The notes under the pieces are model-generated. The model was not told where the DNA came from. It did no database searches and saw only the letters and a program-made list of their open reading frames with translations. Made by a program: the position numbers and the translations under genes. From NCBI GenBank assembly GCA_902791945.1, contig CADAXR010000001.1:18977-82976 (forward strand): a stretch of DNA of 64,000 nt, in the 5' to 3' direction. The DNA comes from an uncultured Bacteroidia bacterium. Its GTDB lineage: Bacteria > Bacteroidota > Bacteroidia > Bacteroidales > UBA932. This document shows positions 1 through 64,000 of this stretch, piece after piece; the stretch's first letter is position 1; every line of letters starts with the position of its first letter.

Positions 1-691
1 CCGATGCGATGAAGGCGAATGCCCGACGGTTGATCTTGGAGGAGTCGAAGACGGCGATGACTTCCCGGGCCCGGGAGATCATCACCTGGTTGGTGCTGGC
101 CTCCTCCACGCTGGGGGTCGAGAGGCCGGCTTCCACGCTGAAGGAATCCACCCCGAGGAAAAGCTTGTCGCAGTAGAAGAGCTTGAGGTTGGATTCGGCA
201 AGGGGACCTACCGTTGAATTGCTGGACTCGCGCATCGTCCCGCCGAGTAGAATAACCTTGAAACGCTTGTATTTCAACGCTTCAAGCATTGCGTTGACGG
301 AGTTGGTGATGATTGTCAGATCGTGGAAGCGGTCCAGGTTTTTAGCAATCTGGAGGGTTGTGGTCCCGGAGTCCAGGAGTATGGTGTCCCCGTCTTTGAT
401 GTGGGCGGCGGCGGCACGGCCTATGGCCTCTTTCTCGCGGGCGTTTACGAGGAGCTTGAAGTTGATGTGGTGCTCCTCCGATTCGTCGGTCGTGGCACGG
501 GTGTTCACTATGGCGCCCCCGTGTACCCGGACGAGCAGTTTGCGGCCTTTAAGGATGCGCAGGTCCTTGCGGATGGTGACTTCGGAAACTCCGAACTGCT
601 TGCTGAGTTCGGATACGTTGACGGAGGAGTCCCGTCGCACCTGCTGGAGAATGGCCGAGCGACGGCCCTGAGCGGAATCGTAGATGGTCAT
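1..691 (-). CDS. DeoR/GlpR-family transcriptional repressor, C-terminus cut by window edge
   Basis: A DNA-binding regulator that responds to a phosphorylated sugar or sugar-derived metabolite. About 230 residues are visible, and the last residues lie outside the window. The N-terminus has the DeoR winged helix (VSELSKQFGVSEVTIRKDL, then VRVHGGA at about 54-60). The effector domain follows, with the family motifs LLDSGTTTLQIAKNL and LLGGTMRESSN. The start is the ATG at 691, the only one ahead of the helix-turn-helix. It is divergent from a PfkB kinase, the usual arrangement for a DeoR repressor that controls a sugar kinase operon and senses the kinase product. That regulatory link is inferred from position only. 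Confidence 0.9.
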   Translation of the reverse strand, partial: MTIYDSAQGRRSAILQQVRRDSSVNVSELSKQFGVSEVTIRKDLRILKGRKLLVRVHGGAIVNTRATTDESEEHHINFKLLVNAREKEAIGRAAAAHIKDGDTILLDSGTTTLQIAKNLDRFHDLTIITNSVNAMLEALKYKRFKVILLGGTMRESSNSTVGPLAESNLKLFYCDKLFLGVDSFSVEAGLSTPSVEEASTNQVMISRAREVIAVFDSSKINRRAFAFIAS

Positions 692-707
692 TGAGTTTCG
701 AGTATTT

Positions 708-715
708 CAAAAATA
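708..715 (-). promoter_or_regulatory. Putative -7 element for the DeoR-type gene
   Basis: Read on the minus strand this is TATTTTTG, an exact match to the Bacteroidales -7 consensus TAnnTTTG, placed to give a leader of about 12 nt before the ATG at 691. No -33 TTTG lies at the usual spacing, so it is only a candidate. Confidence 0.4.
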
Positions 716-842
716 TCCTTCGGTAAAGATACGGTTTTTTCCAAATGAAACAAATCAAAATGCTTTTTTCGTGCAAAAAAACACTGTGCTATATTAAAAA
801 CGAAAGAAAATTCCCATATTCGCACAGTTAATAAGGTCTGTT

Positions 843-1796
843 ATGAAACAATTTGACATTGCCGCCATCGGTGAGCTCAACGTGGACGTCATCCTCAACG
901 GAATCGAGTCTGAGCCCGAAATCGGCAAAGAGAAATTCGCCCGGGAAATGACCGTCACCCTGGGCAGCAGCACAGCCATTTTCGCCGCCAACGCGGCAGC
1001 CCTCGGCAGCAAGGTCTGCTTCGTGGGCATGATTGGCAGGGATTCCTTCGGCTCCCTCGTCAGCACCTCCCTGCAGGCCAGGGGCGTGGACACTTCCTAC
1101 CTTATTCAGGGCGACACTCCGACCGGCGCCACTATCTGCATGAACTACGGGGAGGACAGGGCCAACCTGACCTACCAGGGCGCAATGGACGTGATGGGCT
1201 TTGACGACATCGCCCCCGATGTCTTCGGGAAGGCAAGGCATATCCACCTTTCCTCGCTCTTCATGCAGAGCGCGCTTCTCAGGGACATCCACAAGGTGCT
1301 CGACGCGGCCGCCACGAATGGCGTCACCGTCTCTCTCGACACCCAGTGGGACCCGATGGAGACCTGGGCCCTCGATTACAAGGCCGTCCTCCCCAAAGTT
1401 ACGGTCTTCCTTCCCAACGAGAAGGAACTCCAGGCCCTGACCGGCGCGGCGGGCCTCGAGGCCGCAATCTCCGCAGTCCTTCCGTATCTCGGCTGCGCGA
1501 TGGTGGTCAAGTGCGGTTCCAGGGGCTCCCTTCTCGTCCGAAAGGACGGGACGCGCACGTTCCTTCCCGCCTTCCTCAACAGGGAGGTCGTGGATGCGAT
1601 CGGGGCGGGAGATTCCTTCAATTCCGGCTTCATCAGCGCCTTTGTCAAGGGCCTCCCCCTGGAGGAATGCCAGCGTACCGGCAACCTCACCGGCGCGGTC
1701 AACACCACGGCGGCCGGTGGCACCGGCGCTTTCGTCTCGCTGGAGGCCGTGCGCAAGGTCTGCAGGGAAAAATTCGGTCAGGAGCTTTCAATCTGA
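843..1796 (+). CDS. PfkB-family carbohydrate kinase
   Basis: A cytoplasmic ribokinase-type kinase that phosphorylates a sugar or nucleoside with ATP. It has 317 residues, typical for the family. The N-terminal signature GELNVDV and the C-terminal PfkB signature VVDAIGAGDSFNSGFI (anion hole plus catalytic Asp) are intact. It begins the run kinase, GH109-like protein, CE7 esterase and faces the DeoR-type regulator. It probably phosphorylates a sugar released by the neighbouring enzymes, and that product or its precursor may be the regulator's effector. The exact substrate cannot be read from the sequence. A near-consensus -7 box CATATTCG lies at 815-822. Confidence 0.9.
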   Translation: MKQFDIAAIGELNVDVILNGIESEPEIGKEKFAREMTVTLGSSTAIFAANAAALGSKVCFVGMIGRDSFGSLVSTSLQARGVDTSYLIQGDTPTGATICMNYGEDRANLTYQGAMDVMGFDDIAPDVFGKARHIHLSSLFMQSALLRDIHKVLDAAATNGVTVSLDTQWDPMETWALDYKAVLPKVTVFLPNEKELQALTGAAGLEAAISAVLPYLGCAMVVKCGSRGSLLVRKDGTRTFLPAFLNREVVDAIGAGDSFNSGFISAFVKGLPLEECQRTGNLTGAVNTTAAGGTGAFVSLEAVRKVCREKFGQELSI

Positions 1797-1814
1797 TATA
1801 AATCATAATGCAAT

Positions 1815-3221
1815 ATGCAAAAATTCTTCTTCGCGGCAGCGGCACTTCTCCTTGCGCTCGCCTGCACTAAGGCCCCGGAATACGGGTACACCATCAAAAA
1901 CAACCAGATTGTCTATAACACGCCTCCCCGGCCGGCCGACCAGCAGAGCATGCTCGGTTTCGCCGCCGAGCCCATCGACCACGACGTCCGCATCGGCCTG
2001 ATCGGCCTCGGCGACCGCGGTACAGGCGCCGTCAAACGCCTGCCCCACGTGGATGGTGCCGTCATCGTCGCCCTTTGCGACCTGTATCCCGACCGGGTGG
2101 AGAAGGCACAGGACATCCTCCAGAAACGGTTCAACTACAAGGCCATTCATGAGTTCAGCGGACCAGAGGGTTATAAGGAACTCTGTGCCTGTGACGATAT
2201 CGACCTCGTCTATCTGGCCGTTCCATGGAACCTCCACACAACGATGGCGGTCTATGCCATGGAGCAGGGCAAGCACGTCGCGGTCGAGGTCCCGGCCGCC
2301 ACGAGCATCGAAGAGTGCTGGCAGCTCGTCAACACTTCGGAGCGCACACGCCGTCACTGCATGATGCTCGAAAACTGCTGCTACGACTTTTTCGAGATTA
2401 CCTGCCTCAATATGGCCCAGGAGGGCCTGTTCGGGGAGATTGTCCATACGGAAGGGTCTTATTGCCACAACCTGGAGCCGTTCTGGGAAGGCTATCAGGG
2501 CGACTGGCGCATGACCTACAACAAGGACCACCACGGTGACGTCTATCCGACCCACGGCATCGGTCCGGTCGCGCAGGCGCTCAACATCCACCGTGGCGAC
2601 AAGATGGATGTCCTGGTCTCGATGGACACCGACGCCTTTGCGGGTCAGGCAATTGCGGACAAGCGTTACGGTGAAGGCGTTGTGGAGCATTACGCCAACG
2701 GCGACAACACTATGACCTTTATCCGCACGCGCAAAGGCAAGACAATCCTTATCGAACATAGCGTTGTAACGCCGCGTCCCTATGACAGGATGTACCAGCT
2801 GCAGGGCACAAAGGGCCTTGCCAACAAGTATCCCAACGAGGGGATAGCCATTTTCGACGAGGCTCTGGTCAATGTCGATTCAGAGGACCTCGAGGCCGAG
2901 AATTACCTGCCGGATGCCGAGCGCGACGCCATCATGGAGAAGTACAAGCACCCCATTCTCAGGCAATTCGAAGAAAAGGCGCGCGAAGTAGGCGGCCACG
3001 GCGGCATGGATTTCATCATGGATTCCCGCCTGATCTACTGCCTCCGCCACGGCCTCCCTCTCGACCAGGATGTCTACGATGCCGCGGAGTGGAGCTGTCT
3101 TGTGGAATTGACGGAAGTTTCCATCAATCACGGCAACATGCCGGTGGTAATGCCGGATTTCACCCGTGGCGAATGGGATAAGACTCAGGGCTTGACCTTC
3201 GCCTATGCCAAGGATGAATAA
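1815..3221 (+). CDS. GH109-like Gfo/Idh/MocA-family lipoprotein (candidate NAD-dependent alpha-N-acetylgalactosaminidase)
   Basis: An exported lipoprotein of 468 residues. The N-terminus FFFAAAALLLALAC is a signal peptide with lipobox Cys at about residue 17. A Rossmann NAD-binding motif, GLIGLGDRGTG, follows at about 59-69, then VAVEVPAATS and MMLENCCYDFFE, which are characteristic of the GH109 branch of the Gfo/Idh family. GH109 enzymes remove terminal alpha-GalNAc by NAD-dependent redox chemistry with the cofactor tightly bound. The following esterase starts 6 bases downstream. Family membership is strong. The exact glycosidic substrate is inferred, since not every GH109-like protein is an alpha-GalNAcase. 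Confidence 0.85.
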   Translation: MQKFFFAAAALLLALACTKAPEYGYTIKNNQIVYNTPPRPADQQSMLGFAAEPIDHDVRIGLIGLGDRGTGAVKRLPHVDGAVIVALCDLYPDRVEKAQDILQKRFNYKAIHEFSGPEGYKELCACDDIDLVYLAVPWNLHTTMAVYAMEQGKHVAVEVPAATSIEECWQLVNTSERTRRHCMMLENCCYDFFEITCLNMAQEGLFGEIVHTEGSYCHNLEPFWEGYQGDWRMTYNKDHHGDVYPTHGIGPVAQALNIHRGDKMDVLVSMDTDAFAGQAIADKRYGEGVVEHYANGDNTMTFIRTRKGKTILIEHSVVTPRPYDRMYQLQGTKGLANKYPNEGIAIFDEALVNVDSEDLEAENYLPDAERDAIMEKYKHPILRQFEEKAREVGGHGGMDFIMDSRLIYCLRHGLPLDQDVYDAAEWSCLVELTEVSINHGNMPVVMPDFTRGEWDKTQGLTFAYAKDE

Positions 3222-3227
3222 AGCGCA

Positions 3228-4616
3228 ATGACAATGCTTAAGAGAGTATCGCTCCTTATGGCGGCCGTCCTTTTCGTGACGGCCGTCACGGCAGGATGCA
3301 ACGGCCCTTCCGGCACGGATGATGCGGAAGAGATCCCGGCCGATTTACAGAAACTGCAGCTCTCTGTTCCGATTGTCCAGGATTGGATTTTCTCCGGTAA
3401 TCCGAAGTTCGCCATCCACATCAACAATCCGAACTCCGTCACCCTGGATGCCAAGGCAAAGGTCGTCATCAAGACCGACAAGCAGGTGGAAGTCGTGACC
3501 ATTACGAAGGACGTCAAGGTCCCTTCCGGAGAGTCGGATGTCGACATTACGATGCCTGACGGAGTGACGCTGGATCCGGGGTTCTACAGGGCTTCCTGCA
3601 CGGTAGATGGCAGGAGCGCCAGGGCGTTCGTTTTCGGCATCAATCCCTTGGCCATCGTTTCCGCTCCCGACAAGCAGCCGGACTTCGATTCTTTCTGGGA
3701 ATCGTCCGTTGAGCAGCTCGAAGCCATCCAGATGAATGCCACTCTCACTGAGCTTCCTTCCAGGAGTTCTTCTGCACGGAAGGCCTATTTTGTGGAACTG
3801 CAATCTGTCCCGGACGGGCTCACGGGTGATCCTGTGACGGTCCGCGGCTACTATCTGGAGCCTCAGGACGGGAAAGCACATCCCGTAATCATGCATTTCT
3901 TCGGATACGACTCGCAGAATACGAAATCCATTGTTTCCTGTCCCTCCGGTGGTTCCGATGCCACGTATGCGGAGTTCTACCTGTCCCACCGCGGACAGTA
4001 CATCAACAACCGCAAGGCCGAATATCGGGACCCGGATGACGGGAAAGGCGACCTCACGAATATCTACGGAGACTGGTTCGCCTTCAATTTCGGCAACCGG
4101 GACGGCTATTATTACCGCGGCGCGTTCCTCGACTGCGTGCAGGCCATACGCTTCATGGCTACACGTCCTACGAGCGATGTCAACAATATATTCGCGGAAG
4201 GTTCCAGCCAGGGCGGAGCGCTGTCTTATGCGGCCGCCGCTTTGAGCCCCTATCCGCTCAAGGCCATCGCGCCGTGCGTCGCTTTCCTTGGCGACTATCC
4301 CGACTATTTCGACATCGTGTCGTGGCCCGGAGACGTGGCAAAGGCCAACAAGGGTTCAATGACGGATGAGCAGATGTATGCCTTCCTGTCGTATTTTGAC
4401 ACCAAGAACCTGGCGACGCGCATCCATTGTTCCGTCATAGCCTGCAGCGGCCTGCTGGACGAGACCTGCCCGCCGCACACCAATACGGCTCCGTTCAACA
4501 ACCTGCCAGGGACCGACAAGATGATGTACTACTACCCCAATCTCCACCACGAGATTCCGAATGGCTGGCAGGCTAAATATATGGCGTTCTTCAAGGAGCG
4601 TACGGCCCGGCAGTAG
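3228..4616 (+). CDS. Acetyl xylan esterase / CE7-family (AXE1) lipoprotein
   Basis: A serine esterase of 462 residues with a lipoprotein signal (lipobox ending AVTAGC), a beta-rich N-terminal domain of about 130 residues and a C-terminal alpha/beta hydrolase. The nucleophile motif GSSQGG places the catalytic Ser near residue 327. The acid is in GLLDET (about Asp411) and the His in LHHEIPN (440-441). CE7 enzymes remove acetyl groups from carbohydrates and short acyl esters. The gene is in an operon-like position behind the GH109-like gene. A second ATG two codons downstream is equally possible as the start. It converges on the DMT transporter gene with only 9 bases between. Confidence 0.85.
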   Translation: MTMLKRVSLLMAAVLFVTAVTAGCNGPSGTDDAEEIPADLQKLQLSVPIVQDWIFSGNPKFAIHINNPNSVTLDAKAKVVIKTDKQVEVVTITKDVKVPSGESDVDITMPDGVTLDPGFYRASCTVDGRSARAFVFGINPLAIVSAPDKQPDFDSFWESSVEQLEAIQMNATLTELPSRSSSARKAYFVELQSVPDGLTGDPVTVRGYYLEPQDGKAHPVIMHFFGYDSQNTKSIVSCPSGGSDATYAEFYLSHRGQYINNRKAEYRDPDDGKGDLTNIYGDWFAFNFGNRDGYYYRGAFLDCVQAIRFMATRPTSDVNNIFAEGSSQGGALSYAAAALSPYPLKAIAPCVAFLGDYPDYFDIVSWPGDVAKANKGSMTDEQMYAFLSYFDTKNLATRIHCSVIACSGLLDETCPPHTNTAPFNNLPGTDKMMYYYPNLHHEIPNGWQAKYMAFFKERTARQ

Positions 4617-4625
4617 TCGGGAAGA

Positions 4626-5489
4626 CTATTCCCGGCCAAGGATCAGGACGCAGGAGATGGCCGAAACGATGCCGATAATTTGGGCGACGGAAGGGATGTG
4701 TGCGTAGAGGGCGAGTGAGATGCCGCAGCTGATGACAGGGGCGCAGGCGTCGGCCAGCGGGGCGACGACCATCGCTTTGCCGTAGCGGTTGGCATAGACG
4801 AGAGTGTAGGCACCGATGGCGTTGAGGATTTGGATGCAGAACGTGAGCCAGGGGCCGTTGAATGAGTGGTTGACGGGCTGTGAAAAATCGGTCATCACCA
4901 GGGCGACCGGGATGAGCGCAACGGCCGATATGGCCATATAGATAAAGACGCTTTCGGCATCGGGCGTGTGGTTGTTGGCCAGTTTCATCACAAAGGCCTG
5001 AATGCCCCAACTGATGAATACGACGGCCGCGAAGACAATCCACAGGTAGCTTTTGACGGATTCGTCGGTCTTCCCCGAGAGGGAGAAGCAGACGAGGGCG
5101 ACAAAGGCCAGCAGGATGCCGATGATGCCCCACTTGGAGACCCTCTCCTTGAGAAATGCGGCAGAGAGGATGACGGTGACGATGGGCGCCACGGAGATCA
5201 TCGGGAGGACCAGGTAGCCGGGGCCGTATTTGAGGGCTTCGAAGAGGGCGAGCTGCCCGCCGGCTCCCAGCAGGCCCACGCCGAGGCTCAGCCAGACGCT
5301 CTTCTTTCGGATGTCAAGTTTGAAGCGGATGTTGGCCAGAGCAACTAGGGCGCATGGAATCATGCTGATGGCCCAGACGACATAGGTAAGGGTGGCGGGG
5401 TAGTCGGGCTGGTCCGAGAAGGCCCCCCAGATGCCCCACGTCAACATTGTGACGAGGGCATAGATCAACCAGGAGTTTTTCTTTTTCAT
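4626..5489 (-). CDS. DMT/EamA-superfamily inner-membrane transporter
   Basis: A hydrophobic protein of about 287 residues with roughly ten predicted transmembrane segments and internal two-fold repetition (halves begin near MLTWGIWGAF and VFISWGIQAF), the EamA pattern. These carriers move small metabolites or sugars across the cytoplasmic membrane. The start at 5489 (MKKKNSW) is preferred over the ATG at 5498, because a -7 element overlaps the latter. It is the only minus-strand gene within a run of catabolic plus-strand genes, so it could import the monosaccharide they release. This is inference from position. Confidence 0.85.
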   Translation of the reverse strand: MKKKNSWLIYALVTMLTWGIWGAFSDQPDYPATLTYVVWAISMIPCALVALANIRFKLDIRKKSVWLSLGVGLLGAGGQLALFEALKYGPGYLVLPMISVAPIVTVILSAAFLKERVSKWGIIGILLAFVALVCFSLSGKTDESVKSYLWIVFAAVVFISWGIQAFVMKLANNHTPDAESVFIYMAISAVALIPVALVMTDFSQPVNHSFNGPWLTFCIQILNAIGAYTLVYANRYGKAMVVAPLADACAPVISCGISLALYAHIPSVAQIIGIVSAISCVLILGRE

Positions 5490-5495
5490 AGCATG

Positions 5496-5503
5496 CAAAT
5501 GTA
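5496..5503 (-). promoter_or_regulatory. Putative -7 element for the DMT transporter
   Basis: On the minus strand this reads TACATTTG, an exact TAnnTTTG match just upstream of the chosen start at 5489. No clear -33 box is visible. It supports the downstream of the two candidate ATGs. Confidence 0.4.
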
Positions 5504-5519
5504 TGAAAAAAACTTTGAT

Positions 5520-7589
5520 ATGAACATGAAGAAGTCATTATTGTTATTCGGCATCGGGTTGCTTCTGGCGGGCTGCAGTGCTGATCGTACGGTGAGGAGC
5601 GGGGATGTGGAAGTGACAGTGGACGAGGCGATGTGCCTCACCGTGACAAGCACCGTTTCGGATACTCCGGTCGTTGAGGAAGGGTCCCCATTCTTCGGCA
5701 TCACGCTGGGGGAGAAGAGTCCTGCATTCCGGCTGGTCCGTTCCGAGCGGAAGTCCGTTTCGGATGCCTTCGGAAAGGGGACGGCTTATATCTTTTACGG
5801 TGAATCCGCCCTCTCCGGGGGAAAGGTGCTGGTAAAGCTGACGCTGTCTTCATATAAGAACTTCCCTTCGACCGTCATCGCCATGGCGTCATTCATCAAC
5901 GCCACGGGTTCGCCGCTGCCGGTAGATGGCTGGCAGATCGGCCGTTTCGCCGTCCCCGCCGGGGAGCCGGATCCCTTCTTCTGGACCTTCCAGGGCCAGT
6001 CGACCGATGAACGTGCCGACTGGATCCTTCCCATCCGTGATGAATTCTTCCAGAAGAATTACATGGGAATGAACGGCGACGATTATGGCGGCGGCACTCC
6101 TGTCACCTGCATCTGGCGCAGGGACGCAGGCCTTGCCATCGGCCACCTTGAGCCTGTTCCGCAACGTGTCAGCCTGCCGGTCGGGAAGCATCCGGGCGAG
6201 GCGGCGGTCGTGTCCATATCCAAGGAATTCGACGAGCCCGTCATTCTGGAAGACGGCGCTTCGCTGGACACCTATACGACTTTCTTCCACGTGTTCAAGG
6301 GCGACTGCTTCCTGCCCCTGCGCAATTATGCCGGCCTGCTGGAATGCGTCGGCGTAGTGATGCCGGAGAGCGAGCCGGATGCTTTTGAGCCGGCCTGGTG
6401 CGCTTGGGGTTACGAGCGCCGGTTCACCATCGACGAGATTATCGGCACGCTGCCCAAGGTGAAGGAACTGGGCTTCAAGTGGGCCACTCTGGACGACGGC
6501 TACCAGATTGCCGAGGGCGACTGGGACCTCAACACCGACCGCTTCCCCCGCGGAGACGCCGACATGAAATTTATGGTGGATGAAATCCACAAATACGGAC
6601 TCAAGGCCGATCTCTGGTGGGCTCCGTTCGCCGCCGATCCCGGCACGAAGTTCCTCCGGGAACACCCCGACGCTCTCATACTCGATAAGGACGGGAAACC
6701 CCGCGACATCTCCTGGTGGGACAGCTGGTACCTCTCGCCGGTGGATTCCGCCGTGCGTGCGGAGACTGAGCGTCTCGTGCGAAAATTCATGGGAGAATAC
6801 GGCTACGAGGGCCTCAAGCTGGACGGCCAGTACATGAACGCCGTGCCGCCGGACTACAATCCGGCCCACCATCCCGACGACCCGGAGAAAGATGTCCATG
6901 AGCTGCCGACCATCTTTAAATTGATATATGACACGGCCCGGAGCATCCATCCGCACGCCGTGCTGCAGTACTGCCCCTGCGGCGACTGCGTCTCCGTCTA
7001 CAATCTGCCCTATACCAACAAGACGGTCTCTTCGGATCCCCTGACCAGCTGGCAGATCCGCCTCAAGGGCTATGTCCTCCGCGCCCTTGCGCCCGGGACG
7101 GCTTATTATGGCGACCACATCGAACTCTCCGACGGCGGCAACGACTATCCGACCCAGCTGGGCATCGGCGCCGTCCTTGGGACCAAATTCACCTGGCCGA
7201 AGGAGAATCCCCGTCTTGAAGCGGGCAGCCCCGGCTATCTGCTGACCCCGGAACGCGAGGCGCTCCTCAGAAATGCCCTGGCGATCTTCTACGAGAAGGA
7301 CCTCGCCCACGGGGAATATGTCCCCGGCCTGTACGACATCGGATTCGATTATCCGGAGACGCACGTTATCCGTCGTGGCGATGCGCTTTATTATGCGTTC
7401 TACACGCACCCGGAGCGCTCCTCATCCGTCTCCGAAGTGGAGCTGAGAGGGCTTGAGCCCGGCCGGCAGTATCAATTGACAGATTATTATAACCATATCG
7501 ACCTGGGAGTCGTCACGGCGGCAGAGAAGACGGTCCTGCCCGTAGCCGTGGACGGCGCACTCCTTGTCGAAGCTTTAGAAGTCCAATGA
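5520..7589 (+). CDS. GH36/GH27-type alpha-galactosidase lipoprotein
   Basis: An exported glycoside hydrolase of about 690 residues. The N-terminus FGIGLLLAGCSAD is a lipoprotein signal. A beta-sandwich domain comes first, then a TIM barrel starting at WCAWGYERRF with the melibiase motifs WATLDDGYQ and LKLDGQ. The latter carries the likely nucleophile Asp near residue 435. A conserved SDP segment (VSSDPLTSWQ) likely supplies the acid/base. A C-terminal beta domain ends the protein. Clan GH-D enzymes of this kind usually release alpha-galactose. The start is ATG 5520 or 5526, because the upstream ATG at 5493 overlaps the divergent promoter. The next gene overlaps it by 4 bases (ATGA), so the two are probably co-translated. 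Confidence 0.85.
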   Translation: MNMKKSLLLFGIGLLLAGCSADRTVRSGDVEVTVDEAMCLTVTSTVSDTPVVEEGSPFFGITLGEKSPAFRLVRSERKSVSDAFGKGTAYIFYGESALSGGKVLVKLTLSSYKNFPSTVIAMASFINATGSPLPVDGWQIGRFAVPAGEPDPFFWTFQGQSTDERADWILPIRDEFFQKNYMGMNGDDYGGGTPVTCIWRRDAGLAIGHLEPVPQRVSLPVGKHPGEAAVVSISKEFDEPVILEDGASLDTYTTFFHVFKGDCFLPLRNYAGLLECVGVVMPESEPDAFEPAWCAWGYERRFTIDEIIGTLPKVKELGFKWATLDDGYQIAEGDWDLNTDRFPRGDADMKFMVDEIHKYGLKADLWWAPFAADPGTKFLREHPDALILDKDGKPRDISWWDSWYLSPVDSAVRAETERLVRKFMGEYGYEGLKLDGQYMNAVPPDYNPAHHPDDPEKDVHELPTIFKLIYDTARSIHPHAVLQYCPCGDCVSVYNLPYTNKTVSSDPLTSWQIRLKGYVLRALAPGTAYYGDHIELSDGGNDYPTQLGIGAVLGTKFTWPKENPRLEAGSPGYLLTPEREALLRNALAIFYEKDLAHGEYVPGLYDIGFDYPETHVIRRGDALYYAFYTHPERSSSVSEVELRGLEPGRQYQLTDYYNHIDLGVVTAAEKTVLPVAVDGALLVEALEVQ

Positions 7590-8908
7590 AACGCATCTGC
7601 CTTTTCCCCCTGATAGCGGTCTGCCTGTGCTGCTGCGATCCTTCCGATCATCCTTTCGAAGGAGCCGGAGAAATTGAGGATCCCGAAGATCCCGCCGTAG
7701 TGGATCCCGCCACCTTTGATGATTATCAGCGTGTCGCACTGACGTCAAAGGTCACCGGCGTTCAGCCGATGACAGGAATCGTCCTGTGGAATACGAGTTC
7801 CTACAATGACACCGACAATATCCAGCTGGAGTTCTCCTACATGCTCTACAGCGACGTCTGCAAACAGAAGGGTGTCTATGACTGGACTCCTGTCGAGAAT
7901 CTCCTGAAAAAAGTCTCGGAGAGGGGGCATCAGGCCGTCATCCGCTTCCGTTACGTGTATCCGGGCTATTCCGCAGCCGTGCCGGACTATATCAAGTCAT
8001 TGGAGAACTACCAGGCGACTAACGGCAGGAGCGAGGGGAAGCGCACCGAGTTCCCTGACTGGACCTGCGCGGAGCTGCAGCGCTTCCACCTGGAATTCTA
8101 CCAGCTCTTCGCCGAAAAGTATGACAACGATCCCAGGCTGGCCTTCCTGGAGACCGGCTTCGGACTCTGGGCCGAATACCATATCTACGACGGGCCTTTC
8201 GTGCTCGGGAAAACCTTCCCGTCAAAGGACTTCCAGGCGTCGTTCTTCCGCAGGATGGAAGAGCTGTTCCTGGATACACCCTGGTGCATTTCCATCGATG
8301 CGGCCGACGACACCTACGGCCCCTTCCATGATGATCCCGGCCTTCTGAACGGCCGTTTCGGCAATTTCGACGATTCGTTCATGTGCGAGGATCACGACGG
8401 CTACAACTATGAGTCCTGGCGCTTTTTCGGGACGACGCGCTACAAGCGCGCTCCGCTTGGCGGCGAATTCAGCTACTATGAGGATTACGACCAGGAGCAC
8501 TGCCTTGATGCCGACGGTATATATCACCGTACCTTCGAAAGCGAGGTCAGGAAGTTCCACATGACCTTCATCATCGGCAACGACCAGCCCGGGTACCAGA
8601 CTATGTCCCGGATCAGGGAGGCGTCGATGGCGATGGGCTACCATTTCGCCATTAAGGATTTCAGAATCAAGCCCGGAGAAGGTGCCGGCGTCCTCATCGA
8701 AAACATTGGCGTCGCTCCGATCTACCGCGACGCCTATGTCGCCGTCGGGGGAGTACGCGGCGCCTACAACCTCCGTCACCTTATGCCCGGCAACGAAGCC
8801 TGGGTAGAAATCAGGAACCCCTCAGTCTCCGCCTCCTCATCCCCCACCATCGAGTGCGACCACCTCGTCTCCGGCCAGAAAATTACCTACGATGCGGATG
8901 TGAAGTAA
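7586..8908 (+). CDS. DUF4832-type lipoprotein (putative TIM-barrel glycan-acting protein)
   Basis: A lipoprotein of 440 residues whose lipobox lies in a Cys-rich stretch (AVCLCCCDPSD), followed by an acidic linker rich in E, D and P that suits a surface-exposed lipoprotein. The central region (VIRFRYVYPGY, AFLETGFGLWAEYHIYDG) resembles a TIM barrel of the DUF4832/DUF4874 type. The C-terminal region (LIENIGVAPIYRDAYV) is the beta-rich DUF4832 part. Activity is unknown. Translational overlap with the alpha-galactosidase suggests both act on the same glycan. The domain assignment is from recalled family patterns. Confidence 0.7.
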   Translation: MKRICLFPLIAVCLCCCDPSDHPFEGAGEIEDPEDPAVVDPATFDDYQRVALTSKVTGVQPMTGIVLWNTSSYNDTDNIQLEFSYMLYSDVCKQKGVYDWTPVENLLKKVSERGHQAVIRFRYVYPGYSAAVPDYIKSLENYQATNGRSEGKRTEFPDWTCAELQRFHLEFYQLFAEKYDNDPRLAFLETGFGLWAEYHIYDGPFVLGKTFPSKDFQASFFRRMEELFLDTPWCISIDAADDTYGPFHDDPGLLNGRFGNFDDSFMCEDHDGYNYESWRFFGTTRYKRAPLGGEFSYYEDYDQEHCLDADGIYHRTFESEVRKFHMTFIIGNDQPGYQTMSRIREASMAMGYHFAIKDFRIKPGEGAGVLIENIGVAPIYRDAYVAVGGVRGAYNLRHLMPGNEAWVEIRNPSVSASSSPTIECDHLVSGQKITYDADVK

Positions 8909-9040
8909 GCTTCCCCGGCGTCAAAAACGGCCCCCAAATAGCGAAACGAAACCGTGAGAAACACTTTTTTTGCTGCAGAAGACGAATATAAGTATAGAAT
9001 GCCTAGATTTACAAATTCGGCTCTTGCTGAATACACAATA

Positions 9041-9056
9041 ATGCGAAGCTTTGCAT
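9041..9056. promoter_or_regulatory. Imperfect 16-bp palindrome upstream of the first short peptide gene
   Basis: ATGCGAAGCTTTGCAT is palindromic at 14 of 16 positions and lies 25 bases before the peptide start. It could be an operator or a short hairpin in the leader. No terminator was recognised between 8908 and this point. Confidence 0.25.
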
Positions 9057-9080
9057 AATGAATGTCAAACTATGATTTTT

Positions 9081-9203
9081 ATGAAAATAACATTTTATCA
9101 AGCCCCTGTCGTTGAGGTTTTCGACGTGATCACCGAAGGGGAAATTTTAACCAGTGTTGAGTCGATGAACATTGTTGTAGGCTCTTGGGAAGAAGATGAT
9201 TAA
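9081..9203 (+). CDS. Short acidic-tailed peptide (40 aa) upstream of a fimbrillin-like lipoprotein
   Basis: An unannotated small ORF with N-terminal FYQAPVVEVF, a middle EGEILTSVESMNIV and an acidic end SWEEDD. It has no signal peptide and no membrane segment. The middle aligns without gaps to EGILVASAEQMNIV in the peptide at 42721, which is also directly in front of a lipoprotein with a fimbrillin-like N-terminus. That recurrence, in the same position and orientation, is the main evidence that it is translated. An in-frame ATG at 9072 would add three residues. The gene downstream starts 16 bases later. Function unknown: leader peptide, secreted signal or peptide precursor are all possible. 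Confidence 0.6.
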   Translation: MKITFYQAPVVEVFDVITEGEILTSVESMNIVVGSWEEDD

Positions 9204-9219
9204 TACGGAGGAACGGATT

Positions 9220-11181
9220 ATGAAAAAAATATTTTATCTCGTAGCCATTGCTACTCTTGCCTTGTTCTCCTGCCAGAAACAAGAAGTGGATTCTTCCAAC
9301 GAAGTGGCGCATAAAGGATTCACCTTTAAGGCGTTTATCGAGAATCTTGCCTCAAAGGCTATCATCAATAATGACAATCAGCTCGTCTGGGCTACTGGTG
9401 ACAAGATAGGTATCTATGTCAATGATCCTTCTTGGAATGACAAAAACCAGCCTTTTACGCTTTCCAGTGGCGCAGGTACCACTCAGGGAGAGTTCTCCTG
9501 GGATTATACCGGCGAATTCAGTCAACTTGCTGCTGCTTCGTTCTTCCCCTGGGAGGGCACCGGGAGTGACAAAAACAACGTATATGAAGGAACCATGTAC
9601 TTCAAACTCCGCGATGCTTATTGGGGCTATGAGTCAGGAAAAATGCTGACTCCTCTTGTGGCTTCTCTCAGTAGCAGCAGTGATCCGATACATTTCAAGC
9701 ACGCAGGCGCTGCCGTGAAGGTGCACATCAACAACGTTCCCAGACGTGTGCATTCCATCGGTATGAGCGTAGCTGGCCAGCAGATTACAGGTGAGTTCAG
9801 TGTTAATGTTGCTAATGCCGGCACCGATGCAATGGTCCCAGTAACTGCCGATGCTACAAAGAATACAGTTTGGCTCAATATCTGGAACGGTTCAGAGGCC
9901 GCGTGGGATTTCATCTTCCCCGTCCCCGAACTCACCAAGCCTAAGTTATCCTTCCAGATGTATGATGATAATGATATTCTTGTCTGGTCCAAGAACCTGA
10001 AGGCCCAGTCTTCCGACCTTGTTCGCGGCGATATCCTCGTTATGCCTCCTATTGACATTACTCCTTACAGCCAGTTTACTGAGAGTACAGAATGGACTTT
10101 TTGCGGAAAGATTGGCGGTATCCACGCATGGGATGCCGATATCCCCATGTACACTGACGGTACAGTTACTATTCTCAAAGGCCTGACTTTCAAGGCAGGT
10201 GACGAATTCAAGATCCGTAAGAATAAGGCCTGGGATGAGTCATATCCTGGAGGTAACTATGTTGTTACAGAAGACTGCACCAGGGATGTCTGGTTCAACA
10301 ACAGTACCCATGAAATCACGCTCAAGGATTCTCACTGCGATTACCCTGCGGCCAAGGTTACGCTTTACTTCGGTATTAATGGCGCTATCCCTAACGGTAT
10401 CGCGATCAGTTCAAGTGATTTGGCACATGGTTATGCATGGCCTGGTTTTACTCTGACAGAAAGAGAATTCATCAATGGGAAATGGTATTATAAGCATGTT
10501 GTCGATGGTACTGCGGTTTGGGGAAAGACTCTGACAGGTGTTCATATTGTCAGTATTGATAGTTGGAACACTTCCAGTTCTACTCTTACTTTTAATACAA
10601 TCAAGACAGAATACTATTTCGAAGCAACCGCCAATACTGCCATTGAACAGTTGAGCGCACGTCCGGAAGAACATTCACACACAGCAATAACAATTGATGG
10701 AGATATGGGCGAATGGGATAATGTTGAAGGCACAACTGTCGGCAACCACACGGTCAAGGTTGAATATGATGCTACAAATCTCTATTTCTATTCCTCCAGA
10801 ACTAACGCATCCGGTGATTATGCCGCAATTTGGGGAGGCGGAGGTTATGTCTATGTGACATTGGATCTGGATAATGACACTACAACTGGAGATGGAGATA
10901 TTTATGGTAATAAGGGAGAGTTCGTCGGTCTCCTGTATCCCTATGCGGGTTCTTCAGAAAGTCCGGCGTTTAATGAGTCGCCTACTGGCTCATGGAATGC
11001 TTCCCCGTCTCCTTATTCTGTCTCCAGTGTCGTGCTGAAGGGCGTGGAGACATCTGGCACAGCGACCATTGAATTCAGTATCCCTCGCGCCAGCTTACCA
11101 ACACTTCCTTCAACGCTTTTTACAATTAAAGTATGGGGTAATAAAGGCATGTCAACAGTATCATTACCCTATGTTCTTTAG
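9220..11181 (+). CDS. Multidomain lipoprotein: fimbrillin-like N-terminus, SusE/F-like middle, CBM9-like C-terminus
   Basis: A surface lipoprotein of 653 residues (signal ALFSCQKQE). Residues to about 280 resemble the Mfa-like fimbrillin domain (LVWATGDKIGIYV, then SFFPWEG). A middle region (WTFCGKIGGIHAWD and FKIRKNKAW) resembles the starch-binding SusE/SusF type. The end begins at ITIDGDMGEWD, the entry motif of CBM9-like domains. No catalytic domain is visible, so it probably binds glycan at the surface. The start at 9220 follows a GGAGGA ribosome site. An earlier ATG at 9196 overlaps the upstream peptide. Codon use is AT-richer than in neighbours. Confidence 0.75.
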   Translation: MKKIFYLVAIATLALFSCQKQEVDSSNEVAHKGFTFKAFIENLASKAIINNDNQLVWATGDKIGIYVNDPSWNDKNQPFTLSSGAGTTQGEFSWDYTGEFSQLAAASFFPWEGTGSDKNNVYEGTMYFKLRDAYWGYESGKMLTPLVASLSSSSDPIHFKHAGAAVKVHINNVPRRVHSIGMSVAGQQITGEFSVNVANAGTDAMVPVTADATKNTVWLNIWNGSEAAWDFIFPVPELTKPKLSFQMYDDNDILVWSKNLKAQSSDLVRGDILVMPPIDITPYSQFTESTEWTFCGKIGGIHAWDADIPMYTDGTVTILKGLTFKAGDEFKIRKNKAWDESYPGGNYVVTEDCTRDVWFNNSTHEITLKDSHCDYPAAKVTLYFGINGAIPNGIAISSSDLAHGYAWPGFTLTEREFINGKWYYKHVVDGTAVWGKTLTGVHIVSIDSWNTSSSTLTFNTIKTEYYFEATANTAIEQLSARPEEHSHTAITIDGDMGEWDNVEGTTVGNHTVKVEYDATNLYFYSSRTNASGDYAAIWGGGGYVYVTLDLDNDTTTGDGDIYGNKGEFVGLLYPYAGSSESPAFNESPTGSWNASPSPYSVSSVVLKGVETSGTATIEFSIPRASLPTLPSTLFTIKVWGNKGMSTVSLPYVL

Positions 11182-11220
11182 TCTGCCCATGGCGTTGAAA
11201 CAATACGAATAATCACATTT

Positions 11221-12474
11221 ATGAAAACACGCTTACTGTTTCTCTCCCTTGTGCTGCCTGCAGTGGTTTTTTGCACCAATCAGAATCAGGATGATTCGCC
11301 TCAGAATCAGGATGAGCCGCAGGGCGAGCCCTGGCAGGATCAGGTCTTCGAACGCAATGTCGATGATCCGCTCGATGAGGTCCTGACCGAACTTCCTCCG
11401 GAAATCGTCCCCGGGAGTACTGTCCAGGCGACCCGTCCCTATGTTGAGGACTTCCTGACGGAGGTCCATTATCCGGACCACGACTACACCACCGCTCCTG
11501 TTACAAGAGTTCTGGAATTCGACGGCGGATTCAACGATGCAGACGCGACGGACTATCCTGTCTATAATGCCGACAAGCCCGCCATGTACACGATCCGTTG
11601 GACTGCTGATGCTTCTGCCGGAGACCTTGTACTCACACTCAAGGACGGTAGCTGGAGCCAGCAGATCAAGGTTCCGGCCGGGAAGGACTACCAGATTGTT
11701 TCCAACCTTCGTCCCGGCGCCAACTACACCTACGAGGTCAAGGGCGCCGGCGGTTCCACGATGACTGGCGGTACCTTCAAGACTACGGGCAGTCTGCATC
11801 AGGTTTTCTTCGACTGGAATGTCCGCAACGCTCGCGATCTGGGAGGCTGGAAGACCTACGACGGCAAGACCGTCAAGTACCGCAAGATCTATCGTGGCGG
11901 AAGGCTCGAAGGCAGCACGATGTCCCAGGAAGGAAGAGAGGCCGTCCTGGCCGAAGGCATCAAGGCCCAGCTGGAGCTTCGCTACACGGAGGATATGCTT
12001 AAATTCTGCGCCCTCGGAGAGAATTATGCATTCTGCAATCCCGGTATCAAGAATGGCGGGACCGCCATGCTTGGCGCAAAGGCGAAGACAAAGCAGTGTT
12101 TCGAATTTATCGTCAATTGCGTCCGGGAGGACAAGCCTGTCTATTTCCACTGCTCGCTCGGCCGTGACCGCACCGGCACCATGGCGGCGCTGCTGCTTGG
12201 CGTCCTGGGCGTTGTGGAAGGCGACATTTCCAAGGAATACGAACTTTCCTATTTCGCTCCCAGAGGCTGGAGTATCGCCTATTCCGAGTCAAGCTATGTA
12301 TTCAAAAACACACGCGATAAGGAATACGCCGGTGTGGCCAATTATCTATATAATAAAGGTAAGAAATCCGACGGCACCTTCGAGCGTTTCGACAGGTGCG
12401 TAGAGCTTTATCTCCTTGATATTGGCGTGAGCCAGCAGGACATCGACGATCTCCGTTCGCTGATGCTCGAATAG
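11221..12474 (+). CDS. Secreted tyrosine-phosphatase-like lipoprotein
   Basis: A protein of 417 residues with an export signal (LVLPAVVFCTNQ, lipobox-like) and an acidic linker. An FN3-like beta domain spans about 95-185 (AMYTIRWTADA to GGTFKTTG). The phosphatase domain contains the P-loop HCSLGRDRTG with nucleophile Cys near 311 and the upstream motif NARDLGG, both typical of the Y_phosphatase3 group. Enzymes of this group remove phosphate from tyrosine or from phosphoinositides. Export of such an enzyme implies an extracytoplasmic phosphorylated substrate. It is 39 bases behind the multidomain lipoprotein and is followed by a strong terminator. Confidence 0.85.
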   Translation: MKTRLLFLSLVLPAVVFCTNQNQDDSPQNQDEPQGEPWQDQVFERNVDDPLDEVLTELPPEIVPGSTVQATRPYVEDFLTEVHYPDHDYTTAPVTRVLEFDGGFNDADATDYPVYNADKPAMYTIRWTADASAGDLVLTLKDGSWSQQIKVPAGKDYQIVSNLRPGANYTYEVKGAGGSTMTGGTFKTTGSLHQVFFDWNVRNARDLGGWKTYDGKTVKYRKIYRGGRLEGSTMSQEGREAVLAEGIKAQLELRYTEDMLKFCALGENYAFCNPGIKNGGTAMLGAKAKTKQCFEFIVNCVREDKPVYFHCSLGRDRTGTMAALLLGVLGVVEGDISKEYELSYFAPRGWSIAYSESSYVFKNTRDKEYAGVANYLYNKGKKSDGTFERFDRCVELYLLDIGVSQQDIDDLRSLMLE

Positions 12475-12506
12475 GATCGGTCTAACCGAAATATGCCTAT
12501 AAATCG

Positions 12507-12540
12507 AAACCCATGGAAACCTTTATTTCATGGGTTTTTA
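12507..12540 (+). terminator. Intrinsic terminator after the phosphatase gene
   Basis: AAACCCATG (12507-12515) pairs with CATGGGTTT (12529-12537) across a 13-base loop, and the right arm runs into a T-rich tail. It closes the peptide-lipoprotein-phosphatase unit. Confidence 0.75.
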
Positions 12541-12573
12541 TTTAAAATGAAAGGAATTGCGTTTCGTTTTTCT

Positions 12574-12581
12574 TACTTTTG
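12574..12581 (+). promoter_or_regulatory. -7 element for the second peptide/fimbrillin pair
   Basis: TACTTTTG is an exact TAnnTTTG match placed between the upstream terminator and the peptide ORF at 12624. A -33 TTTG at standard spacing is not evident. Confidence 0.45.
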
Positions 12582-12623
12582 CAAGGATTGAGTTTTTTGA
12601 ATATACAAACACTCATTATAACG

Positions 12624-12770
12624 ATGAAAAAGAATTACATCAACCCCAGGACAGGCATACGTCCGTTGTCTGTCGAGAAGCAGTTCCTGGCCTCGCAGAA
12701 ATCCGGGGCGACAGGAGCGGACGTCAGTTTCGAAAACGAATCTGACTTTGACTCATACTTCAATAACTAA
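12624..12770 (+). CDS. Short peptide (48 aa) upstream of a fimbrillin-like lipoprotein
   Basis: A small ORF beginning MKKNYINPRTGIRPLSVEKQ and ending in an Asp/Glu/Asn-rich tail (FENESDFDSYFNN). It has no signal peptide. The N-terminal Tyr-x-x-Pro pattern, a central Ser after hydrophobic residues (FLAS) and the acidic aromatic tail resemble the peptides at 9081, 36374 and 42721 in layout, though sequence identity is low. It sits 12 bases before a fimbrillin-like lipoprotein gene and 43 bases after a -7 element. It is probably translated. Its role is unknown. Confidence 0.55.
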   Translation: MKKNYINPRTGIRPLSVEKQFLASQKSGATGADVSFENESDFDSYFNN

Positions 12771-12782
12771 GCGCCACCAGCC

Positions 12783-14240
12783 ATGAAACATTATTTTATC
12801 CCTATGATACTGATGGCCGTTATGGCGCTCGCATCCTGCGAAAAGAAGTCTGAACTCGTGGCTCCCGCCGGCGAGAATGAGACTTACATCGTCACTCTCC
12901 AGGCAACCGCTCCCGATATCGACACCAGGACCGAGTATTCCGCAACCGGTGTCTTCTCCTGGTCTGCAGGCGATCAGATTTCCGTCCTCTGCAACAACGG
13001 GACAGAGAACAAGTACTTCACTCTTACCACCGCCGAAAGCGGCGCCAGCGTGACCTTCAGCGGCGCGATCGACGCCGGATATTCTCTCGGCGAGCTCACC
13101 AGCGGCACCAAGATCGCCCTCTATCCTGCGAGCGACCACAAATATGTTGCTGCGGACTCGAAGCCCATCAAGTTCAACATCCCTTCTGTGATTGACTTCA
13201 CGACCTCCCACTATTCCGCCAACATGCCTCTTTATGCTGAGGGTGATGCCGACAACAACTTCGCATTCCAGAATCTGGCCTGCGGATTCAAGTTCAAGTT
13301 CACGGAGGTCTCCGCCTCCAAGGCAAGACTTGTCATCCAGAGCCAGAATACATATCAGCTTTCCGGAGACATTCCTATCCACTCAGGGCCGTACCTTGAC
13401 CACGGCTATGCAGACATCGGTTCACAGAAGGGTTCTCTGACCCTCATTGCCAATGTCGAAGACGAAACTGTTACCTTCTATGTGCCCTTCCGCTATTATG
13501 CACCGTTCTTCCCCATCATTACTTTGTATGATGCTGATACCGACGAAGTGCTCTACACAAATACGGCAGCGCATAGCGCCCAGATTAACTCACTGGGCAA
13601 TGTCAAGCCTATTACGATCTCCGTGACCGGCTATGTATTCTCCTTCCCGTCCAAGTATGGAATCGACTGGAATGCCGAGACTGTTTCCGGCGAAGGTGAT
13701 TCCTCCAGCGACAACTCGGGCATTAAGGTCATGAAGGCCAAGGCCGATGCATCGTATCTCTACCTGTATTTCGAGGTTGAGAAAGCAAAGCTGATTACTG
13801 ATGCTTCGTATGACTATGCCAACTCTGCAACGCTGTACGCAGGCGACGAAAGCGATCCGAATTGCACGAAATCATCCTGGATATGGGGAAGTGCCGAGAC
13901 TTACACGGCTGACGGTACTCTCGGCTGGCTGGTTCATAATGGAGTTCCTGCTTTCTATAGCTGGGAAACCTTTGTGCAGCCCGACACCGGAAATAAAGCC
14001 GGATCCGCCGTTGAGAATGGTGACTACTTCTATTATGAGGTAAGAATCCATAGGAACAACACCAAGGCCCCTATGACCTCCACCTCTGCAAGTACCGCTC
14101 ATGTCGGAATGATCATTTATTACCAGAAATACAAGGGCGGCTCTCTGGGAGGCTTCTATATGATTGCTCCCAAGACAGCCTCTCACGGCGGTGCGTTGCT
14201 GAGAGTCCCGCTCCCTGCATACGTCGCACCTACAGAGTAG
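12783..14240 (+). CDS. Fimbrillin-like (Mfa-type) lipoprotein with C-terminal beta domain
   Basis: An exported lipoprotein of 485 residues (AVMALASCEKK). Its N-terminal half has the fimbrillin pattern: a DTRTEY segment, then VFSWSAGDQISVL, then KIALYPASDHKY. After about residue 290 a separate domain begins (YGIDWNAETVSGEGD, then VMKAKADASYLYLYFEVEK) that resembles the CBM9-like end of the protein at 9220. Such proteins may be shaft or tip components of fimbria-like fibres or simple surface binders. No chaperone or assembly genes are nearby, so fimbrial assembly is not shown. Confidence 0.7.
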   Translation: MKHYFIPMILMAVMALASCEKKSELVAPAGENETYIVTLQATAPDIDTRTEYSATGVFSWSAGDQISVLCNNGTENKYFTLTTAESGASVTFSGAIDAGYSLGELTSGTKIALYPASDHKYVAADSKPIKFNIPSVIDFTTSHYSANMPLYAEGDADNNFAFQNLACGFKFKFTEVSASKARLVIQSQNTYQLSGDIPIHSGPYLDHGYADIGSQKGSLTLIANVEDETVTFYVPFRYYAPFFPIITLYDADTDEVLYTNTAAHSAQINSLGNVKPITISVTGYVFSFPSKYGIDWNAETVSGEGDSSSDNSGIKVMKAKADASYLYLYFEVEKAKLITDASYDYANSATLYAGDESDPNCTKSSWIWGSAETYTADGTLGWLVHNGVPAFYSWETFVQPDTGNKAGSAVENGDYFYYEVRIHRNNTKAPMTSTSASTAHVGMIIYYQKYKGGSLGGFYMIAPKTASHGGALLRVPLPAYVAPTE

Positions 14241-14300
14241 TTCCTGAAGATCAAAAGGCTTGCTGATTTGGCGGGCCTTTCTTTGTATAAAGGCGTATTA

Positions 14301-14345
14301 AAAACTATGAAAAAATCATAATGCGTTTGATTTTTTCATAGTTTT
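14301..14345. repeat. Perfect 18-bp inverted repeat upstream of the ATPase gene
   Basis: AAAACTATGAAAAAATCA (14301-14318) and TGATTTTTTCATAGTTTT (14328-14345) are exact reverse complements across a 9-base loop. The right arm ends in a T run, so an RNA hairpin could end transcription from the fimbrillin gene. A weaker stem (AAAGGC/GCCTTT, 14254-14280) lies just upstream. The length and perfection also suit an operator or the trace of a mobile element. Confidence 0.6.
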
Positions 14346-14383
14346 TGATTATAATTGTCCCTGAATACTAGTTGGGAGATGCA

Positions 14384-15757
14384 ATGAAAAGAAAACTGAC
14401 ACAGAAGCTGATAGACTGGAAAAACAGGCCGGGCCACAAGCCCCTCATCCTTCAAGGAGCACGACAGGTGGGCAAGACCTACATCCTGGAGGAGTTCGGT
14501 CGCAATCATTACAAGAATTATATCAAGGTAAGTCTGGACTTGGTAACGGATGTGACCAATTTCCTCAAGGACAATATCAACCCTATAGAGATTATCGCCT
14601 ATCTGGAATCCTTGTACAATCAGCGCATCTTGCCCCACGAAACGCTGGTCATATTGGATGAGATTCAGGATTGTAAAAGGGCCCTCCTGGCTCTGAAATA
14701 CTTCAAAGAGGATTATCCCCAATATGATATTGTAGCGGCGGGAAGCCTTCTGGGCGTAGCCGTGAATCAGGGGAATAAACCTGACGAGGATGAAAAGACA
14801 GACAAACAGGAGGAAGACGAGTTCTCTTATCCAGTTGGTATGGTAGATGAACTGAACCTGTTTCCCATGGATTTTGAGGAGTTTCTTTGGGCGACGGACA
14901 ATGACATTCTCTCGCAGGAGATTCGTTCCCACTATGAGGCCAACGAAGTTATGCCGGCATCGGTGCATTCCATGGCGTTGGATCTTTATCAAAAGTATCT
15001 TGTTGTAGGAGGTATGCCCGAGAGCGTGCAGAAATGGGTGGACACACACAGCTATCTGGAGTGCAGAACCGTCCAGCAGTCCATTTTGGTGGGATACAAT
15101 GCCGATATGGCCAAATACGCCAAACCCGCAACTACCGTGAAGATAAGGGCCTGTTTTAACAGCATTCCGGCCCAACTTGCCAAGGAAAACCGGAAATTCC
15201 AATATAAGCTGGCCATGAAAGGCGGTACAGCCAAGATATTCGGAGAAGCCATTGAGTGGCTCATCCTTGCCGGAACCGTACATAAGTGCAAACTGATTAC
15301 GCATGGCTTCATCCCTATCTCGGCCCAGGAGGATGACAGCGATTTTAAGATTTACATGTCCGACGTGGGACTTCTGAATACCAAGACGCAGATGCCGGTT
15401 CAGATGCTGCTGAACGCTATAGAGACAGACAATACATTCCTTGGCTCTGTCGCAGAAAACTATGTGGGCCAGGCGCTTGCAGCCAATGGCATAGCACTCC
15501 GTTATTGGAAGAACGACAACACACAGGAAGTTGATTTCATCCTGCAAGACGGGATGAGCGTGATACCGATGGAAGTCAAGAAGGGGAGGAAGGTGGATGC
15601 TATTAGCCTGAACAATTTCAAAAAGACCTACAATTGCCCTTTCGCCTACAGAATCTCCGGCAAGAATTTCGGTTTTGCCAATGGAATCAAGGCTGTTCCC
15701 CTCTATGCCGTCTTCTGTATTGAAGCGAATGGGGACCTTGAATTTTTTGCCATTTGA
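14384..15757 (+). CDS. Stand-alone AAA-type ATPase with DUF4143
   Basis: A cytoplasmic ATPase of 457 residues. Walker A is GARQVGKT at about 25-32, Walker B is LVILDEIQDC, and the C-terminal half has the DUF4143 fold pattern ending with an endonuclease-like segment (EVDFILQDGMSVIPMEVKKG). This DExn-ExK-like arrangement resembles a PD-(D/E)xK nuclease core. Such proteins are common in Bacteroidales accessory regions, often as solitary genes. Their function is unsettled. The start at 14384 (MKRKLTQ) is preferred over 14372. Lower GC than neighbours and lack of operon partners suggest acquisition by transfer. Confidence 0.85.
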   Translation: MKRKLTQKLIDWKNRPGHKPLILQGARQVGKTYILEEFGRNHYKNYIKVSLDLVTDVTNFLKDNINPIEIIAYLESLYNQRILPHETLVILDEIQDCKRALLALKYFKEDYPQYDIVAAGSLLGVAVNQGNKPDEDEKTDKQEEDEFSYPVGMVDELNLFPMDFEEFLWATDNDILSQEIRSHYEANEVMPASVHSMALDLYQKYLVVGGMPESVQKWVDTHSYLECRTVQQSILVGYNADMAKYAKPATTVKIRACFNSIPAQLAKENRKFQYKLAMKGGTAKIFGEAIEWLILAGTVHKCKLITHGFIPISAQEDDSDFKIYMSDVGLLNTKTQMPVQMLLNAIETDNTFLGSVAENYVGQALAANGIALRYWKNDNTQEVDFILQDGMSVIPMEVKKGRKVDAISLNNFKKTYNCPFAYRISGKNFGFANGIKAVPLYAVFCIEANGDLEFFAI

Positions 15758-15791
15758 TTCTATAGTAATGTCGAAACCAAATTGATTCGAT

Positions 15792-16091
15792 ATGCAAAAG
15801 ATTCAGAAATTCCAGTTCGGCCGCCTTTATGCCGCCCCCAAATCCACCAAGACCTACGAACTGCTGGACCGCTCCGGCCATTACCTTATCTTCCGGGTCC
15901 GGAATCCCAAAACCAATGATTCCTGGAAACAGACATCCACCTCCACCTTCAAGGCCGATGAAACCGGGGCCTTCGAAGAAATACTCTTTTCGGACGGGGT
16001 ACGCCTCCGTTCCGATGCCTTCCGTAAGGGAAAGGCTTCGACCCCGAACTGGCAGGGACTCATTGAGCTGATGGCTGCCCTGGCGGCGTAA
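15792..16091 (+). CDS. Small protein of unknown function (99 aa)
   Basis: Not recognised. It is a basic, soluble protein without signal peptide or membrane segment. The stretch YLIFRVRNPKTNDSWKQ suggests a small beta-rich fold. It follows the ATPase gene by 34 bases. Third-position GC is high, unlike the ATPase, which argues that it is a real coding sequence. It may be a partner of the ATPase or an unrelated accessory gene. Confidence 0.45.
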   Translation: MQKIQKFQFGRLYAAPKSTKTYELLDRSGHYLIFRVRNPKTNDSWKQTSTSTFKADETGAFEEILFSDGVRLRSDAFRKGKASTPNWQGLIELMAALAA

Positions 16092-16419
16092 ATATGGAAA
16101 AGATGACAAAAGAAGAACTTGAGGACCTTGTGGCCTGCTACATCAACGTTGAAGGATATACGGATTAACGCTCCATTTATATTGTTATGAAACAGGAGTA
16201 TCCAGGAGAATTCGACCATAAAACGGCCATTCGGATCATAAGCAAAATATTGAAAGAAGAAAGGATATGAAACAGAAAGCCATGACCATCCTCCAACTGA
16301 TGGAGGTACTCTCGCATAGAATAACCTCTTTTAATACTTTTACAGCGACAATTTTCGGGCCCAAAAGGAATATAAAGAGAATTTAAGTATCTTACCATCA
16401 GAACAAAAACGACAGTCCA
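16092..16419 (+). other. Gene-poor stretch with three tiny ORFs, possibly decayed
   Basis: No confident gene is seen. Three short plus-strand ORFs occur in series: 16094-16168 (24 aa, MTKEELEDLVACYINVEG), 16187-16270 (27 aa, MKQEYPGEFDHKTAIRII) and 16267-16386 (39 aa, starts MKQKAMTILQLMEVLSHR), the last two overlapping by ATGA. The first two look protein-like (amphipathic, acidic start) and may be remnants of one larger gene or a pair of very small proteins. The promoter of the GH8 gene must lie here too, but no good consensus match was found. Confidence 0.3.
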
Positions 16420-17721
16420 ATGGAAAGACACTTATTTATTGTGGCGACAGCAGCGGCTATGATTCTGTCGCTTGCCGGATGCAAAAAGGAGGGCGATCAT
16501 TCAGGAGACTCAAATGATCCGGCCGGTCCCGAGAATTATGACGAGTATTGTGATGAGAATCGGGCTTATTTCGGCCCGACTCGGGAAGAAAATAATTATT
16601 CCGGCGCCTATTACACCGGAGATTACACAAGCCCATTCAAGACCTGGCTCGGGAAAACCGATGAGGAAATTAATGCCAAGCTCGACAAGCTCTGGGATCA
16701 TTATTTCAAAGGGGCTGCTAATTCAAGGCTCTATTACGACGTGGGCGGCGGGGCATATATTCTTGACACGGCGGACAATAACGTCACATCCGAGGGGATG
16801 TCGTACGGGATGATGATTGCCGTACAGACCGACCACAAGAGCGAATTTGACAAACTGTGGGCTTGGATGAAGAACCATATGTGGCGCAAGAGTGGTGCCT
16901 GGGATGGCTATTTTGCCAGTATGTGTCATACAGATGGATCCGGTTCAGATGATGAGTGCTGCCCGGTTGCAGAGATGTATACCATGATGTCCCTGATTTT
17001 CGCAGCCAACCGTTGGAACGACAGCGCTTACATGGACGATGCGCAATATATCTTGAAAAGGATGTGGGACAATCCGACTTTCTCGTTATTCAATACGCAG
17101 GCATATGTCATTACTTTCACGCCGACTGTCAGTTTTTCAAATCCTTCTTACGATCTGCCGGCCTTCCTGGAACTATTCTCCCGTTGGTCCGATACAAACC
17201 GGGACAAATGGGCAATGACGATCCAGGCAACCCGCGATCATCTGTACAAAAGTTCAAACACAACTTCCGGACTGTTCCCTGAATACAGCAACTTTGACGG
17301 GACACCGCATTCGTACGCATACAACGCTAATTCGACTAAGTATATGTATGATGCCATGCGCTGCGCTATGAATATCGGAATGGATTACTATCTGTTCGGT
17401 GTCGATGCCGAGCGTCAGACAGTCCTTGCTAAGAGATTGATCGATTTCTTTGAGACTGACGGATACAGGCATGCCCGTTTCAACTGGGACGGCACGAACC
17501 CATCCGAGAGCTACACCTTGGGTGAAGCCGGGGCAAACGCCGTGGCCTGTTATGCCCTGATGGGTACGGAGGGCTATGAATCCCAGATCCGGAGGAACCT
17601 TCAGAAGGCATGGGATGGCACTTTGCTGACAGGACAGTACCGTTACCATGACGGCATGGTTCACTACCTTTCCATGCTTCACCTTTGCGGCAGCTTTAAA
17701 ATTTGGAAAGAAAGGCCGTAA
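16420..17721 (+). CDS. GH8 reducing-end xylose-releasing exo-oligoxylanase-like lipoprotein
   Basis: An exported lipoprotein of 433 residues (LSLAGCKKEGDHSGD, with acidic residues after the Cys as in surface lipoproteins). The GH8 signature VTSEGMSYGMMIAVQ is present and the catalytic acid is Glu near 125. An (alpha/alpha)6 barrel of the usual length follows. In Bacteroidota this branch of GH8 usually corresponds to reducing-end xylose-releasing exo-oligoxylanase (EC 3.2.1.156), but endo-acting xylanase or glucanase is possible. It is a single-gene unit ended by a strong bidirectional hairpin. Confidence 0.85.
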   Translation: MERHLFIVATAAAMILSLAGCKKEGDHSGDSNDPAGPENYDEYCDENRAYFGPTREENNYSGAYYTGDYTSPFKTWLGKTDEEINAKLDKLWDHYFKGAANSRLYYDVGGGAYILDTADNNVTSEGMSYGMMIAVQTDHKSEFDKLWAWMKNHMWRKSGAWDGYFASMCHTDGSGSDDECCPVAEMYTMMSLIFAANRWNDSAYMDDAQYILKRMWDNPTFSLFNTQAYVITFTPTVSFSNPSYDLPAFLELFSRWSDTNRDKWAMTIQATRDHLYKSSNTTSGLFPEYSNFDGTPHSYAYNANSTKYMYDAMRCAMNIGMDYYLFGVDAERQTVLAKRLIDFFETDGYRHARFNWDGTNPSESYTLGEAGANAVACYALMGTEGYESQIRRNLQKAWDGTLLTGQYRYHDGMVHYLSMLHLCGSFKIWKERP

Positions 17722-17765
17722 AATACGTTTGGGATAATCCGACGTGACGCCTCTTGCGGCTACGA

Positions 17766-17794
17766 AAAATTGCTGGCCGAAAGCCAGCAATTTT
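17766..17794. terminator. Bidirectional intrinsic terminator between converging genes
   Basis: AAAATTGCTGGC pairs exactly with GCCAGCAATTTT (12 bp, 5-base loop CGAAA). A and T runs on either side allow termination from both strands: GH8 gene on plus, small lipoprotein gene on minus. Confidence 0.85.
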
Positions 17795-17815
17795 CCTTCT
17801 GATATGAAAGGGATT

Positions 17816-18298
17816 TTATTCCTTCGTAAAGACGGTCTCGGGGAGCTGGAGTGCTTTGATTGCGGGGAGTGTAATCTTATTGCCGGATAGAGTGGCGGGA
17901 ATGGTAAATGGCGTGGGGGCGGAGAAATTCGCCTCGACTTTCTCAACGGAAAGCTGAAGCTCTTTCTTTTCCGCATCAAAGGTGAACGTGCCGCTCAGAC
18001 GGCTGTCGTACACGGAATAATCCATGCCCTTCGGGGGTGCAGCTTTGGAATCGGCCTCCCATGCTTTGCCGGCCTTGAAATTGACTTTGATATTGAGGGC
18101 GGCGTAGGGAACTTCCTCCGGCAGGCCGGTCTCGGCGTTGGTCTCGGTGGTGGACAGGGTAGCGCTGCCGTTCCAGACGGTGCCGATGAAATCGTCTTCG
18201 CTCTGGGGATTGAAGGACTTGGTCTTGTCTTTCTTGCAGCCGGTGAGGGCAAGGGTGAGGGTGAGTGCCGCGAGGGCCAGGAATTTGAGCTGTTTCAT
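17816..18298 (-). CDS. Small lipoprotein of unknown function (160 aa)
   Basis: Not recognised. The lipoprotein signal is clear (ALTLTLALTGCKKDK). The mature part is beta-rich and short of Cys, with a segment FIGTVWNGSATLSTTE that resembles lipocalin-like or DUF-type small beta-barrel proteins of Bacteroidales. It is a single gene, divergent from the HAD phosphatase, with no further context. Confidence 0.75.
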   Translation of the reverse strand: MKQLKFLALAALTLTLALTGCKKDKTKSFNPQSEDDFIGTVWNGSATLSTTETNAETGLPEEVPYAALNIKVNFKAGKAWEADSKAAPPKGMDYSVYDSRLSGTFTFDAEKKELQLSVEKVEANFSAPTPFTIPATLSGNKITLPAIKALQLPETVFTKE

Positions 18299-18365
18299 AA
18301 GTTAAACTGTTTAATGTTTTGCCAAATATCTGTATTTTCCAGAATAATTGCAAGTATTCCGGAGC

Positions 18366-18396
18366 TTTGTATTTTTGCGGGGAATGAATACTTTTG
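18366..18396 (+). promoter_or_regulatory. Bacteroidales promoter for the HAD phosphatase gene
   Basis: TTTG (18366-18369), 19 bases, TACTTTTG (18389-18396): an ideal -33/-7 pair, giving a leader of about 10 nt before the ATG at 18411. Confidence 0.75.
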
Positions 18397-18410
18397 CAAA
18401 AATTTGAAGG

Positions 18411-19457
18411 ATGAAACTGATCTGCCGCCTGCTGCTGCCTGTGCTTCTGGTGTCCTGCGCTCCCGTCCTGGAGCGCGGGGAATGGGAAGAGGACACATAC
18501 AATGCCCTGTGCGCTGTCTTGAAGGATAAATCGCTGAAAGGCGGATACGCCGTTTTTGACTGCGATAACACCACCGTCCTCCACGACGTCACCCACACCC
18601 TGATGATCTATCAGATTGAGAATCTGATGTTTGCCGATGCTGCGGAATGTAAGTTTCTCTATGGCCTTCCGAGAACGGATTTTCCTCTTGAGGGGCTCGG
18701 CCTAACCGCTGACGAGATGGGGGAGCGCCTGTCCGGGCAATACCGCGCCCTCAGGGCTATGCTTGATGGCGGAATGTCTATAGAGGACGTCCGCGGCACA
18801 TCCGAATACCTTGATTTCAGAGCAGGGTTCCTGGCCCTTTACGACGCTATAGGCGACAGCTATGAATATGGGGAACTTTGCCTTTGGGAGCCGATGCTCT
18901 TCAACGGCCTTCCCCGGGAAGCCGCGCTTGAGAGCCTGAAATACTGGCTCTCGCAGGGCCGCGCCTGGAATGAGGAATGGGTCTCCACGGACGGCCGTTT
19001 CCACGGTACGGCTCAGAAGGGCCTTGTTCTTACGCAGGATATGAAAAACCTCTACAACGCCCTGCGCCGTGCCGGCATCACGCCATATATCTGCTCCGCT
19101 TCGCTCGAGTGGCTGGTTGAAGCCCTTGCCTGCGACCCGGAGAACGGCCTTGGAATGGCCCCGGAGGAAGTCTTCGGCGTCCGCTTCAGCGACGGCGGCT
19201 ACGACCCAGCCTATGTCCAGCCGTTCAAGGAGGGCAAAGTCTCATGCATCGACAGCCTCATTGCGCCCGGCCACGGCGGTGTGCAGCCGGTCCTTGTCGC
19301 AGGCGACAGTTCCGGTGACGTCGCCATGCTGACAGCTTACCCCGATATGAAGGTCGGTCTTATTATGAACCAGCACCGCGGCGGGGAGATCGAAGCCCTT
19401 GCTGACCGGGACGACGGAGTGTATTATTCACAACCGGTCATAATCGAGACGGAGTAG
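18411..19457 (+). CDS. Exported HAD-superfamily phosphatase (phosphoserine-phosphatase-like)
   Basis: A lipoprotein of 348 residues (LLLPVLLVSCAPV). All four HAD motifs are visible: FDCDNTTV (nucleophile Asp and acid/base Asp), ICSAS, the Lys in PFKEGKVSC, and VAGDSSGDVAM. The cap insert between motifs I and II is large, as in the phosphoserine phosphatase group. It therefore hydrolyses a phosphomonoester outside the cytoplasm. The substrate is unknown. It has its own promoter. The hybrid two-component gene converges on it with 2 bases between the stop codons. Confidence 0.8.
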   Translation: MKLICRLLLPVLLVSCAPVLERGEWEEDTYNALCAVLKDKSLKGGYAVFDCDNTTVLHDVTHTLMIYQIENLMFADAAECKFLYGLPRTDFPLEGLGLTADEMGERLSGQYRALRAMLDGGMSIEDVRGTSEYLDFRAGFLALYDAIGDSYEYGELCLWEPMLFNGLPREAALESLKYWLSQGRAWNEEWVSTDGRFHGTAQKGLVLTQDMKNLYNALRRAGITPYICSASLEWLVEALACDPENGLGMAPEEVFGVRFSDGGYDPAYVQPFKEGKVSCIDSLIAPGHGGVQPVLVAGDSSGDVAMLTAYPDMKVGLIMNQHRGGEIEALADRDDGVYYSQPVIIETE

Positions 19458-19459
19458 TC

Positions 19460-22400
19460 TCAGGTTCTGGAGTAATCTTTCGGAAGGACGCCGAATCGCG
19501 CCTTGAAACATTTGGCGAAATAGGAAGAGGATGTGAAGCCGACGCTTTCGGCCGCTTCGTTGATGCGTGCCCCGCTGCGTATGAGGGCGGCGGCACGGTC
19601 CAGGCGGTAATTCTTGAGGTAATCGTTGGGAGTGATGCCTGTCAGCGCCTTGAACTTCCTGAAGAAGTTGGTGCGGGACATCGCCATGTCGGAGGCAAGG
19701 CCCTCGATTGAGAAGTCCTCCTCGCTGATTTGTTTTTCGATTGATTCATTAATGGCCCTGATGAATCCGGCCTCTGGCCCTGATGGAACCTCCCGACCGA
19801 CCGTATCGCCTGTTACCATCCGACGGAAAGACTCCCGCAAGCGTATGAGGTTATCGATTTGGCCGCGCAGCTGCCTGATTGAGAAAGGTTTTTCCACGTA
19901 GGCGTCTGCTCCGCTTTCCATACCTTCGGATTTGGCTTCAAGAGTAACTTTAGCCGTAAGGAGGATTACGGGGATGTGGCTGTAGGCCAGTTGCCCCTTG
20001 ATGCTGCGACACAGTTCGAATCCGTCCATAACCGGCATCATAACGTCGCTGACTACAATATCCACCTCTTTTTCTTCAATAAGATTGAGGGCTGTCCGCC
20101 CTTCCGGTGCCGTAAGGATGTCGTACCACTCTGATAGTCTGGCGCTGAGCGTCTCACGGAGTTCGCGGTTGTCTTCAACTATAAGTACCTTCAAGCGTTC
20201 CCTGGAGGATGGCGTTGCCGCAGCCGGCAAGGACTCCCTTGCATCCGTATCCTTCGAAACCGGGATGCGGAGAATGAAAGAAGCCCCTTCCGGTACGGCA
20301 TCCTCGACAATGAGACTTCCTCCGTGGGCTTCGGCTAGCTGGCGCGCATACGCAAGCCCGACTCCGATGCCGGATGACTGGGCAACCTTGTCATCAGGAT
20401 CTGTCCAGAACATGCCGAAAATCTTGTCCCGTCGGTCTTTCCGCACACCGGGACCATTATCGGACACGGACACGACGGCATCGTCCTTCTCCATCCCGAC
20501 AGTGATGGTTATCCTGTCTTTGGTATATTTGAGGGCGTTGGACAGGAGATTCGTCAGGATCTTGGTTATCATATCGGTGTCAACGTTGACCGGCACCGGC
20601 GTATCGCCCACATTGCATGTCAGTTCGATGTTTTCCGATGCGGCGCTGTCCTTGAACGTCGCCGTTACGGAGGATACCGTCTCCCGAAGATCAACGTGTC
20701 TTTTGGACATCTCAATGTCTCCGGATGCATTTTTGTCGTAAGTCAGGATCTTGCTTATCGTGTTCTGCATATAGTCCAGGTTCCGCGTGATGGCATCATC
20801 TGCTCCCGGACGGTCTTTTTCATGCTGGAGCCTGATAAGAGTAAGAGGCGTCCGTATTTCGTGGATAAGCCCGATGAAGAAACGGATACGTTGTTTGTAC
20901 AGGGCTTTTTCTCTTTCCTCTTCCTGCTTTTTCATGATTGCCGAGTACCTGAGTGCCATCCTCCTCTGCCAGTAAAGAAGTATCAGGACAAACGCAACCA
21001 CCGCCATTATTATATAAAGGGATATGGCCCAGGCAGACTTCCACCATGGCGGACGGATTGTAATCCTGAGAGAATCGTCGCAGCCCTGGACTCGGAAAAG
21101 ATATTCTCCGGGGGGGACCCTGCTGTACGATGCGGCGGCAGTGTTGGATGGAGTGGTCCAGTCAGGATCAATCCCGCTCAGCTGCCAGGAAAACAGGTTG
21201 TGGGACGGATCCGTAAAACTGAGTGCGGCTAGTGATATGGTGAAACTGTTTTGTAGATGGGAAAGCGTTATTTTCTTTCCGCCCGGGGGAATATAGACAG
21301 TGCTGTCGCCGACGGCAAGTTCCCTGATCACTACCGGGGGCTGCATCTCCTGCGTCAATTTTGTCTGCGGCAGCATCGAAATCACGCCGTCGCGGCATCC
21401 CATATAGAGTTTCCCGTCTGTGCCGTATATGATTGATTCCGCTTTGATATTGTACTGTTCTTCGGCTCCTGAACGTGGGTTCATTCTCCAAAGCCCTGAT
21501 GACGTGCATATCCACAAGTTGCCCGCTCCGTCTTCCGTCATTGAGAAAACCCTGCTTTCCCTGAGCTTCGGGTTCAGGGGAGTAAGTATTTTGAAGGAAA
21601 GGTCTTCGGGGTCCATCGACCAGAGCCCTTCGTTGTCCGTGCCGGCCCAGACTGTACCGTCGCCGGAACGGAAAAGCAGGGTGATTTTATTCCATGGGAG
21701 CGTTTCTCTGGAAGCGCCGGAGGAGACAAGGTGCTCCCATGCGTTGGTGAAAAGATTTTTTCGAAACACTCCGCGGTTCGAGGTGGCAAGGTACAAGTAA
21801 TGGCCGGACGCGTCCTCGCAGACGGCCACGACGGAACTCTGGGAGACTACCTCGAATTCCTTGGGATACGAGCCGTCGGGCTTTTTCCCGTCAATCACTA
21901 TCTGTATATCCTTGCGATTAAGGTCTTTGGAGAGACGGTCTTCGGTCGTATTGTAAGAAAAAATACCGAGATTGGTGCCGGCCATAAGCGTCCCCCGGCC
22001 GGTCCGGTACAGTACATTGACGGTTCCTCCCGTATGGTAATGGCGTATGCTTTTTCCTGCCTTGACTATCCTGCAGATGCAGTCCGTGTCAGTCCCGACC
22101 CAGATTTCTCCTGGGAGGGCAAGCACCTGGGTTATATGCCCGTGCGGAGAAATATTGCCCCAAAGTGTGCATTTATCCTGTCCCTGAGACAGGGTATATA
22201 TACTTTCCCCGTTGCCGATGATAAGGGTTCCTTCCGGATCTTCGGCCAGAGTGACGATCCCGTCAACAGCGGCGCCGTCCGGGAATGGGAAGGTCATCGT
22301 GCCCCTGTCTGCGGCGGTAATTTTGAGAAGTCCCCTGTCGGAAGTCGGTATCCATCGGGTGCCCTCTCGGTCAATCAGTGTATCTGAGCGCACCGGAAGG

Positions 22401-22984
22401 GCTTCCAGCGTTGTCCTGATGTAATCCCCTTTTGAACTATAAATATGGTTCGTGCCGTCCTTGTCCGCTATTATTATTCTCCCGTCCGGGGCAGGGAAGA
22501 CCCTCTCCACAAAGGGGGTCCTGACACTGCGCTGCACCAACTCTCCGGAGACTGTATCATACAGGAAAAGCCCCTGGCCTTCCGTTCCGGCCCAAATAAG
22601 CCCGTCTCTGGTCACGGCTATATCGTTGACACGGCTGATGATATTGACGCCGTAAGCTGTGACTCCTTTGAAATGAGAGAATTTGCCATCTTCATGGGAA
22701 TAAGTCCAAAGGCCTTCTTCAGTGCCGACCCAGATAATCCCCCCGCTCTCGGCAAGGCAGCAGGTGGCGCGGGGAAACAATTTGACCGAATTGCCGTCAT
22801 ACTGGTTGAGGCCTCGGTCTGTCCCTATCCACAGAAACCCACGGCTATCCTGGAAACAGCATCTGACGTTGTCCCCGGACAGCCCTTCGTTTTCACTCAG
22901 GCTCTTGACGGTTGAAGGCGGGACAGAGGCCGCCGCCGGCAGAAGAACTGTCAGCCCAAGCAGGAAGAGTAGAAGGTTTCTCAT
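19460..22984 (-). CDS. Hybrid two-component system sensor-regulator (HTCS)
   Basis: A single-chain sensor and transcription factor of about 1174 residues that detects an oligosaccharide in the periplasm and activates the adjacent utilization locus. In order: signal peptide, a double beta-propeller of Reg_prop repeats (LWIGTDRGLNQYDG is the first), a Y_Y_Y domain, one membrane span (AISLYIIMAVVAFVLILLYW, about 655-677), HisKA with phospho-acceptor His in FIGLIHEIRTPL, HATPase (NLLSNALKYT, DNGPG), receiver with Asp in VSDVMMPVMDG (near 978) and an AraC-type HTH pair at the C-terminus. The start at 22984 is favoured because a -7 element lies at 22998-22991. It is divergent from the GH43 gene and the Sus operon, which it most likely controls. 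Confidence 0.93.
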   Translation of the reverse strand: MRNLLLFLLGLTVLLPAAASVPPSTVKSLSENEGLSGDNVRCCFQDSRGFLWIGTDRGLNQYDGNSVKLFPRATCCLAESGGIIWVGTEEGLWTYSHEDGKFSHFKGVTAYGVNIISRVNDIAVTRDGLIWAGTEGQGLFLYDTVSGELVQRSVRTPFVERVFPAPDGRIIIADKDGTNHIYSSKGDYIRTTLEALPVRSDTLIDREGTRWIPTSDRGLLKITAADRGTMTFPFPDGAAVDGIVTLAEDPEGTLIIGNGESIYTLSQGQDKCTLWGNISPHGHITQVLALPGEIWVGTDTDCICRIVKAGKSIRHYHTGGTVNVLYRTGRGTLMAGTNLGIFSYNTTEDRLSKDLNRKDIQIVIDGKKPDGSYPKEFEVVSQSSVVAVCEDASGHYLYLATSNRGVFRKNLFTNAWEHLVSSGASRETLPWNKITLLFRSGDGTVWAGTDNEGLWSMDPEDLSFKILTPLNPKLRESRVFSMTEDGAGNLWICTSSGLWRMNPRSGAEEQYNIKAESIIYGTDGKLYMGCRDGVISMLPQTKLTQEMQPPVVIRELAVGDSTVYIPPGGKKITLSHLQNSFTISLAALSFTDPSHNLFSWQLSGIDPDWTTPSNTAAASYSRVPPGEYLFRVQGCDDSLRITIRPPWWKSAWAISLYIIMAVVAFVLILLYWQRRMALRYSAIMKKQEEEREKALYKQRIRFFIGLIHEIRTPLTLIRLQHEKDRPGADDAITRNLDYMQNTISKILTYDKNASGDIEMSKRHVDLRETVSSVTATFKDSAASENIELTCNVGDTPVPVNVDTDMITKILTNLLSNALKYTKDRITITVGMEKDDAVVSVSDNGPGVRKDRRDKIFGMFWTDPDDKVAQSSGIGVGLAYARQLAEAHGGSLIVEDAVPEGASFILRIPVSKDTDARESLPAAATPSSRERLKVLIVEDNRELRETLSARLSEWYDILTAPEGRTALNLIEEKEVDIVVSDVMMPVMDGFELCRSIKGQLAYSHIPVILLTAKVTLEAKSEGMESGADAYVEKPFSIRQLRGQIDNLIRLRESFRRMVTGDTVGREVPSGPEAGFIRAINESIEKQISEEDFSIEGLASDMAMSRTNFFRKFKALTGITPNDYLKNYRLDRAAALIRSGARINEAAESVGFTSSSYFAKCFKARFGVLPKDYSRT

Positions 22985-22990
22985 AGGGTG

Positions 22991-23017
22991 CAAAGTTAAA
23001 AAAAAACAGTATCTTCG
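22991..23017. promoter_or_regulatory. Divergent -7 elements for the HTCS and GH43 genes
   Basis: On the minus strand 22998-22991 reads TAACTTTG (exact TAnnTTTG), ending 7 bases before the HTCS ATG. On the plus strand 23010-23017 reads TATCTTCG, ending 3 bases before the GH43 ATG. Both imply transcripts with almost no leader. Confidence 0.45.
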
Positions 23018-23020
23018 CAC

Positions 23021-24088
23021 ATGATGAGACGCGCTCTCTGCATATTCATGGCTGTGTCCATGGCTCTTTCATGCCTTGGGCCGCGGCACTATGCCGTTGA
23101 GAATGAGCCGGATACCTACATAAATCCGATTTTCCCGACCGGGTCTTCCCCCTGGCTGATACGCCACGGAGGCAATTACTACTACACCCAGTCGATGAAC
23201 GATCATGTCTCGATCTGGAAGGCTTCACGGGTAGCGGACATTGCCAAGGCTCAGGAGCGCGTCGTGTATGCCCCGGAGAATATCTATCATATTTCCGCAC
23301 CCCAGCTCCACAGGTTCGACGGAAGATGGTTTCTTTATTTCAGTTCGGATGACGGCAGCGGCAGCGATGTCCGGCACATTTATGTGATGGAGAACCCAGC
23401 CGATGATCCCCTTGACGGACATTTCTCGATGCTTGGATGGGTCCGCACCGGTAACGTAAAGGATATCCATCCAACAACTTTTACCCATCGCGGTTCAAGA
23501 TACCTTCTTTGGTCCGGCACTGATTCCGCCAGCCCCGGGACTGTGGCCCGCTGGAGCATCTTTATAGCGAGGATGATGAATCCCTGGACACTGGATTCCC
23601 CGTCGGCTGTCATCTCGACCCCGGAGTACGAATGGGAATGCCAGTGGATTGATGAAGACGGCACTTCCATGTCCTCGCCCGTCCTTGTCAATGAAGCCCC
23701 GTCATTCCTGTATTCGAGGGACTCGACACGACTTCTCGTGTATTATGCCGCCAGCGAGACCTATACTTCTTATTACTGCGAGGGATTGCTTGAGGCTTTG
23801 GCTGACTCGGATCCGCTTGATCCGGAATCCTGGCACAAACATCCGGAGCCTGTCTTCTCCAAGTGCGAGCGCACGGGCGTCCTCGGCCCCGGCCACCTGA
23901 GTTTCTTCCAGACCGGAGATCAGATATACATTCTCTACAATGGCAAATCCCGTTTCCGGGATATGCATGCGGTGGACAACCGTTCCTGCCGTATGCAGCC
24001 TGTCACTTGGGGAGAGGACGGCGTTCCGGTACTTGGATTCCCGGTAAGGGAGGATTCTGTCCTTTTGGCCCCGTCTCCGGTGGATTAG
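23021..24088 (+). CDS. GH43-family five-bladed propeller lipoprotein with altered active site
   Basis: An exported lipoprotein of 355 residues (MALSCLGPR). The fold is GH43, near the exo-arabinofuranosidase branch: NPIFPTGSSPWLIRHGGNYY opens blade one. The general base, normally Asp in a GADPW-type motif, is Ser here (Ser43 in GSSPW). The second acid, normally IDxTxF, is His (His150 in DIHPTTF). The acid Glu is kept (Glu225 in VNEAP). The family fold is clear, but arabinosidase activity is doubtful. It may be a carbohydrate-binding protein or use different chemistry. It lies between the HTCS and SusC, so it probably belongs to that locus. Confidence 0.75.
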   Translation: MMRRALCIFMAVSMALSCLGPRHYAVENEPDTYINPIFPTGSSPWLIRHGGNYYYTQSMNDHVSIWKASRVADIAKAQERVVYAPENIYHISAPQLHRFDGRWFLYFSSDDGSGSDVRHIYVMENPADDPLDGHFSMLGWVRTGNVKDIHPTTFTHRGSRYLLWSGTDSASPGTVARWSIFIARMMNPWTLDSPSAVISTPEYEWECQWIDEDGTSMSSPVLVNEAPSFLYSRDSTRLLVYYAASETYTSYYCEGLLEALADSDPLDPESWHKHPEPVFSKCERTGVLGPGHLSFFQTGDQIYILYNGKSRFRDMHAVDNRSCRMQPVTWGEDGVPVLGFPVREDSVLLAPSPVD

Positions 24089-24145
24089 GCACTATTTTTT
24101 CTTTTTTGGGTACTGGGTTTATCCTATTCTTTCGCGCCCGCTGAC

Positions 24146-24175
24146 TATATTTGCGATAACTGATAACCGTTATCG
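24146..24175 (+). promoter_or_regulatory. Sus operon -7 element and 7-bp inverted repeat
   Basis: TATATTTG (24146-24153) is an exact -7 match, with no TTTG at -33, as expected for a promoter that needs an activator. Immediately downstream CGATAAC (24154-24160) and GTTATCG (24169-24175) form an inverted repeat just before the SusC start, a candidate binding site or leader hairpin. Confidence 0.5.
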
Positions 24176-24176
24176 T

Positions 24177-27100
24177 ATGAAATTCCATTTTCTGACCTCC
24201 GTTATGCTGGTATTGTCCGTTTTGGACGCACTGGCACAGCCCCGTGATGTCGGTGGCAAGGTCAGCGACTCTTCCGGCGAGCCTCTTGCCGGCGCGATGG
24301 TTTTTGTCCAGGGGCCTGACGGAAATCCCCTGGCCACAGCCATGGCCGATATTGACGGCTCCTACAAAATCTCCTGCGGCGCGGATGACGTTCTAGAGTT
24401 CAGGTATCTGGGTATGAAGGACGTCTCGGAAAAAGTCGGCGGCCGGGAGCGTATCGATGTCGTGATGCAGCCTGACGCTGCGACTATGCTGGACGAGGCC
24501 GTTGCCATTGGCTATGGTTCCGTACGCAGGGAGGACCTTACGGGCAGCGTAAGCAACGTCAAGATGGGAGAAATAAGGGAGTCTCCCGCGACATCCGTGG
24601 ACCAGGCCCTCCAGGGTAAAATCGCCGGCGCAGACATCATGTCCACATCCGGTGAGCCCGGAGCTGCGACTTCCATACGTATCCGCGGAACACGCTCCAT
24701 CGAGGCCTCCAATGAGCCATTGATAGTAGTCGATGGCGTGATGGATGCCGTCAGCGACCTCAACGACATCAATCCTGCTGATATCGAAGATATTTCAGTT
24801 CTCAAGGATGCTTCCTCGACCGCCATTTACGGCGCAAGAGGCGCCAACGGCGTTATCCTTATAACGACGAAGGCCGGTTCCATTCAGCCGGCTTCGAAGC
24901 CGAATATCACTTTCAAGGCTACCGCCGGCATATCGATGCTGCCTTTCAAGCCTGACATCATGAATGCCACGGAGTTTTCAATCTACCGCAACGAATACTC
25001 TTATTTCCGTTACGGTTATGACAGCACTCGTCCGGTGTCTTCGATGACTGTCCCGGATCCGTTCTCCTACGGGGAGGGGACGGATTGGATCGACGCGATT
25101 ACCAAGATTGCTCCATATCAGAACTATTATTTCTCCATCGGAGGTGGCGGAAAGGCTACAAAATACTTCTTCTCGGCCAGTTATACTGACAACGATGGTA
25201 TCATAAAGAAGTCCGGAGAGAAGCGTTTCACCAGTACTTTCTCCATCAATCACCAACTATTCAAGTGGCTGAAAGTGGGATACAAGATGAATTTCACTTA
25301 TCGCCGCACCGAAAACCCGCTCACTCAGATCGGCGGAAAGAGCTGGTGGAACTCTGCGATGTATCTTTCCCCGCTGATCGGAGAGAGGGACAATTACAAT
25401 CCGCTGTACTACCAGGGGGCCGTTATCAATACCCCTGTGTCAGTGATAGAAAACGAAACGGATTATTACCGCCGTTTCTCCAACAGTCAGACTATCTGGG
25501 GAGAGGCCGATATTACGCAATGGCTGAAATTCAAAGTCCAATACAATTTCCTGCAGTTTGACAGGCAGCGTTTCCGTTACTACAAGTCCACGCTCCCCGC
25601 CAAGCAGGGCAGGGAAGGCGGAGATGCCTACCAGGAGTCCCTCCCAGAGTACCACCACACCGTCGAGGCCAATCTTAATGTCAGCAAGGACTGGAAGAAG
25701 ATCCACCATCTCGATGCTGTTGCGGGATTTACAGGGTTTATTATCGACTACACCAGGATGAGCGTCCAGGGCAAGGGTTACCTTGTGGATACCATGGCCT
25801 GGAACGACCTCGGTGCCGTCCAGGACAAGGAGACGTACACGATTGATTCCTACGGTCGCAAAAAGATCACAGAGTCTTTCCTTGCCAGGGTCAACTACAA
25901 TTACCGCAAGCGTTATTATCTCACTGTTACTGGCCGCGTGGATGGCGCCTCCAATTTCGCCGACAGGCGCAAATGGGGCTTCTTCCCTTCGGCTTCCGCA
26001 AAGTGGAATATCCACAACGAGAAGTTCCTTTCCGGAGCGAAAAATGTAGATGAACTTTCCCTGCGTGTCAGCGCCGGCCAGACAGGTAACGACGCAATCG
26101 GTTATTTCCTGTCCCAGGCGGCAGTCAGTTCTTTCTCGGGTTATCTGATTGACGGTTCGAGGGTTACTTCTTACAGGCCTTCCAGGATTTCGTCCCCTGA
26201 CCTGACGTGGGAGACGACCACTCTGTATAATGTGGGCCTTACCGGCAAGTTCTTCAACAACCGGCTGTCGGTCACGGCCGAAGCATACATTTCGCGTACC
26301 AAAGACCTTCTTCTGGAGGTGTCTGTCCCCAAGAGTACGGGTTATTCAAAGATACTCCAGAATCTTGGCGTAACCTCCAACAAGGGTCTTGAGCTCACGA
26401 TCGATTCCCGCAACATCGTCCGCAAGAATTTCACCTGGGAGACATCATTTACCATATCCCACAACAATCAGCGGGTACTTGATGTCGGCACCGAGGATTT
26501 CGTCTCCGTCTATAATTCCCCTTCCAACAATCCTTATATGATGCTGGGATATGTGAAGGGTTATCCGCTCAACGCCCTATGGGGATTCCATTATGCCGGG
26601 GTGTGGCACAATGAGGAGGAAGTCGCAAGAAATGAGATTACCCACGCCTATGCGGGCCAGACGGCATCCCGCGAGCTCGGCCTTCCACGCTACGTGGATG
26701 TGAACCACGACGGCGTTCTGACCCAGGACGACCTCTGCTACCTCGGCAACGCCGATCCGGTCATCTATGGCGGCCTTAACAACTCTTTCCGATACAAGAA
26801 CTTGAGGCTCAATATGTATTGGACATATAGCCTTGGAGGGAAGATCTACAACTACACGATGTTCTGGATGGCCGGCGGAATCTACACCAACCAGTACCGT
26901 TTTATGCTGGATTCCTGGCATCCGGTGAGAAATCCTGAATCGAACATCCCGCGCGCCGGCAACTACGAGACGGCGGTACCTTCGGACTTTATGGTGTACG
27001 ATGCCTCGTATCTTCGCCTCCAGGATCTCAGCCTGAGCTATACTCTAAAGCTTTCTAAGAAGACATTCCTCAAGGATATAGTATTTACCATCTCAGGCAA

Positions 27101-27242
27101 CAACCTGCTTCTATTTAAATACTACAACGGATTCGACCCGGACGTCTCAACCGACGCTTCCGGTTCGAAGATCCGCCGAATGGACGTGGGAGCGTACCCC
27201 AAGGCTAGAAGAGTAGTTTTCTCAATTCAAGTGAGGTATTAG
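24177..27242 (+). CDS. SusC-family TonB-dependent outer-membrane transporter
   Basis: A 1021-residue outer-membrane channel that imports oligomers with its SusD lid using TonB energy. After the signal peptide comes a CarboxypepD_reg-like domain (GGKVSDSSGEPLAGAMVFVQ), then the plug (QALQGKIAGADI, IRGTRSIEASNEPLIVVDGV, LKDASSTAIYGARGANGVIL, all SusC hallmarks), then a 22-strand barrel ending in aromatic YPKARRVVFSIQVRY. No N-terminal sigma-regulating STN domain is present, which suits regulation by the HTCS. It begins the long operon, and SusD follows after one base. Confidence 0.95.
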   Translation: MKFHFLTSVMLVLSVLDALAQPRDVGGKVSDSSGEPLAGAMVFVQGPDGNPLATAMADIDGSYKISCGADDVLEFRYLGMKDVSEKVGGRERIDVVMQPDAATMLDEAVAIGYGSVRREDLTGSVSNVKMGEIRESPATSVDQALQGKIAGADIMSTSGEPGAATSIRIRGTRSIEASNEPLIVVDGVMDAVSDLNDINPADIEDISVLKDASSTAIYGARGANGVILITTKAGSIQPASKPNITFKATAGISMLPFKPDIMNATEFSIYRNEYSYFRYGYDSTRPVSSMTVPDPFSYGEGTDWIDAITKIAPYQNYYFSIGGGGKATKYFFSASYTDNDGIIKKSGEKRFTSTFSINHQLFKWLKVGYKMNFTYRRTENPLTQIGGKSWWNSAMYLSPLIGERDNYNPLYYQGAVINTPVSVIENETDYYRRFSNSQTIWGEADITQWLKFKVQYNFLQFDRQRFRYYKSTLPAKQGREGGDAYQESLPEYHHTVEANLNVSKDWKKIHHLDAVAGFTGFIIDYTRMSVQGKGYLVDTMAWNDLGAVQDKETYTIDSYGRKKITESFLARVNYNYRKRYYLTVTGRVDGASNFADRRKWGFFPSASAKWNIHNEKFLSGAKNVDELSLRVSAGQTGNDAIGYFLSQAAVSSFSGYLIDGSRVTSYRPSRISSPDLTWETTTLYNVGLTGKFFNNRLSVTAEAYISRTKDLLLEVSVPKSTGYSKILQNLGVTSNKGLELTIDSRNIVRKNFTWETSFTISHNNQRVLDVGTEDFVSVYNSPSNNPYMMLGYVKGYPLNALWGFHYAGVWHNEEEVARNEITHAYAGQTASRELGLPRYVDVNHDGVLTQDDLCYLGNADPVIYGGLNNSFRYKNLRLNMYWTYSLGGKIYNYTMFWMAGGIYTNQYRFMLDSWHPVRNPESNIPRAGNYETAVPSDFMVYDASYLRLQDLSLSYTLKLSKKTFLKDIVFTISGNNLLLFKYYNGFDPDVSTDASGSKIRRMDVGAYPKARRVVFSIQVRY

Positions 27243-27243
27243 T

Positions 27244-28749
27244 ATGAAAAGGACATTATACATATCGGTAATCCTGCTTATTGCGGCGTCCTGCTCCCTT
27301 AAGGAGCCTGGGAATCTTTTCGTGTCTCCTGACTTTGTCAAGACGCTCCAGCAGGCTGATGCGTGCGTAACCGCGACATACACTCCGCTCAAGACTATCT
27401 ACGCCCTCGAGTTCGGCATTGCCACCGAGGGATGTACGGATCTGTTCCATATCCAGTCTGGTACCCAGGATGCCCAAATGGATGTTTCCCCGGCTAACGC
27501 CAGGTTCGGGAACACTGTCTGGGAGTATGCTTACGCCGGAGTGCGTAACGCCAACTTTGCACTTTGGGCAATGGATAATTCTGGCCTCAGCGATGAGGAT
27601 CTGGCGCCCCTGAGGGCGGAGACCCTTGCTATGAGGGCCTACTGGTATTATCTCCTTACCAGCTTTTTCGGTGATGTCCCGTACTATGAGGAATATGTCG
27701 GTGACCGTCCGACGCTGGACAGGGTGCGGCATCTTCCGAGACAGGACGCCGTGCAGACACGCAGCATCCTCATCAGCCAGCTGGAGGAAGCAGTGAAGGA
27801 TATGCCAGCTCAGCGTGCTTACGACCTTAAACTGCAGCGCGCCGGCTGGGCGTTCACCGAGATGCTTATTGCTAAAATGGCGATGTGGAATGCCTGTAAG
27901 GATCCGGATAATGCATCTTCCTGGTGGGCTAAGGCGATAACGGCCCTCGAAGCACTGGAAGAGGTTTACGGTGATTTAACGGAGGAGTCATATCCCCTGA
28001 ACGATGTGTCTTTCCGTATCAAGAACACTCCGGAGAGCATCTTCGAAATCCAGCACACCTATACCCCCGGCGGCCTGCAGTATTCGGCCAATTATGGTGC
28101 CGTGTTGATGCCCTATCCACAGAAAAAGGATGAGGCGACAGGAAAATGTACTTTCAACGGTATCGAAGTGCCTGAACTCGGAACCGAGTGTATAGTCTGG
28201 CAGCCGATGCGTCCCAATGCTTACCTCCACAACGGACTCTTCGTAAAGGGCAGTTCCGACCGCAGGGTTGGCTGGGCGATTGTCTACAGTTGGAACGGTA
28301 AGGATTTCAGCCGCAGCTGGCCCGGTCCCAAATTCTGGTGCTACAACATGGTCAACACCAGTGACAGCAACAATTATCCGATATTCCGGTATGCTGATGC
28401 CGTGTTGATGCTGGCTGAGTGCTACAACGCCTCTGGAGCGCCTGAAAAAGCTATCGAGCATCTCAATAAGGTCAAGACCCGTGCGGGTTTGGCCCCATTC
28501 TCCAATTATACCACACCGGACAGGCTTCTGGATGAGATTCAGATGGAGCGGGGCAGGGAGCTTCTCGGAGAATTCCAGCGCAAATTCGACCTTGTCCGCT
28601 GGGGTGTCTGGTTCAAGAGGACTTATGAATTCACTGACTATCAGGCTCTAAAGAACAATATCCGTCCCTGCCACGAATATTATCCCATACCTGATACGGA
28701 AGTCGCACTCTCTGAGGGCGCCCTGGACAATAAAGCCTACGAGCAATGA
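27244..28749 (+). CDS. SusD/RagB-family surface glycan-binding lipoprotein
   Basis: A lipoprotein of 501 residues (ILLIAASCSLKEP) that caps the SusC channel and captures substrate. Family features are the N-terminal helical TPR scaffold (FGNTVWEYAYAGVRNANFAL, AETLAMRAYWYYLLTSFFGD) and the C-terminal conserved block (EIQMERGRELLGEFQRKFDL, then HEYYPIPDTEVAL). The stop overlaps the start of the next gene by ATGA, so translation is coupled. Ligand specificity cannot be read from the sequence. Confidence 0.95.
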   Translation: MKRTLYISVILLIAASCSLKEPGNLFVSPDFVKTLQQADACVTATYTPLKTIYALEFGIATEGCTDLFHIQSGTQDAQMDVSPANARFGNTVWEYAYAGVRNANFALWAMDNSGLSDEDLAPLRAETLAMRAYWYYLLTSFFGDVPYYEEYVGDRPTLDRVRHLPRQDAVQTRSILISQLEEAVKDMPAQRAYDLKLQRAGWAFTEMLIAKMAMWNACKDPDNASSWWAKAITALEALEEVYGDLTEESYPLNDVSFRIKNTPESIFEIQHTYTPGGLQYSANYGAVLMPYPQKKDEATGKCTFNGIEVPELGTECIVWQPMRPNAYLHNGLFVKGSSDRRVGWAIVYSWNGKDFSRSWPGPKFWCYNMVNTSDSNNYPIFRYADAVLMLAECYNASGAPEKAIEHLNKVKTRAGLAPFSNYTTPDRLLDEIQMERGRELLGEFQRKFDLVRWGVWFKRTYEFTDYQALKNNIRPCHEYYPIPDTEVALSEGALDNKAYEQ

Positions 28750-31193
28750 GAAGGATACTGATAATGGCGGCGCTGCTGCTTGCTGCCGTCTCCTGCAAGG
28801 ACAAATTCGAGTTCTCCCGTCCGCTTTCCCTTCAAAGTGAAAGGATATTCCTGGAGGCCGCCGAGGGAAGTACCCCTGTCATTGTCTATGCCAATGGCTC
28901 CTGGACGGCTTCGCTCATTGAAGGCGCCGGATGGGCCCGCATCGAAAACACTTCCGGCAGCGGACTTGGCGAAGTGAAATTCTACTATGATGCCAATGAA
29001 GGACTCTCCCGCAAGGCCGTCATAGAAATATCATCTGCCGGTGAAAGGTGCAGTGTGGCGATGATCCAGAAAGCCGGATTCGGCGACATACAACTTTCGT
29101 TCGCCGCCGCTTCGGCAGACCTTCCTAGAAATGCCGCTACCGGCTCCATACCGTTTACTACAAACCTTCCTTCATCCGAACTCGGCAAAATAGAGATCAG
29201 CGCTGTGACAGAGGAGGGCACCCCAGTGACCTGGCTGAGCGGGCTTGCCGTCATGGACGGCGAGGTGTCCGTCGGAGTGTCGGCACTGGAGGGGACAGAG
29301 CGTGTCGCGGTCGTCACGCTCTCCTACCTTGACGCGATGGAAGAGTCTTTCCGCTCGTCCATAAAGCTCACTCAGAAGGATGAAGCTCCCTATCTGAGTT
29401 TCTCCGAAGATGTCGTCGGAGCGCGATATTCATCTCTCGCGGCTTCGGTTTCACTGCCATTTACAACCAACCTTGTCCCGTATCTCGGAGCCATTGCTTC
29501 AAGGGCGGAATCTTCCGCTTCGTGGGCGAGGGTCAGCCTTCCGGGGGACGGGACTCAGGCTTTTGTTGTAGAGATGGACGAAAACGAAGATCTGGCCGAG
29601 CGCAGCGCCACTTTGAGCTTCCCGTTTACCGATGCCTCAGGTGTCACTGCGACATTTGAGTACCAGCTGACACAGAAAGGCAAGGTCCGTCGCCTTAGTT
29701 TCGATGATCTCAAGGCCCTTGTGACAGGGGAGGAATACTATTTTGTGGGTGATGGCGCAATAGAGTGTATCGCCATCTCCGATATGGATTCCCCCAATAT
29801 GGAAACTGCTCCAAATACCGATGCCGCCACCCTCGATGGAACACTGAACGGCAGGACCGGCTATATCCAGAGCGTTGACGGCACTTCCGGATTCCGGCTT
29901 CTCTTCGCGACGCGTCAGGACAATGTCCTTCATAGGGGAGATAAAGTCATGCTTGATCTTAGTGGCACGACAATCCGGAGGGAAAGCAATCCCGAGCGTT
30001 ATACCATTGAGGATGTGACGTCCGAAGCTGTAGCGGTTGAAGGCGGCGTGGATCCCGAGCCGCGCGAAAAAACCCTGTCGGCTCTTGAAGATTCCGATAT
30101 CTACACCTTGGTGAAGGTAACGGGCCTGGAGATGAGTTTCAAGCATGGAGCATACACCAACTGCCACGACGGATATTCCCTTGTGGTAAGTGCGCTCAAC
30201 CCTGCCGGCAAGAAGACCAATGAGTCGGGCTCTTCCAGCTCTCCGCAGAAGTTTGACACCACTCCCTGCAGTATGATAGATGCTTCCGGCAATGAGATCA
30301 ATCTCCTGATAAACAACGCCGTGACCTGGCGCCGTTATGGAAACGGCGTGCCGCAGGGCACCTGCTCCGTGACCGGTATCCTGGTCCACACGGAACTGGC
30401 GCGCTGGGCCCGCGGTGGAGACATCGGCCGGTACCAGCTACGCCCTTTGGCGGAGGAAGATATCGTGGCGACTGGAGAGCGCTTCTCAAGGGAGATAGTC
30501 TCCTGGCACAAGGGGTGGGACGGTACCCAGATCAACGGGGCCGATGCGATAACTTCCGGCCTTCACGGGGAAGGCGTTATCTCCAGCAATATGGAAAGCG
30601 TGGCGACCATACAGACTGCGGTGAATTTCAATTCGCTGACCAACTACAACGCTTCTCCTGCCACTGACGGGTACTACAAGGGGCAGGTCTCCAACGGCGC
30701 CCTTGCTTTCAAGAAGACCGGAGGCTATTTCTGGGCCTCATCGGATATATCAGACATGGGCGCTGCCCCGTGGTTCTGCATCAAGTTCTCCACGGCGGGA
30801 CTTTCGGGTAGCAATCTCAGCTTTATCTGGAGCGCTGCACAAGGTTCAAGCCGCGGTGCAACCGACGATATCCAGGGACCCACCCAGTACAAGGTGGAGT
30901 ATTCCACCGATGGCACGTCGTTCACTGCAATAGATCATATCTATGCGATGCATCCCATTGTGACGTGGTCAAGCGCAGTTATCGGCGGCTTCTCCGTCCC
31001 TGGACTTCATCAGTATGTGACGACTCTCCCGGCATCGCTGCTGGGACAACCCAATGTCTGGGTGAGAGTCCGGGCCGCATCGAACGTTTCGCTCGATGAT
31101 GATTACCTGACGCCTGAAGGAGGAACCATCAAAAACTACTCTTCAGTCTACACTATGGTGCGTTTCGGCGAGCTCACCATACAATATAATTAA
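28746..31193 (+). CDS. BACON-repeat and DUF5689 surface lipoprotein
   Basis: A lipoprotein of 815 residues (LLAAVSCKDKFEFS), in the place usually held by SusE-type binding proteins. About three BACON-like beta-sandwich modules occupy residues 20-310, each ending in a VTL..KG or TQKG-type strand (SVAMIQKAGFGD, SIKLTQKDEAP, YQLTQKGKVRR). A DUF5689 OB-like region (about 315-575, TGYIQSVDGTSGFRLLF, then YRLRPL-like end) follows, with a jelly-roll-type C-terminal domain (SATQGSSRG region to the end). It has no catalytic motif. It is paralogous in its second half to the next two genes. Probable ligand capture at the cell surface. Confidence 0.75.
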   Translation: MRRILIMAALLLAAVSCKDKFEFSRPLSLQSERIFLEAAEGSTPVIVYANGSWTASLIEGAGWARIENTSGSGLGEVKFYYDANEGLSRKAVIEISSAGERCSVAMIQKAGFGDIQLSFAAASADLPRNAATGSIPFTTNLPSSELGKIEISAVTEEGTPVTWLSGLAVMDGEVSVGVSALEGTERVAVVTLSYLDAMEESFRSSIKLTQKDEAPYLSFSEDVVGARYSSLAASVSLPFTTNLVPYLGAIASRAESSASWARVSLPGDGTQAFVVEMDENEDLAERSATLSFPFTDASGVTATFEYQLTQKGKVRRLSFDDLKALVTGEEYYFVGDGAIECIAISDMDSPNMETAPNTDAATLDGTLNGRTGYIQSVDGTSGFRLLFATRQDNVLHRGDKVMLDLSGTTIRRESNPERYTIEDVTSEAVAVEGGVDPEPREKTLSALEDSDIYTLVKVTGLEMSFKHGAYTNCHDGYSLVVSALNPAGKKTNESGSSSSPQKFDTTPCSMIDASGNEINLLINNAVTWRRYGNGVPQGTCSVTGILVHTELARWARGGDIGRYQLRPLAEEDIVATGERFSREIVSWHKGWDGTQINGADAITSGLHGEGVISSNMESVATIQTAVNFNSLTNYNASPATDGYYKGQVSNGALAFKKTGGYFWASSDISDMGAAPWFCIKFSTAGLSGSNLSFIWSAAQGSSRGATDDIQGPTQYKVEYSTDGTSFTAIDHIYAMHPIVTWSSAVIGGFSVPGLHQYVTTLPASLLGQPNVWVRVRAASNVSLDDDYLTPEGGTIKNYSSVYTMVRFGELTIQYN

Positions 31194-31198
31194 GGCGT

Positions 31199-33376
31199 AT
31201 GAAAAAGACAGCCATATTACTGATTTCTGTTCTTGCAGCAATCTCCTGTAAATACGACGAGGCTCGCCTGACGGCTCCGGTCGAACTTGGAGCCGTGCCG
31301 GTGACAGTGAACATGCCCACATCAGGAGGGGATGTGGACATACCTTTCTATGCCAACCTTCAGGGAACGATCTCCCTCCTTGACGACAGCCCATGGGCAA
31401 CGCTGGGTTCAACGTCTTTTTCCGGTGACGGTTCGCTAAGGGTGAGCGTCGCTGCTAACGACGGGATCAGGCGTTATGCAAGGGTCCTGTTCAGCGCCGA
31501 TAATGTTGCAAGGCGTGACACTGTCACGATCCGTCAGGACGGTATTACGGACACCCTCACTGTGAGCTCCACCAGCGTTATCGTCTATAACAGGATGGGG
31601 GACACCTCCATCCCTGCGTCGATGACTCTTGACCCGTCTTCAGTCAAGGCCACCGTGCGTTATCTTGACACTTCTGGCTCTTCCTGGGTAAAGGCTTGCA
31701 GTGTCAGGAACAATGCTGTGATTGTGAGGACGGACGATAATCCGAGCGAAACCGATGTAAGGAGTGCAGTGCTCACCCTTTCCTGGACCAACGGCTGGGC
31801 CCAGAAAATTCACCGCAACATCAACCTGACCCAGGCGACGAGTGCTGCTTCCGGCAACCTCGTTGGGATCCCGACGAGTTTTGAGCAGGTTAGGGCGATG
31901 GCTGCGGCCGAGCCACAGGTGATTCAGGACAATATCTACCTCGAGGGCTATATCGTGAGTGACCGTGCTTCAGGCAACGTGGCAGAGAATCCCCAGCGTA
32001 CGTCCACGTCGATAGATTATACAGTAACAGAAAAGAGTGCGGTGTTCGAGAGCCTTGACGGAAAGTATGGATTCCTTATGGAGACCATCAGCAAGGATGA
32101 TAATGTTTTCGAGCCGTTCAGCAAGGTGACGCTCCTTCTTTCCGGCGCTCAGCTCAGAAAAATATCTTCCCCGGACAGGTATATCATCTCCAATGTCCGT
32201 TCTTCGATGGTGGCTTCATCAGTCGTGGTGGGAGAGGACGGTATCCCTTCCAAAATAATGCATATCTCCAATCTCAAGGATGACGACATCTACACAAGGG
32301 TGACTCTCGCCGACTGTGAATTCCCCATACGCAAAGGCGGTCTTTCTCCTCTGAATGAAGGATATACGCGGACTCTGAACGTCGACCGCGTAACCAAGTC
32401 CGCTTCCCTTGTCAGGGACAGTGAGGGCAATTCGATCTATCTTTACACCAACACCACATGTCCTTATCGCCGTGACGGCCGTAAGATAGGGAACGGTAGC
32501 GGTCCCGTCAGTGGCATAGTTGTGAGCGAGGAATATGAAAGCTTCCGGGAAGTCGGAAGATATCAGCTCAGACACCAGCGGTGGGAGGATCTCGGTTTTG
32601 CATCCGATGTTTCCGACGGCTTCTCATCACTGCTTTGCGAATGGCGCTATCTCCGCCAGGGGAACGCCGACCACAGCTGGAGCGCGACCGCCGGAAGCGG
32701 CACTATGACACACACATACACACTGGCTTCTCCCAATCCTACATACAACACATGGTGTTATCCCTGCTATGACCAGAGTTATCTCGGCCCTGTGTACAAG
32801 AGCTGCACGAATGAAAACGGTTTTGGTATCACACTGGAAGACGGCACCGACTATGCTTCTTCCTACACGGGAAGCGTCGAGAAGGGACAGCTCCTTGTCG
32901 GCGCCGGATGGCCGATGGCATGGATGAAGGAGACCTGGATCAGCAATTCCGGACAGTTCTATTCATGGGAATTGCATTTCTCGACGAAAAATATCACTAC
33001 TGATGTCCTTTCCCTTCAGATATCGACCCTCAACGCCTCCCAGGAGGGGAAGAGCCCGGTCCACTGGAAGGTTGAATGGGCACCGTCCAATGATTCCGGA
33101 GCCCAGTGGGCCACCGTGGCCACTTACAGCGTCCCCGATGTGGTCCTGTGGTCGCTGACCCAGCCCTGGCAGAGCGCGGGCTACAAACCCGTCAATATTC
33201 AGCTGCCGCTGGAGATGCTAGGCCTTGATGACGTCTATATTCGCCTGACCCCGGCGGACACAGCCGGCAATACCCCACAGGGCTACTGTGACACCAAGTT
33301 TGTCAACGGCAGCGCCGGCTCGACTTCCAAGGCCAACAATGCCCTGAACTATGTAGCCGTAAGATACAATAAGTAA
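31199..33376 (+). CDS. DUF5689 lipoprotein, second paralogue
   Basis: A lipoprotein of 725 residues (VLAAISCKYDEA). Two BACON-like modules come first (VSVAANDGIRRYARVLF, TVTIRQDG). A DUF5689 region with YLEGYIVSDRASGNVAENPQ and KYGFLMETISKDDN follows, then a C-terminal jelly-roll-like domain (FSTKNITTDVLSLQIS). The phrase IYTRVTLADCEF matches IYTLVKVTGLEM in the upstream gene and LYTWVSIPESEF in the downstream one, showing common ancestry. DUF5689 proteins of Bacteroidota are often beside extracellular EEP nucleases or phosphatases, as here. The next gene starts at its stop codon. Confidence 0.72.
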   Translation: MKKTAILLISVLAAISCKYDEARLTAPVELGAVPVTVNMPTSGGDVDIPFYANLQGTISLLDDSPWATLGSTSFSGDGSLRVSVAANDGIRRYARVLFSADNVARRDTVTIRQDGITDTLTVSSTSVIVYNRMGDTSIPASMTLDPSSVKATVRYLDTSGSSWVKACSVRNNAVIVRTDDNPSETDVRSAVLTLSWTNGWAQKIHRNINLTQATSAASGNLVGIPTSFEQVRAMAAAEPQVIQDNIYLEGYIVSDRASGNVAENPQRTSTSIDYTVTEKSAVFESLDGKYGFLMETISKDDNVFEPFSKVTLLLSGAQLRKISSPDRYIISNVRSSMVASSVVVGEDGIPSKIMHISNLKDDDIYTRVTLADCEFPIRKGGLSPLNEGYTRTLNVDRVTKSASLVRDSEGNSIYLYTNTTCPYRRDGRKIGNGSGPVSGIVVSEEYESFREVGRYQLRHQRWEDLGFASDVSDGFSSLLCEWRYLRQGNADHSWSATAGSGTMTHTYTLASPNPTYNTWCYPCYDQSYLGPVYKSCTNENGFGITLEDGTDYASSYTGSVEKGQLLVGAGWPMAWMKETWISNSGQFYSWELHFSTKNITTDVLSLQISTLNASQEGKSPVHWKVEWAPSNDSGAQWATVATYSVPDVVLWSLTQPWQSAGYKPVNIQLPLEMLGLDDVYIRLTPADTAGNTPQGYCDTKFVNGSAGSTSKANNALNYVAVRYNK

Positions 33377-34800
33377 TGCTTGCAGCACTTCTCATATCGG
33401 CAATTCTGGAAGGAATCGTGATTTCCTCTCCCGCCCATCCGAATCTGGACGATGCAGTACAGTCCAATTACCGCAGCGTGTCATTCACGCAGAATGGCCG
33501 GACTGCCTACATCGAAGTGCAGGACGGGGACAGGTGGCGTGGAGTAAAACTTGTTTTCCAGCACCTTGATCCCGAAGCCCGTAAACTGGAGCGTTATTCA
33601 AAGGTAAAAATAGATATATCCGGGGCCGTCGTGGAAGAAGGAGGACGAGTGGTACGGGAAATCCCCAACGGGGCCGTAATTTCGGTGACGCCAGGGACAA
33701 AAGACGATGTCCCGGAAAAGGTCCGTCGCGTCGGCGAACTTACGGAGGACGACCTTTACACCTGGGTTAGCATCCCTGAGAGTGAATTCGTGTTCAAAGA
33801 CGGGTCCTATTGTGACATCCTGGAATCTTATGCCGGGATGATGGGGACTTGGCAGACCCTTATGACAGACAGCGCTGGATCACCGTTCTATGCCGTTTTC
33901 AACACCAGGGTGCGCTGGAGAAGGACAGGTAGCGGCGTCCCCTGCGGTAGCGGCACCGTCTCAGGCATCCTGGTCAAATCCGACCTCGTCCGTTATGGCC
34001 GTACTCACATTCCTCAGATACGCGTCCTCGAGGAAGAAGACTTCTGTCTGGAGCGGGACGGCAAGTCGTCATTCTCCACCATCTGCGAGTGGAACTGGAA
34101 CGACAACGCCGATTCTTTCAGAACGACGGAAGGAGATATGCATTATATCAAGAGGCAGAAAGTCCTAGCTGATGAGGGCTCTGGTTATGTATGGACAGAT
34201 TTTGAGGCGTCTACTTACCGTGGAAGGGATTTGAACAACCCTGTGGTGGAGCCGGACAACGGCTATGTCAGGGGGCACCGCGGCCAGGTCCTGAGGGGCT
34301 CGATGCAGGTAAGGACTATGGCGAAGAACTGGTGGGACTGGGGCAGCGACTGTGGCAACGGCCTTATGATACAGTTCTCCACGGAGGGGATTTCAGGGGA
34401 CATCCTTTGCCTTGATTTCAACTTCGGCGCCGGCGACAACAGTGCCTTCAACACCAGGATGTGTCCTGTCTACTGGGGAGTGGAGGTGTCCGTGGATAAC
34501 AAAGTCTTTGCGCTTCTGGACATCCCTCCGATAGTCCTCCGCCCGCTTCCCTGGTGGGAAAAAGACATTGACGGGGTCCACTACGTGACCTCGATGGAAT
34601 GCGGCCTCGGGCTTACGGCCCATCAGGTACGCCTGCCTTCCACTCTTTTCGGCAGAAAAGAAGTGTATGTCCGGATATGCCCGGTCAGCCGGAGGGCGTA
34701 TTCCCTCGCCCTCGAGGGCTCCGACAACTGGAGCCTCCGTCCCAACCAGGAGAACTGGACTTTTATTGAATTCGGCACAATAGCGATACGTTACAGATGA
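33376..34800 (+). CDS. DUF5689 protein, third paralogue, without BACON domains or lipobox
   Basis: A 474-residue protein with a hydrophobic N-terminus (MLAALLISAILEGIVIS) but no lipobox Cys, so probably periplasmic or membrane-tethered instead of a surface lipoprotein. It begins directly with the DUF5689 region (RTAYIEVQDGDRWRGVKLVF) and keeps the C-terminal domain of its two upstream paralogues (IQFSTEGISGDILCLDFNF). It is a shortened copy that may place the same binding module in another compartment. ATGA overlap with the following EEP gene argues for co-production. Confidence 0.65.
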   Translation: MLAALLISAILEGIVISSPAHPNLDDAVQSNYRSVSFTQNGRTAYIEVQDGDRWRGVKLVFQHLDPEARKLERYSKVKIDISGAVVEEGGRVVREIPNGAVISVTPGTKDDVPEKVRRVGELTEDDLYTWVSIPESEFVFKDGSYCDILESYAGMMGTWQTLMTDSAGSPFYAVFNTRVRWRRTGSGVPCGSGTVSGILVKSDLVRYGRTHIPQIRVLEEEDFCLERDGKSSFSTICEWNWNDNADSFRTTEGDMHYIKRQKVLADEGSGYVWTDFEASTYRGRDLNNPVVEPDNGYVRGHRGQVLRGSMQVRTMAKNWWDWGSDCGNGLMIQFSTEGISGDILCLDFNFGAGDNSAFNTRMCPVYWGVEVSVDNKVFALLDIPPIVLRPLPWWEKDIDGVHYVTSMECGLGLTAHQVRLPSTLFGRKEVYVRICPVSRRAYSLALEGSDNWSLRPNQENWTFIEFGTIAIRYR

Positions 34801-36371
34801 CGCTCATTTCTCTTATATTGCAGGTGGCTGTCCTTGTGGCCGCGTGGACTTCCGACGGAGACGCTGTCCGTCTCCGGAGCGGGATGCTCCTGCGTCCCGT
34901 CCAGAAAGACAGCACGACAGTCGGTGTCGAGGCTTCAATGGACAAGGGAAGCAAATGGATGCCTTTCGGAAGCGGCATCCGCATTGGCCAGAAGGTTGCC
35001 GATGGCAGGAACCGTCCAAAGCTCATCCCCCTTAAGGACGGTCGCGTTGCAATGCTTATGCTCTCGCATGGGTACGAATGGGTGTACCGCAGCGTCTCTT
35101 CGGATTTCGGAGGAAGCTGGACGGAGCCGGAACGACTGTTCTATTCTCCCTTCACTGACTATTCGGTCACTGTTCTCCCAAGCGGGAAATGGCTTCTTGT
35201 CAAAAACGGCCGTATAGACCAGCGGCTATGCTATCTGCCGGACGGGTTGTACGCCTATCTGTCGGACGATGAAGGCGCTTCCTGGTATGGCGGGTTGCGG
35301 CTTGACGGACGTATGGATGCCGTGTCTCCGGAGGTTAATGTTCCGGGGAACGGCACCATCTATATCAACTGGAAGTATGCTCCGGAGGACGGCCATGTGG
35401 TAGAAGCCTGCTCAGCCGAGACATCAGAGCTGGAAATCGGACAGAGTACCCTAGATGCCATTAAGGACGCAGCCAGGGTGAAGATCGTAGCCGACAAGAA
35501 TAGCGAAGCACGGGCTGAATATCTTGCGTGGCAGAAACAGATGACGGCTTCGAAATGCTCGTGGTCGTCAGTCCCTATAAGGGTTGGAACATACAATATA
35601 GAATATAAGCACGACGATCCGAAGCGTCCGTCCTGGGAGCAGCGTTTGCCGTACGTAGACTGGGTGGTTCGCCATTACGACTTTGACGTAATCGGAGTTC
35701 AGGAGCCTTTTGAGCCTGAGTATCACGACCTTGAAAAACTGTTTGGGGACGAGTACGATTCCATATTCGCCTCCACCAATCTTGAAAAACCTGATTTCTC
35801 CAATGCCATATTCTGGAAGCGTTCCAGGGTTGAAAAACTTGATGACGGAGTTTTCTGGTACACAGAAAATCCGGGCCAGAAGAAAGGCTTTGGTGGCGAA
35901 AGTTCGCGCCTTTGCATCTGGGCAAAATTCCGTGACAAGAAGACGGGGTGTGTCTTTTTCCATTTCAACTCCCACTACGATTTTATCAGCAATGAGGCGA
36001 TGCTTGTCAGCTCCCGCCTGCTGCTTCAGAAAGTAAGGGAAATCGCCGGGACATATCCGTCATTCTGTACTGGCGACTTTAACTGCTCGGACGGCAATCC
36101 GGCCCTGGACTGGATAGAGAACAGCGGTTTTATGGCCGATGCAAAGAAGAAGGCTGCAAAAGCAGAAAACGCTGAATATTCATCTATGCGGCGCTATGCA
36201 GCCACTGTAGAGAAAAACGGCTACCAGCTGGATCATATATACTTTACAACCGGCAATTCAAAGGTAACATACTGGAAACTGATAATGGACGAGCACGACG
36301 GAATGCGCGGCGGCTCGGACCATATGCCCATATATATAGACTGGATATTATCAAACAAAAACACCAAATAA
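34797..36371 (+). CDS. Sialidase-like propeller fused to endonuclease/exonuclease/phosphatase (EEP) domain
   Basis: An exported 524-residue fusion (signal MTLISLILQVAVLVAAW). Residues about 25-240 form a BNR/sialidase-like propeller (YRSVSSDFGGSWTEPERLF, YLSDDEGASWYGG are Asp-box repeats). Residues about 265-524 form a complete EEP domain: VGTYNIEY, DVIGVQEPF with metal Glu, CTGDFNCSDGNP, and GGSDHMPIYIDW. EEP enzymes cut phosphodiesters or phosphomonoesters in nucleic acids, sphingolipids, inositol phosphates or glycan phosphates. The propeller lacks an obvious sialidase Arg-triad in full, so it may only bind. Both domains together suggest a phosphorylated glycan or glycolipid substrate. Confidence 0.8.
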   Translation: MTLISLILQVAVLVAAWTSDGDAVRLRSGMLLRPVQKDSTTVGVEASMDKGSKWMPFGSGIRIGQKVADGRNRPKLIPLKDGRVAMLMLSHGYEWVYRSVSSDFGGSWTEPERLFYSPFTDYSVTVLPSGKWLLVKNGRIDQRLCYLPDGLYAYLSDDEGASWYGGLRLDGRMDAVSPEVNVPGNGTIYINWKYAPEDGHVVEACSAETSELEIGQSTLDAIKDAARVKIVADKNSEARAEYLAWQKQMTASKCSWSSVPIRVGTYNIEYKHDDPKRPSWEQRLPYVDWVVRHYDFDVIGVQEPFEPEYHDLEKLFGDEYDSIFASTNLEKPDFSNAIFWKRSRVEKLDDGVFWYTENPGQKKGFGGESSRLCIWAKFRDKKTGCVFFHFNSHYDFISNEAMLVSSRLLLQKVREIAGTYPSFCTGDFNCSDGNPALDWIENSGFMADAKKKAAKAENAEYSSMRRYAATVEKNGYQLDHIYFTTGNSKVTYWKLIMDEHDGMRGGSDHMPIYIDWILSNKNTK

Positions 36372-36373
36372 CC

Positions 36374-36508
36374 ATGTTAAAAAAATGCATTTACAATGCT
36401 CCGGACACAAAGAGTATGGACACTATGACGGAAGTCACTTTCTGTCAGAGCGGGAATATCCCCGGAAAACTGGAAGAGGGAGACCTCTTCGACGAAGAAT
36501 TCAATTAA
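36374..36508 (+). CDS. Short acidic-tailed peptide (44 aa) upstream of a GLUG lipoprotein
   Basis: A small ORF, N-terminus MLKKCIYNAPDTKSMDTMTE and acidic end LEEGDLFDEEFN. It starts 3 bases after the EEP stop and ends about 20 bases before the next lipoprotein start. It shares with the other three peptides the Tyr-x-x-Pro pattern near residue 7, a middle Ser/Gln/Gly segment and the acidic aromatic tail, but pairwise identity is low. No signal peptide. Position inside an otherwise gap-free operon supports translation. Confidence 0.55.
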   Translation: MLKKCIYNAPDTKSMDTMTEVTFCQSGNIPGKLEEGDLFDEEFN

Positions 36509-36527
36509 CCGTTAACGTATGCAAGCT

Positions 36528-39266
36528 ATGAAAAAGAATGTTTTGTTCCGCGCTGCGTTGATGGCAGCCCTTACCCTCGGCCTTGCCCTGTCCTGCGCCA
36601 AGGAAGAAAAGATCGATCAGGATGCTGTCCCCGGCGGCGAAATCCTGCCTTCACCCTCACTTATAAGCGCTTCCATCCCGGAAGAGATAACTAAAGTCGA
36701 CCTCGCCGACCTCGGTGTCGGCAGCGGTATGTCCCTTGCCTGGGCCGCCGGCGACGCCATCCGCGTCATCGCGACGGAAGGCGGCAGCGGCAACGAGGAG
36801 TTCACCATCAAGGACGGTTTCACCGCGAACAAAGCTGAATTCGAAGGAACTCCTGTCGATGGTTCGGCTTACACTGTATTTTATCCGGCCTCCTATGCGG
36901 ATGTCGCTGCGATTAATGCTCGCAGCTATGTTTCCCAGGAGCAGGTCGGCAACGGTAGCGTAGCCCACCTTGAGTGGAATGCCATCGAGACCGGACTGGC
37001 CGATTATTCTTCAGTCAGTTTTACTAATAAACAGAACGGTGCTCTGCGCTTCAAACTCCAGCTCCCGGCAGATTTCACTAAAGTGTACTCCCTTAGCCTC
37101 TATGCAACTGATGCTTCCGACGCTGCGCTTTCAGTGTTCAGCACAACCAACGGCGGCGGCGCAACGACGGACCATCTCGACCTTAACCTCCGCACGGATG
37201 CTTCCACTGACTACATAACCCTCGGTTCTGACAAAGTCCTTACCGCTTACATGATGGTCTCCTGGAACGACAACTCCCTTCCCGCAGGGACTAAACTTCT
37301 TATCAAAGTCAAAGGTGATCAGGACGATCCCTGGGTCAAGACAAAGGAGCTCGAGTCCGCCTACACCATCGCCGGCGGCAAGGTGACCAATATCAAACTC
37401 AACAACGCCGACTGGGACGAACCCCTCTTCTGGGGCGGTGATGGCACACAGGCCAACCCGTATCAGATCAAGACACTGAAGAACCTCAAGAATTTGTTCA
37501 CCGGCGAGGCGAATAAGGGGCTCTATTACATAATGATAGATGATATCGCCCTGTCGTCAGAAGAGGCCGGCAATTTTGTTGAAATTAACAATTTCTATGG
37601 CCACCTTGACGGGAACAACCATACCATTACAGGTCTGGGAACTCCCTTGTTCGGCGATCTTAGGGGTTGGGTGAGCAACCTTGACATAAAGGCAAATATC
37701 AGTTTCAATGGAATTGATTCCCGTATCAAGGGTGTTGATTATGGTATGGGTATTCTTGCTCATTACATTTACAATACTGACAATGCCAACACTGTTTCCA
37801 ATGTGATTACCCGTGGCTCGTTGACAATTGATGGACTTGCGAAATCACACGCTTATCAGGTCGGTGGTATTACAGGTTCCTCCAACGGTGTCCCTCTTTC
37901 CGGTTGTAAGAATTATGCTGACATAACAATTGAATCGGTTGATGTGGGTTCGGCTGCCTTCCGTGTATCTGGCGTGTCGGGAGTTCTTCAGTCTTCTACG
38001 AGGGTTAGCAGTGAAAACTGTGAGAACCACGGAGCCATTACGGTCAATGCCGTGACCGCAGGAGGTGAAGTCGCTATTGGCGGTGTCTTTGGTCTTCTTG
38101 CGCAAGAGAATACAGTTATCACCAATTGCGATAATTTTGGCGCGGTTTCAGTAAACTATAGCAGTATAGGGTCTATTACCTGGAATGCCGTGGGTGGTAT
38201 TGTGGGTATTTCCGGTGGTGCAGTATCTTTGCTTAACTGCGACAATTCGGCTGCTGTTACCAATGCAAATACAGCTGCCAAGGCATATGATGGTAATACG
38301 ATAGTAGCAAAATTCTCTACGGGCGGCGTGGGTGGTTACTTAAAGGGCGCCATCACTATGACATCCTGCTCGTCGACAGGAAATGTCTCCGGTGTGAGCT
38401 GGGTAGGTGGTCTTCTTGGCCGCAACTCCAATGGTAACGCTCAAATTACCTCATGCAGGTCCACCGGAATTTTGACAACCATGGGGGCATCCGCCGTTCA
38501 TTGTGTCGGCGGCATTGCCGGAGAATTTGTCGGAACGCTCCAGAAGTCGTATTCTACAATGACTATCCAGAAGAATACCGCTCTGTCCAGAGCCGTTGGT
38601 GGTCTGGTTGGTGATGCTTATAACTCATCTATGACTCTTATCATCAAGGAGTGCTATTATAACGGTACTATGGAAGGTGCCAGCCAGATTGGCGGACTTG
38701 TGGGCCATTCCCGCAGGAATGTTCAGATTCAGAACAGCTACTCTGCCGGTTCTATCACTGGTAATGCCGGTTATATGGCGTCCATCATCGGTTACGTCAA
38801 TAACGGCGCTTCCTGCGAGGTTACAAATTGCTACTCTAAGATGGCTGTTACCACAACGGCCAGCGGAAATGCAATTGGTGGCCTTATCGGTGGTGCAGAT
38901 ACCACTACAAATACTTGGAATGTCTCCGGCCTTCTCGCATGGAACAGTTCCATTTCTTTCAATACGAACAACACTACTGATGGTGTGATTATCGGTCAGA
39001 TTCATTCCGGAACCAGTTCGGCTTCCACTTCCTTCAGCAACTGCTGGTATAGAAACGACCTTACCTATCTGGTAAAAGGGAATCCTAAAGATATCTCTAC
39101 TGACTCTGCTGACGTAAGTGAAGGTGGAAAGAAGATATATAACGGCAAGCCGGCTGATGCCGGGGTTTCCTGTCAGGATAAGGCTATCGCACTCGGTTGG
39201 TCCACATCCATCTGGAAACTGGACAACACCGATGGCTATCCTACTCTTAAGAACGTTGTAGAATAA
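36528..39266 (+). CDS. GLUG-repeat beta-helix lipoprotein with fimbrillin-like N-terminus
   Basis: A surface lipoprotein of 912 residues (GLALSCAKEEKID: Cys followed by Lys-Glu-Glu, the surface-export signature). The N-terminal third is fimbrillin-like (SLAWAAGDAIRVIA, FYPASYADVA). From about residue 310 (WGGDGTQANPYQIKTLKNL) a right-handed beta-helix starts, with many GLUG repeats recognisable by VGGITG, IGGVFG, VGGLLG, IGGLVG and IGGLIG, each followed by a Cys-bearing turn. GLUG proteins are adhesin-like. Here they may hold a large polymer at the surface. The ATG at 36519 is an alternative start. Paralogue of the next gene. Confidence 0.8.
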   Translation: MKKNVLFRAALMAALTLGLALSCAKEEKIDQDAVPGGEILPSPSLISASIPEEITKVDLADLGVGSGMSLAWAAGDAIRVIATEGGSGNEEFTIKDGFTANKAEFEGTPVDGSAYTVFYPASYADVAAINARSYVSQEQVGNGSVAHLEWNAIETGLADYSSVSFTNKQNGALRFKLQLPADFTKVYSLSLYATDASDAALSVFSTTNGGGATTDHLDLNLRTDASTDYITLGSDKVLTAYMMVSWNDNSLPAGTKLLIKVKGDQDDPWVKTKELESAYTIAGGKVTNIKLNNADWDEPLFWGGDGTQANPYQIKTLKNLKNLFTGEANKGLYYIMIDDIALSSEEAGNFVEINNFYGHLDGNNHTITGLGTPLFGDLRGWVSNLDIKANISFNGIDSRIKGVDYGMGILAHYIYNTDNANTVSNVITRGSLTIDGLAKSHAYQVGGITGSSNGVPLSGCKNYADITIESVDVGSAAFRVSGVSGVLQSSTRVSSENCENHGAITVNAVTAGGEVAIGGVFGLLAQENTVITNCDNFGAVSVNYSSIGSITWNAVGGIVGISGGAVSLLNCDNSAAVTNANTAAKAYDGNTIVAKFSTGGVGGYLKGAITMTSCSSTGNVSGVSWVGGLLGRNSNGNAQITSCRSTGILTTMGASAVHCVGGIAGEFVGTLQKSYSTMTIQKNTALSRAVGGLVGDAYNSSMTLIIKECYYNGTMEGASQIGGLVGHSRRNVQIQNSYSAGSITGNAGYMASIIGYVNNGASCEVTNCYSKMAVTTTASGNAIGGLIGGADTTTNTWNVSGLLAWNSSISFNTNNTTDGVIIGQIHSGTSSASTSFSNCWYRNDLTYLVKGNPKDISTDSADVSEGGKKIYNGKPADAGVSCQDKAIALGWSTSIWKLDNTDGYPTLKNVVE

Positions 39267-39273
39267 TCTCTCC

Positions 39274-39309
39274 ATGGTCAGGGGCGGGGAGCCCTCTGCC
39301 CCTGACCAT
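39274..39309 (+). promoter_or_regulatory. 12-bp perfect hairpin between the two GLUG genes
   Basis: ATGGTCAGGGGC (39274-39285) pairs exactly with GCCCCTGACCAT (39298-39309), loop of 12. It begins 8 bases after the stop codon and is GC-rich but lacks a strong T run, so it looks like an attenuator or an mRNA-stabilising stem. It could lower expression of the downstream genes. Confidence 0.5.
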
Positions 39310-39332
39310 TATTTCCTGTAAACGGAAAGCGT

Positions 39333-41810
39333 ATGAAAAGAAAACTTTGGATACTGGTTGTGCTTGCGGGCTCGATATGTGCCTGTCAGAAACTCCCGCC
39401 GGTGAATGAGCCGGAAGGGGAGCGGCAGGAGCAGGAAGAGGAGCCCGGCCTGCCGGGCATAGACGACACGTCCGGCCCCGCGCTGATTGGTGCGGAGATC
39501 CCTCCGGTAGTGCCCACAAAGGTGTCGCTCACTGCGGGTGACGCCCCCGGGCTCTCTCTCGCCTGGGAGGCGGGCGACTGCCTGCGGATTATTCCGGGCG
39601 GTTTCCAGTCCGGGGAAGTGTTCACCATTGTAGAGGAAGGAATGACACCTTCCAGAGCCGGCTTTTCCGGTAAGCCGCTCAGTGGAAGCAGTTTTACTGT
39701 GCTGTATCCCGGTACTTTCGCCGATGAGGCTGCCTGGAAAGCCCGCAGCTATGCAGGTCAGGTGCAGACAGGAAACGGCTCCACGGCCCACCTTGAGTGG
39801 AATGCGAGGGTGTCCGGCCTGTCTTACTACGGCTCGGTGTTCTTCGCTTCGCTTTCCGGTCAGGAGTACTCGCAGAACGGCGTAGTCAAATTCGCTTTCT
39901 CTCTTCCTGAGCGCTTCGCTTCGCTTGAGAGCATCTCCCTGACACTGCCTGACGCTGTCATACCTTCAACCAACGATACGGAGTCAGAATTTGTTTCCTC
40001 CCTTTCCCTCGGTCTTGAGGACCTTGGGATTACCGCTGATGCAAGAGACATCACTGCATATATGATGGTCTCCCCGAAGGAGGTTCAGCTTGCGCCCGGG
40101 AGCACGTACGTCATTACCCTTGCCGGCCCCGGGGGCCAGACGGAGGACATAGAGAAGACCGTCGGGGAAGACGGACTTGTGATTGGAGGAGGACGGGTTA
40201 CAGCCATATCGCTCGATGCTGAAGACCTTCAGGAGCCCCTGTTCTGGGCCGGCGAAGGTACTCAAGCGTCTCCTTACGAAATCAAGACGCTAAAGCACCT
40301 GCAGAATATGAATGACCTGATTGCTTCCAATGCCGGGGCTTCCAAGTTGTATTTCAAGCTGATAGATGATATCGATATGGAAGGAGTTGATTGGCTGTAC
40401 AAAAACAACAGTATCAATAACAACTACCCCATCGACTTCAACGGTGGCGGCCACACCATCAGGAACTTTTCCATGACAAACTGGAGTGCATCCTTCTTCG
40501 GAGCGATCAAGGGAGAAGTCTATGACGTCAAATTCAAGGATGCGACCATCATTACCAACCCTACAAGCGCCTCCAGGGGCGGATTGTTAGCATACCGTGC
40601 CGGTGGCGCCGACACACCAGCCTATATCCATGATGTGACCGTTGATGGGCTTTCCGTTACAGGTACTACCTCAGCCGTCGGTGGTCTTGTAGGTGCACTT
40701 ACCAATGGGACAATCGAGAATTGCTCGATAACCGGGCTGACAGTCAGTGCACAGGCTATAGCCGGCGGCATCGCCGGAGAGATTCTGGATGCTGCCTCAA
40801 CCATTTCCGGATGCTCTGTTTCCGGGACAATATCCAGTACAGGAAGCAACGTGGGCGGGATTGTCGGAAATAATGATGAGTCCGCAGGAGAACTCACGAT
40901 AAGCAACTGCTCGGTCTCCGGAAATCTTCTGGCAAAATCCCAGATTGGAGGCATCATAGGACGCAGCAAGGCCGCCGTGTGTAATATTTCACTCTGCAGG
41001 ACTTCCGGCACATTCTCATCCAACAGGACAGGCGATTACGGCTATCTTGGAGGGATTGGCGGCATCATGGGGCCCTGCAACGTTAGTAAATGTCTTGTGG
41101 AGGCGACTCTTAGCGGAGACAAAGGCACAGGCGGGCTCATCGCTACGGCCTGGTGGGGTAACGTGCAGATATCTGAATCTGCATTTTCCGGAGACATAAC
41201 CGCAAGAGGCACCCAGGATGGTGGAATTGTGGGCGCTGTTAATTCCAGCAGGAAACTCACCCTGTCTGACAGCTATTCCAGTGGCAGTATTACTGCTACG
41301 GCTGGAGGTTTCAGCGCAGGAATCCTTGGCTATCTTATGGATAACGGCTCGCTCACTATGACGAACTGCTATTCGTCCATGAATGTTAAGGTGGGCACTG
41401 CCGGAAGCAATGCCCAGGGCGGTCTTGTTGGCGGAGCCGATAAAACAACCCAGACCTGGAACGTCTCCGGATGTCTTGCCTGGAATTCCAAAATTGATTT
41501 CAGTGCGGTAAACAATACACGTACCGACGGCGTCATCGTGGGTCGTGTCCACAGCGGATCCTCCAGCGCTTCGACCTCGCTCAAGAACTGCTGGTATCGC
41601 TATGACCTTGATTATACTGTCGGTTACACGCGCGCGCCAGGAGATGATGACGACATGACGGCTTCACCAGGCAATACCCGTTATGACGGTAAGCGCGTTG
41701 GAGACGGTGTAACATGCTCAGCCAAAGCGCAGTCGCTTGGTTGGAGTGAGGATATTTGGAATTTGTCGGCGGACTATCCGTCACTTAAGAACCTGCCGGC
41801 GAAAGAATGA
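39333..41810 (+). CDS. GLUG-repeat beta-helix lipoprotein, second paralogue
   Basis: A lipoprotein of 825 residues (LAGSICACQKLPP) with a Pro/Glu-rich linker that suits surface display. The fimbrillin-like N-terminus (SLAWEAGDCLRIIPG, LYPGTFADEAAW, GNGSTAHLEWNA) and the entry to the beta-helix (WAGEGTQASPYEIKTLKHLQ) correspond segment by segment to the upstream gene, as does the C-terminal NCWYRYDLDY. The GLUG turns (VGGLVG, AGGIAG, VGGIVG, IGGIIG) are fewer in number. The two genes probably arose by duplication and then diverged widely, so they may recognise different parts of the same ligand. Confidence 0.8.
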   Translation: MKRKLWILVVLAGSICACQKLPPVNEPEGERQEQEEEPGLPGIDDTSGPALIGAEIPPVVPTKVSLTAGDAPGLSLAWEAGDCLRIIPGGFQSGEVFTIVEEGMTPSRAGFSGKPLSGSSFTVLYPGTFADEAAWKARSYAGQVQTGNGSTAHLEWNARVSGLSYYGSVFFASLSGQEYSQNGVVKFAFSLPERFASLESISLTLPDAVIPSTNDTESEFVSSLSLGLEDLGITADARDITAYMMVSPKEVQLAPGSTYVITLAGPGGQTEDIEKTVGEDGLVIGGGRVTAISLDAEDLQEPLFWAGEGTQASPYEIKTLKHLQNMNDLIASNAGASKLYFKLIDDIDMEGVDWLYKNNSINNNYPIDFNGGGHTIRNFSMTNWSASFFGAIKGEVYDVKFKDATIITNPTSASRGGLLAYRAGGADTPAYIHDVTVDGLSVTGTTSAVGGLVGALTNGTIENCSITGLTVSAQAIAGGIAGEILDAASTISGCSVSGTISSTGSNVGGIVGNNDESAGELTISNCSVSGNLLAKSQIGGIIGRSKAAVCNISLCRTSGTFSSNRTGDYGYLGGIGGIMGPCNVSKCLVEATLSGDKGTGGLIATAWWGNVQISESAFSGDITARGTQDGGIVGAVNSSRKLTLSDSYSSGSITATAGGFSAGILGYLMDNGSLTMTNCYSSMNVKVGTAGSNAQGGLVGGADKTTQTWNVSGCLAWNSKIDFSAVNNTRTDGVIVGRVHSGSSSASTSLKNCWYRYDLDYTVGYTRAPGDDDDMTASPGNTRYDGKRVGDGVTCSAKAQSLGWSEDIWNLSADYPSLKNLPAKE

Positions 41811-41814
41811 AACG

Positions 41815-42714
41815 ATGAGAAAGATACTATATTCAATTGCAATAGCCACCCTTGCTTTTTCCTGCGCGCCGAAGCCGTATGAAGGCCCGGCCCACGTGGT
41901 GTTGATCGGGGTGGACGGATGGTCTGCATCAAGTTTTTCCGAAGGGGATTTTCCTTTTATCAAGAGTCTGGAGGACAAGGCCTCCTGGACTCTTGACAAG
42001 CGCTGTGTCTTCCCGACAGCAAGCGCCATCAACTGGATGTCAATCCTGTCCGGAGTCTCTCCTGAGTATCATGGATACGTCAGATGGGATTCCCGCAGGC
42101 CGGACATCACACCCGCATGGACGGATGAACGCGGGAAGGTCCCGACTATATTCTCCCTTGAAAGGCAGGCGCATCCTGAAAGTGACATCCTCGTAACTTA
42201 TCAGTGGGATGTGATACGTTCCCTGGTCGATTCCACGGCCGTCACCACCATCGTTGATTTCCCGCAGACAGAGGAAGGTGACTGGGAGGAGGCAGAATGG
42301 GCGTCGGAATATCTGAGGACCGAAAAGCCGAAGTTTTCCTTTATTTATTTCGGCAGTCTCGATGCCACGGGTCATAAATATGGCTGGGAATCTGAAGAGT
42401 ATCTCAGCTATGCGTCGCATCTGGACAGTGTTATAAAACACCTCATTCAAAGTGTGGAAAAAGTGTTTACGGATGACAACACGGTGTTTATCTTCACTTC
42501 CGATCACGGTGGCCACGGACATCACCACTCCACGGAATATGTGGATCAGACGCTCCAGACTCCGCTATTCATCTGGGGGAAAGGGATAAAGAGGGGACAC
42601 CGTATCGAAGCCCCTTCGGTCGAAATGGATGTGACAGCTACGATGGCGAGACTCCTTGGAGTTGAGCCGCTTCCTCATTGGAAGGGATGCAGCATTGACG
42701 AAATCTTCGAATAA
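41815..42714 (+). CDS. NPP-type phosphodiesterase / alkaline-phosphatase-superfamily lipoprotein
   Basis: A lipoprotein of 300 residues (IATLAFSCAPK). It has the two-metal fold of nucleotide pyrophosphatase/phosphodiesterases: VVLIGVDGW (metal Asp), FPTASAINWMSILSG (nucleophile Thr), DATGHKYG (Asp/His) and TSDHGGHGHHH (Asp/His). Members hydrolyse phosphodiesters in nucleotides, lysophospholipids, glycerophosphocholine or phosphorylated glycans. The specificity is not readable here. The start at 41815 follows the GLUG stop by 4 bases. The peptide gene begins 6 bases after its stop. Confidence 0.85.
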   Translation: MRKILYSIAIATLAFSCAPKPYEGPAHVVLIGVDGWSASSFSEGDFPFIKSLEDKASWTLDKRCVFPTASAINWMSILSGVSPEYHGYVRWDSRRPDITPAWTDERGKVPTIFSLERQAHPESDILVTYQWDVIRSLVDSTAVTTIVDFPQTEEGDWEEAEWASEYLRTEKPKFSFIYFGSLDATGHKYGWESEEYLSYASHLDSVIKHLIQSVEKVFTDDNTVFIFTSDHGGHGHHHSTEYVDQTLQTPLFIWGKGIKRGHRIEAPSVEMDVTATMARLLGVEPLPHWKGCSIDEIFE

Positions 42715-42720
42715 TTGTCG

Positions 42721-42834
42721 ATGACAGGGTATCATATTCCTAAATGCACCCTTGTGGATCTTTGCCCCGAAGAGGGCATTCTTGTCGCTTCTGCCGAACA
42801 GATGAACATAGTAAAAGATGATTGGGATGACTAA
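42721..42834 (+). CDS. Short acidic-tailed peptide (37 aa) overlapping a fimbrillin-EEP gene
   Basis: A small ORF that starts MTGYHIPKCTLVDLCPEEG and ends in KDDWDD. The segment EGILVASAEQMNIV aligns without gaps to EGEILTSVESMNIV of the peptide at 9081 (EG, S, E and MNIV conserved), and both finish with W followed by acidic residues. This is the best evidence that the short ORFs form a real family. Its last 8 bases overlap the start of the next gene (ATG at 42827 lies within its last codons), so translation of the two is likely coupled. Confidence 0.65.
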   Translation: MTGYHIPKCTLVDLCPEEGILVASAEQMNIVKDDWDD

Positions 42835-44446
42835 GAATCGTTTTATCATATCAGTCTTGCTGCTTGTTGCGGCATGCCACGGGAAGGATGAACCGATATC
42901 TCCGGAGGAGGGGACGACCACATTGCGCTTCAGCGCAACGATGGAGGCGATCTCAAGAGCCGGCGTGGATGGTGAAGGGAATGTGACCTGGCAGTCCGGA
43001 GACAGGATAGCGGTCTTGCTCGATAATGGCGATGTCACTTCGCTGACCCTTGAAAGCGGGGAAGGCACTGCGTCGGCTTCTTTCAGCGGGGAAATCCCTT
43101 CCGGGAGGTCATTCGCCGGCAAAGCGGCTTATCCCTGGTGGGACGGAGCCTGGAACTCGTCGGCGGGAGAACTTGTCCTAACCCTGCCTGAATCAGTGGT
43201 CTGGCCTGGAGATGATTATGTCCCTGCCATTATGAAGGCGACGGCATCCGACGACAATCTTCCCTTTAAACATGAAGGGGCTATCATGCAGTTTACTATA
43301 AAAAACATTCCTGCGTCGATAGCATCCTTTAAATTCACGTCATCTGAAGGGGCGGTGATGGGTCGGAATGACTTTACATATACTTTTACGCCATCTTCAT
43401 CCACCCGTGTATTTCATATTCCCGTGAGTGCGGGGACGCTGCCGGCTTATACCGTTACCTTGAATGATACATCCGATAACCCTTCCCTGTCCAAAACGAA
43501 AAACAGGACTACCAATGTCTCACGTTGTGATTTTCGTGAGTTGACGCCGCTTGGCGTGGAGGTGGTCGGCAAATTCCGGGTAATGGAGTACAATGTGCTG
43601 GACGGGATGAGCCGTGACAGTGAGAATAATTATGACAATTTTGTCGCCTGGGTGCGTTCGCTGGCTCCCGACGTGCTGGTTCTTTGTGAGGCTGGCGATT
43701 TGAACCTTATTAGTGAACGCTGGGGGCATGCTTACTATGCCAAAATTATGAAGGATAATTATCCATTAGTCATAACCTCCTCTCATCCCATAACAGTAAA
43801 CGAAAGAATCTCTGGATCTTCCACTAGACATGGAGCACTATATGTCTCCGTGGCGGGGTATGATGTCGTCGGAGTCCACCTGCGCCCGACCGTGGATGAC
43901 GACGGCTCCGGGAACCTGTCGCCTGAGGAATATGCCAAATATGGAGCGCTTAGGAAGACGGAGCTGGAATATATTCTTTCACAGACAATTGACAATTCCT
44001 CGTATGCGGACCGGTCCAATTGGATTTTCTGCGGAGATTTCAATGCTTATTCTCCACTGGAGAAGACGGCAGTCAGTCCTTTCGGGGGTAAAAGTGCCTA
44101 TGCTTATTCTGAGCCCACGGCATCGGTATGCTATGAAGTGTATCCTCTGATTGCTGACAGATTGAAGGATGTCGTCTACTATAAGGGCGGAACTGCCTTC
44201 AGGCCCACGATGTATCACGGCCGCTCACGTCTGGATTATATTTTTGCAAGCGAAGGCTTATATCCCGGGGTGGACGTGGCTAGAGTGGCCCTTGGCGGTT
44301 TCCCTGGTAATTACAATAACGATGACGTGAATCCATCGGACCATATGCCTCTTCAAATGGATTTGGTTACGTATGCCTTTAAGGTCCTGGACGGCTATAT
44401 GAGTCTCGAGGACTGGCCTGAAGAAGATTTGATCACAGAAAACTGA
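42827..44446 (+). CDS. Fimbrillin-like domain fused to EEP phosphodiesterase, lipoprotein
   Basis: A lipoprotein of 539 residues (LLLVAACHGKDEP). Residues about 25-240 are Mfa-like fimbrillin (NVTWQSGDRIAVLL, AAYPWWDGAW). A complete EEP domain follows: VMEYNVLDGM, DVLVLCEAG, IFCGDFNAYSPLEK, SRLDYIFA and PSDHMPLQMDL, so all metal and catalytic residues are present. It is the second EEP enzyme of the operon but is not closely alike to the propeller-EEP. The fimbrillin part may tether the enzyme to surface structures. The start at 42827 overlaps the peptide. An ATG at 42818 would overlap it by 17 bases. Confidence 0.8.
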   Translation: MTKNRFIISVLLLVAACHGKDEPISPEEGTTTLRFSATMEAISRAGVDGEGNVTWQSGDRIAVLLDNGDVTSLTLESGEGTASASFSGEIPSGRSFAGKAAYPWWDGAWNSSAGELVLTLPESVVWPGDDYVPAIMKATASDDNLPFKHEGAIMQFTIKNIPASIASFKFTSSEGAVMGRNDFTYTFTPSSSTRVFHIPVSAGTLPAYTVTLNDTSDNPSLSKTKNRTTNVSRCDFRELTPLGVEVVGKFRVMEYNVLDGMSRDSENNYDNFVAWVRSLAPDVLVLCEAGDLNLISERWGHAYYAKIMKDNYPLVITSSHPITVNERISGSSTRHGALYVSVAGYDVVGVHLRPTVDDDGSGNLSPEEYAKYGALRKTELEYILSQTIDNSSYADRSNWIFCGDFNAYSPLEKTAVSPFGGKSAYAYSEPTASVCYEVYPLIADRLKDVVYYKGGTAFRPTMYHGRSRLDYIFASEGLYPGVDVARVALGGFPGNYNNDDVNPSDHMPLQMDLVTYAFKVLDGYMSLEDWPEEDLITEN

Positions 44447-44447
44447 C

Positions 44448-45497
44448 ATGAGAAAGATCGCAATCATCGGCGCCGGGATGATGGGTTCGGCGCTTGCTTT
44501 TCCAGCCCGGGAAAACGGTCACGATGTCCGGTTGGTGGGGACCCCGCTTGATCGGGATATTATCGACTCTTGCCGCCTCACGGGGCAGCATCCGAAGTTC
44601 GATCGTCCGTTCCCTGACGGGATACGGTATTTTCAGTTCGAGGAGTGGCGGAAAGCTGTAGAGGGCGTTGACTTTGTCATTGGAGGTGTTTCGTCGTTCG
44701 GTGTAGACTGGTTTCTGGATAATGTCCTATGCTGCCTTGATCCGTCAGTCCCTGTTCTCTCTGTCACAAAGGGCCTTATCAATCTGAATGACGGTTCCTT
44801 GATTTCTTATCCGGAATACTGGCAGAGAGAGTTGGCCGGTAAGGGTATCCAACGTACGGTCTGCGCCATCGGAGGCCCCTGCACCAGCTATGAACTGGTA
44901 TTCCACGACCAGACGGAGGTGGCGTTTTGCGGCGAGTCCTCAGGACAGATCCGTATGATGAAGGATGCGATGCAGACATCGTATTATCACATCTCCCTCA
45001 CCAATGACGTTATCGGTCTGGAGAGCGCCGTGGCACTGAAGAACGGCTATGCCCTCGCAATTGCGATGACCATCGGTCTTGTGAACCGTCACCACGGACC
45101 CGAGGCCGGCCTGCATTTCAATTCACAGGCGGCTGCGTTCTATCAGGGCGTCAAGGAGATGCGTCTCCTGCTTGAAATGCAGGGCGCAAGCCGCGATTCC
45201 GAGAACATCGGTATCGGAGACCTTTACGTGACGGTCTATGGCGGTAGGACGCGCAAGGTAGGCATCCTCCTCGGTGAGGGAAAAACTTATCAAGAGGCCA
45301 TGGACATCCTTGCCGGGGTGACGCTTGAGAGCCTTGTCGTCTCGCGGAGGGTGTACAATGCGATGGTCAGAAAAGCCGAACTCGGCCTGGTGGATCTTGC
45401 CGATTTCCCGATGCTCTGCCATGCGGCCGCCGTTCTTGACGAGGGTCGTGACGCAGAACTGCCGTGGGAACTCTTTACCTTCGACCAGACAAGGTAG
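44448..45497 (+). CDS. GpsA-like glycerol-3-phosphate dehydrogenase
   Basis: A cytoplasmic enzyme of 349 residues with an N-terminal Rossmann motif IAIIGAGMMGSALAF and a central Lys in the conserved VTKGL segment. A second conserved Lys sits in AVALKNGYAL, and the C-terminal helix block (GIGDLYVTVYGGRTRKVG) also matches GpsA. GpsA interconverts glycerol 3-phosphate and dihydroxyacetone phosphate with NAD(P). Placement beside a glycerol-3-phosphate importer argues for a catabolic role that feeds glycolysis, instead of the usual anabolic one. It is probably a second copy, besides a housekeeping gpsA elsewhere. The match to the family is good but divergent, so a related sugar-phosphate substrate is possible. 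Confidence 0.8.
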   Translation: MRKIAIIGAGMMGSALAFPARENGHDVRLVGTPLDRDIIDSCRLTGQHPKFDRPFPDGIRYFQFEEWRKAVEGVDFVIGGVSSFGVDWFLDNVLCCLDPSVPVLSVTKGLINLNDGSLISYPEYWQRELAGKGIQRTVCAIGGPCTSYELVFHDQTEVAFCGESSGQIRMMKDAMQTSYYHISLTNDVIGLESAVALKNGYALAIAMTIGLVNRHHGPEAGLHFNSQAAAFYQGVKEMRLLLEMQGASRDSENIGIGDLYVTVYGGRTRKVGILLGEGKTYQEAMDILAGVTLESLVVSRRVYNAMVRKAELGLVDLADFPMLCHAAAVLDEGRDAELPWELFTFDQTR

Positions 45498-45500
45498 GCG

Positions 45501-46880
45501 ATGGATACGGAGATAAGGCGCAGGTATGTAAAATTACAGTGGAAGACCCTTATCATCCTTATGATAGGGTACATCTGCTATTATTTTCTCAGGAAGAATT
45601 TCAGCGCTGCGATTCCTGCCATGGAGGCCACCCTCGGTCTTTCCAAGGTGCAGCTCGGTACATTCCTCACCCTCAATGGGATAGTTTACGGATTGTCCAG
45701 AATGGTCAACGGAATACTGTCGGACAGGTATTCAAAACGGATTCTGATGTCCCTTGGTCTTTTGCTTTCCTGCATCATCAACCTCGCCATTTGCTTTTCG
45801 CCGCGGATGAACGGTTTACTGAATCTTCTGGACGGAGAGGGGAAGGCCACTCTTGGTCTGGTCTATCTTATCGGTTCGCTGTGGATTCTCAACGGATACG
45901 TGCACGGGATGGCCTATCCGCCCATTGCCGCAATGATGGCGCACTGGTTCCAACCTTCGGAACTCGCAACCAAACAGAGTATATGGAATGCATCGCATTC
46001 AATCGGAGCAGGCCTTGTAATCGCACTTTGCGGCTGGATGCTGTCCCGTTTCGGCTACAGCGCCTGGAACCTTTGTTTCATAGTCCCGGCAGTCATCGCT
46101 TTTTTCGGCGCGGTTTTAATGTTCTTCTCGCTTAAGGATACTCCTGAAGAATGCGGTCTGCCTTCAGTAGAAGCACTTGAGGTCAATCCCGGTGTCTCTG
46201 AAGGTGAATCTATCAAACTCTCCCCGGAACGTCTTAGGAAGTTCATTTCCCGTATGGTGTTCCGCAATCCATACATCTGGAGTATATCCATCGCCGATTT
46301 CTGCGTTTACGTAATTCGTTTCACGATACTTGAATGGGGTACTTCGTTCCTCACGCAGTACAAAGGTCTGGAAATAGCGCTCGCCGCCAGCATTGTCGCT
46401 GCCTCGGAGCTGATTGGCGGCGTACTGGGCACCCTGGCCGCCGGCTGGGCGACGGACAAGCTGTTTAAGTCCCATACGCTGCGCTCAAGTGCTTTGTTCA
46501 CTCTGGGAGCAACTCTGTGTTTTACTGCTTTCTGGCTTATCCCAAGCGACGCCCACTGGGTTTGGAGCGCCGTAGCCATCGTCGCGGCCTCCTTCTTTAT
46601 CTATGGGCCGCAAGCGCTCCTGGGAGTAAGCTGCTCGCAATATGCCACCAGGCGGGCCAGTGGTAGCGCCAATGGTTTCTGCGGTATTTTTTGTTACGGC
46701 GCGACGGTAATCTCCGGCATCGGATTCGGCTTTTTGGCCGGACATCCGGGCTTTGGCTGGAACGCAGTATTTATCGTCGCTATAGTTTTCGGTTTTCTGG
46801 GGTCGATCATCCTTGGCGGGTGTTGGAATTCACCGTCCAACGGGTATGAAAAAGCCCAAAGAGTACTTTCTGAGTTATGA
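45501..46880 (+). CDS. GlpT/UhpT-type organophosphate:phosphate antiporter (MFS)
   Basis: A 459-residue inner-membrane carrier with 12 predicted membrane segments. It has the OPA-family N-terminus (GYICYYFLRKNFSAAIPAM, where the YxRxN-type motif contains an Arg), and the loop GLSRMVNGILSDRYSKR. It exchanges an organophosphate such as glycerol 3-phosphate or hexose phosphate for phosphate. The neighbouring GpsA-like dehydrogenase and GDPD domain favour glycerol 3-phosphate. Start 4 bases after the dehydrogenase stop, and the next gene overlaps its end by ATGA. Confidence 0.87.
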   Translation: MDTEIRRRYVKLQWKTLIILMIGYICYYFLRKNFSAAIPAMEATLGLSKVQLGTFLTLNGIVYGLSRMVNGILSDRYSKRILMSLGLLLSCIINLAICFSPRMNGLLNLLDGEGKATLGLVYLIGSLWILNGYVHGMAYPPIAAMMAHWFQPSELATKQSIWNASHSIGAGLVIALCGWMLSRFGYSAWNLCFIVPAVIAFFGAVLMFFSLKDTPEECGLPSVEALEVNPGVSEGESIKLSPERLRKFISRMVFRNPYIWSISIADFCVYVIRFTILEWGTSFLTQYKGLEIALAASIVAASELIGGVLGTLAAGWATDKLFKSHTLRSSALFTLGATLCFTAFWLIPSDAHWVWSAVAIVAASFFIYGPQALLGVSCSQYATRRASGSANGFCGIFCYGATVISGIGFGFLAGHPGFGWNAVFIVAIVFGFLGSIILGGCWNSPSNGYEKAQRVLSEL

Positions 46881-49495
46881 GAAAAATTTCACTGGTGATT
46901 TTACTCCTTGCGGTTGCCCTTATAGCAATGGCACAGCCGAAGATTATCGGGCATCGCGGCTGCCGTTTTGACGGGCCGTTCGAAAACACGCTCGCATCGA
47001 TGCGTTTTGCCGTCGAGGCCGGGGTGGACGCCATAGAATTCGATGTCCAACTTACCTCTGACAATCAGGTTGTTGTCTTTCACGGACCGATAGTCCCAGG
47101 ATTGGAAAAAGATATCAGGACTATTACATTCGAGGAGGCCAGGAAGGTCGATCTCCCGGGAGGTCACACGATGCCTACTATTTCTGAGTGGTTTGCTGAG
47201 GCAGCAAAGCATCCGGAGATACCGCTGATAATGGAGATAAAAAAGCAGCTTTCGGATGAGAAAACACTTCTTCTTACGCACAGGGTGCTTGAAGAGGTAT
47301 CAGGCACCAGTGTCTCTGTCGAATTTACGTCTTTCAGCACTCTTGCTCTCGATGAGATCCATTCCCTTAAGCCCGAGGCAAAACTGATATATCTCCAGAG
47401 TGGGACTCCTGTAAAATCGGCCTCCTGGGCCGCGGAACGGGGCTATAAGGGTATTTCTTGTAACCTGGACGGTTTTATGAATAATCCGGAGGTTATCGCG
47501 GAGGCAAAAAAACTTGGGGTCGAGACCACTCTGTGGCTTGTCAACGACAGGGAAGTGGCCGGTTGGGCTGTCCGCCACGGCGTTGACTGTGTGTCCTCCG
47601 ATCATCCGGAGAAGCTCGTGGAATGGCTCCGCCCGCTTCCAAAAGATGCCGGGCTCAGGACCCGCTGGGCTGGTGAAGTTGCCCCGTCCTCTCCGCTTCC
47701 GGAGTATCCGCGTCCTCAGATGGTGCGCCCCCTGTGGTATAACCTGAATGGGGAGTGGGATTATGCTATTCTCGGAATAGATGAGGAATTCGAAAGTCCG
47801 GATGGAAAGATAGCGGTACCTTTTGCCGCAGAATCTGCCCTTTCGGGCGTGAAAAAATACGTCGGACCGGACAAGGCATTGTGGTATTCCAGGACTTTTG
47901 AAATTCCGCGAGCGTGGAAAGGCAAAAGGGTTCTGCTGAACTTCGGCGCTGTGGACTGGCAGGCCGAGGTGTGGGTCAACGGCAGGAAGGCCGGTGTCCA
48001 CACCGGAGGTTATACACCTTTCAGTTTTGATATTTCCGGATTTCTCCGGAAAAAGGGCAGACAGGAGATAAAAGTTAAAGTCCTCGACGCTTCAGACCAG
48101 GGGTGGCAACCCCGCGGAAAGCAGTGCGATCACCCTCAGGGCATTTGGTATACTCCGGTTACAGGGATATGGCAGACAGTGTGGCTGGAAGCCGTCCCGG
48201 AGTCATCGATCAGCACCTATTACGCCACTGCTGATGTGGATAGTTCCAGGATTAACGTTCACGTCGAAGCCGAAGGACTGAAGGATGGCGACATTGTCAG
48301 GGTTGACCTCCGGGAGGGCGGTATTGGTTACAGCGCCGAGGCTCCTTCCGGTGCCATAATCGCATCAACCGAGGGGACGGATGTCGTGTTTACGGTTCCG
48401 TCTCCGCATCTGTGGTCTCCGTCAAGCCCCTGGCTTTACGGAATTGACATTTCCATTCTGCGGTCTGGAAAGGTTGTAGACAGGGTTTGCGGATACACTG
48501 CGATGCGCAAGATCTCGGTCATAATGGACACTGACACATTCCATAAGAGGAAAGGTGTCCCGCAGGGCTCCCTGCGCCTTGGACTCAACAATGAAATCCT
48601 TTTCCAGTTCGGCCCACTGGACCAGGGCTGGTGGCCTGACGGCCTCTATACTGCACCGACTGACGAGGCCCTGCGCTTTGATATCGAAAAAACGAAGGAA
48701 TGGGGTTTCAATATGATCAGAAAGCACATTAAGGTGGAGCCGGCGCGCTGGTACTACTGGTGCGATGCCCTTGGGCTGCTTGTGTGGCAGGACATGCCGT
48801 GCATAGGTGATCATAACGCCAAAAACAACGCGACCCGTTTGCCGGAGATAGCCAGTGCACAGGCGAATGTCTGGGCCAAGGATTCGTTTATCGGCGGCAC
48901 AGACTGTGATGTTCCTCTGCAGTGGAAGAACAATTACTATAAGGAGTGGGGAGAGATAATCGAAAGCCTGAAAGGGTTCCCCTGTATTGTCGTGTGGGTT
49001 CCGTTCAACGAGGGCTGGGGGCAGTTTGACACGGAGGATGTCGTTAGGTTCACCAAGACTAAAGACCCATCGAGGCTTGTGAACGAGTCTTCCGGCGGCA
49101 ACTTCCATTTTGCCGGGGACATCCTTGATGCCCACCATTATCCGGAGCCCAAGATGAATGTATTCGAACGGACGATGGTGAATGTGCTGGGGGAGTATGG
49201 AGGTATAGGTTATCCTGTCGAAGGCCATATATGGTTCCCGAAAGGGAAAAACTGGGGCTATGCCGGCCTCTGCAAGTCTCAGGAGGAAATATTGGAGCGT
49301 TACGAGTTGTATGCGGGGAGGCTAAAGGTGCTGATTGGCACGGGCTGCGCCGCCGCTGTTTACACACAGACCACTGACGTAGAGGTGGAAGTCAACGGAC
49401 TGATGACCTACGACAGACTTGAGAAGGTGGATGCTTCTGCCTTGAGAAGGATAAATGAGGCGGTTATCTCCGCTCCGACCTGGCTTGTAAAATAA
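46877..49495 (+). CDS. Fusion of glycerophosphodiester phosphodiesterase (GDPD) and GH2 beta-glycosidase
   Basis: An exported 872-residue fusion (signal LLAVALIAMAQP). Residues about 22-255 are GDPD: GHRGCRFDGPFENT (His26, Glu36), AIEFDVQLTSDNQVVVFHG (Glu54, Asp56, His69) and FTSFSTLALDEI. Residues about 270-872 are GH2: sugar-binding jelly roll, immunoglobulin-like domain (VRVDLREGG), then a TIM barrel with acid/base Glu712 in FNEGWGQF and probable nucleophile Glu773 in GEYGGIGY. GDPD releases glycerol 3-phosphate from glycerophosphodiesters. GH2 removes a beta-linked sugar. Together they would act on a glycosylated glycerophosphate unit. No sign of frameshift, so the fusion is real in this assembly. 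Confidence 0.85.
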   Translation: MRKISLVILLLAVALIAMAQPKIIGHRGCRFDGPFENTLASMRFAVEAGVDAIEFDVQLTSDNQVVVFHGPIVPGLEKDIRTITFEEARKVDLPGGHTMPTISEWFAEAAKHPEIPLIMEIKKQLSDEKTLLLTHRVLEEVSGTSVSVEFTSFSTLALDEIHSLKPEAKLIYLQSGTPVKSASWAAERGYKGISCNLDGFMNNPEVIAEAKKLGVETTLWLVNDREVAGWAVRHGVDCVSSDHPEKLVEWLRPLPKDAGLRTRWAGEVAPSSPLPEYPRPQMVRPLWYNLNGEWDYAILGIDEEFESPDGKIAVPFAAESALSGVKKYVGPDKALWYSRTFEIPRAWKGKRVLLNFGAVDWQAEVWVNGRKAGVHTGGYTPFSFDISGFLRKKGRQEIKVKVLDASDQGWQPRGKQCDHPQGIWYTPVTGIWQTVWLEAVPESSISTYYATADVDSSRINVHVEAEGLKDGDIVRVDLREGGIGYSAEAPSGAIIASTEGTDVVFTVPSPHLWSPSSPWLYGIDISILRSGKVVDRVCGYTAMRKISVIMDTDTFHKRKGVPQGSLRLGLNNEILFQFGPLDQGWWPDGLYTAPTDEALRFDIEKTKEWGFNMIRKHIKVEPARWYYWCDALGLLVWQDMPCIGDHNAKNNATRLPEIASAQANVWAKDSFIGGTDCDVPLQWKNNYYKEWGEIIESLKGFPCIVVWVPFNEGWGQFDTEDVVRFTKTKDPSRLVNESSGGNFHFAGDILDAHHYPEPKMNVFERTMVNVLGEYGGIGYPVEGHIWFPKGKNWGYAGLCKSQEEILERYELYAGRLKVLIGTGCAAAVYTQTTDVEVEVNGLMTYDRLEKVDASALRRINEAVISAPTWLVK

Positions 49496-49554
49496 TAGTA
49501 AGGAGTTGAGAGAAATTTGATTATCTTCGTGAGTTCGAAAAAATCCATGAAGAT

Positions 49555-50415
49555 ATGAGACGGTTTACCATATTGTTCGCATGCCTGCTTCTTTCGTCGC
49601 AGGTATTTGCCGGAAATATAGTTTCGGAAAGCATCCGGAGCAAGGTGCTTGGTGCCGATGTCAAGTACAGAGTCTATCTGCCGGACGGTTATGAAGTTTC
49701 GAGTGCCCGTTATCCGGTGGTGTATCTTCTCCACGGCCTTAGTGACAATTCCGATGACTGGACTGAAAAGGGGATGGTGAAGGCGGTGGCCGACGAACTT
49801 ATCCTCTCCGGAGAGGCGGTTCCGATGGTTATCATAATGCCGACGGCCGGCGACAAGGACGTCCATAACGTCCAGAACGGCTATTTCAACGTTAAGGACT
49901 GGCCCTACGAGGACTTCTTCTTCGGCGAGCTTATGCCGCAGCTGGAGGAAAAGTTCCACTGCGGCGGAGACAAGTCTCTCCGTGCAGTGATGGGGCTTTC
50001 AATGGGCGGGGGCGGCAGCGTAGTCTACTGTCAGAGACATTCGGAGCTGTTCTCGTCCTGCTATGCTATGAGCGCCTGGCTCGACAACAAGACCAACGCT
50101 ATCCGTGGGACTTCGGATCCCAATGACAAACTTGCCATCGTGTGCGAGTCCGTCTGCGAGCATTCCGCACTCGACTTCGTCGATGCTGCGGATGAAGAGA
50201 CCGTAAAGAAACTGCAGACTGTCAAGTGGTTCGTGGACTGCGGCGACGATGACTGGCTCCTTCTCATCAACGAGCAGTTCCATCAGAAGATGCTTCAGAA
50301 AGGGATCCCCTGTGAGCTCCGCGTCCGCAACGGCAACCACACTTGGGAATACTGGCGCCATTCCATCCGCCTCGCCCTTCCCTTTGCCTCCCGCAACTTC
50401 GGCAAAGGGCTCTGA
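49555..50415 (+). CDS. CE1-like exported esterase (alpha/beta hydrolase)
   Basis: An exported enzyme of 286 residues with signal peptide (LLLSSQVFAG) but no lipobox, so periplasmic. It has the esterase D/feruloyl-type pattern: VVYLLHGLSDNSDDW, GLSMGGGGS (nucleophile Ser), the acid in DCGDDDW and His in GNHTWEYW. It cleaves acyl or aromatic esters from glycans, or is an S-formylglutathione-type hydrolase relative. It is separated from the operon by 59 bases that contain a -7-like TATCTTCG (49522-49529), so it may be transcribed separately. Confidence 0.82.
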   Translation: MRRFTILFACLLLSSQVFAGNIVSESIRSKVLGADVKYRVYLPDGYEVSSARYPVVYLLHGLSDNSDDWTEKGMVKAVADELILSGEAVPMVIIMPTAGDKDVHNVQNGYFNVKDWPYEDFFFGELMPQLEEKFHCGGDKSLRAVMGLSMGGGGSVVYCQRHSELFSSCYAMSAWLDNKTNAIRGTSDPNDKLAIVCESVCEHSALDFVDAADEETVKKLQTVKWFVDCGDDDWLLLINEQFHQKMLQKGIPCELRVRNGNHTWEYWRHSIRLALPFASRNFGKGL

Positions 50416-50429
50416 CAGGGTAAAAGGTG

Positions 50430-50466
50430 TTATCTGATTTTTTGAGAGATAATGACAGTTTTTTTT
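50430..50466 (+). terminator. Candidate terminator after the esterase gene
   Basis: TTATCT (50430-50435) pairs with AGATAA (50447-50452), 11-base loop, followed 6 bases later by a run of eight T (50459-50466). The stem is short. The T run also overlaps the -33 element of the next gene. Confidence 0.4.
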
Positions 50467-50494
50467 GCCAGGTAATAAATATTCATTACCTTTG
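50464..50494 (+). promoter_or_regulatory. Bacteroidales promoter for the HTH gene
   Basis: TTTG (50464-50467), 19 bases, TACCTTTG (50487-50494): ideal spacing and sequence. The ATG at 50510 lies about 12 nt after the expected start of transcription, which fixes it over the ATG at 50465. Confidence 0.75.
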
Positions 50495-50509
50495 TGGAAA
50501 ATATATGTT

Positions 50510-51175
50510 ATGAGTCAGATATACTTTGAAGCCAATGGCGAGGCGCTACTGGAGAAGATCGGGATGAGCAAGAGCGAGTTCGCCAGGAGGATGGGAATCC
50601 GGAAGCAGAACGTCAAGACATTGTTCAAATCCAAGAACATTGAAACTATCCACAAAGCGGCCGGCGTAATGGACGTGCCGTTTGAACTACTGATTGGCTA
50701 CACTGAGGAGCCGGATTTAAGCGAAATCCCGGTTATCCCGCTTGAGGAGGATAAGCCCGTGATTGCAGAATATGAAATTCCCATAGGTGATTCCCCGGAA
50801 GATGTTGTGAAGAGAAGAAACATTATTTCCAGGTTTTATCGTGAATGGAAGATGCAGAATCCTCTTCAACGACGATATAACCTGTCTCTTAAAGAGTATA
50901 TCAATATTCGTTTTGTCTCTATAACTGAAACTTGTACTCACTCATCCAGAACATATCTTTCAACCCTTGCAGTTCTTCAGTTGGATGCAATTCTGACCGG
51001 AGCAAAAAAAGTAACCACAGTCCCTGCGAAAAAGAACCGGAATCAAAAGGAGTTTGACAAGATGCTGATAATGCATTACCGTTGTCCTGGTATTGGAACA
51101 GTGAAGATGACAGTTGGTGTCAAACGAAAGACCCATGAGAAGGTTCAGTACTGCATAACCGCGTTGGAAGTATAA
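50510..51175 (+). CDS. XRE-type helix-turn-helix protein with conserved C-terminal domain
   Basis: A protein of 221 residues. The N-terminus has an HTH of the Cro/CI type (KIGMSKSEFARRMGIRKQNV, then TIHKAAGVMDVPFELLIGY). A basic C-terminal domain of about 120 residues (NIISRFYREWKMQN, MLIMHYRCPGIGTVKMTVGV) recurs, from memory, in accessory genes of Bacteroidales. Its function is unknown. It could be a phage-type regulator or an orphan toxin/antitoxin component. Lower GC than the flanking operons, with a strong promoter of its own. It converges on the candidate small RNA, sharing its terminator. Confidence 0.7.
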   Translation: MSQIYFEANGEALLEKIGMSKSEFARRMGIRKQNVKTLFKSKNIETIHKAAGVMDVPFELLIGYTEEPDLSEIPVIPLEEDKPVIAEYEIPIGDSPEDVVKRRNIISRFYREWKMQNPLQRRYNLSLKEYINIRFVSITETCTHSSRTYLSTLAVLQLDAILTGAKKVTTVPAKKNRNQKEFDKMLIMHYRCPGIGTVKMTVGVKRKTHEKVQYCITALEV

Positions 51176-51306
51176 AAGGATGGCCGAAGCCATCCCTTTA
51201 AACTTTGCCCCAAGACAACGTGGCGGATGTTTACCTTTCGGTGAGGCTCGAGGCGGGGACTTTGCACTTAGCGAATTACCTCATCCGTGCCACGGATTAT
51301 TATCTC
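51174..51306 (-). ncRNA. Candidate small RNA of about 133 nt
   Basis: A minus-strand transcript unit with a complete consensus promoter, an intrinsic terminator and no ORF. The predicted transcript starts GAGATAATAATCC. A long-range stem pairs GTGGC-AC-GGATG (minus, 51293-51282) with CATCCGCCAC (minus, 51229-51220): two 5-bp helices with a two-base bulge. A GAAA-capped hairpin (ACC-GAAA-GGT) lies inside. A competing hairpin ATCCGT-GGC-ACGGAT uses the same 5-prime arm, so two folds are possible. CCCC inside and GGGG outside the stem could form a pseudoknot. No known RNA family was recognised with certainty. 6S RNA or a Bacteroidales-specific sRNA are the options to test. Confidence 0.6.
51175..51199 (-). 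terminator. Intrinsic terminator with TTCG loop for the small RNA
   Basis: On the minus strand: GGATGGC-TTCG-GCCATCC followed by TTTT. The UUCG tetraloop and U run are classic. On the plus strand the stem sits at the stop of the HTH gene and may also end that transcript. Confidence 0.75.
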
Positions 51307-51310
51307 ACTG

Positions 51311-51341
51311 CAAAGGTAATACTTTTTCACTGAACTACAAA
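51311..51341 (-). promoter_or_regulatory. Bacteroidales promoter for the candidate small RNA
   Basis: On the minus strand: TTTG (51341-51338), 19 bases, TACCTTTG (51318-51311). Identical spacing and -7 sequence to the HTH promoter at 50464-50494. Transcription would begin near 51306. Confidence 0.7.
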
Positions 51342-51362
51342 ATGTCAGAGAGTACACAAGGA

Positions 51363-51394
51363 TTTGTATATCTACTAATATTTGATTAATTTTG
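51363..51394 (+). promoter_or_regulatory. Promoter for the acyl-CoA synthetase gene
   Basis: TTTG (51363-51366), 20 bases, TAATTTTG (51387-51394). It implies a start of transcription near 51399 and so rules out the ATG at 51392 in favour of 51422. Confidence 0.7.
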
Positions 51395-51421
51395 TCCGAT
51401 TGTGTACTTATCGGACCCGAA

Positions 51422-53077
51422 ATGGAATTCAGATCTGTCAACAAAATGCTCGAAAAGAGTTTCAGGGAAAACTGGGACTCTCCGGCACTGTCTAATTATC
51501 AGGGCATTACCCTGTGCTACAGGGACGTCGCCCGCCGTATCGCAAAACTCCATATCGCCTTTGAAAAGTGCGGCCTTGAAAAAGGTGACAAAGTGGCCAT
51601 CTGCTCGCGCAACCAGGCCAACTGGGGCGTCTGTTTCCTTGCGACCATAACCTACGGCGCCGTGGCCGTCCCCATACTCCACGAGTTCAAGCCGGGCAAT
51701 ATCCACCACCTGATAAATCACTCCGACGCCCAGGTCCTCTTCGTCGACGAGGTCATCTGGGAGAACCTCTCGATCGAGGACATGCCGGACCTCCAGGTCG
51801 TCGTCCAGATCAACACCCTGACGTTCCTTTACGCCAGGACGAAATCCCACGTTGACGCCTGCGAGCACCTCAACGAGCTTTTCGGCCAGAAGTACCCCGA
51901 GAGTTTCAATCCGAAGGACCTCTGCTACTACGAGGACTCCGCCGACGAGCTCGCCCTCATCAACTACACTTCCGGCACTTCCGGCTTCTCCAAGGGAGTC
52001 ATGCTTCCCTACAGGTCGCTCTACTCCAATATGGAGTTCGCCCACGTCCAGGCCGAGCCGCAGCTGAAGAAGGGGATGAGCGTCGTCTCGATGCTCCCGA
52101 CGGCCCACATGTACGGAATGATGTTCGAGTTCCTCTACGAGATGTCCATCGGCATGCACGTCCACTTCCTCACGAGGGTCCCGAGCCCGAAGGTCATCCT
52201 CAAGGCCTTCTCGGAGATCCACCCGGACATCATCATCGCCGTTCCGCTCATTATAGAAAAAGTCTATAAGTCCAAGCTTAAGCCCATCATCGACCGCAAC
52301 AAGTTCGTTATGAGCATCCCGCTCATCGACAAGGTCATCGAGAAGAGGTTCCTTTCCGAGCTCACGACTACTTTCGGAGGCCGCTTCGAGGAGATTATCC
52401 TCGGCGGCGCCGCATTCAACCCCGAGGTCGAGAAGTTCTTCAACAAGATAGGTTTCCACTACACCGTCGGCTACGGCATGACCGAGTGCGGCCCCATCAT
52501 CGGCTACGCCCACTGGAACGAAGTGAAAGTCGGCTCCTGCGGCCGCGCCGCCCTCAACATGCAGGTCAAGGTCGATTCGGACGACCCGGCCAATGTCCCG
52601 GGCGAAGTCCTCGTCAAGGGCCCCAACGTCTTCCTCGGCTACTACAAGAACGAGCAGGCGACCGAGGCCGTCTTCACTGACGACGGCTGGTTCAAGACCG
52701 GCGACATGGGCATCATCGACAAGGACGGCTACATTTTCCTCCGCGGAAGGTCCAAGTGCATGATTCTCGGCCCTTCAGGCCAGAACATCTACCCCGAGGA
52801 GCTCGAGGCTGTGATCAACAACTACAACTATATCGTCGAGTCCCTCGTCATCGAGGATAACGGCGGTCTCACGGCGCTCATCTACCCTGACTACCACCAG
52901 GCCGACCTCGACGGTATAACCCGCAGCGCCCTCGAGCAGCGCATCCTGAAGGCACTGCCCGCCATAAACGCCGAGCTTCCGGGCTACGCCCAGATCAAGA
53001 AGCTCGAGTTTATGCCCGAGGACTTCGAGAGGACTCCCAAGAAGAGCATCAAACGTTACCTGTACCAGAGGACCTGA
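51422..53077 (+). CDS. AMP-forming long-chain acyl-CoA synthetase
   Basis: A ligase of about 551 residues that activates fatty acids with ATP and CoA. The AMP-binding signature YTSGTSGFSKGVML is intact, as are the motif YGMTECGP and the C-terminal hinge TGDMGIIDKDGYIFLRGRSK. The end PKKSIKRYLY contains the conserved Lys of the adenylation step. No signal peptide or membrane segment. It begins an operon with the dCMP deaminase, S41 protease and queF, each following within a few bases. Chain-length specificity is unknown. Confidence 0.9.
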   Translation: MEFRSVNKMLEKSFRENWDSPALSNYQGITLCYRDVARRIAKLHIAFEKCGLEKGDKVAICSRNQANWGVCFLATITYGAVAVPILHEFKPGNIHHLINHSDAQVLFVDEVIWENLSIEDMPDLQVVVQINTLTFLYARTKSHVDACEHLNELFGQKYPESFNPKDLCYYEDSADELALINYTSGTSGFSKGVMLPYRSLYSNMEFAHVQAEPQLKKGMSVVSMLPTAHMYGMMFEFLYEMSIGMHVHFLTRVPSPKVILKAFSEIHPDIIIAVPLIIEKVYKSKLKPIIDRNKFVMSIPLIDKVIEKRFLSELTTTFGGRFEEIILGGAAFNPEVEKFFNKIGFHYTVGYGMTECGPIIGYAHWNEVKVGSCGRAALNMQVKVDSDDPANVPGEVLVKGPNVFLGYYKNEQATEAVFTDDGWFKTGDMGIIDKDGYIFLRGRSKCMILGPSGQNIYPEELEAVINNYNYIVESLVIEDNGGLTALIYPDYHQADLDGITRSALEQRILKALPAINAELPGYAQIKKLEFMPEDFERTPKKSIKRYLYQRT

Positions 53078-53484
53078 TGGAAAAATTCGACAACAGCTAT
53101 ATGGAGATGGCTTCGGTCTGGGCCCGCAATTCCTATTGCAAGAGGCGTCAGGTCGGAGCTCTCATCGTAAAGGACAGGATGATAATCTCCGACGGGTACA
53201 ACGGCACCCCGTCCGGTTTCGAGAACATCTGCGAGGACGAAAGCGGCGCGACCAAGCCCTATGTCCTCCACGCCGAGGCCAACGCCATCACGAAGGTCGC
53301 CAAGTCCGGAAACAGTTCTTCCGGAGCGACCCTTTATGTGACCTCCTCCCCCTGCATAGAGTGCTCCAAGCTCATCATCCAGTCCGGTATCAAGCGCGTC
53401 GTCTATAAGGACGAATACAGGCTCGACGACGGCATCAACCTGCTCCGCAGGGCCGGTGTCGAGGTGGTTAAACTGGGCGAGTGA
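53077..53484 (+). CDS. Deoxycytidylate (dCMP) deaminase
   Basis: A cytoplasmic zinc deaminase of 135 residues converting dCMP to dUMP in dTMP synthesis. Zinc motifs HAEANAI (His and catalytic Glu) and SSPCIECSK (two Cys) are present, along with the N-terminal block RRQVGALIVKDRMIISDGYNGTP split across the family signature. It starts on the last base of the synthetase stop codon, and the protease start overlaps nothing but follows by 1 base. The same deaminase-protease pair is, from memory, common in Bacteroidota. Confidence 0.92.
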   Translation: MEKFDNSYMEMASVWARNSYCKRRQVGALIVKDRMIISDGYNGTPSGFENICEDESGATKPYVLHAEANAITKVAKSGNSSSGATLYVTSSPCIECSKLIIQSGIKRVVYKDEYRLDDGINLLRRAGVEVVKLGE

Positions 53485-53485
53485 T

Positions 53486-55075
53486 ATGTCTGAAAGAGGA
53501 AACGGAGCTGTCCTCCGCATCATCACGTTAGTCCTTGCCTTCGCCCTCGGCGTCATGGCCGCCATCCTCTACAACAGGGTGGGCGAGAAGACACGCGGCG
53601 TCAAGGTCCGCTATGAGGACTGGGCCAAGCTCAACATCGTCCTCGACGAAATCTCCAGAAAATACGTCGACACCGTGGACTACGCTGCCGTCACCGACGC
53701 GGCAGTCTCCGCCGCCATGTCTGCCCTCGATCCACACTCCGTCTATATTCCTCCGGTCCAGCTCGAGGCTTCCGAGGAGGATCTTGCCGGTAATTTTGAC
53801 GGCATAGGCATACAGTTCAACGTCCCTAACGACACCGCAATCGTCCTCGAGGTCATCCCGGGCGGTCCGGCCGAGAAAGTCGGCCTCCAGACCGGCGACC
53901 GCATCCTCAAGGTCGACGACAAGGTCATCGCCGGCGTCAGCTTCCCCCAGGACGATATGGTGAAGCTTATGAAGGGCCCCGCCGGGACTAAGGTCAGGAT
54001 CCTTGTCCTGCGTGCCGGTGAGCAGATTCCGTTCGACATCACGAGGGGCAGGATTCCCATCCGCAGCGTCGATGCTTCCTTTATGATAGATTCAGAGACG
54101 GGCTACCTTCGCCTCACGAGATTCTCCCGCAACACCGTCACCGAGTTCAGGAAGGCGACCGCTTCGCTTTCCACGGCCGGGATGAAAAGGCTTATTTTCG
54201 ACCTCAGGGACAATTCCGGCGGCTATTTCGACCAGGCCATCCTCCTCTGCGAGGAGTTCCTCCCCAAGGATGCTGAAATAGTCTATCTGGAGGGTCTTCA
54301 CCACCCGAGGGAGAACTACACCTCCTCCGGCAAGGGCAGCCTTAAGGACATGGATCTCGTGGTGCTTATCAACGAGAACTCCGCATCTTCCAGCGAAATC
54401 TTCGCCGGCGCCATCCAGGACAACGACAGGGGCAGGCTCGTCGGCCGCCGCACCTACGGCAAGGGCCTCGTGCAGGAGCCGGTCTATTTCACCGACGGCT
54501 CCGGCATACGCCTGACCGTGGCGAGGTTCTACACCCCGTCCGGCCGCTGCATCCAGAAGCCCTATTCCGACGATTACGCCTACGACATCTATAAGCGCTA
54601 CGCGAGCGGCGAGGTGTTCTCCCGCGACAGCCTCCATGTCGATACGACGGATGTCCACAAGACTCTTCTCGGTCGCACCGTCTATGGCGGCGGCGGCATC
54701 GTCCCGGACGTTTTCGTCCCCGTGGACACGACAAAGGCTACCAAGTTCTTCATCCAGTGCAACAAGAAGGCGACGCAGATGCGTTTCGCCTCCAGGATGT
54801 TCGACCGCAACCGCGCTGAAATCCTTAAGATAAAGGACTTCAAGGGGATGGATGCGTTCTTCGCATCGCACCCCGTACTTCCCGCCTTCAGGAGCTTCGC
54901 CTCCTCGACCGACGGGATAGTGGCTGCGGAAGATGAATTCAGAGAGACTGCGCCTTACCTCGAGCCTCAGCTCAAGGCGCTCGTGGCAAGGTACTCGCAG
55001 CTTGGCGAGGATGCGTTCTATAAGTATTACCTGCCGGTCGACGATGTGGTCGAGGCGGCGCTAAAAGAGTTTTGA
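53486..55075 (+). CDS. S41-family C-terminal processing peptidase
   Basis: An envelope protease of 529 residues with an N-terminal membrane anchor ([19 protein letters not shown]). A PDZ domain spans about 95-180 ([29 protein letters not shown] region), and the protease core contains [24 protein letters not shown] (nucleophile Ser) and the Lys in YGKGLVQEP. It degrades or trims periplasmic proteins from their C-terminus. The start is the ATG at 53486, since the one at 53456 lies within the deaminase gene. Confidence 0.92.
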
Positions 55076-55076
55076 T

Positions 55077-55538
55077 ATGTCCAGCGGAAGGGAAAAAGAA
55101 GGCCTGAAGGCCCTTGGGCGCAAGGTGGCCTTGAAAGAGGGCTACAATCCTGAAATCCTCGAATCGTTCGTTAACCAGCACCAGGGCAACGACTACTGGG
55201 TCCGTTTCAACTGCCCCGAGTTTACGACGCTCTGCCCTATCACCGGTCAGCCCGATTTCGCCGAGATACGCATCAGCTATGTTCCGGATGTCCGGATGGT
55301 CGAGTCGAAGAGCCTCAAGCTCTACCTTTTCGGCTTCCGCAACAACGGCGACTTCCACGAGGACGTGGTCAACACAATCATGAAGGACCTCATCCGCCTT
55401 CTCGATCCCAAGTATATAGAGGTGACCGGTTTCTTCACCCCAAGAGGCGGCATCTCCATCTATCCGTACGCCAACTACGGCCGTCCGGGTACAAAATGGG
55501 AGGCACTTGCTGAAAAGCGCCTCCCCGATCACGATTAG
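55077..55538 (+). CDS. queF: NADPH-dependent preQ0 reductase (QueF)
   Basis: A cytoplasmic enzyme of 153 residues that reduces 7-cyano-7-deazaguanine to preQ1 in queuosine synthesis. It is the short, type I form. The catalytic Cys is in [14 protein letters not shown], and the substrate motif is [10 protein letters not shown], followed by a His/Glu pair in FHEDVVN. It is the last gene of the synthetase-deaminase-protease operon. Its stop codon lies within a hairpin shared with the converging fabF gene. Confidence 0.95.
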
Positions 55539-55553
55539 TCTCCGGGACTAATC
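55533..55553. terminator. Hairpin containing both stop codons of converging genes
   Basis: GATTAGTC (55533-55540) pairs with GACTAATC (55546-55553), loop TCCGG. The queF stop (55536-55538) and the fabF stop (55548-55550) are both inside the stem. T runs are weak, so termination may be partial. Confidence 0.5.
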
Positions 55554-56816
55554 TTCGTATTTCCTGAACACCAGACAGGCGTTGTGGCCTCCGAACCCGA
55601 GGGAGTCGGAGAGGCCTATCGTGATGTCGCTGCGGACGGCCTCGTTCGGAGTGTAGTCGAGGTCGCACTCGGGGTCCGGGCAGTCGAGGTTGATTGTCGG
55701 AGGGATTATCCCGTTCTTGAGCGCGAGGATCGTCGCGATTGCCTCTGCAGCGCCGGCAGCGCCGAACATGTGGCCCGTCATCGACTTGGTCGAGGAGATG
55801 TGGGCCTTGTAGGCGTAGTCGCCGAGGGCAGCCTTGTAGGCTACTGTCTCGGCAATGTCGTTGAGGATCGTGCCTGTGCCGTGGGCGTTGATGTAGAGGT
55901 TGTCCTTTGAAGGGTCGAATCCGGACTCCTCGAGGGCGCTGCGGAAGCAGGCGGCCTGGGTCGAGCCGTCCGGCCTCGGGGCCGTCGGGTGCCAGGCGTC
56001 GCAAGTGTTTCCGTAGCCGGTGATTTCTCCGTAGATGGGGGCTCCGCGCTGGAGGGCGTGCTCGAGGGACTCGAGGACGATCGCTCCGGCGCCGTCGGCC
56101 ATCACGAAGCCCTTGCGGTTCTTGTTAAAGGGAAGGGAGGAGTATTTCGGATCCTCGGCCCTGGAGAGGGCCTTGGCGTTGAAGAATCCGGCGATGCCGA
56201 GGGGAATCGTGGAGTTCTCGCAGCCGCCGGCGATGATGGCGTCGGCGTAGCCGTGGCGGATGGCGCGGAAGGCTTCGCCGATGCAGTGCGACGAGGTCGC
56301 GCAGGCGGTCACGATGTCGAGGCAGGGGCCTTCGGCGTGGTGCTTGATGGCGATGTGGCCTGCCGCTATGTTGGAAATCATCGTAGGGATGAACAGGGGG
56401 GAGATCCACTGGCCTGAAGGGTCCTCGATCATCTTGGCCGTCTCGCGGTACTGGACGTCGAAGCCGCCGATGCCGGAGCCGATATAGACGCCGAAGCGGA
56501 GCGGCTCGATGTTCTTGCCTTCACCGTCGGCGACGAGCCCGCTGTCGGTCACGGCCTGCCAGGCGGCGGCCATGCCGTACTGGGTGAAGAGGTCCTGCTT
56601 GCGGACGAAGGGTTTGTCCATCCCGAACTCCTCGGGATTGAAATCCCTGACCTTGCCGGCGTATTTGACCGGAAGGTCCTTGAACTCGTCGATGAAATCG
56701 ATGCCGCAGACGCCTGCTATAAGGTTATCCCAGTACTCCTTGACGGAATTGCCCAGCGACGAGACGATTCCGAGTCCTGTGATCACTACTCTTTGGGGTT
56801 TCTCGCAATAAGTCAT
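55548..56816 (-). CDS. fabF: 3-oxoacyl-[acyl-carrier-protein] synthase II (FabF-type)
   Basis: A condensing enzyme of 422 residues that elongates fatty acids on ACP. The thiolase-fold triad is intact: Cys in DIVTACATSSH, His in INAHGTGT and His in KSMTGHMFGAAG. The N-terminal RVVITGLGIVSSLG is typical. The start is the ATG at 56816, just downstream of a -7 element. Length and motifs fit FabF. A FabB-like or polyketide-type KS cannot be fully excluded, but no acyl carrier or reductase genes lie beside it. Confidence 0.9.
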   Translation of the reverse strand: MTYCEKPQRVVITGLGIVSSLGNSVKEYWDNLIAGVCGIDFIDEFKDLPVKYAGKVRDFNPEEFGMDKPFVRKQDLFTQYGMAAAWQAVTDSGLVADGEGKNIEPLRFGVYIGSGIGGFDVQYRETAKMIEDPSGQWISPLFIPTMISNIAAGHIAIKHHAEGPCLDIVTACATSSHCIGEAFRAIRHGYADAIIAGGCENSTIPLGIAGFFNAKALSRAEDPKYSSLPFNKNRKGFVMADGAGAIVLESLEHALQRGAPIYGEITGYGNTCDAWHPTAPRPDGSTQAACFRSALEESGFDPSKDNLYINAHGTGTILNDIAETVAYKAALGDYAYKAHISSTKSMTGHMFGAAGAAEAIATILALKNGIIPPTINLDCPDPECDLDYTPNEAVRSDITIGLSDSLGFGGHNACLVFRKYED

Positions 56817-56822
56817 AGTCCG

Positions 56823-56830
56823 CAAATATA
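56823..56830 (-). promoter_or_regulatory. -7 element for fabF
   Basis: On the minus strand TATATTTG, exact consensus, ending 6 bases before the ATG at 56816. No -33 TTTG at normal spacing. The leader would be only a few bases. Confidence 0.45.
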
Positions 56831-56867
56831 CAACTTTTTGGGTAAATACCACCTCGGCCCTGCAATG

Positions 56868-57296
56868 TTACCTGCGCTTTCTGCTGCGCAGGCGGCCGGC
56901 GCTCTCGACGACCAGCTGGTCCTGGAAGGCGCCTCTCGCGGCGAGAAAGTCAAAGACGGTTATGGCGAGGGGGAATATGGCCGTGTAACGGAACACCGCA
57001 CCTTCCGGCGCCGTGAAATACATCACGCCGAGCCAGATGAATATGCCGAGCGAAACAAGCGCGGCCACTACCGACAGCCTCATCTGGAGTATTCTCACCT
57101 TGAAGGAGACGAGGGCCAGGAGCTGGATTGCCGCGAGGATCCACAGGATGATCGCCATATAGGGCTTCACAAGGGCCGTGTAGCGCACGGCTTCAAGGCC
57201 GTCGGGCGTGTTTATCGTAAGTGCGTTGCCAAAAAGGAGGAAGCAAAGCAAACCGGCCGCAACGGCCAGATAAAGGGTCTGAACTCTCTGCCACAT
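56868..57296 (-). CDS. DUF4293-family small membrane protein
   Basis: A 142-residue protein with four predicted membrane segments and the family opening MWQRVQTLYLAVAAGLLCFL. A basic tail (RLRSRKRR) probably faces the cytoplasm. DUF4293 is a conserved Bacteroidota family of unknown function. The start at 57296 is chosen because the family begins at MxQRxQT. The ATG at 57323 overlaps a -7 element. Confidence 0.8.
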   Translation of the reverse strand: MWQRVQTLYLAVAAGLLCFLLFGNALTINTPDGLEAVRYTALVKPYMAIILWILAAIQLLALVSFKVRILQMRLSVVAALVSLGIFIWLGVMYFTAPEGAVFRYTAIFPLAITVFDFLAARGAFQDQLVVESAGRLRSRKRR

Positions 57297-57320
57297 TATT
57301 ATTCTTGTTTTCTTTCTCCG

Positions 57321-57357
57321 CAAAAATAGGAAAATCGCTTTTCAATTCCTATATTTG
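57321..57357. promoter_or_regulatory. Divergent -7 elements: DUF4293 (minus) and nucleoside phosphorylase (plus)
   Basis: 57328-57321 on the minus strand reads TATTTTTG and 57350-57357 on the plus strand reads TATATTTG. Both are exact TAnnTTTG matches. The latter is 27 bases before the phosphorylase ATG at 57385. Confidence 0.5.
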
Positions 57358-57384
57358 CTATCCATCATACTAACTGCAGTAATT

Positions 57385-58260
57385 ATGAGAATACCCGAGT
57401 CAGAACTGATAATCAACGAAGACGGATCTGCGTTCCACATCCACATCCGTCCCGAAGAGCTCGCCGACGACATCATCATGGTCGGCGACCCTTCCAGGGT
57501 CCGCATGATCGCCGGATACCTTTCCGACATCGAGTGCGAGCACGAGTCCCGTGAGTTTGTCTCCGTGACAGGCTATTACAAAGGAAAGAGGCTTACCGTC
57601 CTTTCCCACGGCATCGGCCCTGACAACATCGACATCGTGATGACCGAGCTTGACGCCCTCGCAAACGTCGATTTCGCGACCCGCGAGGTCAAGCCCGTCC
57701 ACAGGGCCCTCAACATCGTCCGCATCGGGACCTCCGGCGCCCTCCACGCCGACATTCCCCTCGGCTCCTACATCCTCTCCCACATCTCCGTCGGTTTCGA
57801 CGGTGTCATGAACTGGTACGCCAATAGGGAGAACGTCACCATCCCCGAGGTCGAAGAGTCCTTCAAGAAGCACATGGACTGGGCTCCGACCCTCCCTTCT
57901 CCTTATTTCGTCAAAGCCAGCCAGAAGATGATCGACATGCTATCCGGCTTTACGATCAAGGGCGTCACCATCTCCGCCCCGGGCTTCTACGGCCCCCAGG
58001 GCAGGGTAGTGCGCATGCCGCTCGCTATGCCTGACATGCTGGAGAAGATCGAAAACTTCCGCTTCGGCGAGTACCGCATCACCAATTTCGAGATGGAGAG
58101 CGCACCCGTCGCCGGCTTTGCCCGCCAGCTTGGCCACAACGCAACGACCGTCTGCTGCGCCATCGCCAACCGCTACCTCAAGAGCAGCAACCCCGACTAC
58201 AAGCCCTTCATCCGTAACCTCGTCGAGAAAGTCCTCGACGCCTTCGCCGCCGCGAAGTAG
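57385..58260 (+). CDS. Nucleoside phosphorylase (uridine-phosphorylase-like)
   Basis: A cytoplasmic PNP/UDP-family enzyme of 291 residues that splits a nucleoside with phosphate to base and ribose 1-phosphate. Motifs are MVGDPSRVRM (phosphate), SHGIGPDNIDIVMTEL, RIGTSGALH and NFEMESAPVAGFA (ribose-binding Glu-Met-Glu). A segment insertion (MNWYANRENVTIPEVEES) is found in Bacteroidota members. Start at the ATG at 57385, because that at 57355 overlaps the -7 element. Its stop codon falls in the first unit of a tandem repeat. Confidence 0.88.
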   Translation: MRIPESELIINEDGSAFHIHIRPEELADDIIMVGDPSRVRMIAGYLSDIECEHESREFVSVTGYYKGKRLTVLSHGIGPDNIDIVMTELDALANVDFATREVKPVHRALNIVRIGTSGALHADIPLGSYILSHISVGFDGVMNWYANRENVTIPEVEESFKKHMDWAPTLPSPYFVKASQKMIDMLSGFTIKGVTISAPGFYGPQGRVVRMPLAMPDMLEKIENFRFGEYRITNFEMESAPVAGFARQLGHNATTVCCAIANRYLKSSNPDYKPFIRNLVEKVLDAFAAAK

Positions 58261-58306
58261 ATTTTCCGGCTACGCTCGAAAAGTAGATTTCTCGACTACG
58301 CTCGAA
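58255..58306. repeat. Two tandem 26-bp imperfect repeats at the phosphorylase stop codon
   Basis: Units 58255-58280 and 58281-58306 both begin AAGTAGATTT and end CTACGCTCGAA, differing at few central positions. The first contains the TAG stop. Related dispersed motifs (CTCGACTACGCTCGAAATGAC type) occur, from memory, between genes in many Bacteroidota, so this is probably a REP-like intergenic element. Confidence 0.65.
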
Positions 58307-58315
58307 ATGACAAAA

Positions 58316-58344
58316 AAAACCGACTCGATGAGAGCCGGTTTTTT
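58316..58344. terminator. Bidirectional terminator between phosphorylase and TPR genes
   Basis: AAAACCG (58316-58322) pairs with CGGTTTT (58336-58342), with inner stem CTC/GAG around GAT, followed by T run. An A run on the left arm lets it serve the minus-strand gene too. Confidence 0.7.
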
Positions 58345-58361
58345 GTTGAATGGTTCTTCTG

Positions 58362-59687
58362 CTATTTAGCACCCTGGAGGTAGGCTTCGTACTTCTCGTA
58401 GTTGGCCTTGTTCTCGGCGCTTTCGTTGCGGAAGATGAAGTAGATCCTCTTGAGGTAGTCGGCGGCACTCTGCTTGACGGCGTCGTTCTCGCTGACGTTG
58501 AAAGCGGTCTCGAAAGGATTCAGGCACTTCTTGAGGGTCGCTGCGAGCTCCTCCTGGAGGGCGTCGTACTTCTTGTACTCGCTGTAGGGGAGGGCGTTGG
58601 CCTCTTCCTGGATCTCGAGAGCCCTGTTGTACCACATCACACCCTGGCCGTAGTAGCCCATTTCATACTTGGGGTTGACCTCCGCGCACTTGTTGTAGGC
58701 GGCGACGGCGTTGTCGAATTCCTTAAGCTTGGCCCAGATGTCGCCCTCGACATAGTAGAGGGAAGGATTGTCGGGCATCTGCTTCTTGGCGAGGTCGAGG
58801 AGCTCGATGAGCTTCTTGGGGTCTTCCTTGGTCGCGATGTAGAGGTTGATGAGGCTGGTCATGACCTGGACGTTCTCGGGGTACTTGCCGAAGCCGTCCT
58901 CGAGGTACTTCCTGGCGGCGAGGGTGTCCTTCGCGGCGAAGCTGACCTCGGAAAGGTTCGCATAGACGGAGCCTTCCTGCTCGTAGCCGTTCTCGAGGGC
59001 TTTGAGGAAGCAGCTCCTGGCCTTCTCGATGTCCTTGTTCTCGAGGGACATCACGCCGGCGTTATAGACGGCGCTCCAGTCGGGAGTGTTGTAGGGAGCG
59101 GTCGCGGCGGCGTCCGAAGAGGCCTCGAAGCACTCGGCTGCCTTGGCCTTGTCTCCGAGCTGGTAGGCTACGAAGGCGTCGCTGTAGTATTTCTCGGAAA
59201 TGCTCTTGATGGCGGCGCTGATGTCCTTGGTCTTGGAACCCTTGGCGTCGACCTCGGAGGCTTTCTTGTAGGCCTCGAGAGCTTTGGCGAGAGCGTCCTG
59301 GTCTTTATAGACGGGCTTTGTCACCTCGATGAACTGAAGACGGCCGGCCATGTCGAAGTAGAGGTTCTTGTTCGCGTAGACGACTTTCTCGTACTCATTT
59401 CCGTTGAGGGTGACGACTTCCGAGGAGCGGGGCTTCTCGGAACCCATCGTGAGGGCCAGCTCAGCCTTGGTGCCGCCGACTACGTTGGCGGTAGGCTGGT
59501 TGTATGCGTTGAGCCAGGCCTGACCGAGCTTGAGCCAGGTGGCTACCTTTGTCCCTTTCTTGGCGTCGGCGGCTACGGCCTCGGCTTTCTCGACGGCCTT
59601 CTTGAGGTCGGCGGCGGACTTCTCCTGGGCGAATGCTCCGAAACCTGCGGAGGCGAGGAGAGCAATTGCAAGGATGATTTTTTTCAT
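58362..59687 (-). CDS. Exported TPR-repeat protein
   Basis: A periplasmic protein of 441 residues (signal LLASAGFGAFAQ, no lipobox) with an N-terminal alanine-rich helix and several TPR repeats (AVYNAGVMSLENKDIEKARS, SLYYVEGDIWAKLKEFDNAV, MGYYGQGVMWYNRA). TPR arrays bind partner proteins. No partner is evident. It lies 19 bases behind gyrA on the same strand, an arrangement that, from memory, occurs in other Bacteroidales, and is probably co-transcribed with gyrA. Confidence 0.85.
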   Translation of the reverse strand: MKKIILAIALLASAGFGAFAQEKSAADLKKAVEKAEAVAADAKKGTKVATWLKLGQAWLNAYNQPTANVVGGTKAELALTMGSEKPRSSEVVTLNGNEYEKVVYANKNLYFDMAGRLQFIEVTKPVYKDQDALAKALEAYKKASEVDAKGSKTKDISAAIKSISEKYYSDAFVAYQLGDKAKAAECFEASSDAAATAPYNTPDWSAVYNAGVMSLENKDIEKARSCFLKALENGYEQEGSVYANLSEVSFAAKDTLAARKYLEDGFGKYPENVQVMTSLINLYIATKEDPKKLIELLDLAKKQMPDNPSLYYVEGDIWAKLKEFDNAVAAYNKCAEVNPKYEMGYYGQGVMWYNRALEIQEEANALPYSEYKKYDALQEELAATLKKCLNPFETAFNVSENDAVKQSAADYLKRIYFIFRNESAENKANYEKYEAYLQGAK

Positions 59688-59706
59688 AACTGTAGTTTTT
59701 TAACGG

Positions 59707-62247
59707 TTATTCTGTTGTTTCAATATTTCCTTCAGTTTCGGGCGCTGCGGCTTCGTCTTCATTCTCCTCTCCCTTCTTTACCACGGAGACTGCTGCAATG
59801 GAGTCTCCCTCGCGAATGTTGATGAGCTTCACTCCCTGGGCGGCCCTTCCGGTCACCCTGATCGACGCCGCTTCCATCCTGATCGTGAGACCGCTGCGGG
59901 TGATGATCATGAGATCATCCTCGTCAGTGATGGTCTTGAGGGCGACGAGCGGACCGGTCTTCTCTGTTATATTTATGGTCTTCACTCCCTTCGCGCCTCT
60001 CGAAGTCTGGCGGTACTCGGCGGGGTCGGAACGCTTTCCGAAACCGTTCTCGCTCACGACGAGAACCTGGTTCGCAGCGGCGTTCTCCTCATCCGGGTCG
60101 AGACAGACTGCGCCGACGACAAAGTCCCCTTCATCAAGATTGATGCCACGGACGCCGGTCGAGGTCCTGCCCATGGCGCGGGCCTGGCTCTCGATGAAGT
60201 GGACGCAGCGTCCGCCGTTGGCGGCGATCATGATGTGGCAGTTGCCGCTAGTGAGCATCGCTTCGATGAGTTCGTCGTCCTCGCGGATGTTGATGGCGTT
60301 GATGCCGTTGGTCCTCGGACGGGAGTAGGCTTCGAGGGATGTCTTCTTGATCGTGCCGTTGCGGGTGATCATGACGATGTAGTGGTTCTCGATGAACTCG
60401 GGGGTCTTGAGGTCGCGGACGTTGATGTAGGCTTTGACCTTGTCATCGGGCTCGATCGAGAGGATGTTCTGGATGGCGCGGCCCTTGGAGGTGCGGTTGC
60501 CTTCCGGGATCATGTAGACCTTGAGCCAGTAGCAGCGGCCCTTCTGGGTGAAGAGCAGCATTGTCGCGTGGGTCGAGGCTATGTAGATGTGCTCGATGAA
60601 GTCTTCGTCGCGCGTTGCGCCGCCCTTGATGCCGACGCCGCCGCGGTGCTGGGTGCGGAACTCGGTCAGGGGGGTGCGCTTGATGTAGCCGAGGTGTGAG
60701 ATCGTGATGACCTGCTCTTCGTCGGCGTAGAAGTCCTCGGGGTTGAACTCGTCCTCGGCGAGGGTGATCTCGGTCATGCGCTTGTCGCCGTATTTCTCCT
60801 TGAGGGCGAGGGTCTCTTCCTTGACGATGCCGAGCTGGAGGGCCGGGCTGGCGAGGATCTCCTCGCAGCGGGCGATGAATTTTACGAGCTCGTCGTATTC
60901 GGCCTGGAGCTTTTCCCTTTCTAGTCCTGTCAGCTGGCGGAGCCTCATCTCGACGATTGCCGTAGCCTGAGGGTCGGTGAAGCCGAACTCGTCCATGAGG
61001 GCCTGCTTGGCTTCGTCGACGCCGGCCGAGTGCCTTATTATATAGACGATGCGGTCGATCACGTCGATGGCCTTGAGGAGGCCTTCGAGGATGTGGGCCC
61101 TCTTCTTGGCCTTGTCGAGGTCGAAGCGGGTCCTGCGGACCACGACGTCGTGGCGGAAATCGACAAAGTTGGCGATGATCTCCTTGAGGGAAAGGGTCCT
61201 CGGGCGGCCCTTGACGAGGGCCACGTTGTTGAAGGAGAAGCTCGACTGGAGAGGGGTGTATTTGTAGAGCGTGTTGAGCACTACGTTGGAGTTGACACCC
61301 ATCTTGAGCCTGATGATGACGCGGACGCCTTCGCGGGCGGAGGATTCGTCGTTGATGTAGGAAATGCCTTCGATCTTCTTGTCCTCGACCATCTGGGCGA
61401 TCTTTTCGATCATCTCCCTCTTGTTGACCATGTAGGGAATCTCGGTCACGACGATGGTCTCGCGGCCCTTGTCGTCGACTTCGATCTCGGTACGGGAACG
61501 GATTACGACCCTGCCGCGGCCGGTCTCATAGGCCTCGCGGATGCCGGAGGTCCCCATGATGATGCCGCCGGTGGGGAAGTCGGGGCCCTTGATGTGCTGC
61601 ATCAGGCCGTCGGTCGTGATGTCGGGGTCGTCGATGAAGGCGGCGATGGCGTCGCAGCATTCGGTCAGGTTGTGGGGCGGCATGCTGGTCGCCATACCGA
61701 CGGCGATGCCGGCGGAGCCGTTGAGGAGGAGCAGCGGGGCCTTGGTCGGGAGGACGACGGGCTCTTTCTCCGTGTCGTCGAAGTTGGGGACCATGTCCAC
61801 TGTGTCCTTGTCGATGTCGCCTATGACGTCCTCGGCCATCTTCTGGAGCTTGGCCTCGGTGTAACGCATCGCGGCCACGGGGTCGCCGTCCATTGAGCCG
61901 AAGTTGCCCTGTCCGAAGACGAGGGGGTAGCGCTGGTTCCACTTCTGGCCGAGGCGGACCATGGCGTCGTAGACGCTGGAGTCGCCGTGGGGGTGATACT
62001 TACCCATGACGTCACCGACGATCCTGGCGGATTTTCTTGTCTGTGCGGTGTAGCCCAGGCCCATCTTGTCCATGCCGTAGATGACGCGGCGCTGGACGGG
62101 CTTCATGCCGTCGCGGACGTCCGGGAGGGCCCTGGAGACGATGACGGACATCGAGTAGTCGATGTAGGCCGTGCGCATCTCCTTGTCGATTTCCACGGGC
62201 TGGATTATGCCTGTGGTCTCTTCAAATTTCTCTTCGTTGTTATCCAT
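59707..62247 (-). CDS. gyrA: DNA gyrase subunit A
   Basis: The DNA-cleaving subunit of gyrase, 846 residues. The catalytic Tyr is Tyr129 in AAMRYTE. The quinolone-determining region is [17 protein letters not shown], where Ser90 and Asp94 correspond to E. coli Ser83 and Asp87, the susceptible type. The six-bladed C-terminal DNA-wrapping domain has the GyrA-box-like RGAKGVKTI segment near residue 745. Acidic tail ([18 protein letters not shown]) of the usual type. Start ATG at 62247 is followed by an acidic N-terminus typical of Bacteroidota GyrA. Its closest paralogue ParC lacks this C-terminal domain. Confidence 0.96.
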
Positions 62248-62282
62248 TAATGCAAATGTTTTCCACTTTATTATTAAGTAGG

Positions 62283-62312
62283 CAAAGTTAACAAAAAAAT
62301 TGATTATTTTTG
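62283..62312. promoter_or_regulatory. Divergent -7 elements for gyrA (minus) and the Clp ATPase (plus)
   Basis: 62290-62283 on the minus strand reads TAACTTTG. 62305-62312 on the plus strand reads TATTTTTG. Both match TAnnTTTG exactly. No -33 TTTG at standard spacing for either. Confidence 0.5.
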
Positions 62313-62330
62313 CTATCCGGAAAGTAAAAA

Positions 62331-64000
62331 ATGCGAATGGAAATCAAGATTTCAGACGAACTGGGAGGTATTATCAAATACTCCAAGGAAGAAGCGATGA
62401 GGACGGGCAGTTACGGCATTGGTCCGGATCACCTTTTTCTCGGTATTATCCGCCACAGGGACAATGCGGCATGCCGCTCCCTCGCCGCGCTCGGGGCCGA
62501 TCCCGACGCCATGAAATCTTATATAGACGCCCGTATTTTCGTCGGAGAGGCCGTCCCTTATTCGGAGATTGACGCCATCACCTATTCGCGCCAGGCGCAA
62601 AACGTGCTCTCGATCGCCGTCCTCGAGGCTTCGAGGCTTGGGATGGAGGAGGCGCTTTCCCAGCACCTTCTTCTTGCCCTCGTCCGCGCCTCCGGCACTT
62701 ATGGGCAGACCTATCTCCGCAGCCTCGAGATAGATTACGGCAGGGTGATCCGGTATCTCCAGGAGAACGGCCTGCTCGGCGAGCCGCGCAAGGAAGAGGA
62801 GCCTGAGCCCGTCTCCGGAGAGGAGGAAGAGCCTGAGGAGAAGCCAGGAGAGAAATCCTCCGGAGTCTCCGACTACGGTTACGACCTCACCGAGGCCGCG
62901 AGGGAGGGAAAGCTTGACCCGGTCGTCGGCAGGGACGTGGAGATCTCCAGGGTCGTCGAAATACTCGGGCGGCGCAAGAAGAACAACCCGATGCTCCTCG
63001 GGGAGCCCGGGGTGGGGAAGTCGGCGATAGTCGAGGGGATAGCCCTCCGGATAGCTTCCGGGGACATCCCGGCGCCCCTTGCCAAAAAGCGCATCATTTC
63101 GCTGGATATAGCGTCCGTGGTGGCGGGGACCCGCTACCGTGGCGACTTCGAGAAGAGACTGAAATCGATCATCAAGGAAGCGTCCGAGGATCCGGACCTC
63201 ATTCTTTTCATAGACGAGTTCCACACCATCGTCGGAGCCGGCGGCGCCCAGGGCAGCCTGGACGCGGCCAATATGCTGAAACCGGCCCTCGCGAGAGGCG
63301 AGTTCCAGTGTATCGGAGCGACGACAATGGACGAGTTTACAAAGATCATCGAAAAGGACGGCGCCCTTGACAGGCGTTTCCAGAAGATAGTGGTGGAGCC
63401 GACGAGCCCTGCCGATACTTTAAATATCCTCAGGCGGCTCCGGCCGGGCTACGAAGAGTTCCACGGCGTCGTGTTCTCTGACGACGCCCTGGAAGCCTGC
63501 GTCCGCCTCACCGACCGCTATGTCACGGATAAATTCCTTCCGGACAAGGCTATAGACGTGCTCGACGAGGCCGGCTCGATGGTCCGCCTTCGCGGGGTCG
63601 CAGGCAAGCGCGGAAAGACCGTCGGCGCCGAGGACATCGCGACGGTCGTCTCCCGGATGACCGGCATCCCGGCCGGCAAGGTCGCGGAGAGCGAGGGCTC
63701 ACGCATCCTGAAGATGAAAAAGTGGCTCTCCGACAGGATAGTCGGGCAGGATGAGGCGGTGGACACCGTCACGCGGGCTATCCGGCGCGGCCGCGCCGGG
63801 CTCAAGGACCCTCACCGCCCTCTCGGCACATTCCTCTTCTTCGGACCGACCGGCGTCGGCAAGACGCAGCTGGCCCGGAGTCTCGCCGAGTATCTTTTCG
63901 ACTCGGAGGACGCCCTCGTGAGGATAGACATGAGCGAGTACGGCGAGAAATTCAACGTCTCGAGGCTCATCGGCGCTCCTCCCGGATACGTGGGCTACGA
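62331..64000 (+). CDS. Clp-family AAA+ ATPase (ClpC/ClpA type), C-terminus cut by window edge
   Basis: An unfoldase that feeds ClpP. About 556 residues are visible: Clp N-domain repeats (residues 1-145: [28 protein letters not shown]), an acidic linker ([20 protein letters not shown]), NBD1 with Walker A GEPGVGKS at about 224 and Walker [10 protein letters not shown], and the start of NBD2 with Walker A GPTGVGKT at about 505. The two Walker A motifs are 281 residues apart, as in ClpA, and no coiled-coil M domain is present between [11 protein letters not shown] and [12 protein letters not shown]. ClpC normally has one there. Start at 62331 (MRMEIKIS) or 62337. Divergent from gyrA. Confidence 0.9.

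Follow-up and report, generated by a model that had tools for sequence, protein, structure and literature searches.

Gene content and layout of the locus

The window, meaning the whole 64-kb stretch of DNA analysed, belongs to an assembly of 187 contigs. At 24177-49495 it carries a run of 13 genes and two possible short peptides, all on the same strand according to the ORF list. The features of the run and its flanks are as follows.

19460-23020, minus strand: hybrid two-component regulator (HTCS) with Reg_prop, Y_Y_Y, HATPase, receiver and AraC HTH domains, likely regulator (Pfam; exact start uncertain)
23021-24088, plus strand: GH43-like protein, probably in the polysaccharide utilisation locus, PUL (Pfam; PDB relatives 9nxj, 9nxg, 3akf)
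24177-27242, plus strand: SusC-type TonB-dependent transporter (Pfam Plug; family alignment)
27244-28749, plus strand: SusD-type protein (Pfam SusD_RagB)
28746-31193, plus strand: BACON-DUF5689 lipoprotein (Pfam, DUF5689 below its cut-off; sequence)
31199-33376, plus strand: BACON-DUF5689 lipoprotein (Pfam; sequence)
33376-34800, plus strand: DUF5689-type protein (similarity to its neighbours; no Pfam match)
34797-36371, plus strand: BNR-like N-terminus fused to an EEP domain (Pfam; PDB relatives; motifs)
36374-36508, plus strand: possible short peptide, 44 aa (ORF)
36519-39266, plus strand: GLUG-motif lipoprotein (Pfam; sequence)
39274-39309, plus strand: hairpin, 16 bp (-34.9 kcal/mol, z -4.8)
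39333-41810, plus strand: GLUG-motif lipoprotein (Pfam; sequence)
41815-42714, plus strand: NPP-type phosphodiesterase, lipoprotein-like N-terminus, FPT nucleophile motif (Pfam; motifs)
42715-42834, plus strand: possible short peptide, 39 aa, TTG start (ORF)
42818-44446, plus strand: lipoprotein with C-terminal EEP domain, metal-site motifs intact (Pfam; motifs)
44448-45497, plus strand: GpsA-like NAD(P)-dependent dehydrogenase of a divergent family in which RT replaces RN (Pfam; NCBIfam; alignment)
45501-46880, plus strand: GlpT/PgtP/UhpC-family organophosphate antiporter (Pfam; NCBIfam; relatives)
46877-49495, plus strand: GDPD domain (about 22-250) fused to a furanosidase-branch GH2 domain (about 255-866), N-terminal signal peptide (Pfam; PDB relatives; motifs)
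49555-50415, plus strand: esterase (PF00756), putative final gene of the unit (Pfam; promoter-like site 3' of the gene)

When both peptides are counted as genes, 13 of the 14 junctions overlap or have a gap of at most 10 bases, and the near-gapless run described in the first-pass annotation is confirmed apart from a lone sizeable gap of 66 bases (39267-39332), which carries the hairpin; the hairpin may split the transcript. Without the peptides as genes there are two extra gaps, of 147 and 103 bases. Both peptides are plausible, not proven, as real genes. One of the two resembles a small ORF at window positions 9042-9200 (E 0.023), a similarity search found no relative for that at 36374-36508, and a loose peptide motif, which matched 15 small ORFs in total, included among its matches ORFs directly 5' of GLUG genes in two loci (L123 and L124). 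For the NPP gene, the ATG at 41815 was adopted as the start.

The strict Bacteroidales-type promoter pattern TTTG-N17-23-TANNTTTG matched the window five times against 0.49 expected. The scan of the window gave no match within 18397-50463 and one at 50464-50494, 3' of the esterase gene, and the transcription unit probably extends to the end of that gene at 50415. No RNA family reached its gathering score in 22000-52000, and the 64-kb window contains no tRNA gene.

The HTCS gene is divergent from the operon-like run, and the GH43 gene lies on the same strand as the run, 88 bases 5' of it. The site that normally holds the base Asp in GH43 proteins seems to be Ser here, and this protein may be without its catalytic base; its relatives include arabinofuranosidase and xylosidase. 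A SusC gene beside a SusD homologue, linked CAZymes (GH2 and GH43) and a regulator (HTCS) are thus all present, as expected of a PUL. Pfam supports the four phosphodiester-cleaving modules proposed earlier, namely two EEP, one NPP and one GDPD. The accompanying statement that GH2 is the only glycosidase inside the run is correct, with GH43 encoded just upstream. The view that phosphate linkages dominate over sugars goes too far, since the GH2 domain groups with furanosidases and both GH43 and HTCS adjoin the run.

A conserved core and a recurrent glycerophosphate module

The most widely supported gene set is a conserved core made up of SusC, SusD, DUF5689 and EEP. DUF5689-type proteins were present at all 10 loci with a close SusC, which were taken from named genomes and picked by SusC alone, versus 2 of 70 loci with a more distant SusC; the corresponding counts for EEP were 8/10 and 1/70. 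In Desertivirga and Pedobacter, SusC-SusD is followed by EEP and DUF5689 proteins, and since the core is common to cultured members of both, Desertivirga xinjiangensis and Pedobacter frigoris among them, they offer a tractable route to what DUF5689 binds. Further core loci carry glycosidases: GH31 on contig C8 of the same genome, GH28 and GH3 on its contig C17, and GH115, GH27-CE15 and GH2 at G082:C16.

The GlpT-like protein stays below the TIGR00712 equivalog cut-off (249.9 vs 632.55 bits) and likewise below that of its best model, TIGR00881. The GpsA-like protein falls below every NCBIfam GpsA cut-off (best 97.5 vs 257 bits). At the sites expected of GpsA, the catalytic Lys-Asn pair, the Asp and the Arg of the Arg-Asn phosphate site are kept, and the Asn of Arg-Asn is Thr in 39 of 39 sequences. 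The oxidation of glycerol 3-phosphate ascribed to this enzyme is therefore best worded as a prediction.

In the 150 relatives searched, all four GDPDs with at least 50% identity lie near GlpT and/or GpsA, and the next-closest GDPD (44-45%, G044) has neither labelled nearby. Of the 14 top-ranking GlpT relatives found beyond the window, 7 have GDPD or GpsA within 7 kb, and one relative shows the run DeoR-GlpT-GDPD-phosphoesterase. Relatives of the GpsA-like gene are mostly located elsewhere, with GlpT within 5 kb in 9/38 loci and GDPD in 3/38. Across the genus, GlpT, GpsA-like and GDPD genes recur as a module, which also occurs without the core, and the earlier interpretation is borne out to this extent. 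Two candidate patterns were dropped: mutual exclusion of canonical and divergent GpsA (14 vs 37 genomes, both in 2 of 101, 5 expected) and a clade effect in GlpT linkage (5/6 vs 2/8, p 0.05).

When other loci were checked, the Sus and glycerophosphate halves were found linked elsewhere also. In C8 and G082:C1, the Sus/EEP half comes with GlpT and GDPD, in both cases without GpsA; these are sister loci (SusC 53%, SusD 45-46%, GlpT 72-76%) with several EEPs and a GDPD. Across the 18 genus loci, some on short contigs, a GlpT match (E ≤1e-60) shares the contig with the core in three, and GDPD is linked to the core in at least four (most loci read over about 20 kb); therefore the core is not built for glycerophosphate. 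Of the conserved set first proposed, the SusC-DUF5689-EEP part, with SusD added, has the widest support, and GlpT shares a contig with it in just these three of the 18 loci. Neither GlpT, GpsA nor GDPD was found within 10 kb of the 10 named core loci, in 19.5 kb more downstream of one of them, or in the 2-4 kb left before the contig ends at three others. These 10-kb flanks are a weak negative, since in the window the glycerophosphate genes begin 17 kb after SusC, and the argument that the named relatives are without them is weakened by flanks too short for this layout. The core and the glycerophosphate genes are two parts with different histories.

The GDPD-GH2 fusion, the proposed substrate and alternatives

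The GDPD domain scores 90.8 bits against a curated Pfam cut-off of 23.6. Catalytic motifs are present in GDPD (HRG...EN, EFD, H), GH2 (FNEGWGQ, LGEYGGIG), EEP (GDFN, SDH) and NPP (FPT, SDHGGHGHH). The closest structure to the GH2 domain is 7sf2, followed by 9j6n/9j6m, a beta-D-galactofuranosidase of Streptomyces JHA19; the alignment with 9j6n (E 2e-134) covers two stretches and keeps both catalytic Glu positions. The available text of a GH2 review places 9J6M in GH2_18 and has GH2_18 and GH2_19 acting on furanoses, alpha-L-arabinofuranosidase activity included (PMC12243196). By sequence, the GH2 domain belongs with the furanosidases.

The fusion occurred in no other genome examined. The two nearest GH2 relatives (76% and 75%) adjoin a histidine-phosphatase-family gene, and the closest is also beside GH28, GH3 and GH97. 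An assembly or frameshift artefact was considered and rejected, the ORF being open over 872 codons on one 83-kb contig, with a signal-peptide-like start 5' of GDPD but not of GH2; the fusion is more likely natural. Because GDPD is fused to GH2, glycerophosphate and furanose on one substrate are suggested, and a single protein predicting two successive cuts on one substrate is directly testable.

From this gene content, with its motifs, core, recurrent linkage and fusion, we give about even chances to a PUL whose target glycan bears glycerophosphate and contains furanose. Such a PUL would combine the core with added glycerophosphodiester genes (GlpT, GpsA-like, GDPD) and furanosidases. We infer its substrate, the activity of every enzyme, the order of steps and the cell locations, the last predicted by applying the lipobox rule to N-terminal sequences. 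A phosphodiester-bearing glycan would be bound by SusD and the surface lipoproteins (two BACON-DUF5689, two GLUG), its phosphate linkages cut or trimmed by the EEP (42818-44446) and NPP lipoproteins, and the resulting pieces imported by SusC. In the periplasm, BNR-EEP would trim phosphate and glycerophospho-sugar ends would lose glycerol 3-phosphate to the GDPD domain; the exposed furanose (beta-D-galactofuranose or alpha-L-arabinofuranose) would then be removed by the GH2 domain fused to it. Once GlpT had carried glycerol 3-phosphate across to the cytoplasm, the GpsA-like enzyme would oxidise it there to dihydroxyacetone phosphate.

A more specific target, which we consider doubtful, might be surface polymers of the galactofuranan type that Gram-positive gut or rumen bacteria decorate with glycerophosphate, the bifunctional GDPD-GH2 stripping glycerol phosphate and then galactofuranose. 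Bifidobacterial and lipoteichoic glycerophosphate is sn-glycerol 1-phosphate, so a polymer of either kind would not suit GDPD and GpsA, under the broader PUL reading as well. A gut polymer that fits both this target and the broader reading is the phospho-glycero-beta-galactofuranan that Bifidobacterium bifidum makes, according to the available text of two reports (PMC8551831, PMC6920858). If this target is true, a neighbour's envelope would supply glycerol 3-phosphate along with sugar and phosphate. Loci for plant and host glycans are known from gut Bacteroidota, and a locus for a phosphodiester-bearing bacterial or lipid-linked glycan would show neighbours' envelopes being eaten and organic phosphorus recovered with sugar. 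This gene set was undescribed in the full-text literature searched on PULs with glycerophosphodiester, galactofuran, teichoic acid or DUF5689, a search mostly outside subscription papers.

The main rival for the core is import of extracellular nucleic acids or nucleotides, in which OB-like lipoproteins would bind DNA or RNA, EEPs would be nucleases and NPP would trim nucleotides, with GlpT, GpsA-like and GDPD-GH2 as a neighbour for scavenging phosphate and glycerol 3-phosphate. Already raised in the first-pass annotation, it has gained some support for the core and is, in our judgement, unlikely. In the available text of a Riemerella anatipestifer study, a DUF5689 protein is among those reported essential for natural transformation (PMC8459023), and the EEP and DUF5689 proteins after SusC-SusD in Desertivirga and Pedobacter are consistent with such a role. 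The structure model of 33376-34800 is predicted to be all-beta; its fold neighbours, all at low TM, are of OB-fold and jelly-roll (CBM-like) type and include RPA, Teb1 and a cytosolic DNA sensor, but also CBM4, CBM32 and an alginate-binding module, and query TM is just 0.11-0.23 among the best 50. For the EEP model, nucleases (APE1, Mth0212, exonuclease III type) or TDP2 make up the best 50 fold neighbours, although this model is poor (mean pLDDT 50) and carries little weight. The four solved relatives of BNR-EEP, the nearest being 3g6s, 3mpr and 4c1r, include a mannosyl-6-phosphatase (4c1r). The glycosidases in other core loci, and Pfam matches free of any nucleosidase family among the part of the window genes scanned, also argue against it.

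Comparably improbable is a PUL for an arabinofuranose-bearing plant polysaccharide, its phosphoesterases just scavenging phosphate, with digesta lipids as the origin of the glycerophosphodiesters. The relatives of GH43, the GH28, GH3 and GH97 genes adjoining the nearest GH2 relative, the GH115 and GH27-CE15 of one core locus, GH8 and AXE1 genes at other positions of the window, and a weak, below-cut-off resemblance of the esterase to a xylanase/feruloyl esterase model point to it, as does the arabinofuranosidase activity within GH2_18/19 in the text cited above (PMC12243196). However, the fusion suggests one substrate with both glycerophosphate and furanose, and in Pedobacter and Desertivirga the core is again accompanied by EEP, the adjoining genes scanned there being EEP and DUF5689. 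Least probable is a chance neighbourhood of two or more transcripts with unrelated functions, which the hairpin and the separate occurrence of the two halves in other genomes would allow, but against which stand the tight junctions, a run free of strict promoter-like sites and the GlpT and GDPD genes following the core in C8 and G082:C1.

Comparison with known systems

The proposed glycerophosphate-furanose PUL resembles the phosphate utilisation systems, or PusCD clusters, of Flavobacterium johnsoniae, described in the available text as a SusCD-like complex beside phosphomono- and phosphodiesterases, with organic phosphorus uptake proposed, induction by phosphate depletion, and a contrast drawn with CAZyme-bearing PULs (PMC8115612). 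SusCD is linked to phosphoesterases here too; PUSI and PUSII are given there as without CAZymes, whereas GH2 and GH43 are present here, and unlike those clusters the locus has HTCS, GH43, the GDPD-GH2 fusion, GlpT and a GpsA-like gene. With HTCS-controlled PULs of Bacteroidota it shares HTCS, SusC, SusD, surface lipoproteins, glycosidases and an esterase, and adds a glycerophosphate-type transporter and four modules predicted to cleave phosphodiesters. At the level of single proteins, the alignment with the GH2_18 beta-D-galactofuranosidase (9J6M/9J6N) spans most of the GH2 domain, which the GDPD N-terminus sets apart from that enzyme, and the EEP domain of 34797-36371 resembles the mannosyl-6-phosphatase 4c1r (E 3e-26), differing in that this putative enzyme is fused to a BNR-like part. 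Glycerophosphodiester uptake of the glp type consists of GlpT, GlpQ/GDPD and GlpR. As in that system, GlpT here accompanies GDPD, in one relative together with a DeoR regulator; unlike it, the glycerophosphate genes here sit inside a Sus operon and the dehydrogenase is of a divergent NAD(P)-type.

Layout of the run and its flanks

The first-pass annotation described a tightly packed same-strand gene run from SusC to a GDPD-GH2 fusion, and ORF calls with domains assigned by Pfam bore this out, giving 13 plus-strand genes, together with two candidate short peptides, between 24177 and 49495. The features discussed here are:

23021-24088, GH43-like protein
34797-36371, plus strand, BNR-EEP protein
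36519-39266 and 39333-41810, plus strand, two GLUG lipoproteins
41815-42714, plus strand, NPP protein
42715-42834, possible short peptide
42818-44446, plus strand, lipoprotein EEP
44448-45497, plus strand, GpsA-like protein
45501-46880, plus strand, GlpT-like protein
46877-49495, plus strand, GDPD-GH2 fusion
49555-50415, esterase following the run

When the peptides were counted, 13 of the 14 junctions were overlaps or gaps of at most 10 bases, and additional gaps of 147 and 103 bases appear if they are not taken as genes. The gap between the two GLUG genes (39267-39332) holds a perfect 16-bp GC-rich hairpin at 39274-39309 (-34.9 kcal/mol, compared with -19.7 in shuffles) with no strong T-run, which may act in mRNA processing or attenuation. 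Between 18397 and 50463 the strict Bacteroidales-type promoter pattern was not matched at all, and a single match lies just 3′ of the esterase; the transcription unit therefore probably stops at 50415. Taken by itself, the second half of this pattern was found at 24146-24153, 5′ of SusC, and also at sites within the run (29 in the whole window versus 18 expected).

Pfam placed a GH43 gene 88 bases upstream of the run and an HTCS gene upstream in divergent orientation, and with these flanks the locus resembles a PUL whose phosphoesterase content is unusual. Because Ser apparently occupies the usual base Asp position of the GH43-like protein, in SSPWLI, which we take to be the site of the family's base Asp motif, this protein may be inactive or unusual. 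Elsewhere in the window, a possible short peptide at 9042-9200 is similar to that at 42715-42834 (YxxP...ILxxxxxMNIV...W(D/E)), both being perhaps of a type that precedes surface-protein genes, and a tyrosine-phosphatase-like (Y_phosphatase3) protein is encoded at 11221-12474, outside the operon.

Enzymes of the run and the GDPD-GH2 fusion

The GDPD domain of the fusion scored 90.8 bits, against a curated Pfam cut-off of 23.6, with its motifs kept. The GH2 part matched 7sf2 (2e-186) and the Streptomyces JHA19 beta-D-galactofuranosidase (2e-134), and both catalytic Glu positions were kept. As far as the available portions of the two papers go, strain JHA19 has a galactofuranose-specific GH2 (PMC4560423), and 9J6M belongs to GH2_18, which with GH2_19 acts on alpha-L-arabinofuranosides and beta-D-galactofuranosides (PMC12243196).

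Among the matches listed for 150 relatives and 395 genomes of the phylum, none but the window's own covered GDPD and GH2 together; 93 of the relatives, own genome included, matched at E 1e-20 with at most six candidates scored per genome, and 33 of the phylum genomes at 1e-60 with at most two. The 29 best other GH2 loci, taken with flanks of about 1.5 kb wherever the contig was long enough, had no GDPD within or beside GH2, and 0 of 90 matched plasmid records covered 80% of the query. The nearest separate GH2s among the matches listed (76% and 75%) were those of relatives G054 and G060, and each of them directly adjoins a histidine-phosphatase-family gene (loci L036 9986-11167 and L037 9242-10492); an S1/P1 nuclease gene adjoins another GH2 relative (L042 13463-14308). 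Separate GDPDs of at least 50%, among the matches listed, lay near GlpT and/or GpsA in all four cases (G009, G072, G002, G045), and the next one (G044, 44-45%) near neither. Other GDPD fusions occur in the genus, with a GxDLY/GDSL esterase (L045 8247-10052) and with LamG (L114 2526-4346).

The BNR-EEP protein matched four solved chains (3g6s, 3mpr, 4c1r, a mannosyl-6-phosphatase, and 3l1w), the lipoprotein EEP matched no solved structure, and relatives of the NPP protein were NPP, phosphodiesterase and sulfatase proteins. The GpsA-like protein, nearest to 1txg, fell below every NCBIfam GpsA cut-off; the Lys-Asn, Asp and Arg of the site were kept, and in 39/39 sequences Thr stood where the three structures compared have Asn. 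The GlpT-like protein was below its equivalog cut-off and has FLRKNF and VIRFTILEW, whose arginines are presumably the phosphate-binding pair.

The Sus core and the glycerophosphate genes

The first-pass annotation had suggested searching Bacteroidales genomes for SusC, DUF5689, EEP, GlpT and GDPD as a conserved set. Its first three members recur: among the best 80 of 598 loci in named genomes, the 10 with SusC of at least 42% had DUF5689-type proteins in 10 and EEP in eight, compared with 2/70 and 1/70 at SusC of 35% or less. A GlpT match at E 1e-60 shared a contig, some of them short, with the core in only 3 of 18 genus loci, namely the window, contig C8 of the same genome, and contig C1 of relative G082. 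All of the 18 genus loci had DUF5689-type proteins and 13 had EEP no more than 15 kb away, counts biased by fetching through DUF5689-type or EEP matches; at SusC below 36% in this genus set, EEP was found in 5 of 16 rows, some being the same place. Searching the named genomes with SusC alone lessens this bias, although the core profiles, built from genus sequences, detect close relatives better and the named and unnamed sets may overlap.

Rumen and goat assemblies account for some of the 10 named loci, and others come from a Rikenellaceae assembly, from Pedobacter frigoris and from Desertivirga xinjiangensis, the last with the order SusC-SusD-EEP-DUF5689-DUF5689-EEP. None had GlpT, GpsA or GDPD within 10 kb, which says little because the window's glycerophosphate genes begin 17 kb past SusC. 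Further downstream DNA at four of them (19.5 kb at one, 2-4 kb to the contig end at three) had none of the three either, and GDPDs were present somewhere in all nine genomes holding these loci.

C8 carries EEP, EEP, SusC, SusD, lipoproteins, EEP, GH31, GlpT, DUF4886, an SDF transporter and GDPD, as well as a gene labelled EEP by BLAST with no Pfam match. The EEP, Sus, lipoprotein, EEP and GlpT genes of G082:C1 are ordered as in C8, with GDPD directly after GlpT, and neither contig has GpsA nearby. G082:C16 joins the core and BNR-EEP to GH115, GH27-CE15, GH2 and a calcineurin-like phosphoesterase; no gene in its mapped parts is labelled GlpT or GDPD. On contig C17 of the window's genome the core is accompanied by GH28, GH3 and EEP, with a GDPD gene about 20 kb off and, beside it, one for a GlpT-like protein (31%); in G009:C51 a LamG-GDPD protein accompanies the core. 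Because these payloads differ, every core locus could be adapted to a polymer of its own. On C17 (L085 8967-13843) the GDPD-containing gene is two genes from the GlpT-like gene on the same strand; in the same genome, C71 (L109) carries GDPD-DUF4996, EEP-like, TIG-domain and NAGPA (phosphodiester glycosidase) genes, and in a further locus, on C22 (L086), SusC occurs together with a GDPD/PI-PLC-like protein and PQQ-propeller proteins.

Of the 14 best-matching GlpT relatives from outside the window, 7 had GDPD or GpsA within 7 kb, and G072 has the order GlpT-GpsA-GDPD. GlpT was within 5 kb of 9 of 38 GpsA-like loci and GDPD within 5 kb of three, and therefore GpsA is often encoded elsewhere. A single run in G009:C52 (L102 9624-13754), DeoR-GlpT-GDPD-calcineurin-like phosphoesterase, has the appearance of a compact operon for glycerophosphodiester uptake; its phosphoesterase has a TAT-signal match below the cut-off. 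GlpT matches at E 1e-80 were seldom seen beyond the genus: across the order, 3 of 295 genomes had one, counting the window's own. NAD_Gly3P_dh_C genes number only two in the window's genome (96% complete), both of divergent type, and none was seen in 51 of 101 genus genomes, many of them incomplete.

Candidate substrates and known systems

We favour, at about even chances, a PUL for a furanose-containing glycan bearing glycerophosphate. The closest polymer found in print, from partial texts, is the phospho-glycero-beta-galactofuranan of Bifidobacterium bifidum (PMC8551831; PMC6920858). A CDP-glycerol-derived polymer would be a better fit to GDPD, GlpT and GpsA. The glycerophosphate of lipoglycans like the B. 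bifidum polymer is sn-glycerol 1-phosphate, whose use by these three proteins is not expected, and this stereochemistry is a caution on that polymer.

Nucleic-acid uptake, the alternative named by the first-pass annotation, appears unlikely. DUF5689 occurs in a protein reported, in the accessible text, as essential for transformation in Riemerella (PMC8459023), and both OB-fold DNA binders and CBMs are among the weak fold neighbours of a DUF5689-type structure model; a poor EEP model resembles APE1 and TDP2. Use of a plant glycan with incidental phosphate scavenging is likewise improbable.

Of published ideas, the closest is the Pus cluster of Flavobacterium, which the part of its paper available sets against CAZyme-bearing PULs (PMC8115612). 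What surprises in the present locus is that GDPD and GH2 are fused and that a DUF5689-EEP Sus core is joined to glycerol 3-phosphate uptake genes.
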